Source: Cytauxzoon felis (lineage: Eukaryota > Apicomplexa > Aconoidasida > Piroplasmida > Theileriidae). From it: DNA of 49,426 bases. Numbering within the stretch: the stretch's first letter is position 1; each line of letters opens with the position of its first letter. A program made the translations under genes and the position numbers. Positions 1-49,426 of this stretch are shown in pieces. The notes under the pieces are model-generated. The model was given only the letters and a program-made list of their open reading frames with translations. It had not been told where the DNA came from and made no database searches. The stretch is from positions 1 to 49,426 of the forward strand of contig JAIQCW010000225.1 of assembly GCA_020283715.1 (NCBI GenBank), in the 5' to 3' direction.

Positions 1-62
1 TACGGTGGACTCCTGTGGAACATTGGTTGTAACCTCAGGTGGAGAACTGTCTACATGACCTA
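1..62 (-). repeat. Modular repeat, exonic end copy
   Basis: On the minus strand it reads GHVDSSPPEVTTNVP in frame with the secreted protein. The element continues beyond the window edge. Confidence 0.75.
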
Positions 63-711
63 CGGTGGATGGAACATCAACATCAGAGAATCCAAATGGA
101 CATCTTGATTTTGGTTTATCTTCAACAACAACATCAGTTGTTTTTACATGGTTGTGAATTGATTTAAATGTGTCATTGTTAGGGCTAGTATTACTATTGA
201 GATAGAGTGGACATGGGCATAGCCTGGACCATTTTTCAAAAAGGTAAATATCATGTTGTGAGAGGTCAATAAATGTAAAAATTTGCCCATTATATAGCAT
301 ATTATCAGGTAATGGTGTATTAGAGTTTAAAAGTATACAATGATTATAGAAAATATCAAATAATTTATCATCATTGATAATAACGTGCGATAATTTTGGA
401 TAAATTGTATAAAATGTTAATACATAACACCAACTTTTAATATAATTTCCATCATCATTAAGATATTCTTTATTAAAATGTGTTAATATTGACATTCCAT
501 TATTAACATTATCTATATGATCATGACATTCTACACTGTTGTACCAACTAAAGTATATCCTATCATTTACATTTGTCATGTATGGTAATTCATCTACCAA
601 ATCTTCTACATCTATACTGAAACCTACATAGTAGTTGTCATTATCATCAACTTTAGTATGACAAAAGTTCAACAATAGAAATATCCAGAAGGAGTAAATT
701 ACAACCTCCAT
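1..711 (-). CDS. Secreted protein, 3'-truncated by window edge
   Basis: The minus-strand ATG at 711-709 opens 237 codons without a stop to base 1, so the C-terminus is outside the window. The first ~20 residues are a hydrophobic signal peptide (MEVVIYSFWIFLLLNFCHT). The mature part has scattered Cys (a CPCPL motif near residue 160) and acidic stretches, with no domain I recognise. The last ~25 residues are repeat-family sequence (SSPPEVTTNVP) in the same frame seen in other coding copies. Length and composition resemble the secreted, lineage-specific proteins of Theileria, but family membership is not established. What is seen: signal peptide, open frame, repeat tail. Surface or host-exported location is inference. 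Confidence 0.75.
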   Translation of the reverse strand, partial: MEVVIYSFWIFLLLNFCHTKVDDNDNYYVGFSIDVEDLVDELPYMTNVNDRIYFSWYNSVECHDHIDNVNNGMSILTHFNKEYLNDDGNYIKSWCYVLTFYTIYPKLSHVIINDDKLFDIFYNHCILLNSNTPLPDNMLYNGQIFTFIDLSQHDIYLFEKWSRLCPCPLYLNSNTSPNNDTFKSIHNHVKTTDVVVEDKPKSRCPFGFSDVDVPSTVGHVDSSPPEVTTNVPQESTV

Positions 712-1061
712 TGAGTATCAAAGAGTAGTAAGGAGGTGAATGTTGAGGGATGTTAGAAGTTAGTGGTAGGAATTGAAATTAGAAATGTCAACTTCAAGAT
801 TCTTAAAGGTAATTATATAAATAACCTCAATCTTAAGTTGATTATAAACTGATTTAGTCTTTAATCCTAGAATAATATTTTGAAGTCGCAAGTCTCAAAA
901 CTACATTAACCTTCATCAAGTCAACTATACAATAACCTTCATGATATAATTTTAAAGTATATATAAAATACATGGGTTAAAATATATTTTATAGTGTGGT
1001 AAAATAAAATATATTGAATTTATAATAGAAATATAAGACGTTAATTCAGACCTGGAATGTG
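712..1061. other. AT-rich intergenic stretch
   Basis: 350 bp between the secreted protein start and tRNA-Glu. It holds the upstream region of the minus-strand gene. I see no ORF or repeat module. Confidence 0.6.
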
Positions 1062-1133
1062 TCCCATGTAGTCTAGGTGGTTAGGATATACGGCTCTCAC
1101 CCGTACGACCCGGGTTCGAGTCCCGGCGTGGGA
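1062..1133 (+). tRNA. tRNA-Glu (CTC)
   Basis: 72 nt cloverleaf. The acceptor stem TCCCATG pairs with CGTGGGA (one G-U), the D arm is GTCT/GGAT, the anticodon stem is TACGG/CCGTA with loop CTCTCAC (anticodon CTC), and the T arm is CCGGG-TTCGAGT-CCCGG. There is no intron and CCA is not encoded. A T-run follows immediately, as expected for a Pol III terminator. Confidence 0.97.
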
Positions 1134-1142
1134 ATTTTTTTT
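1134..1142 (+). terminator. Pol III T-run after tRNA-Glu
   Basis: AATTTTTTTT follows the last acceptor base of tRNA-Glu(CTC). Oligo-T directly 3' of a tRNA is the usual RNA polymerase III stop signal. Confidence 0.6.
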
Positions 1143-1181
1143 ATATTATTAATTAAACATATATAAATATATTTAAAATAA

Positions 1182-2773
1182 TTATTTAATGCGATAAAAG
1201 AGTATATAACTGCCATCATTACCATTGGAATGTTCATCACCAATGATATGATGATGATTTGATAATTTATGTATAGATGCATCATCACATTTATACCAAT
1301 TACCATATAATTCACTTATATTTATATAATGACCATAATTAGGTGATGTACCAATATGTGATATAACAGAAAATAATTCATAAATAATAGGTGATGTATG
1401 TCTAGTACAATTAATTTTTATTTTACTACAAGATTTAATTGAAAATGTTAAACGTTCTATAGCCTCATATTTATTTTTAAAATTATATTTAAATCTTTTA
1501 AGATGTAATATTAATAGCGGTGGTAATAAATCAAATTTAACACTTTTAGTAGCATCACAATATTTATTACATAAATCACAAAAAAATTGATCTTTACCAG
1601 TTAATAATTCTATATCACAATAACGTTCAATACAATAATTTATATCACAATTCTCATATATATCTAATGATATAGTAATAAATGGTTCAAGTATACCAGT
1701 AACATTATTACATTCATGACAACATGTTTGACTCTTTAAATAACCTTCAACTAATTCATTTAACCATGTCCTACCTCTTTTAATATTCTCAATAGCTTTT
1801 ATCTCATCAATTAATGTATTTATAATATAAGTTAGAAATTCATGAGCATCTTGTTGATCACCCAAAATAAAATCATCTGAATTATATAAAAAATAATACA
1901 TAATCCACTCACCACTACTATGATAAATCCTTTTAAGTAAAGCCATAGGAGATTGAATATCTAAAATATAAATGATAATATATGAACATAGTTATCTCTC
2001 AGCATCCATGAGATCAGCTGAGGTAGTCCATCTGAGGTTACAATCCACATCTCTTCGTCCTGCCGTCAGCTCTTCTATTTACTTCCCCTTCCAGCTCCCG
2101 TAGATCGCTTCCAGGTTCTCCACTTGAGGTCTGTTCTTCCGGGTTAACAATGCCACGATCTCTGGGAGTGGCTATACTCTTTAGAGATAGGTAATTAGAA
2201 GAGGCCACCACGGCGAGTGGAACACTGGTTGTAACATCAGGTGGAGAGCTCTCTGCAAGAGAAGAAGAGTTGGATTGCACCTCGAGTGGAGAAGAGCTGT
2301 CTACAAGACGACGTCAGGTGGAATGAAGAGTAGGAATGGATATTAGACGTAGATGATCTTTGCTTTCAATATCTTTACGTACCTTTATTGGTAATTAATC
2401 GGTTATATAGTTTGGCGATTTCATTCGATATACCATCCTGAATATGATATAAGTTAAAATGATTATTATTAAAACATACCGTTTGTCCTTTTAATAGTAT
2501 AATTCGTTTCCGGAACTCATAGTATCCGAAAAGTGATTGTAGTACAACATTACAATAACAATTATTGGATTTATTTTCAAGACCATAATATTTAATGACA
2601 TCATTAGAACCATTTGATGGGTGTTTATCATTTGATATGATTAGACTATTTTTAATAAGATATACTAAATTATTATTTTCAGTATCACTGCTATTATCAT
2701 TTTTAGGTGTACTTGATCTTGATATATCACAAGAACTACTATATTTTACGCTATCGGATTCTATTATATCCAT
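1182..2773 (-). CDS. Ubiquitin carboxyl-terminal hydrolase (USP family)
   Basis: Two exons, 2773-2383 and 1960-1182, give 389 aa. The donor GTACGT and acceptor TTTTAG close in phase. The Cys box is GLENKSNNCYCNVVLQSL with catalytic Cys72. The second exon carries QQDAHEFL, two Cys pairs of a zinc ribbon (CCHEC, CDLC), the LLILHLKRF strand and the His box YGHY (His about 341), followed by the typical FYRIK-like end. The closest layout is USP12/USP46, a small deubiquitinase that removes ubiquitin from proteins. The Cys box reads NNCYC, where many family members have NTCYxN, so activity is likely but not certain. The 422-nt intron separating the Cys box from QQDAHEFL contains a repeat element in sense orientation. 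Confidence 0.9.
1996..2338 (-). repeat. Modular repeat in USP intron
   Basis: Sense to the host gene. Order on the minus strand: SSPPDV end module, [18 protein letters not shown] (module B1), a spacer, [17 protein letters not shown] (module A2), ADGRT. It stays open for 80 codons in the canonical frame although it is intronic. Confidence 0.85.
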
Positions 2774-2999
2774 TTTATATATTACATATAATATGTGTAT
2801 TTAATTTCTATATTATATATTAATCACATGTACTATACCCCTATAATTTCATAGATCATTCTAGACATTAACTATCCTTTGTTTTCATGTCTCTCTAATA
2901 TTAAACACTATCTTAAAATTTTTTATAATTTAATACAATGAGACTATTAATGCTTATTTTCTTCTTTTCAATTATTGTAGTTCCTATTTATATGCTTAA

Positions 3000-5366
3000 A
3001 TGTCGTCATTCAGAACATGGAAATCATCTTTGAGTATACCTGAAATTAATAATTTTAAGCATTTACTGACGAATTCTACTACATTTAACAATGATTTTAT
3101 CAAGTTATTATGTGAAAATTATCAATCATTGACTATAAATGAGTCAATTTTAGCTGCTAAGATATTAAATACCAACTTTGTAAATGATTACAATATAACT
3201 AAGACTAGGGGTTTATTATTGAATAATATAAGGTCTAAATTGTATTCATTATCTGATTTAATTAAATTATGTACAGTTATAAATGATGTAGTTGTTAATA
3301 AACTAATCGATAGACATTTTATTTCTGACTTTATTAGTCGTGTAGATAAACTATTACTTGACCTTACATGTATAGACATCCCACCTATTTGTATGGCATT
3401 AACTAATCTGTCTGAAGCTGGTATGTATAAAAGTTTTTTTTATTGCCCACATTTGCAGGGTATGATGTATCTTATATTTCAAAGAAGTTTATTTCAATTT
3501 TACTGTATAAAAAATTGATTTTCAAGTTAAATGATGTACAATTACTTAGTCTTGTTACATTTTATAACAATCTGAACTTGAATAATAAGCTGATGATTAA
3601 ACATCTGGGTATGTTATCAATGCTCGTTAATGATTAAATACTTTAGTACTTTACGTAAAGCAACGATTAAATGATGGGGATTTTAATATAAAATTAGCTG
3701 TAGATATTGTACAAGTATCTAAAATTCCATATATTAATTTTATTTTAATGAAATTTATTATTGAGGTATCTTTTAATTTTCCCCATTTTTTTCATACCCC
3801 AGAATAAAAAATTGATATCATTTGATTTATTATTTAAATGTTTATTGTCTTGTTGTTGCAATATTTCTATGATCGATTCTATTGATGATGATGTGAATTT
3901 GAAGTAATTTGAATACATTTTATGTAATGATTATATTTATAGCATGATTTCAATGAGTACAAGGGATAAATTGGATCTATTAAATGTTTATTGTCGTTTA
4001 AATTACAAACCCCACGAGATTTTATGTAAATTATTGATGGGGATTGAAGAAAATTTAAATGAGATTAAAGACTTTTGTACATATTCTCGATTAGTTTATG
4101 ATTTGTTTTCATTAAATTTAAACAACGATGCTATAACAATACACTGTCTCCATTTTTTTAAACATTTAAAGGGTATGTTGAAGTTTGTTCTCATGACATC
4201 TTCTACAGTACAATTTGATGCTGAGACTGTACGAGATATACCAAAGGCGTTGTTAGCCTTGGCATATTTCAACGTATTAGATATCGATATTTACAATGGC
4301 CTATTGCCAGAGGTATTGTTGATATTTAAAGCATCATATATTACCCATAGGTTATAAGGTTTGAAAATACCCTTGATATACAATCATTGAATCAATTATA
4401 TATATTAAAACATCTATTAAGGTATTTAAGTATTGTGGGGTTTAAAACACCATAATAGGATAAAATCTATAAATGTGGGGGATTTATTGGGTTTTTTATC
4501 TAATTTGGAGGGGAATGTAGTGAAGGAATCATCGAAGATAGAATTAGAGATTGGTAGAATATTTACAAGATTATCATATAATTATTATGAAAAGGTATTG
4601 TAGTGTAATATAAATATTAATATTCAGGTTAATATTGGACCATTTTATATAGATGTAATAGTACCAGTACAAGAATGTAATACAGATGATTTCAATACAA
4701 CCATTAAACAGTTTGGTATCGCAATAATCACACTAGATAATAAAGACTACTACTTCAAATCAAATGAAAGGTTTGTATCAATGTTAGATATGTTATACAT
4801 GATGTCTAATCGATGTCTGTTCCGCTCGCCGTGATGTTAATCCACCTTTCTTCGTCTTGCAGACGGCCCTCCACCCGAGGTCCATCTTTTCCATTGCATG
4901 GAGCTTCTCTATTTACTTCCCCCTTCGCTTCCCTGAGATCAGCTACGGGTATTCCACTTGAGGTCCAATCCTACTCCTTATTCCACTCGCCGTGGTGGCC
5001 TCTTCTAATTACCTATCTCTAAAGAGTATAGCCACTCCCGGAGATCGTGGCGAAGAATCCGAGACGATCCATAGGAGTCGAGGGGAAGTAAATGAGAAGA
5101 GCCTCCACGGCGAGTGGAACAGACACGGATCAGACCCATGTTGAAGGAGAGGTGATAGGCATATGAGAGATAAGGTTGGGGGTATTGATATTCGATTGAA
5201 ACTATCAAGTTGATATATTATTTATGGTAATATATATAGGAATATGAATTCGATATTGATAGAGAGTATATTGAAAATGTATGGTTATAGGTATATTATG
5301 ATACCAATAATAGATTGGTATAAAAGAATAGATAGAGAATCATATTTAAAGAATAAATTATTATAA
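3000..5366 (+). CDS. RAP-domain protein
   Basis: Ten exons: 3000-3420, 3459-3608, 3647-3765, 3803-3903, 3943-4172, 4209-4312, 4351-4421, 4459-4594, 4628-4770 and 5240-5366. Together they encode 533 aa. All introns are 33-39 nt except the last (469 nt), which carries a repeat. The body is helical and leucine-rich, as in FASTK/OPR-like proteins. The C-terminus joins the strand YYFKSNER across the long intron to LKMYGYRYIMIPIIDWYK, which matches the end of a RAP domain (Gly-Tyr-x-hydrophobic-Pro-x-x-Trp). RAP proteins in apicomplexans are mostly organellar RNA-binding proteins; a role in mitochondrial RNA or rRNA fragments is inferred. The stop codon overlaps the MCM6 stop codon on the other strand. 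Confidence 0.8.
4805..5150. repeat. Compound modular repeat in RAP-gene intron
   Basis: An inverted module A1 (4910-4945) is followed by a forward module B1 (5010-5055). The LAVVAS-type end module occurs inverted near 5100, giving an overall inverted-repeat layout inside the 469-nt intron 4771-5239. Confidence 0.8.
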
Positions 5367-8300
5367 TTCATCATCGTCATCAAATAAATCTGAATCATCT
5401 TGTAATAATGTATCATCTTGAATTACATTTTGATCTTTAGCCCATAAATGTGTAGTTGAATAATAATTTGGATGTACACGTAATCTAAATATATTTTCTT
5501 GATCATCTGTATTACGTGTAGCTAATAATTTATTATCGACATATACTAAACGATATAATATCCTCTGTAATCTTAAATTCCATAAATCAGCATCCTCTTC
5601 TGATGTCGGTATATATACATTCATCAAATACCATTCTATCAACTCATTTGATGCAACCATATCACCAATCAATTCACATTCATTCACACGATCCAATAAT
5701 ACAGCACTTATCACATCATACTCATTAGTACTTATACGCATCTCATCCAATGATACAGTCCTTGCCACTAAAAAAAAATAAATATTAATAATATCATCAA
5801 GGTCATACATCCTCTTATCTTCCAGTCACCGTTCCACCTGAGGTAGTCCTGCCGTCAGCTTCTCTATTTAGTTGTCCCTCCGCTTCCCTGAGATCAGCTA
5901 CGGGTTCTCCACTTGAGGTTCAATCACCGTTTTCGACTTCTTCATTTTACTCCCAAAATTTGAAGGAATATCATCATTTCTGGGGGAACTCATGATGATT
6001 ACTCAATGAATATTGGATGTATTTATGATGTCAATATCTCATTCAAGAGGAATTTGATGATTGTATTTAATATTCTCATCCTCACTTTATTTCAATTTAT
6101 ATTCATTGAGATATCCTTCCAAACATAGATTCCATCACTTTAGACTTATCTCGGCGAGATTAGGAATTAACCTAAGGTGGAACCTGGAAGCGATCTACGG
6201 GAGCTGGAGGGGGAAATAAATAGAAGAGCTGTCTGCAAGACAAGGTAAGGTGGATGGTAACCTCACGTAGAGGAGTATGGAATAAATGTGAATAAACATA
6301 CTTTTGTTTTCCTCATTAGTTGTACTGGCATCATCATTTTCATCTTCTTTGAATAGTGTTGATTGGTTTGTGGTACTATTATCGACATCATCGAGTATAA
6401 TATCATCTTTATTGGATAGTCTTAATAATGATGCTTTAAATATAGAATATGCTTCTTGTACATGTACTTCTTCAACGAAATCACTGAATTTAAGTCTAGC
6501 TACAGCTTCAGATAATCTAATTAATGATTCTAATTGTCTAACGGTCATTCTTAATGATCTTTTATTAGCTTGTACATCACCATTTCTTAATTCAACATAA
6601 TATTGTGATAATTTTTTTTTAGCTGAATCTTGTATAAGTGGTTTAGATCTTTTAGCTAATTCGATATATAATTTTAATTCATCAGTAGTTAATGGTGTTT
6701 GTAATTCATTATCGAATGGTACATCTTGTGAAAAATCAACTTGCCCAATGATTGATGATGATTTAAATGTACCAGGTCCATGTAAACTTGTAATATGCCA
6801 TGCTATTTTATAATCAATTTCTGGTATAGCATCATCAGTCATTGTATATAATAAATCAAATCTTGATAATAATGGTGGTGGTAAATTAACATTTGATGCA
6901 AATGATTTTGATGGATCATATCTACCATATCTTGGATTACATGCAGCAAATACTGATGCTCTAGCATTTAATGTTGCTTGTATACCAGCTTTTGATATTG
7001 ATATTGTTTGTTGTTCCATAGCTTCATGTATAGCTACTCTATCTCTTTCATTCATTTTATCAAATTCATCTATACAACATATACCTTCATCAGCATACAT
7101 TAATGCACCTGCTTCTAATATATAATCACCATTATCTGGATCTTTATGTACTGCTGCTGTTAAACCTGCTGCTGTACTACCTTTACCTGATGAAAATATA
7201 GCACGTGGGGCAAATGATTCAACAAATTTTAAAAATTGACTTTTTGCTGTACTAGGATCACCAACTATACACATATTTATATCACCCCTTAATTTACTAT
7301 TATTAGATGATTTATGTACACCACCAACCATCATTAATAATATTCCCTTCTTTATCTCATTATGACCCCATATTTTTGGTGCTATACATGATGATAATTT
7401 ATCAATAGTATCAGGTGATGTAGCTATATCACGTATCCATTGAAATCCTGGTATATTCAATATATCCTCAGCCCTTATTAAACGATCATCTAATGTTTCT
7501 GTATTAACTGTCCCCATATTTACCTTATATTGATTTATACGACGAATTTGTGTGGCTAAAAATGATAATTTATGATTCAAATCCCTAACTCCAACACCTT
7601 TAATACCAGTAATACCCTGAGTAATTAAAAATGATTCAAATCTACGAACACCATCCTTTGTAATTTTTTTAGGTATCTCACCAGGCTTCATTAATGATGG
7701 CAAATCAGGTAATACAATTAATGAACCAGATACCTCTACCCTATCACCAGCATTCAAACAATCAACCAATTTATTCCTCATAATAACCTCAATAGATGTA
7801 GGCATCGTACCATGTTCCGATTCTTGAACGATCTCCTGTATACGAATCTTCTGCCAATCACAAAAATGCGAACGCTCCATAACCAATTCCCAATCACGAA
7901 TATTCAAACATGTACTTGTTGGACACTTTAACGGGGTCGTATATTTAAATTGCTGAACAACGTCCATAACAACATTACCACATAATTTACATTTAAAAGC
8001 ACCCCTAACTAACTCCGGTCTCACATCCGAGATCCTAGTCACCTGTCCACGTATCGTTATCAACTCACCTAACATATGACATCTTATATCACGCAATCTA
8101 TAAAAAATATTAATGATGAATCAACACTTGTAGATTTGTTCATCGAGGTTTATTAACCTGAAGTCCTATCCTAATATCATTCCACTAGCCGATGCAATTG
8201 AAGTCCATCTTTTACATTGCATGGAGCTCCTCTATTTAGTTCCCCCTTCGCTTCCCTAAGATCAGCTACGGGTTCTCCACTTGAGGTCTCCACCTGATGT

Positions 8301-9082
8301 CCAGTGACTATACTTCCGCCACGATCTCTGGGAGTGGCTCTACCGTGTACGGGGAGGTAATTGGAAGAGCTGACGGCAGGATGAAGAGAGTTGGATTGGA
8401 CCTCAGGTGGGACAATATTTCTGATTATGTGGTGTGATTATCAACATACGGATAGATGATGCTGGGTGTATGTAGAAATTGTAGATAGATTTTTTTGGGT
8501 AATCTGGTTAGTGTGGTTGAGATATCATTGACTAGTATTTGTAATGTATCTTCTAAAGTATCTTGGATCCTATAGGTATATAACAAGTGTGTAGACATCA
8601 ATAAACCTTAGGAAATTTTTGATGAGGTATCTATAAAGTTGTATTGATAGATTTAATGGTGTATCAATTTCAATTGGTTTCCAATTTATAATATGATCAA
8701 GATGTACTGGTAATACTTCAGCTGTATTAGATTCTTTGATGATTAATTTATATAATTTCTTCATATAATATAATTCTTGTGTAATATCACCATCTACATG
8801 ATAAATTTCATTAACAGCTGCCTCTTCATCATCATCGTCATAGTCATCATCCATATCCATCATATATAAATCATCACGATGTATATATGATTTTATAAAA
8901 TAATCAAATACTCGTGCTATATTAGCATCTTGTACATTCGGTGTATCTTCATCATTAATATCTAAATCACTTAATGATTGATTATGTTGTAGTTGACTCA
9001 TACTTTGACTATGCAAAGTATTCTCACCAACTGGCACACCCTCTGTAACCGGTCTATCACCGGTATTAGATGTCGCGTCCAT
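5361..9082 (-). CDS. MCM6: DNA replication licensing factor MCM6
   Basis: Exons 9082-8607, 8569-8450, 8097-6302 and 5767-5361 encode 932 aa. The N-terminal zinc finger has Cys235, 238, 257 and 262 (CKLC, CPTSTC). The sequence around it (VTRISDVRPELV, QQFKYTTP, DWQKIRIQE) is MCM6-type rather than MCM7. AAA+ motifs: Walker A GDPSTAKS at 478-485, Walker B CIDEFD at 540-545, and arginine finger SRFDL at 610-614. NKRSLRMTVRQLESLIRLSE and the C-terminal winged-helix-like exon complete the subunit. It is one of the six subunits of the MCM2-7 replicative helicase in the nucleus. Two of its three introns (352 and 534 nt) carry repeats; the other is 37 nt. Confidence 0.95.
5828..6262. repeat. G-type element in MCM6 intron (copy G1)
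   Basis: Inverted module A1 (5860-5915), AT-rich core G (about 5942-6150, ending in ATCTCGGCGAGAT), then forward module A2 (6180-6230). The flanking ends CCTGCCGTCAGCT and AGCTGTCTGCAAGAC form the inverted terminal parts. Confidence 0.8.
8158..8432 (-). repeat. Modular repeat in MCM6 intron
   Basis: Sense to MCM6. On the minus strand a B2-type hairpin (CCGT-AC-ACGG) precedes a spacer and module A1, ending with the APCNGK-type end module (AGCTCCATGCAATG). Confidence 0.8.
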
Positions 9083-9245
9083 TTACATGAAGATGGCCAG
9101 TAAAATTCCAGAAAATTTTTTTAAAAATATTTTATTGATAAAATACACCACTAGGTGATGATACTTACACCATATAATGATGTCGATTTAACTCACACTT
9201 ACACTACACATGTATAATAGACATAGACAAATTTATATAATAAAT

Positions 9246-10065
9246 TCAGTACAATGAAATATGTGTCAAATTTATACACCATTTATTACCACATGCCATT
9301 TCAAATGCCTTATAATGTCCCTTATCAATTTTATCATATGATTCCTGATCTATATAAATATGGAATAAATTTTACATGTCATTGACTAACCAGCAAATAA
9401 AAATACTAACATACGGTTGACATAAGTTGTAGAATCATTATCTTCATCCGATTTATTAACATAAATCACAGGATATCCATCCTCATACTTACCACGCCAC
9501 TTTACACATGTTATATCATTGCCCAATATCGGATCATCACGCTTACTACATTCCTTAGCTATACTTGCTGAATAATGAATGAAGTGATTAATGAAGTTAT
9601 GGATTGATGTAAGGAATGTGATTGCAATGATGTATCATAATGTCCTCATCTTCAATCAAGACAAAATGTAGTAGGGTTGATGTAAAGTTTTAAATGATGG
9701 GGATGATTCGACGCGATTTTTTTAATAATACACCATAAAACATACCAAGAATAGAGTATCTTTTAGATGGTGTTTTCCAGAGTGTTTTCGCTCGTTCATG
9801 TACATACGTATCCCAAGCTTTAATAAGGAAAGCTACTTCTTCCGCATTTCTAGGCACATTTAGTTCATCTGTATCATAGTTGGAAACATCATCAGTATTC
9901 GGCACCTGATAATATTCAATGGTCACATACAATAATACATACCACAGATGATATATCATCATTATCAGAATCATTCAAGTAATGATTAATTTTCTTATTG
10001 TTATTATCGAGAAAACCAAAAAGTGCCGCAAAAGGCGTTCCAGAGCATACTCTACATCTAAACAT
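9246..10065 (-). CDS. Conserved-looking small protein, function unknown
   Basis: Exons 10065-9943, 9905-9746, 9567-9415 and 9349-9246 give 179 aa with phase closed at all junctions. The N-terminus has a CRVC pair followed by a Gly/Phe segment, then an acidic Asp/Asn stretch. A central helix (FLIKAWDTYVHERAKTLW) and a C-terminal CGNKWCINLTH segment follow. I do not recognise a family. The Cys pairs at both ends could bind a metal. The 178-nt third intron is the only mid-length intron here and holds no repeat module. Its start lies 336 bp from tRNA-Glu(TTC). Confidence 0.6.
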
Positions 10066-10401
10066 TTCCACAAAATGTACATCTATTGGTTAGTTTAATA
10101 TCATTGCGATTGATAAAAAATTTTTTATAATACAAAAGTTAACACTAAAAGATAATCACATAAACATTATTTATTTATTTAAATTGGAATTTTCAAAATG
10201 TGTATGCATTTAAATGGTTAAACTGCTAGGTCATTACTCAATATGCCTTTAGACCCCCCATAGGCAATTATAAAATTGAACATTAACCTGGATAACCAAC
10301 TGATAAATTATAATATTTGATGACCTACAAATTAATTATATTTAATTCCATATTTTTATTTAACCATAAAATAATAGACATTTAAAATTATTAGAAAAAA
10401 T
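10066..10401. other. AT-rich intergenic stretch
   Basis: Between the unknown small gene and tRNA-Glu(TTC). There is no ORF or repeat module that I can support. It includes the upstream region of the minus-strand gene and the 3' flank of the tRNA, with a T-run on the tRNA strand. Confidence 0.5.
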
Positions 10402-10473
10402 TCCCACGCCGGGACTCGAACCCGGGTCGTTCGGGTGAAAGCCGAATATCCTAACCACCTAGACTACATGGGA
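10402..10473 (-). tRNA. tRNA-Glu (TTC)
   Basis: 72 nt cloverleaf with the same acceptor, D and T arms as the CTC isoacceptor at 1062-1133. The anticodon stem-loop is TTCGG-CTTTCAC-CCGAA (anticodon TTC). Relative to the CTC gene the second stem pair is swapped (A-T to T-A), so the difference is compensatory. An A-run on the plus strand just 3' of it serves as a Pol III T-run. Confidence 0.97.
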
Positions 10474-10664
10474 TACATTTACACCCGGAAAGTATCACTC
10501 TAGACATTTAATTATACATAATATATATCCATCCTAATTCATATATCATAATAATATAATGTATTATATATTATAATATTAATTATTCTACCATTTTATA
10601 ATTTTAATTTGTTAATGTCTATATTAACACTTATAAATGGATTTATGTTATTTAACATTTATAA

Positions 10665-13600
10665 ATGATTAACAACGATGACGTTACCAATAGTAAAACG
10701 GACATTATCAAAAATCGAATAAATGACCCTAAAAATACTCATGTAAATAAAAGAGGTCGAACTAGAAGGAAAAAAAATGAAAATCTCAATATAAACATAG
10801 ATAATACGTCTGTAAAACATCTAGATAACGTCCCTGATGATATCTACAACTCTAATACTAAAGCTACACAAGGTCATTCTCAAACCCATTTACATGTCAT
10901 TCCACATGAGGTTACAACTTCCACTTCCAATCTAGCTCTCACTGAAAAATCCATAAAGGATGATGAAAATACCGTTCCATTTGTAGAAAGCTCTCCACCT
11001 GAGGTTACAGCTACGTCTGTTCCACTCGCCGTGGAGGCTTCTTCTAATTACCTCTCCGTAAACGGTAATGCCACTCCCGGAGATCGTGGCGATGCTGAAG
11101 GTAGTAATGGACCTCAAGTGGAACCTGGAAGCGATCTACGGGAGCTGGAAGGGGAATTAAATAGAGAAGCTGTCTGCAAGACGACGTCAGGTGTATCACT
11201 TACTGGTAACGAAACATCTTTAACATTTGGTATAAAAGAAGATGTAATTATAGAGACATTGGATGAAGTATCTAATGATGACATGTTATTGATTGATGAT
11301 AATAAAACTAAGGTTAAGAAGAAAAGGGATGATGAAGAGGATTTATCTGATGAAGAAGATGATTATATTGAGCCTACAGTACAACGTTATAATCCTGGTA
11401 TTAGTATTGATGTTAAATTGAAATTGAAATATATTGAAAGGAATGGTAATTTGATATGTATACCAATGGTTATAGATTTTTATAATGAGTGTATGAAGAG
11501 ATATGGTAATGAATCGAAATTTATTTATGAAGAGATATATTTAAAATCAAATGATAATAATAATAATATAACAAATATTATTAATAACAATAATAATTTA
11601 TTATTAAATGATGATATACAAAAATTATCAACACAATATGATGAGATATTAGATGATGTTGTTTGGATTAAGAATAGACCTAATGATCCATTATTAAAAT
11701 GTATTAGATCTATTACTGATCGTTTAAATATACAAGGCATTGTAGGTGATCCTTCTTCTTATCTTAAAATTGGTGGTGATGATATGCATTATGATATTAA
11801 TGATCCTTTTATTGATGATACTTCTATGTTACTTGAATTAAATATTACTAAACGTGATATATTACTTAAAAATGATATCGAATCTGAATTCTCTAATTGG
11901 TCTGAAGATGATATCGATGATAATAATATTATCAATCCTATTAATTTTATAGCCGATTTTAATATTAATATAAATAATGGGGATAATAATAATATATTAA
12001 AATTATATTTTATACCTAATGGTTGGAGAAAATATATCAATAGAATACCCAAACAATTTATAACTTTATATAATGAATTCGAAAATAAATATAAAAAATC
12101 TAATGATATATTAAATATCAATACTATACATTCTATCATCGAACAATTCTTATCCAATATCTTCAATAAATTAATCAAAATCAGCACCATTATTAAAAAA
12201 AATGAATCCAAACTCTATAATTTCGGACTCAATTGTATACTCAATTTCAAAATCATCACCATCAATGGTAAAATACTCAGATGGATCGTAAAATCCATAC
12301 ATTCCATCACAAACGCATACTCACCATACAATCTACATAAAATATGGTTCGTTTCTATCATCCACAACAATCCAATGATATTCATTTCCAACTATCTTCC
12401 ACCTGAGGATACGCACTTACCTTTCTTTCCACTTGCCGTTCCACCTGAGGTTGTCTTGCAGACAGCTTCTCTAATTACTTGCCCCTTCGCTTCCTGTAGA
12501 TCAGCTACGGGTTCCACTCGAGGTTATAAACCTAATTTCGACGAATACGTCTAAAGTGACGAAATTTATGTTTGTGAGGAAATCTCAATGGATATAAAAT
12601 AGAATGAATAGAGGATGAGAATATTAAATACAATCATCAAATTCCTGTTCAATGAAGTATTTACATTAATAATCCATCCAATAGTCATTCCTCAATCTTC
12701 AGTAGTTTCCCCAGAAATTCAGATTTTCCTTCAAATTTTGAGGGTAAAAATGAAGTTAGTGTTTGGACCTCGAGTAGAGACCTCAAGTGGACTACCCGTA
12801 GCTGATCTCAGGGAAGCGGAGGGACAACTAAATAGAGAAGCTGTCTGCAAGACTACCTCAGGTGAAGAGATATGTAATTTAATGGTCATCGTATTGATTT
12901 GTTCAATCTATACGTCTTTTATAATTCTATTAATTTTTATTTATTTAGGTTACAGTTGGTGATAAAGCATAACGAGAGTGTAATTTCAGATTACGGTGGT
13001 AGGATATCTAATAAACTTGTGATGAAGATCAAGGATGTTACTAGTAAAAGGGAGAAATTTTTTAAATCATTTATCGAATCATTAAAGAATATATCAAAAT
13101 ATACGGGTACAATTAGAAGGTTAATTAGAGAACATAAATCAATTAGAAGGGAGATTCTTGAACGTAATAGTAGTGATGATCAAAATAACTCTACTTCTAA
13201 TACAAATGATGATACCAATAAAGGATATGTCACACCTACTGAAAACAATACCAATCATTTCACAGATAACTCTTCACATGAAACTAGTCCTACACTCGCA
13301 TCACCATCAAAAATTAACTTAAATGAAGATCATCTTGCTCAAAGATCGCCAATTGATGATGAAAATACCGTTCATCTTGTAGATGGATCTTCACAATCTG
13401 AGGTCCAATCCAACTCTCCTTCTCTAGCAGCTCCACCTGAGGTCCATCCTGCCGTCAGCTCTTCCAATTACCTCCCCGTAAACGGTAATACCACTCCCGG
13501 AGATCGTGGCTGTGAAGGTAGTGATGGATCATCCATCATGGGAATGATGGAAGATGGTTCTAAGGATGTGTTGGATATAACCTCAAGTGGATTACCCGTA

Positions 13601-15234
13601 GCTGATCTCAGGGAAGCGGAGGGGGAGGTAAATAGAAGAGCCTCCACGGCTAGTGGACGACCTCAAGTGGAGAGCCGTCTGCAAGACAATGATAGGACCT
13701 CAAATGTAGGAGCTGACGGCAGGACGAAGGACAGTAGAAAGGATGACAAGCAGCATAATGGATTGACTTCAAGTGCAATGGACGTGGATGATAATATGGA
13801 GAGTTCTCCTAATGATCAATCTGATGTTGATGATCCAATTACTCAATTGGATAATTGTATGACTCAGGATGTATCATGTGATGTTGAGCAACTGAATATA
13901 AATGAGAAGAAGGATAATGATATTATAGATGATAGTATAATAAATTTATTGAGGGGTTCTAGAGCTTGGAAGAAATTGAAGGGTTTAATAAGTATATTAA
14001 AATCTATAGGTAATGATATAATTTCATTTATACAGATTACAAATTTAGTAATTTCTGTATATTTAATTATAAATGATACAGATTTTAATGAATTAGTAAA
14101 TGAATTATTAGAACAACCTTATTATGACTATGGATATTTACACCTTTGTGATATAATTACGAATACTCTTGAAGAACTAACAGATATTAAAGTCTCTATA
14201 CCCATAGATATTATAAAAGTTATCATCTTATATTTCCAAGAGACCTTAAGGATTAATGATTTATATGAAAGGAAACTTAAACCACCTCTCTTCTTTTATG
14301 ACAATGATAATACCCAACCTGATAGTGGTAAAGTTATACTCAAGTCCAAAACTAACAATACCACACATAAAAGTAAAGCAATAAATAGTAAAAAGTCGGT
14401 CCGTTCTACAGAAAAATCCCCATCAAAAAACAAATCAACTGTTGATACTAGTTCTAATGTAGATCGTCTTGCAGGTTCACTCGAGGTCCAATCCACGTCT
14501 GTTCCTCTTGCAGACAGCTCTCCACCTGATCTCCAATCCAAATCTCCTTCCACTAGGCGTGGAGCCTCTTCCAATTACCTATCTCTAAAGAGTAGAGCCA
14601 CTCCCGGAGATCGTGGCGATGTTAGTGATGGATCATCCATCATGGGAATGATGGAAGATGGTGCTAAGGATGTGTTGTGCAGGACCTCAAGTGGAAAACC
14701 CGAAGCTGATCTCAGGGAAGCGAAGGGAGATGTAAATAGAGAAGCTGTCTGCAAGACGACCTCAGGTGGAAAGGCCACCACGGCGAGTGGGAAGGAAGAC
14801 AAGGTTGTAACCTCAGGATCAAGAAAACGTGAATCAGACTCTGAGCCAGGTAAAACAGTAAGAAGGAGGAAAAGGAGTGAAGAGGGCATGAAATCACAGA
14901 GTAATGCATCTAATAACAGTACACCTAGACGTAAATCATCATCTAAAGTTGAAGATAACACGACTGCTGATGTAGCTAGTGACAAATCTAAAAAGAAGAA
15001 GCTACAAACATCGTCTGACGCTTCATCGTCACCAAAATCTAAAAAATCGCCTTCTAAATCAAAGTTAGATGTAAAACAATCATCAAATGATGAATTGAAT
15101 ATAGGTTTGTATATTATTTAAAATAAAATTTATATACTTCAGATCAAGGTACCAAGAAAAAGAAGAGGAGGAATGTGGGTACAAATGTGAAGTCATTAAA
15201 GGATTTGTTATTGACTAGACTTAATAGTACTTGA
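10665..15234 (+). CDS. Large low-complexity protein with three in-frame repeats
   Basis: Exons 10665-12346, 12949-15104 and 15143-15234 encode 1309 aa. I do not recognise the family. The N-terminal third is Asn/Asp-rich with a basic cluster (KRGRTRRKK) and an acidic cluster (DDEEDLSDEEDDY). A helical region around 11390-12340 and a second one (WKKLKGLISILKSIGNDI to the NDLYERKLKPP segment, 13960-14290) look folded. The tail is Lys/Ser-rich with several possible nuclear localisation signals (KKKKLQ, KKKKRRN). Mobile repeat modules are read in the canonical frame at about 10895-11200, 13381-13740 and 14460-14815. The first long intron (602 nt, donor GTTCGT) holds a G element. A nuclear role is inference from basic clusters only. 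Confidence 0.75.
10895..11200 (+). repeat. Modular repeat inside coding exon (copy 1 of 3)
   Basis: Reads ESSPPEVTATSVPLAVEASS, then module B2 (NYLSVNGNATPGDRG), a short spacer, and module A2 ([19 protein letters not shown]), in frame with the 1309-aa protein. Confidence 0.9.
12404..12872. repeat. G-type element in intron (copy G2)
   Basis: Inverted A1 at 12462-12515, G core reversed at about 12535-12762, then forward A1 at 12790-12845 with end AGCTGTCTGCAAGAC. It is entirely within intron 12347-12948. Confidence 0.85.
13381..13740 (+). repeat. Modular repeat inside coding exon (copy 2 of 3)
   Basis: Order: APPEVHPAVSSSNYLPVNGN (B2 variant), TTPGDRG, module F (DGSSIMGMMEDGSKDVLD), [20 protein letters not shown] (A1), then short end modules ADGRT. 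All are in frame with the host. Confidence 0.9.
14460..14815 (+). repeat. Modular repeat inside coding exon (copy 3 of 3)
   Basis: Order: [28 protein letters not shown] (B1), GDRG, module F, KPEADLREAKGDVNREAVC (A1), KTTSGGKATTASGK. It is in frame with the host and about 118 codons long. Confidence 0.9.
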
Positions 15235-15269
15235 TATATAAATGTATATATGTATAATTAGTAGATGTA

Positions 15270-17452
15270 ATGTCTCCTACATTACGTATAGATGATAAGA
15301 GTATAATAAAGAACTTCCATGCGATCTCTAAGAGATGTCTAATTACATGTTCGATTGATAATCAGTTTACATTATTATTACTAAATCAATTATATTCATT
15401 TAAATGTACAAAAAATCATTTGCAAGTGGCTGGGCATTTAACCAGTGATGTAAGATCTAGAAGTAAAATATCGAATCCCAGAGAGGGATATAATAATATA
15501 GATGGGAATTATTATATTGATTTACAAGTATGTAAGAAGATGATTGATATATTTAATATTTATTTTATTTAGAAACAAATGTGTACTAATGCTATAATGG
15601 ACAATCCAAGGTGTGTTATATCGTAATAAATATTGAACTTTATAGATTCGTTTGGACATCTTGGACTCCTAAATGTATAATAAAGGATAATAAAGTTATT
15701 TCTGTAATTTGTACAATAACATTAGACAATTGTATAGGTTTATGGATACCAAATGATTCTAGTAATGATATATATAACATGGAGGTATGTTTTATTATAA
15801 TTTATTTATTAGCCTTATAGAATTTATTGGATATAAGAAAAGTGATTGAGAATGATATATATGATGGGAATATATATATAAGATCTAATTATGATGATGA
15901 ATATTGTAAAAAACGTTTGTTATTTTGTCTAAATAACATTAGTTTCTCATCTTGTGATTTTGTAGAGTTAGATATTGATATGGGTTTCTTATGTATCTTG
16001 TCTATTGATCAATATATTGTTGTAGTTTGGATATCTAATTCACCTATAAGATCACATATTAAAAATATTAAGTCTGTAGGTAGACGTAGAACAAGGAATA
16101 CTAAATTTAATCTTTATGATGAAGGTGGAGATGAGGATGAGGAGGAAGAACATACTTCAAAGAATAATAAACACTATATCAATGAAACATCATTAGATCT
16201 CTATGATTATCTTATATTAAATAGACAATCTGTTAATATAAATGACTTTGATATTAATAAATGTAAAGATTACTTTCCAATGAAGAGTAGTAGGAATTAT
16301 ATAAATTTATTATATGGTAAAACAATTTGTATAATAAATGTTGGTCCTTGTACCGGAATTTTGAGTTTGAGAGATGAAGATGGAGACTATTCTTGTAGAA
16401 TTTATTATAGCCAAATGACTTCTATAGAATGTATAAACATCAATTTGAAATTTAAAGACTCGACAACTATTCAAGAGGTGGAAGTAAAACTTGATAGTAA
16501 TGATAACATTCCCAAATTAAATGTAGAAGATCTTCAAGGACTAAATACAGACTCTATAGAAAGAATTGGAAACAATTCAGCACCTGAATTATTAAAACAT
16601 TACATCATCTTCGATTATAAAATATTAACCCTTGTACAAGATTCTATTTACTATCTCTATATTAATGGAAATGTATTGAAATTTATAAAATTTGGTAATG
16701 TTCCACTCATTACATCATCATTAGAACCACTCTTTAATGTGAGTTGTATTTAAATTTAAAATCTAATCATTCTTCAGGTCAATGGTAATTTATTTAAAAT
16801 CACTGCTACAAATTCTAATGGTATAGTTTATAATGCAGTTGTAGACGCTAATTTCAATATTGAAATGGATAATGTCAATGATAAAAGTACATGTAATGCA
16901 ATTTTTACCTGTAATAATGACGTTTTATCATTTGAATGTCTAGTCATTAAAAATATTCTGGAATTAAGAGTAAATTTATATATCAAGAGTATATTCTTTA
17001 ATATTTTAAATCTATTAATCAATCATGGAGATATTTCACTCCTTAATGACTTCATCATCAATAATAAAGACATGGTACCCACAAACTCAATCTTTCATAC
17101 CATCAATAGAAATTCTAACGATGACATTAAATTCAATAACATCAATGATACATTAATATTATTGAACTATGATGATGTATTTAAATTATTCCATCATGCA
17201 ATAACTGGAGAATATGAACAACATGATAAATTGACAATTACATTAATATATTATCTAATTGCCATTATAGATTTAAATACAGATTTCATCTTCAATAATC
17301 ACCTAATCATATTCAATGATGATAACGTCATGAATGAATGCTGCAGAATCATCAGTAAAATACAATTAAATATCCAACAAATGCAAGAATTAATAACATT
17401 TGTACAATCATTATACAAACACGATATCATAAAATTACTCGATAACTTGTAA
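15270..17452 (+). CDS. Possible TFIIIC delta-like beta-propeller protein
   Basis: Exons 15270-15527, 15573-15610, 15646-15784, 15821-16738 and 16778-17452 give 675 aa; all introns are 35-45 nt and phase closes. The second-third exon segment (WTSWTPKCIIKDNKVISVIC, then LDNCIGLWIPN) resembles the conserved strand pair at the N-terminus of TFIIIC subunit delta/tau60 (W-S-P-x-G ... LL-x-V-L-T ... LW-x-P). Several further blade-like segments with VVVWIS and IIFDYKIL follow, and the C-terminal third is helical. If correct, it is part of the RNA polymerase III factor that recognises tRNA gene promoters. The match is by pattern only; a divergent WD40 protein of another kind is the alternative. It contains no repeat modules. 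Confidence 0.5.
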
Positions 17453-17527
17453 ATTCATACATGTATATATTATAGAAACTAACAGTTGATATTCAAAGTT
17501 CTAAATATAACAGAAGTAAATGAATAT

Positions 17528-17690
17528 TATTCCATCTGAGATGCATATAAATCTTGTTCCACCTGAGGTTACAAGCATCTCTTCCCATCTGAGGTCGTCC
17601 TGCCGTCAGCTTCTCTATTTACTTATCCCTCCGCTTCCCTGAGATCAGCTGCGGGTATTCCACTTCCACATGAGGTCATGTACTCTAATA
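17528..17690 (-). repeat. Modular repeat, intergenic fragment
   Basis: Inverted A1 with a PAAD variant (CCCGCAGCTGATCTCAGGG on the minus strand), bounded by several CCACCTGAGGTT-type end modules. It lies 3' of the TFIIIC-like gene. Confidence 0.8.
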
Positions 17691-17984
17691 ACATACAAAT
17701 ACTGTAATTATAATCGCATAATTACCTTCATTCAATCATTTACAATCTACTTATAATATTATATTAATTTTATTGAAGTATAATTATTTATATAAACCTA
17801 TTACTATATTATAAAGGTAGTATACTTCACATCATGTTAGTAGTTAAATAGTATATATATTATAATAATTATTTATATTACTACATATATATCTTCATAT
17901 AACTATATTTCTACCTTCAATTGTATTATAATAAAAGTATTATGTATAGTCACTTCTCAATCATCAATAGACACTGATATTGTA
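17691..17984. other. AT-rich spacer between two intergenic repeats
   Basis: Very AT-rich, with no ORF or repeat module. It lies between the convergent TFIIIC-like and acyl-CoA synthetase genes. Confidence 0.5.
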
Positions 17985-18175
17985 GTGTGAATGGTGTTTT
18001 TTATCCCTACAATTATAGTGTTTATGAGGTAAAATATCTTTTTATTGTGCTTGGTAACTAGCCACGATCTCTGGGAGTGGCATTACCCATTTGGGATAGG
18101 TAATTAGAAGAGCTGACGGCAGGACGACCTATGGCATGGGTAACCTCAGGTGGAGAGCCGTCGGCATGAAGAATA
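17985..18175 (-). repeat. Modular repeat with B3 hairpin
   Basis: Carries the third B hairpin type, CCCA-TT-TGGG at 18086-18095, next to the GCCACGATCTCTGGGAGTGG part of module B. An H-type segment (TTTTTTATCCCTACAATTAT) lies just before it. Confidence 0.8.
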
Positions 18176-18262
18176 GAGGTTGGTGGTCATGTGAAGGATA
18201 AACAACCAACTACATTTATTTATATTAGTATTGTTCATATAAGTAAATAATTGAGAATTAGA

Positions 18263-21200
18263 TTATTGGTAAACGATATCAGTTTCGTTTTTATTGCAAT
18301 CATATAATGATTTGATTTGATCTTCATAATATAATTTGATTTTATGTCGTACTGTTTTGAATGTTGGAGTCATAAGTCCATTTTCTGTAGTAAACATTTG
18401 ATCTGTTAATATGAAATGTTTAAGTCTTTCTAATGAATTAAAGTTTTGTAAATTAGCAATTTTATCAAATTGACTTCGAATTTCATCCTTTAATTTCTCA
18501 TTATCTAATAAATCTGATACATTTTTGCCAGATAAACCATTATTATCAGCCCACTTTAATACCTCATCAGGTGATAATACTACTACACCAACTATATGTG
18601 ATTCAGTTGATTGACCATGAATATATATCTGCTCCACCAATGGCGAATTTATATAAGCATTCTCCAATTTGTCAGGCACAACATACTCACCCTATATAGT
18701 TTATCATATTAATGTATTAATACCTGAAGTGTAATCCAACTCTTCTTCCACTAGGCATGATGCCTCTCCACCTGAGGTTACAACCACTGTTCCACTAGCC
18801 GTGGAAGCCTCTTCTAATTACCTATCTCTAAAGAGTATAGCCACTCCCAGAGATCGTGGGAATGAAGAGTAGTACTGGACCTCGAGTGGAACCCGTAGCT
18901 GATCTCAGGGAAGCGAAGGGGGAGGTAAATAGAGAAGCTGACGGCAGGAATGTAACCTCAGGTGGAACGGCGAGTGGAAAGGACTTCAGGTGGAAGAGGT
19001 GAAGGTAGCGGTTGTAACTTCAAGTTTGCTATATTAATTATACAAACCTGACTGAGTTTGAAGATATTTCTGGCTCGATCTAGTATTTTGAGTCCTAGAT
19101 TATCGAGTAGTTCGACAACATCACCTGTTTTGAACCATCCATCCTCCATAACTTCGGCTGTGAGATTTGGTTCAGCTAGATAACCAAGCATGAATCCAGT
19201 TCCTTTAACTAATAATTCACCTCTGGGTGGTGTAGCACATGCATCATATTCTAATTGTTCAATGGATCTTAATTTAAATTCGATGTCATATAATGGGCCA
19301 CCAATAGTACCCTTTATTGTATCACGGTAATTTTGTACAAATAATATACCGACTTCTGTAGAACCATAACCCTCAGATACTGGACATGATAAATAAGCTT
19401 GTAAATCTAAGATATCAGAATCCAACATTGCAGCCGAACCCAATACAAATATATCCAATTTACCACCAAACTCTTTCTTTATCTTATTCAATAACAAATC
19501 ACAAAAGAAATTAGAAGTTGATTCAGGTGTCGTTGAAAATAACTTCTTCTTCTTCTGAACACAAGAAGAAATCAACTTCTTCACAAACGATGGCTTAGAT
19601 TCAATACCAGTACGAATCTATATATATAAATGAATATCAATCAAATAAATATAACTTTGTATAAGCAATAATCTCTCGGTTCCACCTGAGGTTACGCGTA
19701 CTGTAGGTCGTCTTGCAGACAGCTCTTCCAATTACCTCCCTCTAAAGAGTATAGCCACTCCCGGAGATCGTGGCTGAAGTGTAGTGATTGGACCTCAAGT
19801 GGAACCTGGAAGTGATCTACGGGAGCTGGAAGGGGAAGTAAATAGAGAAGGCTGTCTGCAAGACAATGTAAGGTAGATAGTAACTTCAAGTGGTGGCGAG
19901 TGGAAAGAAAGGACCTCAAGTGGAGGTGAGTGGCTATGGTGATAAACAAACTTTTTGTAGTATTTTGGTGAAGACTCTTGGTACACCGATGAAGATATCA
20001 GGTTTGAGTGTTTTGATATCATCTAGTAGTAGTTTAATATTCTGAGTATAAAATATTAATTATATATAAAAACAAACCCCTCCAAAGTATCCTATTTTTG
20101 CTAAAAATGCGCTACAAAGATGTTCAACAAATCGTTCATAAACATGAGCGAGTGGTAAATAAGATAAAAAAGTTATACCTCTTCTAATTAAAATTCTATT
20201 TTCTACGCTTAAAAGCCTTCTAATTAACATTATAATGCCTCTATTATCATAAATAGCACCTTTAGGTATACCAGATGTACCAGATGTATAAATAATACTG
20301 GCAATATCTGTATCCTTACGATGAGGTGGTTCAACAACTTTATTTTTATAGCGCTCAATTAAATCATCCATTAAATAATAACGCAAACCCAATCGCTTCA
20401 ACCTCTCATGATCCTCTACAGATACCTAAAGTATACATTAGAGGAAAATACGATAAGAAATATAATCTCCAAGGGATCATCTACTCTCTTCAACTCTCCA
20501 CTCGAGGTCCAATCACTGTAATATACTGTTTCACTCAGCTCCACCTGAGGTAGTCTTGCAGACAGCTTCCTTCATTTACCTATCTCTAAAGAGTATAGCC
20601 ACTCCCAGAGATCGTGGCAGAGAGAAGGTAGGGATTGGACCTCAAGTGGAAGTGGAACCCGTAGCTGATCTCAGGGAAGCGAAGGGACAACTAAATAGAG
20701 AAGGCCACCACGGCGAGTGGAAAGACCTCAAGTGGCGGTGAGTGTAAAAGAGTTGTAATATGTATTTCATTCAGTTTGGGTAATGTTTTAACATACTTCA
20801 TCGAAGATTACAAGTGTTTCGAGGCAGTTTAGTTTAGATAAAAGTCTCTCGAGAATTGATATTTTTTTAGAGTCTATACAGACGGCATACATTTTAGTGG
20901 TGGTAATAATTTTAATTAGGGCTTCATCTCCTAATGATTCATACATTGAGACAGTACAAAATCCATATGCAGTAGCTAAGAATTAACAAATGAGTATTAA
21001 ATAAAGATAGACATACAAGCATAATCGGTTAATAACCAGTATGGGCAATTAATAGCCCATAAACCTAATGGATACATTTCTTTAACAATATTACAATTAT
21101 CAATTGTAACTTTTCTATTTAAAACTTCCGATTTAAGAGCAGTACCTATAATTTTTGCAAAATTAACAGACTATATATATAAATATATATTAAAAAATAA

Positions 21201-21731
21201 TAAACTTACATCATTATATGTTGTCCAAACATATTCTCCAAATTTAATACTACCATCTGGTTGTACCATCTTCCTCCTTGTACCCAAATGTGGTCTATCA
21301 CCAAAACTACTAGCATAATGACATAAAATATCAAAACTAAATGATTAAATATTAATAATTTAATTATTAAATAGAATTTATATCCATTAAAAAAAATTAT
21401 AAATTTTATACCAATAAAAGCATACCTTGTATTAACAGATTCAGGAAATATTACAGGTGATGAAGGAAATTGATCCGTTGGATCACAACATCCATATACA
21501 TCAGACTCATCTAAAATTATTTATATATCTCATTTATTCTTAAATGTGTTACTCACCTTTCCTTGTACTCTTTCTTAGCACCTTGGAGTATTTAAAATTA
21601 CATAAGGGTAAATGACCCGTTTTCTCAAGTTGAATCACATTATCAACACAAAAAGGACTATTATTACTCATTTTCATGTAATAATTACATAGAATTAATA
21701 TAAATAATATAAAAAGTGATAATATTATCAT
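18263..21731 (-). CDS. Long-chain acyl-CoA synthetase
   Basis: Nine exons: 21731-21557, 21510-21426, 21336-21210, 21170-21017, 20975-20797, 20425-20078, 20041-19952, 19617-19048 and 18691-18263. They give 718 aa with phase closed throughout. An N-terminal signal anchor (MIILSLFILFILILC) suggests membrane or ER attachment. The LACS signature is complete: P-loop IIYTSGTSGIPKG near residue 286, the VPRV segment, the GYGSTEVG adenine motif, GWFKTGDVVE, and the linker FKLSQ-GEYVVPDKLENAY interrupted by an intron. It activates fatty acids to acyl-CoA using ATP, which parasites need to use scavenged lipid. Three introns (334, 356 and 371 nt) each hold a repeat antisense to the gene; the other five are 35-89 nt. 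Confidence 0.93.
18722..19020 (+). repeat. Modular repeat in LACS intron 8
   Basis: Antisense to [24 protein letters not shown] (B1), a short spacer, then [20 protein letters not shown] (A1), followed by nested end modules. It splits the codons of the conserved FKLSQ/GEYV linker at DNA level only. Confidence 0.88.
19678..19940 (+). repeat. Modular repeat in LACS intron 7
   Basis: Antisense to [24 protein letters not shown] (B1 variant), a spacer, then [16 protein letters not shown] (A2), with CTTGCAGACAGCT and AGGCTGTCTGCAAGAC as complementary ends. Confidence 0.88.
20495..20745 (+). repeat. Modular repeat in LACS intron 5
   Basis: Antisense to LACS. B1 with hairpin CTCT-AA-AGAG at 20584-20593, a spacer [14 protein letters not shown]1 ([16 protein letters not shown]), then GGCCACCACGGCGAGTGG. 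Confidence 0.88.
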
Positions 21732-21834
21732 TAAATGTCTAATATGGGGAATCAATTATTAATTGGCAATCACTATAATTAAATTATCAGTATTTATAAT
21801 TATATCTCAGTATATACAACTCATCACCATAAAA

Positions 21835-22954
21835 ATGGCCACATCTGGAGCTCTGCAGCGTATGTTTTTCATATTTATTTACTAATGAATCTCCAAAATA
21901 CCCAAATCATCCTCTAATTAATTCAATTTTTAACACATTCTATAGAACCACTTGATATGATCAGGCTCAATCTCGATGAAATCATATATCTAAAGTGCAA
22001 AGGGGGGCGAGAAATCATCGGTAAATTACACGTATGTCTATATCTAATATATATCAAAAGTAACTTGAGATACCAAAGAATACATCCAGATAGCTCCAGT
22101 TTGCTCAAGATTACTAATGGATATAGATAAGTCTAATACAGATCTTATTCCATTGAGGTACAATCCACCTTCTACAGTACCACCTCTCTTCGTCTTGCAG
22201 ACAGCTCTCCAACTGAGGTCTTTCCACTAGGCGTGAAGCCTCTTCCTTTTACTTCCCCTTCCAGCTCCCGTAGATCGCTTCCAGGTTCCACTTGACGTCT
22301 CCACTAGAGGTCCAATTACTAACTTCATTTTTACCCCCAAAATTTGAAGGAAAACCTGAATTTCTGGGGAAACTACTGAAGATTGAGGAATGACTATTGG
22401 ATGAATTATAAATGTCAATACTTCATTGAAGAGGATTTGATGATTGTATTTAATTTTATCATCCTCACTTCATTCCAATTTATATTCATTGAGATATCCC
22501 AACAAATATGAAAACCTCCACTTTAGACGTATCTCGTCGAGATTAGTTTTATAACCTCAAGTGGAACCCGTAGCTGATCTCAGGGAAGCGGAGGGACAAC
22601 TAAATAGAAGAGCTGACGGCAGGACCTATAGTGTAGAGCTGTCTGCAGGACGAAAAGAGTTGTAGACGAGTGGAGAAGATAGTAATTTGTATCAATTCTG
22701 ATCTGGATTAAATAATAAATTTATATTAATTTTATAATATCAATAGGCTTATGATGAGCATTGTAATATGGTATTATCGGATGCTACTGAGACTATTACT
22801 ACTACAGAGGTTGATTCATCAACTAATAAGGAGATATTAAAGGTGAGTATAAATATTATATAAATATATATTATTTTAGACAATTAAGAGAGATACTGGT
22901 ACTGTATTTATACGTGGTGATTCTCTTATATTATTATCCCATTATGAGGAGTGA
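21835..22954 (+). CDS. LSM3: U6 snRNA-associated Sm-like protein LSM3
   Basis: Exons 21835-21859, 21946-22031, 22747-22842 and 22880-22954 give 93 aa. The Sm1 motif is [28 protein letters not shown]; Sm2 follows after [16 protein letters not shown] and ends with [12 protein letters not shown]. The PLDLIRLSLDE-like start and H-AYD-xH-NM signature point to LSM3 rather than other LSM subunits. It belongs to the LSM1-7 and LSM2-8 rings that bind mRNA 3' ends and U6 snRNA. The 715-nt second intron contains a G-type repeat and is over twice the length of the coding sequence. The stop codon abuts the YIF1-like stop on the other strand with no spacer. Confidence 0.92.
22160..22670. repeat. G-type element in LSM3 intron (copy G3)
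   Basis: Inverted A2 (22245-22290), G core (about 22322-22552, ending in perfect hairpin ATCTCG-T-CGAGAT), forward A1 (22565-22610), then ADGRT and AVCRT end modules. Confidence 0.88.
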
Positions 22955-23707
22955 TTATATTGGTGATAATATATAGATGAACAATATTTGTATGATTGGG
23001 TATAAAAATATTAATGGATTTTTTGTATTATCGCATATGATTTTAATAGTTTTTGATGTGAAGATGAATGAAATTATAAAGATATAAATTAAGATGATTA
23101 ATTTAACTAATTTAAATTTCAATATATTTATAGTTATAATATATAGATTAATTAATATATATTTATATCCAATGATATGTAATTTTTCAAATGTATTAAT
23201 TTTATATGTATATAATTGTGTATTTGTATTATTTAATATATCTTGTTGTTGGAATTTAGATATATCTAATGTATTTTTTAAAAAATATAATACAATTGAT
23301 AATATAATATATTCTAATAATGTAATTAATAAAAATTTTGTAAATACTTTAGATAATATATCACCAAATATTAATTTATCATATATAGATTTATATAATG
23401 TACTTAATAATATAAATGTACATGATGATACTGTTGGTATATATAAATCATGTATTATATATTTACCTTTACCTATAGGTAATAATATATTACGTATATT
23501 ATTTATAACATCTATATATGTTATATTATAATATGGTCTACCTAATTGTATTATATTTTTTATTATACTAGGTGGATTATCTTCAATTACTTTTTCTACA
23601 TTATCATATTCATTTCTATATAATACATTATCATTAGATTCATCCAATATTATATTCTGTAAATAATTCGTCAATGATAATCCCGCTTGTAGCATATTTA
23701 CAGACAT
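22955..23707 (-). CDS. YIF1-like ER-Golgi membrane protein
   Basis: An open frame of 250 aa from the ATG at 23707. A soluble N-terminus is followed by DLYIPTVSSCTFILLSTLYK, the YIF1-type DLYIP segment at the first membrane span. About five hydrophobic segments then run to the C-terminus. YIF1 proteins partner YIP1 in ER-Golgi vesicle traffic. The N-terminus is short for the family and the frame remains open upstream to 23719 without another ATG, so a small upstream exon is possible. There are no introns or repeats within this model. Its stop codon directly abuts the LSM3 stop. Confidence 0.7.
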   Translation of the reverse strand: MSVNMLQAGLSLTNYLQNIILDESNDNVLYRNEYDNVEKVIEDNPPSIIKNIIQLGRPYYNITYIDVINNIRNILLPIGKGKYIIHDLYIPTVSSCTFILLSTLYKSIYDKLIFGDILSKVFTKFLLITLLEYIILSIVLYFLKNTLDISKFQQQDILNNTNTQLYTYKINTFEKLHIIGYKYILINLYIITINILKFKLVKLIILIYIFIISFIFTSKTIKIICDNTKNPLIFLYPIIQILFIYILSPI

Positions 23708-23719
23708 TATCAGAAACAA

Positions 23720-24123
23720 AATATTGTAATGATAATCTGTAAGTAGCTGAATTTAGATGGAGTAAAGACGATTAAAACCACATTACAATAAGAAGCATCC
23801 CTAAAGTAGTTGTATCACAGAGTGTCGAAATTTTAAACAACTTGATAAATCTTAAAGTAAATAGACAAATTATTAAATTTAGTAGATAATTATATAACAA
23901 TATTGAGTATTTAATGAATAATAAAGTCCCTTGTAGAAGTATATCCCTACCTTTGGTAATCCATACACTTTCCTATATTTTTCAAATGTATAGAATGATC
24001 CTGATCCTAAAATACTAACATCATGTGTTTATATTTTGTAATTTTTAATGATAACGTATTAATATAAGATATAATAAATGTAGAGCTTCAATTTGATCTC
24101 GGGTGTGTTGAACCCTCCCTACG
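23720..24123. other. Divergent intergenic region
   Basis: 404 bp between the YIF1-like and helicase-like genes, with no repeat module. A short minus-strand open stretch around 23950-24030 (SFYTFEKYRKVYGLP) could be a missed 5' exon of the YIF1-like gene, but I could not join it in phase with confidence. Confidence 0.4.
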
Positions 24124-26069
24124 ATGACGACATCAATTTGTGTATCGTCCAGATGTAATGAAATGTTGATTAAATTTACAAAGATATTAAATTATGCATT
24201 ATATAATCAGAAATTTAAAACAAAAATAGGATTTTATAACATTAAAAAGTCTAAAGACCGTGATGTATTGATTAGGACTCGAACCTTGGTCAATTCTAGT
24301 ATGTAAATACATCTATTGAATAGTATACTTCATTAATCTTCAATTATAGATTCAGTAAACTATGGTATACAGATTGATAATGAAATGTCTAAATTAGACA
24401 TATTGAACTATGTATTAACGAAATTATTATCTGATGAACCTAATAATAAAATAGTTGTCTATACTGACCATATAAATGTCAATAGATTATTACATTCATC
24501 TAAAATGTAAGTAATATTATATACTATAATATAATTTCTATAGTATGAAATTGTTACCTAGTGATAAGTCATATCAATATCATGCACTAAAATTGTTTAG
24601 GTAAGCTGATGTTAAGATCAATCATTAATAAATTTAGACGTGGTGGTTGTATATTATTATTATTAGATGATTTAAAGATTAAAATTAATGCTGATATTGT
24701 TGTACATTATGATTTACCAAAATTTATAGATACTTTTAGTAATAGATTATCTGGTATTAGAAAGAATTTGATTTTCTATAATAAAATTGATAGAACATTT
24801 ATCGCACATTTACAAAATCAATTTAATATTATATTATATGATTTAAATATACCATCTAAAAAAATATTAATTGATGATTTTATTAAAGAATTAGGTATTA
24901 TTTTTATTCTTCATAAATAATTTACCCCATTTAGAAATGATTATAGAAAAGACACCAAAAATTGATATAGAATCAGCTGATTGTGGGGATTATAATAAAA
25001 ATGAGTATGTTGATATAATATATAAATCTATAATATACTACATAGATTATTATCAGCATTATTATATATGTTACATTATAAAATGAAAGGTTTAAAAAAG
25101 AAACAATATTTATTATATGATCCAAAATTTAAAACATTTAAAACAAGACAATCAGTAATTAAATATTTAAATGATAATAATATTTATGGATACAATTCAA
25201 TCAATCTAACAAGAAATGGATTCGTAATCGAAACTTATGATACATTAAATCTACCAACCTCAATGCCAATCTATACACATAAAAAAATCAATCAACACCT
25301 AATCAAACTCAAAAAACGTATAGAAAAAGGATATATTTCATCACCAATCAATAAATGGTACGTAACAATCATATATTATACCCATAAAATAATATACTAT
25401 GTTCCACTCGAGGTCCAGTCACTACCTTCTCCACTCGCCGTGGTGGCCTCTTCTATTTAGTTGTCCCTCCGCTTCCCTGAGATCAGCTGCGGGTTTTCAC
25501 TTGATGTTACATCTTCTGTTCTATTTGAAGAAGTATAGGGAATATCATGGGGTTTATTATCTAATTCATGGGGTAGATAATAATTATAGTGTTTTTTATC
25601 CCCAGAATCCCCCATAATATCATCATTTCTACTCGAGGTCCAATCCAACTCTGTTCCACTCGCCGTGGAGGCCTCTCCTAATTACCTATCTCTAAAGAGT
25701 AGAGCCACTCCCAGAGATCGTGTCGGTGTGAAGGGTAGTGATGAAGGTATTGATGGATCATCCATCATGGGAATGATGGAAGATGGTGCTAAGGATGTGT
25801 TGGATGTAACCTCAAGTGGAATGAAGTGTAGTACTGGACCTCAGGTGGAACCAGTAGCTGATCTCAGGGAAGCGGAGGGGAAGTAAATAAAAGAGCTGAC
25901 GGCAGGATGGACATCGAGTGTAGAGCTGTATGCAATGGAAAGATGGACCTCTCTAGATGACTGCATTGTTATATATAAACATGTGTATAGGAAGGTGTAT
26001 AAGAAATTGATGAGACATGAGGAGTCTAGGATGGTGAGATTGCTTAGATATAAGAATATGTTGCGTTAA
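24124..26069 (+). CDS. Degenerate DEAD-box helicase-like protein
   Basis: Exons 24124-24298, 24350-24506, 24544-24600, 24638-24894, 24935-25004, 25046-25357 and 25991-26069 give 368 aa with closed phase. The middle resembles a RecA-like helicase C domain: KIVVYTDHINVNRLL, FRRGGCILLLLDDLKI, ADIVVHYDLPKF and a degraded SNRLSGIRK in place of the HRxGRxxR motif. No Walker A or DEAD motif precedes it, so ATPase activity is doubtful or the 5' end is missing. The C-terminal part (KKKQYLLYDPKFKTFKTRQS onward) is basic and of unknown family. The 633-nt last long intron contains two repeat blocks. Start codon choice is uncertain. Confidence 0.55.
25400..25955 (+). repeat. Double modular repeat in helicase-like gene intron
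   Basis: An inverted A1 block (25400-25510) and an H-type AT hairpin (25535-25620) are followed by a forward full block. That block reads [20 protein letters not shown], module F (DGSSIMGMMEDGAKDVLD), then [12 protein letters not shown] and ADGRM ends. The second block is sense to the gene. Confidence 0.85.
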
Positions 26070-27719
26070 TTGTGTGGTATTACATCCCCATTATTAATTG
26101 TTAATTTTGTAATTTTCTTGGGTTGTATCTTCATGTATATTTCTCTTGTTACCCATGCATCTGTTGATGCGTATATGATTTGATTATCTGTTAATTGTTC
26201 TGCTTCCCAATTTGAGCATTGTTGTTGTTTTGATAATTTCATTTTTAAATATATTTCTGTTGCATTTTTTAATGTTGATGGTATTATATTTTTCTCTTTA
26301 CATAACTCTTGTAAATCTACAAAACTACTCCCCACAACCCCATAACCTTTGTATAATACCCGCAAATCCGATGGTGCACCATGCGATATCTATAGAATGT
26401 GGGGATGAAGTGGGGTTTATTGATGTATGTATGGATGTTTATTAATCCATTCAATAGGTTTATCTTTATTGCCGGTAGTGCTGAGTGCAGACTTAGCTTC
26501 GTCAAGTTTTTTAATGGCTCCATCCGCTGCATTTTTAGCCTTAGTTTCATCATCAGCTCCAGCTAATTCACCCAGTTTCGTATGAGCCTCTTTAAGCTTT
26601 ACTTTAGCAGCTGATGTAAGTTGATTATTAATAGCATCAGCAGTGATACTTATTTCCCCCACAACTGCACCATTTGAATTCGCTACAGCTTCATCTTGAC
26701 CAGAAACCTCTTCCATTTCATTACTCGCTTGAGACATCACTACCGTCACCCATACTTCAACTCACCTTTAGAATTTTCTTGTCAGATAGTAATTGTATTA
26801 ATGATGTAGGAATGTATCCTAATTTATAAATGAGGTAAATATAACAAATTGAACTGCTAGCTAATTGAATTAAAGATGGTTTAATCCTTAATGTATCTTT
26901 ACGTAATGTTCCATAAAAATCTGGGGCATATTCGAGATCAAATCCGATAACATCTAAATATATAATAATGAAATTGAATATATAATCAACCTGTATCCAA
27001 TCTTGAAATTATATTATCCTCATGATCCTTTATATTGTCATTATTCAGTATAATCACATCACCTTTAAACTTTATATAATCATTATCCTAATGAATTATA
27101 AATTAATATCTCCATTCACACATGAAGCTATAACGTTATCTTCCACTCGATTCCACCTGAGGTTACAACCACATCTGTCCCACTATGCGTTCCACATGAG
27201 GTTAGTCCTGCCGTCAGCTTCTCTAATTACTTCCCCTTCCAGCTCCCGTAGATCGCTTCCAGGTATTCCACTTCCACTTGAGGTTACATCACAACCTTCA
27301 CCGCCACGATCTCTGGGAGTGGCTTTACTCTTCAGAGATAGGTAATTAGAAGAGGGCTCCACGGCGAGTGGAATAGAGGTGGATTGTACCTCAGGTGGAG
27401 AGCTCCATGCAATGGAAAGCAAGGTTGTAACCTCAGGTGAGTGGATTGGACCTCGTTGGAGAATCTACATGTAATGTACGATATGTACAATTGTTGGGAA
27501 GACAAGAAATGTGATTGAATGTGTAGATATGGGTGTAAAGTTAAAAATGTTGAATATATTAAAATTAATGATTGAATTAATTTATAAACATACTAGATAA
27601 TTATTTTCAACTATTGAATTGAAATTTTGTAATTTATAGAATTTTATATTTTTGAGATGTGTAGATTTGAATGCGGTATATAATTTCGATGACAGGGTCA
27701 AAATTAACATCCAAATCAT
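26066..27719 (-). CDS. 3'-5' exonuclease, WRN/RNase D type
   Basis: Exons 27719-27594, 27087-26991, 26953-26766 and 26389-26066 give 244 aa. Exonuclease motif I is GFDLEYAPDFY (DxE), motif II is ISHGAPSDLRVLYKGYG, and the motif III region is SNWEAEQLTDNQIIYASTDAW (YxxxD). These are the catalytic acids of DEDDy exonucleases. The first exon encodes a hydrophobic or basic leader (MIWMLILTLSSKLY) that may be an organelle targeting or signal sequence. Intron 1 (506 nt) contains a repeat in sense orientation. Intron 3 (376 nt) contains an Ala-rich ORF fragment unlike its surroundings. The substrate is unknown; DNA or RNA trimming is possible. Confidence 0.85.
26417..26749 (-). pseudogene. Tpr-like Ala-rich loop fragment inside intron
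   Basis: A 110-codon open stretch within the 376-nt intron 26765-26390 of the exonuclease gene. It encodes an Ala/Lys/Glu-rich coiled segment (AAKVKLKEAHTKLGELAGAD, KNAADGAIKKLDEAKSAL) and is less AT-rich than neighbouring introns. It resembles the hydrophilic loop of the truncated Tpr-like copy at 43190-43560 (DILNKAIKKLEGIG). I infer a captured family fragment. An alternative exon is possible, but splicing across it already gives an intact exonuclease. Confidence 0.45.
27140..27470 (-). repeat. Modular repeat in exonuclease intron 1
   Basis: Sense to the gene. [34 protein letters not shown] (B1), a spacer, [20 protein letters not shown] (A2). It is open for 79 codons in the canonical frame. 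Confidence 0.88.
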
Positions 27720-27922
27720 ATAGATTCTATTTGATTATATAAATAATATTAATATAAATTTAATTTTAAAAATTTTTTCTGTATAGATTCAATTCGATGT
27801 TATATGATGTTGTAATAACTATGTGAGGGTTGATGTTGATTATATTAGTATATTAAATATATGAAAAAAAAATGTACATGTAATAATAATATTATTTAAT
27901 ATTAGAATATATTTATATAATA

Positions 27923-29447
27923 ATGAATAGTATTAATAATTTAAGTTTTATTCGTAATAAAAATATAGAAATAAAGCCTATTGTACATAAGAATATAAGA
28001 TGTACAACATGTAATATAGATTTTAATGATATTATAGATTTAAAATTACATTATAAAACAGAATGGCATTTGTATAATATAAAAAGAAAGAATGAAGGTA
28101 TAAATTCTATTACATTAGATGATTATAATATATTAAAAGATCAGATAATGGATATAGTAAATAATGATATAAAAATTAAAGATGATAAAAATAATATTAA
28201 TAATAATAATAAATATAATAATATAAAATATATAGAATTTAATTATAAAAATGTTTATTTGATAATAATATTTCTAATAATTTATATAATAATATAAATT
28301 ATATGGAAAAAAAATATACATTTTATTTACCTGAAAAAGAATATATAAATGATATTATTGGTTTATTAAAATATTTACATGATAAAATATATAATTTTAA
28401 TACTTGTATTTATTGTTATAAGAAATTTATTAATAATTATGCTGTATTACATCATATGAATGATAAACAACATATTAAAATTAATAATGATCATTTTAAT
28501 GATATCAAAAATTTTTATGATTTTACCCAATCATATGCTTCATTACTTGAATTTAATAATCTAAATACACCCAAACGTAAATTTAATAATAAAAAATCAT
28601 TCAAAATCGATCCTGATGCATCAACAAGTACACCAATCTCATCACCAAATAATATTCTAGACCATTACTCCAATCAATCATACTCATTCGATTATATCAA
28701 TAACAATCTTGAAAATTCTAACATCATTATTCATCCTGTAGAGAACTCTCCACTCGATGTTACAACCAGTGTTCCACTCGCCGTGGAGGCCTCTTCCAAT
28801 TATTTCCCTCTAAAGAGTAATGCCACTCCCGGAGATCGTGTCGGTGTGAAGGGTAGTGATGAAGGTATTGATGGATCATCCATCATGGGAATGATGGAAG
28901 ATGGTGCTAAGGATGAGTTGGATGTAACCTCAAGTGGAATGAAGAGTAGTACTGGACCTCGAGTGGAACCTGGAAGCGATCTACGGGAGCTGGAAGGGGA
29001 AGTAAATAAAGAAGCTGACGGCAGGACAACCTCAGGTGGAAAAGCCGCCACGGCGAGTGGAAAGGAGAGTAGTACTGGACCTCAAGTGGATGATGAATGG
29101 GAGGATTTGATAACATCTGGTATGGAGGAGTCGGATTTGGAATCGATATTATTATCGTATGGATTGAGAAGGGCATATATAATGTCGAATGGTAATTTAT
29201 GTTTACCTAATGGTAAAGAGGCTGTACATCGTGAATTGGCGTATATATATAAACAGAATTTATCAATAAATGATTATAAATTATATAAAAAAAATTAGAT
29301 AAATTTAAATTTAAGAAACCAGAAGAAAAAAGATTTATTAAAATGTCACAAAAATCACAAATACAATCATTCAAAAATACTCATAATGTACAAATGAAAT
29401 CTTATAAACTATTCGTACCCATAAGACAAGATTTATGCTTTGGATAA
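27923..29447 (+). CDS. REI1/ZNF622-like 60S biogenesis factor, with A-tract frameshifts and in-frame repeat
   Basis: Intronless. The first zinc finger CTTCNIDFNDIIDLKLHYKT plus EWHLYNIKRK matches REI1. Next come the degenerate finger KCLFDNN, YTFYLPEKEYINDIIGLLKY, a third finger CIYCYKKF with MNDKQHIK, and the FYDFTQSY segment. The C-terminus has LCLPNGKEAVHRELAYIYKQ and a basic end. REI1 recycles export factors from cytoplasmic pre-60S ribosomes. The frame breaks twice at A-tracts: 28247-28251 (five A) and 29287-29294 (eight A). Each is consistent with one missing A. A 350-bp mobile repeat is read in frame in the acidic linker before DDEWEDL. Sequencing indel, pseudogene and slippage are all possible. 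Confidence 0.8.
28740..29090 (+). repeat. Modular repeat inside REI1 coding sequence
   Basis: NSPLDVTTSVPLAVEASSNY, B1 (FPLKSNATPGDR), module [21 protein letters not shown] (A2), TTSGGKAATASGK. About 117 codons are in frame with flanking REI1 sequence on both sides. Confidence 0.92.
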
Positions 29448-29460
29448 TCACAATATAATC

Positions 29461-30404
29461 TCATATAAATCTATTCTTTAATTGATTCATCTCCCAATTA
29501 CTATATATTATTTATATCATTTAATACAATATATATTTATCATTATAATAACACCTGACGTAGTCCTGCCTTCAGCTCTCTACTTGAGGTCCTATCATTG
29601 TCTTGCAGACAGCTTCTCTATTTACCTCCCCCTCAAACTCCCGTAGATCGTTCTCGGGTATAAAATACAATCTCAACGAGATAAGTCTAAAGTGACGGAA
29701 TCCATGTTTGTTCGTATATCTCAATGAATATAAATTGGAATGATGCGAGGATAATTAAATCCAATAGAATCATCAATGTCCTCTTGAATGAGATATTAAG
29801 ATTAGAATTACATTCAATAGTCATTCCACAATCTTCATGAGTTTCCCCAGAAATTGAGGATTTCGTTCAAATTATAGAGGTAAAAATGAAGTTGTGAAAT
29901 TAGTAGTAATTGACCTCAAGTGGAACCCGAAAACGATCTACGGGAGCTGGAAGGGGAGATAAATAGAGAAGCTGTCTGCAAGACGAAGAGAGTTTGATTG
30001 ACCTCAGGTGGAAGGCGAGTGGAAGCTGACGGCAGGATTTGACATTAGGTGAAGATAATCATTAGACCTCACATGAAAATGTCGTATTAACGATGTTATA
30101 GAGTATTGTTTGTAAAAGGATATGATTAAACGTACCTATAGAATGGGTCGAAGACTATATTATCGGATGAGATGAAGATTAGATCGACTACTAGTAGTGT
30201 TACAAAGATTGCGACTATTACTCCCCTGTATGAATAAGTATTTATATTGTAATGTCGTACCAGAATGTATTCCAGGGATCAGTAGACACCCAGGTCAATA
30301 TTACGAATAGTATAATCAGAGATATTAATGCTGAAAATTAATGAAGTAATCAAATTATATGAAGATTAAAACATACATTTAGTCCTAACGTTCAACAATG
30401 CCAT
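29461..30404 (-). CDS. Small two-span membrane protein
   Basis: Exons 30404-30377, 30330-30261, 30225-30136 and 29500-29461 give 75 aa with phase closed. Two hydrophobic spans (LISLIILFVILTWV and VIVAIFVTLLVVDLIFI) are separated by STDPWNTFWG, followed by a short polar tail. I do not recognise the family. The 635-nt last intron carries a G-type repeat, nearly three times the coding length. The stop is 13 bp from the end of the REI1-like gene, in convergent orientation. The last exon (13 codons) is the least secure part. Confidence 0.6.
29550..30075. repeat. G-type element in small membrane protein intron (copy G4)
   Basis: Inverted A3 (PENDLREFEG coding on the minus strand, about 29620-29660), G core reversed (29658-29894), forward A3/A2 hybrid at 29925-29965, then AVCKT and ADGRI ends. 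Confidence 0.85.
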
Positions 30405-31181
30405 TACAAATAGATATAGGTTGACAATTTTAATTTATAATGGCATCAGTGGCGTACCATGTAGGGTACTTATATACCATTTGGAAAAAAAGGTTCAAAA
30501 TATAGATATTTTGTTATTATAATTATAAATTATACTTGTAAATTTTATTCTATTATTTATAAATGTAAATTGTGCGAATGTGTAAATTTTTGTCCAGGGA
30601 ACGGAGTCACTACTTTGATGATGACCTCTGGAGATGTTAATGGAATATATACTCTTGAAAATTACATAATGAATAAATTATATTTGCCATTATAAGGTTT
30701 ATTCCATATTATACTATGGAATCACTTGTTATGATATGCTTTTATTACTCTACCACCATGTGACGTCTATTTTATGAATGAGTGTATATAATTTGTAAAT
30801 TAATTGAATTTAGGTGAGAATAATAATAATATGTTCATGTTCTTCTTTTGTTGCCAGAAATGTATTGGTTAGTATATTTTTATGGTTCGCGTACACAGAT
30901 TGTCAGACGAGCTGTACTTGATTCTTCACTTATAACACATAGATTAGTACACATTAATAATATATTGTTAAATTTTATTTAATTTATATTAAAGTATGCT
31001 ATAATATCGAATAATTTTCGAATTAGAGCATCTTATTGTATAATAGTATAATTCTCTAAATTTAGCTCTTGATAATTTTAATTTTTGAGATAAATTCTCT
31101 TCTATATCTTATTAACGTTATTATTAGATAATTTATAAATTTTGTAGTATAATAATTTAATTTTAATATTTGTTGTAAAAT
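30405..31181. other. Large gene-free region
   Basis: 777 bp between divergent genes, with no repeat module and no ORF I trust. A locally less AT-rich patch at about 30595-30660 and another at about 30885-30935 (containing GGTTCGCGTACACAGATTGT) stand out. They could be non-coding RNA or promoter sequence; I could not match either to a known RNA. Confidence 0.4.
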
Positions 31182-32745
31182 ATGGAGTCACAAGATAGTG
31201 TAAATGTAATAGACTTGAGTGAATGTTCTGATGATAATATACCGTATTCAAATTCTGTTTGTAATACAAATGAGGAGCATAGAAGAGTCTCAAGATGTAA
31301 TAAAAAATATTTAATAACCCTATTTTTATTATTAATATTATTGGCGGGTGTAGTTGGTACTGTACTATTGTTATATTTTAATAATCGTCCTATCGGGAAG
31401 TTTGTAGATAAAACATTGTATGATGGGACCAAGTATAAGGATGTAGAGTTTGAATGTGTTGGTAAAGATAAGACTGAGTGTAAGAAATTTAATAGTGATT
31501 TAAGGAAGAAATATGTTGATGAGTTGGTGAAAGTATCTGAAAGTAGGAAAGTGAAATTATATGATGGTAATTACAATAGTTGTAACAATTCATGTATATA
31601 TAGTAAATGTGTAAAAGAAGAGAGATGTGTATATAAATGGGAGTTGGAATCTGTGAGTAGAGTAGTTGTAAATAATAAATTGAAGATTAATGCAGAATTT
31701 GAATTAGATACATTATTAAAGTATAAAAGATTTATAGTTCATTATCGTAAGAAATATTATGATCAGAAAGATTTTGAAGAGAGATATGATCAATTTCGTA
31801 AGAGTAGAATAAGTATAGATAGTCATAATGCTCGTATGTTTTATTAATATAAATTAATTATAATTATTTTTTTATATAGTTAAAAACAAGACTTATACTA
31901 AAGGTTATACTACATTTGCTGATTTAACTGATGTTGAAACTGGTTTGACTGCTGTTGGTGATGATAATATGACATATATATGTGATGGTAATTTGAGAGA
32001 AAATCATGATCCATTATTTGGAGATGATCTCATTGGAACAAAAGTTGATGTAAATATAGAGACCAATATAGTTAATGGAAAGGTAGAAGAAGAATTAGAT
32101 GAAACAAAATATTTTGATTGGAGAAAACGTGGTAATATAGTTGGTGAAGTAATGAGTCAACATAAATGTGGTTCATGTTGGGCAGTTGCAACTATAGGTG
32201 TTGTTGAATCATATATGGCTATAAAGACTGGTAGTTTTCAAAAATATAGTGTACAACAAGTAGTAGATTGTACTGATTCATCATTTGGTTGTGAAAGAGG
32301 TGGTAATCATTATGTTGCATTAGAATATGTAAAGAAAAGTAAATTATGTACAGAATATCAATACCCATATGTAGCAAAAACTGATACATGTAGTTCTAAA
32401 TATTGTGATACTGAATTAGGTATAAAAGAAGTTGTTAGCTTAAGAAATAAAGATGCTAAAGAACATTTAAGATTACATGGACCATTTTTAACCTCATTTA
32501 AAGTCAGTAGAGATTTCTTATTATATGAAAGTGGTATTTTCAATGGACCTTGTAATAGCTACATTGGACATTCTGTTACCGTAGTCGGTTATGGACATGA
32601 TAAAGAATTAAATAAAGATTACTGGATCATCAAGAATTCGTGGGGTAAAAGATGGGGTGAAAATGGTTATGTGAAGTTATATGATGGTAAAGCTGGTGTA
32701 GGAACATATTGTGATTTCTCACATCATGCATATGGTGTAGTTTAA
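31182..32745 (+). CDS. Papain-like cysteine protease, signal-anchored
   Basis: Exons 31182-31833 and 31880-32745 give 505 aa with a 46-nt intron. A type II signal anchor lies at residues about 43-66, after a short cytoplasmic tail. The prodomain shows ERFNIN/GNFD-like features (YDQFRKSRISIDSHN, YTKGYTTFADLTD). Catalytic residues: Gln311, Cys317 (CGSCWAVATIG), His448 (GHSVTVVGYG) and Asn470 (NSWGKRWGENGYVKL), so it should be active. This architecture is that of the C1A proteases of Theileria and Babesia, implicated in haemoglobin breakdown and parasite release. There is no repeat module in or beside the coding exons. Confidence 0.95.
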
Positions 32746-32894
32746 ATGCTCATATAATTCTTCATAAAATCTAGTAGATTTAATAATAATACGATTAACC
32801 TATAAAATATAAACTAAATTTATTATAATAAATATATGCACGAAAATATATAATAGTCAGCAATAACATAAACAAATACGTCAGGTTCAACGAA

Positions 32895-33420
32895 GTTCCA
32901 TCAAACTCATTTACACATGAGATTAATCCACCTCGTCTTTCCACTGCCGTGGTGGCCATCCACTTGAGGTCGTCTTGCAGACAGCTCTTCTATTTACTTC
33001 CCCTTCCAGCTCCCGTAGATCGCTTCCAGGTTCTACTTTCGGTTAATAACTTATTTCAACGAGATAAGGATAAAGTGATGGTTTTCATGTTTGTTAGTAT
33101 ATCTCAATCAATATAAATCAGAATGATCTGAGGATGTGTAAACTAAATACAATCATCAATGTTCTTTTCAATAAAGTATTAACATCAGAAATACATCCAA
33201 TATTCATTGAGTTATTGTCATGAGTTTCCCCAGAAATTAAGGATTTCCTTCAAATTTGGAGGTAAAGGTGAAGAAGTGTAATTAGTGATTGGACCTCAGG
33301 TGGAGCCCGTAGCTGATCTCAGGGAAGCGAAGGGGGAAGTAAATAGAGAAGGCACCACGCCTAGTGGAAAGACGAGGTGGATTGGACCTCAATTGAGAGT
33401 TGATAGCAACTGAAAGACCT
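32895..33420. repeat. G-type element, intergenic (copy G5)
   Basis: Inverted A2 (32995-33035), G core reversed (about 33040-33272), forward A1 (33300-33350), GCACCACGCCTAGTGG end. It lies between the protease and a small membrane protein gene. Confidence 0.85.
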
Positions 33421-33590
33421 TTGACAATTAATGGATGGAAATTTTATGTTTATTGTTTGGGTTGCCATAGTATTTCTGTCTCGATTGTCTCCTCCTGTAA
33501 ATATGTCTCTATTGCGTCTTCAACTTCAGGCTGTCGTCTCAGTCATCGTCTTATTGTTTGTGTTATAGAAAACAGGAGCAATTCAACAGC

Positions 33591-33962
33591 ATGGCGATGT
33601 CAAGTTTCATGAAGCAGATGAGTCATCCTGGCGCGATGAGAAAATCGGCTAGTGGACAGGCTCGTGGGAAAGTTAACAAAAATATGTTCAGATCATATTC
33701 AGCAAATAAGGTACCAAATAGGCCTTTTATTGGTGGTATTGGTTCAAAAGCTAGGAAAACTACATCACTAACAAATGTACCAAAGATTAAAATAAAAAGT
33801 AAAAGAAAACATATGAAAAAATTGATTATAATTTTAGTAATTATTGGGATTTTATTATTAGGATTGGGTGCTGTGGCTATATATTTCTATTTCTTTGTCA
33901 CTGATCTTAGGAGCGTAACTATAGAACCATATCCATCAGATATCAAATATCCAAGTTTATAG
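33591..33962 (+). CDS. Small basic single-span membrane protein
   Basis: 123 aa from the ATG at 33591; the upstream in-frame sequence looks non-coding. A Met/Ser/Lys-rich basic N-terminus (about 75 residues, with KIKIKSKRKHMKK next to the membrane) precedes one strong span (LIIILVIIGILLLGLGAVAI, followed by YFYFFV) and a 20-residue tail. Basic residues before the span suggest a cytoplasmic N-terminus. I do not recognise the family. Confidence 0.65.
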   Translation: MAMSSFMKQMSHPGAMRKSASGQARGKVNKNMFRSYSANKVPNRPFIGGIGSKARKTTSLTNVPKIKIKSKRKHMKKLIIILVIIGILLLGLGAVAIYFYFFVTDLRSVTIEPYPSDIKYPSL

Positions 33963-34274
33963 CATGAGATTGTAAACTTTATAGGAAAAAAATCGTCTCG
34001 AGAATATAATCACGTAAAATTATATGGAATCATCATATTTATTACTAGAACTCTCTACTTCTATACAAACGTCCATAGATATTAACCATTGAGGTGGTCG
34101 TATATATACCATATGGATTATATAGATGATAGATTCATTATATATGAATATTCAAATGTATATAAAGGGTAATAGTAGTAATAGTATTAAGGTATAGTGT
34201 ATTCGATTGGGGTGGTGAATACAACAACCGATAATGATTCTTATAAATGTATACATAACATTGAATTATTTTTT

Positions 34275-36201
34275 ATGATAATGATAAATTTATCAATTAA
34301 TTCTATGTTAATGTCATCTAAAATTTTATTTAGTAATTTAAAATGTGTTCATTTAATGAAGCGTAGATTACATTTGTTAACTTATAGCCTAATAAAATCG
34401 AATATATCAGTAAATCATAAATGTAGCCTTATATATAATCTAAATCTGTATACTAAATCCATCCATACATCATCATTTCGATTAAATAAAGATCCATATT
34501 CTGTACTAGGTGTCGATCGAAATGCTACACATGATGAAATTAAAAAAAAGTTCAGGGAGTTGGCTAAGAAATACCACCCTGATTTAAACCCATCGCCAGA
34601 TGCCAAACAAAAAATGGCACAGATTACAAGGTATATTTCTTATCTTCATAATCATTCATACATCATCAGTGCTTATGAGCTCTTATCTGATCCCAAGAAG
34701 AGGAAAATATATGATCAGACCGGTATGCAGTCAGATGATAGCAATTTCGATCCATCAGGTGAGTACTTAATTATATAACCATAAAATACTTATAATTCAG
34801 GAACCGGTTTCAGTGGGTTCAGTGGATTTGGTGATTCCTCCTTCATGTTCACAGATTTCGCTGAAATGTTCTCAAGAATGGCGTCTGGAAATACTGAAGG
34901 AGGTTTTACAGGATCGACACGTGGAGATGATATACAGGTATGTCATTTAGCCCGTATTTCAACATTTTACAGACTGAAATTACACTGAGTTTTATGGATG
35001 CTATTAAAGGATGTAGTAAGGTATTTATTTATTAAATTTATATTTCATTTACATACAGAATATAACCGTGCCCGCAAGAGTAACGTGTAGCGATTGCCAA
35101 GGACATGGAAGACAACCCGGTACAAGCGTCGATGTTTGTAAAATATGCAATGGCACTGGTATGTTAAAGAATATATATAACGACCAAGTTCTACTCCATC
35201 TTTCTTTTGTACTTGGATAGTATATCAACCGTAGGTTATATGACCTATCTTCATCCTGCAGACAGCTTCCATTCGAGGTTGCAACATCTGTTCCACTAGC
35301 AATGGAAGCTCTCCACCTGAGGTCCAATCCAACTCTTCTTCCACTAGGCGTGGAGCCCTCTTCCAATTACCTATCTCTAAAGAGTAGAGCCACTCCCAGA
35401 GATCGTGGCAGAGAGAAGGTAGGGATTGGACCTCAAGTGGAACCTGGAAGCGATCTACGGGAGCTGGAAGGGGATGTAAATAAAAGAGCTGTCTGCAGGA
35501 CCAACCTCATGTGGAACTGCAACAGGAAGATAGGTGGATCGGAATTCGAGTAGACGATGACCATCATTTTACAACATACAAATATATATAACTATATAGG
35601 TGTACAGCGTATGGAACGTGGTCCGATAATAATAGGTGTTCCATGTAGGACATGTAATGGTAGTGGTCAGGTTGTACCTTATCCTTGTAGAGCTTGTGGT
35701 GGTAGTGGTGATCGTGCACAGAGTAAATCGGTAAATATAGATTTACCTGCTGGTGTTAGGAATGGTATGCAAATGCGTATACCAAATCAAGGTCATGTTG
35801 GTACAAGGGGTGGTAAAAGTGGACATTTATTTGTTAATATAAATGTACAACCCCATCCATTATTTAAATGGATAGATGATGATATACATTTATCTATACC
35901 TATAACACTTAAACAATGTCTACTTGGTGGTACAATTAAAGTACCAACACTTGATGGTACTGTTGATTTATCATTAACATCAAGTTCTCAACCAAATTTT
36001 ATTAAAACACTTAAAAATCGTGGACCACCTAAAGTTGATACAAGAGGTTATGGTGATCTCATTATTCATTTCGAACTTAAATTACCCGATGTACTCACCA
36101 ATAAACAAAAACAACTCATCGACGAATTCGATCAAGATAATAAAACCACCAAAGATGAACACAAAAAATGGTGGGAAAAAGTCGTCAAATGCAAATTGTA
36201 A
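34275..36201 (+). CDS. Type I DnaJ (Hsp40), probably mitochondrial
   Basis: Exons 34275-34630, 34670-34758, 34801-34937, 34973-35020, 35059-35158 and 35600-36201 give 443 aa from the first in-frame ATG. The N-terminal ~70 residues are basic and Ser/Leu-rich, like a transit peptide ([20 protein letters not shown]). The J domain has the HPD motif (KYHPDLNP). A Gly/Phe region follows ([13 protein letters not shown]). The zinc domain has four CxxCxGxG motifs: [24 protein letters not shown] and CRACGGSG. The client-binding domain is complete. It acts as co-chaperone for organellar Hsp70. A 441-nt repeat-bearing intron falls between zinc motifs two and three. Confidence 0.93.
35245..35545 (+). repeat. 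Modular repeat in DnaJ intron
   Basis: Sense to the gene. [24 protein letters not shown] start, B1 ([14 protein letters not shown]), spacer [11 protein letters not shown] identical to that of the LACS intron 5 copy, then [20 protein letters not shown] (A2). Confidence 0.88.
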
Positions 36202-36249
36202 AATCAACATCATATCAACACGTATCAAATACTAACTCAACCTCTAACA

Positions 36250-36810
36250 TTCTTCCACCAGTCACTCCATTTGAGGTACACTCGAAGTCCGATACTACTC
36301 TCCTTCCACTCGCGGTTCCACCCGAGGTCGTCTTGCAGACAGCTCTCCACCTGAGGTCTTTCCACTAGCGTGGCGCCTCTCCTATTTATCTCCCATTCCA
36401 GCTCCCATAGATCGCTTCCAGGTCCACTCGGGGTCTCCACCTGAGGTTATAATTCATATTTTCACTTCCTCATCTTACCCTCAATTTTTGAAGGAAAACC
36501 TGAATTTCTGGGGAAACTCATGAAGATTGTGGAATGACTATTTAATGAAATTTATATCTCAATACTTCATTGAAGAGGAATTTGATGATTGTATTAACTT
36601 TAATAACCCTCACTTCATTCCATTTTACATTCATTGAGATATCCCCTTTAACATGAATTCCGTCACTTTAGTCTTATCTAGCCGAGATTAGATTTATAAC
36701 CTCAAGCGGAACCTGGAAGCGATCTACGGGAGCTGGAAGGGGAGGTAAATAGAACAGCTGACGGCAGGATTGACCTCAAGTGGAGAATCTGTCTGCAAGA
36801 CGAAGGAAAG
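36250..36810. repeat. G-type element, intergenic (copy G6)
   Basis: Inverted A2 variant (36390-36425), G core forward (about 36455-36702), forward A2 (36710-36755), ADGRI and VCKT ends. It lies downstream of the DnaJ gene. Confidence 0.85.
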
Positions 36811-37368
36811 GAATTGTACCTTATGCAGAAAAGATACTGAAGACCTGATTTATAATGTTAGTCTGATAGAAAGTAGTGATTTATATCGGAACGCAATGTA
36901 ATTGTACAAATACTTATATTTGGATTTAATTCGAATGCATCTTATATAATTACAAGTGAAATTACTATAAATAATCGATATTGGAGATGTTTTATTTACA
37001 CCTTTAAAATCGTATTGTAAATTTGTGAACTTATGGTGAAGAGTTTGAAATTATCGTAATATAAGGAGTTGTTATATAAATATAGGTGATTATTTAATAC
37101 ACACTTTGTATATACGTTGAAATTTTAAGATTCATGCATTATATACGACATCATTGATCATGTGCTAGGGGTTTAAAAGCCTGGTGTCTAAAAGTGGTCG
37201 ATTGTGTATTTAATTATCGTATTATATAAAAATGATTAGTTTTAAGGGTCAAAATCTTGCTGTAAACGTCCATTATGATTACACATTTATATATCATCAC
37301 AATTTTGTAAATTAATTAAATATAGTGTTTATAGTTAATTTTATTCATTAGATATTTATTTTGTTAAG
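36811..37368. other. AT-rich upstream region of RPA1
   Basis: 558 bp with no ORF or repeat module. It holds the RPA1 promoter region. A less AT-rich patch with short inverted matches at about 37145-37205 (GCTAGGGGTTTAAAAGCC) is the only local structure I notice. Confidence 0.45.
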
Positions 37369-40300
37369 ATGTCATTACCGCGTTGTTTAACGCGAGATTT
37401 TTTTACTAATTTGGCTGATTCAATTAGTAATGCTACAGATCAATATTTCCAGGATGTACATGAATCACCAACTACAATTAAACTTTTATGTCTACAACAA
37501 TCTTGTATTGCTGATAATAAATTTCTGTATGTTTGAATGAATTATTATAAATTTTATTAAAAAATTTATTATAGTATCGAAACTTTGGATGGAACAGTAC
37601 CCATTGAATATAAACACACATGTCTAGCACTAGTACCACCCACTGCCGATGGAGATAGACAGCTTGTAGGAAAAGTTATTAGTTTTAATCAATATAAAAT
37701 AGCACCAACAAAGTAAATCATACAAAAGAAACTATTCATCAATCATACAGATCAAGATATCTTATTGTACTCACGAGGATAACTATCATACCAGGAGATT
37801 ATAGACACCTCATCGGACATCTAGTACCTGCACTCATCTATCATCCAGTAAGTACATTGTCTATTATAACTCTATATCCAATATACCCACATATTACAAC
37901 CACCGATCCACTCACATCCTCTCTTCCTCTCACAGATAGCTATCCACCTGAGGTCAGTCCTGCCGTCAGCTCTTTTAATTATCTATCTCTAAAGAGTAGA
38001 GCCACTCCCAGAGATCGTGGCGAAGGTAATGATTGGACCTCATGTGGATTACCCGTAGCTGATCTCAGGGAAGCGAAGGGGGAAGTAAATAGAGAAGCTG
38101 ACGGCAGGAAGACCTCAAGTGGAGAAGCTCCATGCAATGGGAAATATGGATCTCAGTTAGTGATAGTGACAGATTGTGAAATGATAGATCTCAGATGTAG
38201 AAATTGTTTTACATGTTATTTTACAGAGATTGGCTGTGCCTCAGAATGTACAGAGTCATCCGTAAGTTTAAATTATTTAGTGTTGAATAATTTTCTATTA
38301 GTGGTGATGTTAAGGTTGAAGCTCCAAATATAATGAGTGGACCTATAAGGAAGCCACAAGAAAATTTAAGAAATGTAAAAAATGTAATGACACCTTATAA
38401 TTCGAAACAAAGTTCAAAGAAACAAGAATTGTCTCCTGTAAGAATATGTGATTTAACATTGTATACGCCTAAATGGTTAATAAGAGCACGTGTGGTTCAT
38501 AAGTATGTTGAATGACCTTTCATAAATAATCCTTCAATTATAGATCGGAAATTCGTAAATTTAATAACCAAAGAGGTGAAAATCAACTTTTTTCTATTGA
38601 TTTATGTGATGTCAACGTTCGTTTAATCAATATTCATCAATTTATATCCTGTAGGGCGAAATTAGAGCTGTCTTCTTCGGAGAAGCCGTCACCAAATGGT
38701 ATACATTTCTAGAAGAAGGACAAGTAAGTATCATAAATATTATTACCTACACTTGAGGTCCTATCTCCCTCTTCTTCATCTCGCCGTTCCATCTCTGTTC
38801 GTCTTCATACAGCTCTTCTCCACCCGATGTCCATCTTTTCCACTGCATGGAGCTTCTCTATTTACCTCCCCCTCCGCTTCCCTGAGATCAGCTACGGGTC
38901 CTCCACTTCCACCTGAGGTTACAATCACTAACCTCTTCACAGCCACGATCTCTGGGAGTGGCCTTACTCTTTAGAGATAATTAAATAGAAGAGGCACCAC
39001 GCCTAGTGGCAACAGCAGGATGGACCTCTAGTGGAAAGGAGATGGATTGGACCCCATATGGATTCGGTATGGATATATATATATATATATATTATAGGTG
39101 TATTCTATAAGTGGTGGTCAATTGAAGCCATCGAATAAAAAGTTTAATACATTGAAACATTCATGTGAGATGATATTGGATGAAAATTCTCATATTCAAT
39201 TATTTCAAAATGATGAATCGATACCATCAATGTGCTGTTCTTTTACCCCATTAAAACAGATAGATAATGTTAATATTGGTGAGACGGTTGATGTATTAGC
39301 AGTTGTTGTTAGGGCAAAGGATATTCAAAATATTCAATCAAAGGTTGATTTTTCTGTGGATGATTTAATGATGTATATATAGGGTGGTAATACTGTTGAT
39401 AAAAGAGATTTATTATTATGTGATACATCTGGGGCTACAATATGGTTAACTGTGTGGGGTGCTAATAGTCAAGTTCTTAGTAAACAAGAGAATCCAAATC
39501 CTATACTATGTTTCAAAGGTATGTATATATACATCAGATTTAATAAATATAATTAGGTGTAAGAGTTGGTAATTGGCAAGGTAGAAAACTTGATTCGCAA
39601 AATGGTACACATGTAATTGTCGAACCTATAATACCAGAAGCACTAGAGCTACGAAAATGGTGGAATGAGGTACGCATATAAACATAAGATGTCCTATTTT
39701 ACCAACACTTTCAATATCAATTCCATCCGATGTCTAATCACCCTCTCTTCATCTTCCACCTGAGGTCCTTTCCTTGTCTTGCAGACAGCTCTTCTATTTA
39801 CTTCCCCCTCAAACTCCCGTAGATCGTTCTCGGGTTCCACTTGAGGTCCAATGACTATACTTTGGCCACGGTCTCTGGGAGTGGCATTACCGTTTACGGG
39901 GAAGTAATTGGAAGAGCTGACGGCAGGACAAGGTGATGCCTATTGGACCTCGAGTGGGAAGAGAGTTATACTAATTTTCTCATTTGATATTATATTTTTT
40001 AGAATTCTCATACTGTTAATTTGGATCCGGATTTTGAGAAGCCTACGGACGAGTCATCTAATGAACTGCTCACTTTGTCTAACATTATATCATTAACAAA
40101 TCAGGCATTACAATTTAAATGTACGTTTAATATTAGATGTCACATGACTATTAAAATTTATCTTTAGCTATTGATTCTAGTGGAATGAGTTTCACTACAC
40201 GTGGCCTTATTGAAATGATTAGAGATACGAACTTTTCATGGCCGTAAGTTGAATACCCCACTTTGTAGGGTTAAAATTTTAAAAAATTGCACCATAATTT

Positions 40301-41128
40301 ACTTTTATAGTGCATGTCCTAATTGTAAAAAGAAGATGATAAATAAAGAGGCTAATGTATGGAATTGTACTCGATGTGATGCTAATTCTGATCCAATACA
40401 TTCTTATATATTATCAATGAAAATAGTAGATGATACCTCACATATTTGGGCCACTGCATTAACAAATGTCGCACAAGAAATCATGAACGGTATACCCGCA
40501 AGCAGTCTTGTACAACTTTCCGAATCCGGAGGAATGGATGCACACGGTAGAAGCTTCTCCAATATTTTCGATGACGCTCGACTCAATGTTTGTTGATTTC
40601 CACTTGAGGTCTTTCCACTAGGCGTGGTGCCTCATCTATTTACTTCCCCTTCCGCTTCCCATAGATCAGCTACGGGTTCCACTCGAGGTATAGTACTACT
40701 CTTCATTCCACTTGAGGTTATATCCAATACATCCTTAGCACCATCTTCCATCATTCCCATGATGGATGATCCATCACTACCCTCACCACGATCTCTGGGA
40801 GTGGCTATACTCTTTAGAGATAGGTAATTGGAAGAGGCCTCCACGGCGAGTGGAAAGACCCCAGGTGGAGAAGAGTATGACTGGATACCGGCAGAGTACA
40901 CCTCAGTCATTTCATACTGGATCATATGTATAATATAGGAGTTTGTATTTAAGGTTCGTGCTACGGTTGAAAATTTTATGGACGAGCCAAAGATTAAATA
41001 TGTGAGTTTGATTATAGTGTTTATTAAATTATGTTTAGAGGGTAACGAAGGCGACGCCTATTTTTAAAGAGTTGAATTATAATATTGAGAATCGTATTAA
41101 TAATATCAAGAAAATGTTAGCTGTATAA
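37369..41128 (+). CDS. RPA1: Replication protein A large subunit (RPA1)
   Basis: Fifteen exons: 37369-37526, 37575-37712, 37751-37847, 38227-38261, 38302-38502, 38544-38616, 38655-38723, 39098-39343, 39383-39518, 39557-39669, 40003-40120, 40168-40243, 40311-40587, 40954-41001 and 41039-41128. They give 624 aa, in phase at every junction. An N-terminal OB fold is present. DBD-A starts at SPVRICDLTLYTPKWLIRAR and includes GEIRAVFFGEAVTKWY. DBD-B includes GETVDVLAVVV, KRDLLLCDTSGATIWLTVWG. DBD-C has a Cys4 zinc ribbon (CPNC, CTRCDA). It binds single-stranded DNA in replication and repair. Four introns (333-379 nt) carry repeats, one sense and three antisense; the rest are 37-66 nt. Confidence 0.95.
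37905..38145 (+). repeat. Modular repeat in RPA1 intron 3
   Basis: Sense. SYPPEVSPAVSSFNYLSLKS (B1), RATPRDRG, a spacer, [20 protein letters not shown] (A1), APCNGK end module. The canonical frame is open throughout although intronic. Confidence 0.88.
38745..39065 (-). repeat. Modular repeat in RPA1 intron 7
   Basis: Antisense. Inverted A1 near 38870-38900, spacer, then inverted B1 near 38940-38980, with GCACCACGCCTAGTGG and TTCCACTGCATGGAGCT ends. A short TA dinucleotide run (39075-39090) precedes the acceptor. Confidence 0.85.
39725..39960 (-). repeat. Modular repeat in RPA1 intron 10
   Basis: Antisense. Inverted A3 (PENDLREFEG on the minus strand) and inverted B2 (hairpin CCGT-TT-ACGG near 39890-39900). 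Confidence 0.85.
40595..40885 (-). repeat. Modular repeat in RPA1 intron 13
   Basis: Antisense. On the minus strand: [20 protein letters not shown] (B1), module F, RVEPVADLWEAEGEVNR (A1 with R to W). It begins 8 bp after the donor, one of the tightest placements. Confidence 0.88.
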
Positions 41129-41223
41129 AACAATATTGTATATTAAATATAACAAATAATTTCATATACATCTTTCAATTTATACATGAAGAGAAGGAAG
41201 GATCTCAAATGGGGTACATGGGG

Positions 41224-42840
41224 TTATTTATCCCCATATACCCAATATAAATAAATTGTGGTGTTATCCGACATCAAATACCCATCGCCTACGAACATTG
41301 TAATAGCCATTGTAAATAGAAATAAAAAATTATTAACCATTCCCACATGTCCATTATATGCTATCTGGTCCTTAGGTGTACCATCAGCTTGACCATTATC
41401 GGTAACTGCCTTCCTATTGCTTTGTTTTCCTGCGGCTGAGAAGCCTACAATCTCTAAAATTTCCTGCCAGAAATTGAAGGATACACAAATGGCTTGTAAT
41501 AGTCGAGGTCTACTATGGAGAAATGTTGAGACTAGTCCATCAGGGAAGTGTATCATGGTGATGAAGATGTGTAGACATAGGACATAAGGTACGGCTGCTA
41601 TCCAGAAGCAATTCCATTCAGGTTTATCATACCAATTGTCACCATCATATCCATCTTTACTACCTGGACCATGCCCTGATTCATCTAATATACCAATCAC
41701 CAGCGTCGGTATGGCAGAAATAAATTGAATATAGAAATCTGTATTATTAGCATCCTCAACATCCATTAATTGATAGGGCGTTATTGCAGGGTAGAAAGCA
41801 TAGACTGTTCCTAGAGATATCGAGAGCATTAAAATAGGAGACCAATGGGACCACGCCTGTTTAGCATTATTATTATTAGCATCAACTTTTTGACCAGTTG
41901 TAGGATTTCGTATTAAACCGAATAATTCTCCAATGGATGAATTGTTTGGTATAACTGCACCGGCTTCTGAACCAACACTATTATATTTGTTTCCAAGTTG
42001 GAATATTTGGTCCATGGTCCACCATGATGCTGTGATAAATTGAATTAACATGGTGGAGATGATTAATAATTTAACGAATGTGTAATCATAATCTTCCCAA
42101 TTGAATTTATTGGACAAAAATCTGCAACAGTTGTGGAAGAGGAAAGTGAAGAATCCAGAGAGAGGTAGACCAACGGCATATATAGCCGCATTAACATTGA
42201 CACCGAAGGAGAATGAAGAGTAGATACCATTAGCAAATGCCATAATTATAACGCTCCAATAGAATTGGCCCAAGTATCCATAATCATCGCCGGAAATGAA
42301 GAAGATGAATGTGAAGATGCTTGTGATAAACATCACCCATCCACATATAATGGATGCAACCCTCTTACAATTAGTTATAACAGCGTCCTCATGACTACCT
42401 TTAACGCCTGTAATAAATTCCCATGCTGAATCAGCCCAACGTGGAGCTAGTGTCTCTCTTACTTTTTGGTTTTCTGCAATTGCAGTGAATAACACTGCGG
42501 ATAATAAAACTTGCATAACGGTTCCAACAAAACTAGCTAATTCCATTGGGTTGTGTATTTTATAAATGAATAATGGTACAACAGATGGTGGTAAATGGAA
42601 TCGCTTAACGAGATGAGGAGCACATAAGACAGCAATCCTGTGCGGCGTTAACATAATAAATCCAGTGAGGAACATGGCTAATTTGTGACGAAATACGGCT
42701 TCCTTTTCAGCACCTGCATCTTGGAACTTGTAAGTATTCAAATATACTGGTGTATTGAATGGCATTTTTTCTCCTACTTTTACTAATATCCGTTCATTAT
42801 TCCAAATTATCCTCCTACCATTATTTAAAGGGTTAATATC
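41224..42840 (-). CDS. Tpr-like multi-pass membrane protein, copy 2
   Basis: The open frame runs from 42858 to 41224. No ATG opens it, and a CAG acceptor-like site ends at 42841, so a 5' exon is likely spliced on. The first internal ATG is at 42762. About ten hydrophobic segments are visible. The N-terminal block AVFRHKLAMFLTGFIMLTPH and HLPPSVVPLFIYKIHNPMEL is repeated almost identically in the adjacent copy. The overall layout and tandem duplication suggest the Theileria Tpr family, integral membrane proteins of unknown function. A transporter of the equilibrative type is an alternative. It ends 95 bp from RPA1 in convergent orientation. Confidence 0.7.
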   Translation of the reverse strand, partial: DINPLNNGRRIIWNNERILVKVGEKMPFNTPVYLNTYKFQDAGAEKEAVFRHKLAMFLTGFIMLTPHRIAVLCAPHLVKRFHLPPSVVPLFIYKIHNPMELASFVGTVMQVLLSAVLFTAIAENQKVRETLAPRWADSAWEFITGVKGSHEDAVITNCKRVASIICGWVMFITSIFTFIFFISGDDYGYLGQFYWSVIIMAFANGIYSSFSFGVNVNAAIYAVGLPLSGFFTFLFHNCCRFLSNKFNWEDYDYTFVKLLIISTMLIQFITASWWTMDQIFQLGNKYNSVGSEAGAVIPNNSSIGELFGLIRNPTTGQKVDANNNNAKQAWSHWSPILMLSISLGTVYAFYPAITPYQLMDVEDANNTDFYIQFISAIPTLVIGILDESGHGPGSKDGYDGDNWYDKPEWNCFWIAAVPYVLCLHIFITMIHFPDGLVSTFLHSRPRLLQAICVSFNFWQEILEIVGFSAAGKQSNRKAVTDNGQADGTPKDQIAYNGHVGMVNNFLFLFTMAITMFVGDGYLMSDNTTIYLYWVYGDK

Positions 42841-42874
42841 CTGAAATGTACCAAACACTACCTTATACCTTTCC

Positions 42875-43085
42875 TTGTCTTGCAGACAGCTCTTCTATTT
42901 ATCTCACCTTCCAGCTCCCATAGATCGCTTCCAAGCATTCCACTCGAGGTCAATAACTACCTTCTTCATCCCACGATCTCCGGGAGTGGTTATACTCTTT
43001 AGAGATAGGTAATTGGAAGAGGCTCCACGCCTAGTGGGAAAAGAGGTTGTTGTAACCTCAAGTGGAGAGCTGTCTACAGGACGAA
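42875..43085 (-). repeat. Modular repeat at Tpr copy boundary
   Basis: Minus strand: [36 protein letters not shown] (B1), then an A2 variant (GGAAGCGATCTATGGGAGCT) and AVCKT end. The first half is in the canonical frame with the Tpr copy 1 reading frame. Confidence 0.85.
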
Positions 43086-43941
43086 TAAAATCTGCCCTAC
43101 CTACTGTGGAATGGAGGAGGAATAGAGAATTAATGTATGGAATACGAGAAATCCAAACAATTAAATGCCAATACCATCTATTACCTTCGGGAGAATTACT
43201 ATTACTATTCCAATTCCTTGCCTTTGTAGGAGCAGCTTTATCTTCAGTTGTATGATTACCTATACCCTCAAGTTTCTTTATCGCTTTATTTAGTATATCT
43301 TTGGCTGTAGTTGCGGCAGCACCAGTAGAATCAAGACCGCCTATAGCTGTAGTAATAGAATCTCTAGCATCCTCAGCTTTGGATTTAGCTTCGGTAGCTG
43401 TGGTTTGCTGACTAACTTCATCAAGTTTATCATTAATATTATTTTTATACTGACTGCCTTCTGTCCATTGATTTTGACCATTCTGCCAAACAGCATTATT
43501 ATCTAGTGTAGCATCTTCATCGTTGTTAACTAATATCCCATAATTCCATGGGCCTGCTCAGCTGAAGAGCATGACCCATATGAATATACAGGATAACACT
43601 CTTTTACTCTTGGATTTAGCTGTTGCCTGTCCACCAGGATCTTCTTGTGGAGCGCATTTATCTATTATTAACGTCATTATTGTCGATAATAACTGTCCTA
43701 TGAAACTGGCCAACTCCATTGGATTATGGACCTTGTAGATAAATAACGGGACGACTGATGGCGGTAGGTGAAATCTCGCAACTACATGATTGGCACATAA
43801 TATAGCGATACGATGAGGCGTAAGCATAATTAGACCAGCTAAAAACATGGATAACTTATGACGGAATACAGCTTGAGGTTTAGCATCATCACCAGTCCAT
43901 TTATTTAGATCCCATGGATCCAATCCTTCAATGAATGACAT
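42905..43941 (-). pseudogene. Truncated Tpr-like copy 1 with in-frame TGA
   Basis: Starts MSFIEGLDPWDLNKW at 43941 and shares the block AVFRHKLSMFLAGLIMLTPH and MELASFIG with copy 2. After about 127 codons a TGA (43560-43558) interrupts it. The same frame then stays open through an Ala-rich hydrophilic loop and one hydrophobic segment (YWHLIVWISRIPYINSLFL). It runs into a mobile repeat and stops at a TGA near 42904. Several central membrane segments of copy 2 are absent, so an internal deletion is inferred. It may be a pseudogene, a donor cassette for recombination, or two exons of a truncated gene. Confidence 0.6.
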
Positions 43942-44439
43942 CTAACCTTCTCTTTGTCACTCCATTTCATCTCAAATGAATCAATTTTTGCCTAATCCTC
44001 CATCAAGGCTTAATATTCCATCAACAAGTAGTTATTGTATCGTATCTAGACGTCTAAGATCGTTGTAGTACTACAAATCACTGTTGGGGTAAGTTCAACA
44101 ACAGTAAAATATGGTCTGTACTGAATTGTTCATCATTATAGGGTAAGAGTATCAGATGTAATTTGTACTTGGACAACGTCATCAATTACACCCTTCTTAA
44201 TTACCCGAGAAGAAAATTGGAGAAAATCTGACAAATAAATAAGTAATGAATATTTGAAGGGTTAAAATATTAGGTTTGAAATTTAAGGTGTTCAAGAGGT
44301 GTGAAATATCGACTGAAGTTCATACAGTATAATGGTGGGTCAACAGAAGATTAAATTTTTAAAAAATTCCCATACACATTTAAATATTAAATTGAAATGT
44401 ATTAAATAATTTAAACATTAATAATATCGTCATTTAAAA
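43942..44439. other. Divergent intergenic region
   Basis: About 500 bp between Tpr copy 1 and uL24, with no ORF or repeat module supported. It contains both upstream regions. Confidence 0.5.
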
Positions 44440-45248
44440 ATGGCAAAGTATGTAAAAACACATTTCCAATCATTGAAAATGATGAGTAATCGCAAGATCC
44501 CATCGCGATCATATTTTTTACATTTTTCAAAATATAATTCTATACCTATCTTACCAACTGAAAAAAAAGTTGCCAAGGAAGGTAGATTTAGCCGAATGTC
44601 TAAATATGCGTGTTGGTGATCTAGTGCAAGTACTACATGGCCAGGACAAGGATAGACAAGGAGTAATTTTGAAAATTTTTAATAAAAAGAATCAAGTAAT
44701 AGTAGAAAATTGTAATATGGTTTGTCCAAGTATCATCTTTACCTTTATATTTATTCATCATATAGAGGGAAACATTTTGGAATCCGTCTTCAGACCCTAG
44801 GCAACCGAGTTTAATAACACAAGAAATGCCTATACATGTTACAAATATCGCATTAGTTGATCCAGTAGTCAAGTAATTTTAATGGAATCCCGTAGATAAT
44901 ATTCAAACTTCAGGAAACCCACCATTGTGAAACGGCGCTACATGATGAACGGTGAATGTGTCAGGATATGTAAATTATCAGGTGTGTTTTGTAAGTGTTA
45001 ACATGTTATGGAAATGTTTTTACAGGATGTGCGATGCCGGAGCCGGTCCCAATAATAAAAAATCAATATCGAAGACCACCAAAAAAGAAGACACCTATTA
45101 AAGTTGGTAAAATAAATTGATTAAATTAATTATTAATGTTTAGGAAATTTATTCATTTAGAGATTATAAGAATTTTGATTTATTATCGAATTTCGCAAGA
45201 CGTGCTAAGGAGAAGAAGATAGATTTATTATTGTCAGATAAAAAATGA
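44440..45248 (+). CDS. Organellar-type ribosomal protein uL24
   Basis: The KOW motif is in MRVGDLVQVLHGQDKDRQGV. Later exons give MPIHVTNIALVDP, KPTIVKRRYMMNGECVRICK and the SG-x-MPEPVP end, as in bacterial and mitochondrial L24. Secure exons: 44766-44872, 44914-44981, 45026-45102 and 45144-45248. The first exon (44440-44719) has a frame change at the eight-A tract 44563-44570: frame A before it (HFQSLKMMSNRKIPSRSYF) looks coding and matches frame B after it if one A is removed. Alternatively, a 49-nt intron from GTATGT at 44448 would join the frames without any indel, but its acceptor (GCAAG) is weak. It is a large-subunit protein, probably mitochondrial. Confidence 0.78.
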
Positions 45249-45590
45249 TAGTTTATAAATTTAATATATTTAAAATGTATAATAATATAATATAAATGCT
45301 GTTTCTTGTATAAAAATTTTCATCAACGATATCGCCATCAATCTTGTATACCCCATTCTTTAATGGTCTGGATATGATTTAATATAGTATTGTAGCATAT
45401 ATTATAATAAAAAATCTAAAAGAAATTATAAATAATAATAAAAATAGAAAAGGTGTTAGTAATACTAACCTTTATAGTTGATAACAATAAATTTTAAAGG
45501 AACTAGTCATAGACCTTCTATTTCTATCGGATTATTTAACCTCTGTTGGTTTTTTTTTATAAATTAATATAATTTAATGCCTTGAAAAAT
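45249..45590. other. AT-rich intergenic stretch upstream of uL16
   Basis: 342 bp with no ORF or repeat. A T-run and AT-rich tract precede the uL16 start, consistent with a promoter and short 5' UTR. Confidence 0.45.
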
Positions 45591-47262
45591 ATGGGAAGAA
45601 GACCCGCTAGATGCTACAGATATTGTAAAAATAAACCATACCCTAAATCCAGATTCTGCAGAGGTATACCCGACCCCAAAATTAGGATCTATGATATGGG
45701 ATACAAAGGAGCTGATGTGAATGAATTCCCATATGTTGTTCACATTGTCTCTGGAGAATATGAACAAATCTCATCAGAAGCACTCGAAGCCGCACGTATA
45801 TGTGCCAATAAAGTATGTTTAATTCCAAGACATAATAAATGTCCAACAATTTATATGCCAACAAGTTTCCATACGATATATACATTCTCTACCATCTTGC
45901 AGAGAGATATTTACTCGAGGTCCTTTCTTTCCACTCGCCGTGGAGGCTTCCTTTATTTACTTCCCCCTCCGCTTCCCTGAGATCAGCTACGGGTGAAAAT
46001 GTCAACCCCTAAGAACAGAGAGTCTACCCGGAGGAACGAAGATATTACAACCCGGAAGAACATATCTCCATCTGATGTTACAACCTCTTCTTCCACTCGC
46101 CGTGGTGGCTCTTCCAATTACCTATCTCTAAAGAGTATAGCCACTCCCGGAGATCGTGGCGAGGTTAGATGGAAGTGGAATGAAGAATAGTATTGCTCAA
46201 GTGGAGACCTCGAGTGGAACCTGGAAGCGATCTCAGGGAAGCGGAGGGGGAAGTAAATAAAGGAAGCCTCCACGGCGAGTGGAAAGAAAGGACCTAGGTG
46301 GAACTACATTATATATACTTGTTGCTATATAGTGGATTGTTGATAACTTCATATACATATACATTACAGTTTATGGTGAAGGCTGGTGGTAAGGAATCAT
46401 TTCATATTAGAGTTCGTGTACACCCATTCCATGTATTGCGTATTAATAAGATGCTTTCATGTGCTGGTGCTGATAGACTCCAAACCGGTATGAGAAGAGC
46501 TTTTGGTAAACCTACTGGTGTTGTTGCCAGAGTTAATATTGGTCAAGTACTCATGTCGATCAGAACTAGGGTATGTTAATTCATATAATATAAATTACAT
46601 GACCGAAATATTCTATACCAGTACCCTATAATAATGATTGAACTACCTGAAGTCATTGTCTTCTACTCCACCTTTTCTCGTCTTGCAGACAGCTTTTCTA
46701 TTTACTTCCCCCTCAAGTTCCCAGAGATCACTTTCGGGTTCCACTTGAGGTCATGTTGTTTGTACCTTCATATAATGGATTATGGGGATTATTATCATTA
46801 TAGTGCTTTTTACCCCCATAACCCCATTATTGCCACGATCTCCGGGAGTGGCCTTCCTCATTAGAGATAGATAAATAGAGAAGCTGTCTGCAAGACGGCC
46901 TCAAGTGGAGGCGAGTGGAAGAAGAGTTATAGAATAGAATTGTATTGTTAACCTAACCTCCGTTGATTACTTTTGATTTATAAATAATATTATAGGAATC
47001 GTTATTACCGAAGGCTATAGAGGCATTTAGGAGAGCGAAGTATAAATTTCCGGGTAGACAGAAGATATTTATTTCAAATAATTGGGGTTTTACCCCATTT
47101 TCGAAAGAAGATTATCTTAAATATCAATCAGATGGTAGATTAGAGAATAAGGGTGTTCATGTAAAATGGATATCATCTCATGGTCCATTGTCGAAGATAT
47201 TTCCCAATGCTTCTACCATTAATGTTCCACTCGATGAAGCCATTGTATCACCAAAATCCTGA
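45591..47262 (+). CDS. RPL10: Cytosolic 60S ribosomal protein uL16 (RPL10)
   Basis: Exons 45591-45812, 46370-46570 and 46996-47262 give 229 aa. The start [20 protein letters not shown] is diagnostic. Further matches: [14 protein letters not shown] joined to [55 protein letters not shown], and [15 protein letters not shown]. It sits near the peptidyl-transferase centre and the tRNA corridor. Both introns (557 and 425 nt) contain repeats; there is no short intron. The tail beyond the [12 protein letters not shown] segment is slightly longer than in animals. The REI1-like gene in this window acts in the same 60S maturation route, but they are 16 kb apart and no operon-like link is implied. Confidence 0.96.
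45895..46305 (+). repeat. Double modular repeat in RPL10 intron 1
   Basis: An inverted A1 (45955-45995) is followed by a forward block. The block reads [20 protein letters not shown] (B1), GDRG, a spacer, and an A2/A1 hybrid (CTGGAAGCGATCTCAGGGAA), which joins the left half of A2 to the right half of A1. Confidence 0.88.
46660..46930 (-). repeat. Modular repeat in RPL10 intron 2
   Basis: Antisense. An inverted A variant reads [10 protein letters not shown] on the minus strand. An H-type AT hairpin with GTGCTTTTTACCCCC follows (46777-46830). Then comes an inverted B with stem CTCT-AAT-GAGG. Confidence 0.85.
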
Positions 47263-47309
47263 CCTCTACTAATAAATTAGTCTCAACCCTGCATATATAC
47301 ATGATATAT

Positions 47310-47790
47310 ATTCACTCGAGTTCCAATCCCACTCTAGACATTATCTATCTTCGTCTCCAACCTTGTCATTCCACTCGCCGTGGAGGCTTCTCTATTTAGT
47401 TGTCCCTCCGCTTCCCTGAGATCAGCTGTGGGCATTCCATTTGAGGTTACATCCTACTCCCTTTGTCTTGCAGACAGCCTCCTTTATTTACTTCCCCCTC
47501 CGCTTCCCTGAGATCAGCTACGGGTATTCCACTTGAGGTCTCCACCTGAGGTCCAATAACTACCATCTCACTGCCACGATCTCCGGGAGTGGCTATACTC
47601 TTTAGAGATAGGTAATTGGAAGAGCTCTCTGCAGGAGAACGCGAGGTGAAGTAGAAGTAAGAGGATTGTACCTCGGTGTAAGAGCTGTCTGCAAGACGAC
47701 CTACGGTAGGGGTAACCCCTGGTGGAGAGCTGTCTACAAGACCAACGCTGGTAGTAACCTCGGGTGGAAAAGATAGTGATTGGACGTCGG
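47310..47790 (-). repeat. Modular repeat cluster, intergenic
   Basis: Two inverted A1 blocks (47395-47430 and 47485-47520) and an inverted B1 (47570-47620), followed by a run of five or more short end modules (LADSS, VDSSPPGV and similar). The minus strand is open for 126 codons, but I regard this as repeat sequence, not a gene. Confidence 0.85.
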
Positions 47791-47800
47791 GTAGAAGAGT

Positions 47801-48265
47801 GTCTATTGATGATAGTGCTTGGTACATTAATATTGTTCATACTACATCAATTAATGGGGGTAATAATTTAAGTTTAAAAATGTAAGGCGAATGGTTATTC
47901 TATTGCTTAGGAATGTAAGGTAGGATCGTAATGGTCATTGTTATACATGTTAATGTAGTGTAGTTGATTATGTGGGAAATTTCTAAAAATTGATGCTTTG
48001 GGAATGTAGTGCCATCAATATTGATGTATTTTTTTATATTTATATATTTTATGTTAATTTTTTTAAAATAAACATTTTTCAATGTTGATATATAATCACA
48101 CATTAATTTTTAATATTTGTTAAATGTTTACACATTCTTCATTATTTTATTGTGGGTATAGCATGTGCAGGTGTGCTTAGTCATTTTTATTCCTTATATT
48201 AAAAAAAAATTTATATATATAATTAGCAATGTATTTTAAATTGTAGTACATGTAGGATATAGATA
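47801..48265. other. AT-rich region upstream of FAINT-like gene
   Basis: 465 bp, very AT-rich, with no repeat module or supported ORF. It likely holds the promoter of the secreted protein gene. Confidence 0.45.
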
Positions 48266-49021
48266 ATGAGTATAATTTTATTATTATTATATTTGAATAG
48301 TATAGTGGTATTAGGTAATGATAATTATACACTTGATATAAATGATTATAGTAATAATATATTAAGGCATGATTATAGTAAAATAGGTGTAATTAAATCA
48401 TTATATTTACCAAGAGATGGTATAATTATTAAAAAAGTAGTAGATGATAATATTATAATATGGGAGAATGATGATACAGAATATGTAACATTTGCTACTG
48501 TATATAAAAATGAAGAACATTCAAAATTAATAGCATTAAGATTATTATTAAATGATATGATTTTATTTAAATATTTTTATTTTAAAGATAATAATTTATA
48601 TGAAATTAATAATTATGAACATAATCTAAAATTAATAGATATGTTATCATTACCTACCCTAGATATTACATGTGGATTAGAAGATGTACCTAATAATAGA
48701 ATTATAACACCATTTGGTAATACAATAAATATCTATACACCTTCATGTACAATTAATACTATAACCGAAAATGGTCATGTTATCTGGAAAAGAACAGATG
48801 ATTTTGAAATTGTATATCGCATTATTACACATTCTAGATTAGGTCAATTAAAACTATTATATATTGAAACTAATTTAAATGATACATGTTATTATTATAA
48901 AGTACATGATCTCAATTGGGTCATAATACACATTGAAGAATATACGAAAATCAGTGCTGATATTGTTAGCGAAACAAAACCTGTTGAAAATTTTCAACAA
49001 TTTCAAGAGATTGCTGTGTAA
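48266..49021 (+). CDS. Secreted FAINT (DUF529)-like protein
   Basis: 251 aa, intronless. Signal peptide MSIILLLLYLNSIVVLG. Two similar units follow: SLYLPRDGIIIKKVVDDNII-WE with a hydrophobic strand pattern (about residues 45-115), and IYTPSCTINTITENGHVIWK onward (about 155-220). Each has the aromatic/Val pattern and the IW motif seen in FAINT domains. FAINT proteins are secreted into the host cell by Theileria and related piroplasms; functions are mostly unknown. Recognition is by pattern and moderate. It has no repeat modules, unlike the flanking genes. Confidence 0.6.
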   Translation: MSIILLLLYLNSIVVLGNDNYTLDINDYSNNILRHDYSKIGVIKSLYLPRDGIIIKKVVDDNIIIWENDDTEYVTFATVYKNEEHSKLIALRLLLNDMILFKYFYFKDNNLYEINNYEHNLKLIDMLSLPTLDITCGLEDVPNNRIITPFGNTINIYTPSCTINTITENGHVIWKRTDDFEIVYRIITHSRLGQLKLLYIETNLNDTCYYYKVHDLNWVIIHIEEYTKISADIVSETKPVENFQQFQEIAV

Positions 49022-49104
49022 AATATTAAATTAATGTAGTATAAATTACAATATTTGTAATGTATTATCTAAATTCATTATATATGTTACTTTAAAAATT
49101 TTTT

Positions 49105-49425
49105 CTATAATCTCTTCCACCATGGTGTAGTTATACGTATAGAATTCACATTGTCATCACTCATCTCAGGTATAGTAGTAGTTGGTACAATAATATTGTT
49201 ATAATTATCCTCCTCAGATAAACACTCAGATGCCCTCTTCCATTTTTCATGCAAAATATTTTTAATACGTCTATTATTCAATGTAAATGAACCAACTTCA
49301 TTTTTTACACCAGAAGTACAATCACTATTTTCTACACTCGATGTTCCACCAGAGGTCCTTCCACTGGGCGTGGTGCCTCTCCTATTTACTTCCCCCTCCG
49401 CTTCCCTGAGATCAGCTTCGGGTTT
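49105..49425 (-). CDS. C-terminal part of unknown protein with repeat-derived segment
   Basis: The 5' part is outside the window; 106 codons end at TAG (49107-49105). The first ~40 residues are repeat modules in the canonical frame ([30 protein letters not shown]). Non-repeat sequence follows: NNRRIKNILHEKWKRASECL, an Asn/acidic stretch and the end ITTPWWKRL. I do not recognise the family. The continuing open frame and codon use after the repeat support a real C-terminal exon. Confidence 0.6.
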   Translation of the reverse strand, partial: KPEADLREAEGEVNRRGTTPSGRTSGGTSSVENSDCTSGVKNEVGSFTLNNRRIKNILHEKWKRASECLSEEDNYNNIIVPTTTIPEMSDDNVNSIRITTPWWKRL

Positions 49426-49426
49426 T
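49330..49426 (-). repeat. Modular repeat, exonic, cut by window edge
   Basis: Minus strand: module A1 ([16 protein letters not shown]), then the GGCACCACGCCCAGTGG end module and ACCTCTGGTGGA. It is in frame with the partial coding sequence. Confidence 0.8.

What the first reader, a model, noticed from the sequence alone, without database searches (positions are those of the whole stretch)
1..49426. A dense family of modular, hairpin-rich mobile-like repeats at about 31 loci
Seen: the same few modules (A, B, F, short end modules) recur in fixed order at about 31 places, in introns, intergenic DNA and exons. Outer ends are often complementary (CTTGCAGACAGCT against AGCTGTCTGCAAG; CCACCTGAGGT against ACCTCAGGTGG). 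No transposase or reverse transcriptase is encoded here. I infer a non-autonomous, MITE-like element family that may use machinery encoded elsewhere. I do not know of a described piroplasm repeat of this kind.
Basis: partly seen in the sequence, partly recalled or inferred. Interest (0 to 1): 0.93.

Follow-up and report, generated by a model that had tools for sequence, protein, structure and literature searches.

The report
Hairpin mobile elements in cat parasite
The genome of a tick-borne cat parasite, reported to hold no mobile DNA, carries thousands of copies of an apparently undescribed family of hairpin-rich, module-built elements that sit in introns, in other DNA and, in frame, inside proteins, including a vaccine candidate.

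Summary
The window lies in the Cytauxzoon felis genome (its cf76 ORF contains the database protein letter for letter). The token scan finds 31 loci, three of them half or cut elements. Genome-wide the core loop GATCTNNGGGA occurs 7,145 times against 14 for the reversed pattern: about 3,500 elements by my estimate. Clusters span 11% of a 200-kb sample.

Elements are head-to-head: modules left of the centre point left, those right of it point right (75 of 76 two-sided clusters). Stems covary (inner stem paired in 227 of 307 units, at most 6 when slid), and most small loops run G..A on one strand. Seven of 7 REI1 homologues lack the insert. 23 elements lie in open frames, all in one orientation and frame.

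A plain MITE is only partly supported: short inverted ends, but no target-site duplication, end hairpins no more alike than chance, and no partner enzyme in six families searched (one uninformative). Best reading: a lineage-specific, non-autonomous hairpin-array family that shuffles modules, like yeast mitochondrial GC clusters and Rickettsia palindromic elements. How it moves is inferred, not shown.

The parts
2028..2321 (.). element 1: E< h2< t< B2< E< | >A >u >h3 >E >h6 >E >h1 >E
   Evidence: token scan
4820..5119 (.). element 2: h3< h1< E< h5< t< B1< E< h3< u< A< | >h3 (two left units)
5834..6241 (.). element 3, B-F-B type, inside MCM6 intron 6301-5768
   Evidence: intron flanks GTATGTT..TTTTTTTTTAG outside the element
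8214..8410 (.). element 4, B-A, inside MCM6 intron 8449-8098 (right E 8400-8410; the scan's extra 't' token up to 8489 lies in the exon)
10995..11182 (.). element 5, A-B, in frame in the ORF with a HUN (ubinuclein/HPC2) domain
12399..12865 (.). element 6, B-F-B type
13433..13724 (.). element 7, A-X-B, in frame in ORF 12878-15118
14477..14792 (.). element 8, A-X-B, in frame in ORF 12878-15118
17559..18153 (.). element 9, B-A with a long AT-rich centre (two half-clusters joined)
18746..18993 (.). element 10, A-B
19682..19923 (.). element 11, A-B
20498..20735 (.). element 12, A-B
22192..22651 (.). element 13, B-F-B
25404..25487 (.). element 14, left half only (B)
25629..25907 (.). element 15, A-X-B
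27153..27440 (.). element 16, B-A
28750..29089 (.). element 17, A-X-B, in frame in the REI1 ORF; absent from 7 of 7 aligned homologues
29490..30037 (.). element 18, B-F-B
32960..33369 (.). element 19, B-F-B
35269..35514 (.). element 20, A-B
36267..36801 (.). element 21, B-F-B
37944..38140 (.). element 22, A-B, in an open frame of 211 codons
38749..39034 (.). element 23, B-A
39756..39957 (.). element 24, B-A
40600..40868 (.). element 25, B-X-A
42877..43065 (.). element 26, B-A
45894..45987 (.). element 27, left half only (B)
46091..46284 (.). element 28, A-B
46680..46908 (.). element 29, B-A with a CCCCATAA-type centre
47369..47767 (.). element 30, B-B-A (doubled left unit)
49346..49426 (.). 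element 31, cut by the window end
28303..29295 (+). host ORF REI1 (C2H2, PF12756), interrupted in frame by element 17
5370..9082 (-). host gene MCM6, two of whose introns carry elements 3 and 4

Best explanation
A family of non-autonomous mobile elements of the Cytauxzoon line, built as a head-to-head pair of outward-pointing hairpin arrays. Shown: each half is a string of interchangeable modules read 5' to 3' outward: core stem-loop (loop GATCTNNGGGA conserved, its stem covarying), purine-rich tail, one of at least six small hairpins, then the end motif TCCACYTGAGGT, to which further hairpin-plus-E cassettes can be added. The two halves usually differ (A opposite B), or are B and B around a centre F; A opposite A is rare. 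Copies lie at many unrelated sites, and the one coding site tested is empty in relatives. Inferred: the outward strand of each half folds as single-stranded DNA or RNA and is what a trans-acting factor recognises; whole elements insert elsewhere, and modules are exchanged between copies by recombination, gene conversion or template switching at E and other shared modules; copies landing in coding DNA survive only in the orientation and frame that is free of stops. The moving enzyme is unknown.
For: Copy number: 7,145 loops against 14 control, 6,918 E motifs against 1. Polarity 75 of 76 two-sided clusters. Inner stem paired (G-T allowed) in 227 of 307 units, at most 6 when slid by 1-3; 9 distinct Watson-Crick stems, five of them seen 8 times or fewer but more than once... 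in full: 88, 72, 37, 8, 6, 4, 2, 1, 1. Second stem of A paired in 77 of 79, shuffled 39.4, slides of 1-2 give 0. Within the A unit the two highest r2 values (1.0 and 0.94) are base-paired columns of that stem; the other five of 0.5 or more lie in the same hairpin block; 69 of 91 column pairs are under 0.1, and 65 of 91 show four gametes. Small loops start with G and end with A in 139 of 173, T..C in 4. At the three inner stem positions G.T occurs 44 times and A.C 23 times on the outward strand (two-sided p 0.014). Exact A-A pairs at 6 sites genome-wide against 53 A-B1/B2 pairs plus 7 A with an unclassified partner in 249 kb. Empty stretch in 7 of 7 REI1 homologues. In-frame orientation 23 of 23. 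The roughly 30-bp tandem unit in cf76 that varies between samples probably is the 33-bp hairpin-plus-E cassette found there.
Against: No target-site duplication (40 elements). No transposase, integrase, Y1 or non-telomerase reverse transcriptase in the families searched; Helitron test uninformative. No presence/absence of a whole element between isolates was seen, and no paralogous empty site in held sequence (115 flank queries; the one junction-spanning hit is a self-overlap). Folding energy of the units as RNA is no better than that of dinucleotide shuffles (mean z -0.02 on the outward strand, -0.14 on the other, 80 units). No near-identical long copies: the best other match to a 311-bp element was 92% over about 224 bases (lower bound, capped). 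Bases seen once are rare (0.5-0.7% per site in 79 A units), which fits recent copies but equally constraint or conversion. Some shared variants in the A unit could be recurrent mutation rather than exchange. Successive hairpins of one arm are the same type less often than chance (9 of 91, 18.7 expected), which simple tandem duplication does not explain. Two exonic elements also have a long antisense frame.
Confidence: 0.62

Rival explanations
1. MITE: deletion derivative of a cut-and-paste DNA transposon. The transposase binds TCCACYTGAGGT ends; hairpin modules are subterminal binding sites.
For: Inverted end motif (T in 93% and A in 78% just outside CCAC/GTGG in 40 elements), median span 258 bp, head-to-head polarity, distinct left and right halves.
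Against: No target-site duplication (matches of k=4: 2 seen, 1.1 expected; k=5: 1, 0.2; k=6: 0, 0.1). DDE_3 and rve give no match; PMC9141347 reports no DNA-transposon genes in any of its 64 genomes (passages). E is outermost on both sides in only 40 of 103. Only two DDE-type families were searched here.
Confidence: 0.2
2. RNA-mediated copies: a structured RNA is reverse transcribed and inserted, as has been suggested for yeast GC clusters (PMC4478555, section 17).
For: G..A loops, G.T tolerated over A.C, lower folding energy on the outward strand than on the other in 64 of 80, elements kept in cf76 cDNA (PMC3748084, passages).
Against: The only RVT_1 match is in the ORF with the telomerase domain. 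No A-rich tail by eye. B-box-like matches in the window are 15 against 8 expected, but the three perfect ones lie outside elements, and those inside have a mismatch. No Rfam match at E up to 1 in 12380-14850. One transcript carries only one half in the folding orientation. z about 0.
Confidence: 0.12
3. Host-functional repeats (origins, matrix or regulatory sites) kept alike by gene conversion and selection, not selfish DNA.
For: Core stem-loop columns of A nearly invariant while neighbouring columns vary. Few bases seen only once.
Against: In-frame copies inside many unrelated ORFs. Absent from the REI1 protein of 7 homologues. Two of 20 sampled 10-kb stretches have no core loop.
Confidence: 0.12
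4. Introner elements: insertions that bring their own splice sites (CTGAG^GT ... CTCAG^GTGG in both orientations).
For: Both ends resemble splice sites in either orientation (sequence).
Against: E-to-E removal joins frames of at least 50 codons in phase in 12 of 509 pairings, against 51 and 50 in shifted controls (several pairings per element, and in-frame exonic copies help the controls). Two MCM6 introns have GTATGT and poly-T-AG outside the element. The cf76 copy is kept in cDNA.
Confidence: 0.03
5. Protein repeat family: a coding domain spread by exon duplication.
For: 23 copies in open frames, one orientation and frame.
Against: 63 of 103 complete copies have no frame open through them, and two copies lie inside MCM6 introns.
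Confidence: 0.02

Closest known systems
Palindromic GC clusters of yeast mitochondrial DNA (GC42 and relatives; PMC4478555: abstract and sections 11, 17, 18 seen)
   Same: GC-rich palindromic elements, interspersed, structure under constraint, merger and shuffling of modules, amplification mechanism not settled.
   Different: Here nuclear, median span 258 bp, head-to-head arrays with two unlike halves, thousands of copies. GC42 is 42 nt with a putative AG target duplication and its changes pile up in loops; here the core loop is the conserved part and stems covary, and no target duplication was found.
Rickettsia palindromic elements (passages of the review PMC10969869)
   Same: Palindromic, about 150 bp, many inserted in frame in unrelated proteins.
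   Different: Bacterial; the review gives ten families and 44 insertions in R. conorii. The present family is modular, about 3,500 copies by my estimate, and 23 of 103 sampled complete copies are in open frames with coding-length flanks.
MITEs
   Same: Short, no gene of their own seen, inverted end motif, high copy number.
   Different: No target-site duplication and no matching transposase found; internal hairpins not mirrored between ends.
Repetitive hairpin-forming elements of sponge mitochondrial DNA (PMC2800124: abstract and outline seen)
   Same: Recurrent invasion by repetitive hairpin-forming elements.
   Different: Organelle DNA. No head-to-head grammar is mentioned in what I saw.
REP/BIME and IS200/IS605-type hairpins of bacteria (recalled, no call)
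   Same: Hairpins recognised as single strands.
   Different: Y1 transposase family gives no match in this genome; both halves of each element carry hairpins, on opposite strands.

Membership tests
MITE | terminal inverted repeats | tested here: inconclusive
   TCCACYTGAGGT / ACCTCARGTGGA outermost at both ends in 40 of 103 complete elements, only about 12 bp; small hairpins inside it not mirrored
MITE | target-site duplication of constant length | tested here: not met
   no excess of matching flank k-mers, k=3-8, 40 elements
MITE | ends shared with an autonomous transposon | tested here: inconclusive
   DDE_3 and rve give no match; other transposase families not searched by me; PMC9141347 reports none (passages)
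MITE | presence/absence between related genomes | tested here: met
   REI1 element absent in 7 of 7 aligned homologous proteins; one locus, protein level, between species
Yeast-type GC cluster | GC-rich palindromic modules in AT-rich DNA | tested here: met
   GC 51.7% inside, 29.5% outside; hairpins
Yeast-type GC cluster | located in mitochondrial DNA | tested here: not met
   window holds MCM6 and REI1, nuclear genes
Yeast-type GC cluster | module merger and shuffling | tested here: met
   four gametes in 65 of 91 column pairs, 72 haplotypes of 79 units; hairpin types at the two ends independent
Rickettsia palindromic element | in-frame insertion into coding genes | tested here: met
   23 elements in 19 ORFs, one orientation and frame; two in cf76
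Rickettsia palindromic element | sequence relation to a bacterial family | tested here: not met
   exact A stem-loop: 1 stretch in the prokaryote contigs (about 0.2 expected by my estimate), 0 in viral contigs; diverged relatives would be missed
Introner element | insertion creates a spliced intron | tested here: not met
   cf76 copy kept in cDNA
SINE | Pol III boxes and A-rich or simple 3' tail | tested here: not met
   no perfect B box inside elements; no tail by eye in the listing; A box not scanned
Helitron | Rep/helicase partner | tested here: inconclusive
   PF14214 0 hits but the control rang nowhere; TC...CTRR ends not tested

The most novel reading that the evidence does not exclude
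A new class of eukaryotic nuclear mobile DNA: cassettes made of a hairpin plus an end motif, recognised through folded single strands rather than through the base sequence of the stems, assembled into head-to-head arrays, moved by an enzyme with no known relative (or by a host repair or replication enzyme), in a phylum said to have no DNA transposons. As a by-product it writes related peptides into hundreds of proteins (my extrapolation from 23 in 249 kb), including the surface antigen cf76.
Probability: 0.3. Interest if true: 0.93.

Novelty: new variant of a known kind. Interest (0 to 1): 0.85.

Why it matters
A 2022 survey of 64 apicomplexan genomes reports no transposable elements in C. felis and says that its MITE candidates were all removed as likely false positives (PMC9141347, passages). 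Here about one ninth of a 200-kb sample of that genome is one apparently undescribed family. It gives a nuclear, countable model for hairpin-based mobility, a long-standing puzzle of organelle and bacterial palindromes. It affects annotation: in-frame copies add about 30-150 residues to proteins. It also affects serology: two copies encode 169 of the 723 residues of the vaccine candidate cf76, one of them in the C-terminal region against which PMC3748084 reports high antibody levels (section 17), and related peptides are encoded in other ORFs. Inference: antibodies to that region may not be cf76-specific.

Tried and rejected
Introner hypothesis: rejected (E-to-E joining worse than shifted controls) and by the two MCM6 introns. 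Terminal inverted repeats that include the small hairpins: rejected, 14 of 74 same against 16.3 expected. Target-site duplication: none found. Paralogous empty sites within held sequence: 115 flank queries, one junction-spanning hit, a self-overlap. Known RNA families: only two tRNAs in the window at gathering scores, none at E up to 1 in 12380-14850. SINE B box: no perfect match in elements. Strong thermodynamic folding: not seen, z about 0. Prokaryotic or viral reservoir: one chance-level exact match and none. Pfam: 18 of the 19 element-bearing ORFs were scanned (L044:9540-9998 was not); 4 have a domain over the cut-off (zf-C2H2_2, HUN, zf-MIZ, RRM_1) and in each the element lies outside it; 14 have none. 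The paper on C. felis protein arrays (PMC6310948, passages) has no occurrence of 'repeat' or 'motif'.

Rows dropped before counts: searches use the 103 of 121 joined clusters (from 147) that show both directions and at least one A/B token; one search uses 79 of 115 tail-anchored units (those in one register); one search uses 307 of 355 loops (one mismatch allowed, tail required) and folds 80 of them; the target-duplication test uses 40 of 103; one search scores small hairpins in 254 of 307. The twenty 10-kb stretches were all taken from contigs that one search had listed as holding an element, at round coordinates; their loop density (0.82 per kb) equals the genome's (0.83 per kb).
Full report
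WHAT WAS CHECKED. The finding claims about 31 copies of a modular, hairpin-rich repeat in the window. A self-comparison and a token scan find 31 loci, two of them half-elements and one cut by the window end. The window is contig C130 of an 8.62-Mb, 181-contig genome. A published C. felis cf76 primer matches that genome once and exactly, and the ORF there contains the database cf76 protein letter for letter, so the organism is Cytauxzoon felis. The published assembly is 9.1 Mb in 361 contigs, 31.8% G+C (PMC3748084, passages).

HOW MANY. The core loop GATCTNNGGGA occurs 7,145 times in the genome against 14 for the same pattern read backwards. ACCTCARGTGG occurs 6,918 times against 1. In twenty 10-kb stretches there are 164 loops. 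These stretches came from contigs already known to hold an element, but their loop density, 0.82 per kb, is that of the genome, 0.83. Clusters span 11.1% of that 200 kb and 17.8% of the window. Two of the twenty stretches, both on contig C85, have none. About 3,500 elements follow if each has two loops (my estimate). Element DNA is 51.7% G+C against 29.5% outside.

ANATOMY. Reading outward from the centre, a half-element is: core stem-loop, purine-rich tail (GTAATTRGAAGAG after A, GTAAATAGAGAAG after B), one small hairpin, then E (TCCACYTGAGGT in one sense, ACCTCARGTGGA in the other), with optional further hairpin-plus-E cassettes; B also has an E on its inner side. Of 147 clusters in 249 kb, 76 hold modules pointing both ways, and 75 of them run strictly left-pointing then right-pointing; the exception is a cluster followed by a second, separate left half. 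After joining facing half-clusters, a rule that favours the pattern, it is 100 of 103. Layouts with two exact loops: A opposite B1 or B2 in 53, A opposite an unclassified partner in 7, B-type opposite B-type or unclassified in 21, one pair in the same direction, and no A opposite A. An exact A-A pattern finds 6 sites in the whole genome. The 12 pairs of B1/B2 with B2 are 278-324 bases apart, separated by the AT-rich centre F where I read them.

STRUCTURE. The bases flanking the loop pair: 227 of 307 units have a fully paired 3-bp inner stem in register (G-T allowed), at most 6 when the partner is slid by 1 to 3; nine Watson-Crick stems occur, 88, 72, 37, 8, 6, 4, 2, 1 and 1 times. In A units a second stem is paired in 77 of 79 (39.4 expected by shuffling, none when slid by 1 or 2), with stems CTC/GAG, CCG/CGG and CCC/GGG. 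Within the A unit the highest r2 values, 1.0 and 0.94, are between base-paired columns of that stem; the five others of 0.5 or more lie in the same hairpin block; 69 of 91 pairs are under 0.1. 65 of 91 column pairs show all four combinations, and there are 72 haplotypes among 79 units. A small hairpin of at least 4 bp follows the tail in 173 of 254 units (33 of 254 in shuffled controls), and 139 of 173 loops begin with G and end with A against 4 with T and C. G..A loops are known stable closures in both DNA and RNA (recalled). At the three inner stem positions G.T pairs number 44 and A.C 23 on the outward strand (p 0.014; copies are related, so the p value is rough). Against this, whole-unit RNA folding energy equals that of dinucleotide shuffles (z -0.02 outward, -0.14 inward): short stems, not overall stability, are conserved.

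ENDS AND INSERTION. Just outside CCAC the base is T in 93% and just outside GTGG it is A in 78% of the 40 elements with E at both ends; beyond about one more base nothing is strongly fixed, and no target-site duplication is seen. The small hairpins at the two ends are independent (14 of 74 same, 16.3 expected), so they are not terminal inverted repeats. Successive hairpins in one arm are the same type less often than chance (9 of 91, 18.7 expected), unexplained.

SITES. REI1 (28303-29295) carries one element in frame between its zinc-finger part and the EWED motif. Seven of seven aligned homologues (T. annulata, T. equi, T. orientalis, three Babesia, one unnamed) lack that stretch, although the C. 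felis protein also has an N-rich addition beside it. Two MCM6 introns (8449-8098, 352 bp; 6301-5768, 534 bp) contain elements but have ordinary splice sites outside them. The exon before the first of these is missing from the annotated T. parva protein and present in T. annulata and T. equi, which suggests that the intron predates the insertion (inference). Forty of 103 complete elements have at least one frame open through them; 23 have at least 25 open codons on both sides, and all 23 read in the same orientation and frame by inspection ([31 protein letters not shown]), in 19 ORFs. Two of them also have an antisense frame with 21 or more open codons on both sides.

cf76. The gene holds two in-frame elements, residues 179-272 and 583-657. 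Two published internal primers, used on cDNA, match in the first element, so that element is kept in mRNA (PMC3748084, passages and sections 15 and 17). The paper reports a 30-bp tandem repeat in the C-terminal region, present twice in ten of eleven samples and once in one. The only tandem repeat of 24-39 bp that I find in the last 225 codons is a 33-bp hairpin-plus-E cassette, so cassette number probably varies between isolates; the match of the two is my inference. An element peptide searched against 5.77 billion proteins (141 residues; candidates limited by length and shared words) hit one protein among 1,194 candidates, cf76.

MACHINERY. Integrase core rve, tyrosine recombinase, Y1 transposase and DDE_3 have no match while their controls ring. 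Helitron-like N has no match, but its control rang nowhere. The RVT_1 match is in the 1,010-codon ORF that also carries the telomerase RNA-binding domain. PMC9141347 scanned genomes without TEs for TE protein domains and reports no TEs in C. felis (passages).

INTERPRETATION. The elements behave like inserted DNA of one lineage that copies whole and exchanges parts. The strict outward polarity, unlike halves and strand-specific loops point to recognition of folded outward strands at both ends, but the mover, the intermediate and the target rule are not known. The nearest analogues are yeast mitochondrial GC clusters, whose palindromes are constrained and shuffle (PMC4478555, abstract and sections 11, 17, 18), and Rickettsia palindromic elements in coding genes (PMC10969869, passages). 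Membership in MITEs fails on target duplication and is open on transposase. Few bases seen once (0.5-0.7% per site) with extensive reassortment suggest recent spread or ongoing conversion; selection on each copy, with recurrent mutation at free sites, remains a rival.

NOT IN PRINT. Searches of the held library listed no paper that, by title and abstract, describes this repeat. I read only passages of the C. felis genome paper and of the mobilome survey. Most subscription papers are not held.

Polarity is now given on unjoined clusters, the sample's origin is stated, six instead of five enzyme families are named, and the inverted-repeat row for MITE was lowered to inconclusive.

Noticed in passing
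window 1062-1134 (+) and 10401-10473 (-): Two tRNA-Glu genes (anticodons CTC and TTC) in an 88-base inverted repeat, 94% complementary.
   Followed up: no
window 24275-24285 (-): A third perfect GGTTCGAGTCC, not called as a tRNA by ARAGORN.
   Followed up: partly
window element centres, e.g. 45997-46060 and 46750-46830; L033, L037, L047: Further centre modules: X (a perfect CCATCAT-GGGA-ATGATGG hairpin), a TTCTTCCGGGTTAACA type and a CCCCATAA..TTATGGGG type, between the two halves.
   Followed up: partly
L038 and L039 (G000:C85): Two sampled 10-kb stretches without a single exact core loop, although contig C85 has an element elsewhere.
   Followed up: no
249-kb sample (window and L031-L050): Adjacent hairpins in one arm avoid being the same type (9 of 91, 18.7 expected).
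   Followed up: no
P0026 (T. parva MCM6): The annotated T. parva protein lacks a 40-residue stretch that T. annulata, T. equi and C. felis have as a separate exon; probably a gene-model error.
   Followed up: no
window 31179-32745 and 41224-43557: A cathepsin-propeptide-like cysteine protease gene (I29 hit below cut-off) and a multi-pass membrane protein that looks transporter-like by eye (no Pfam match).
   Followed up: no
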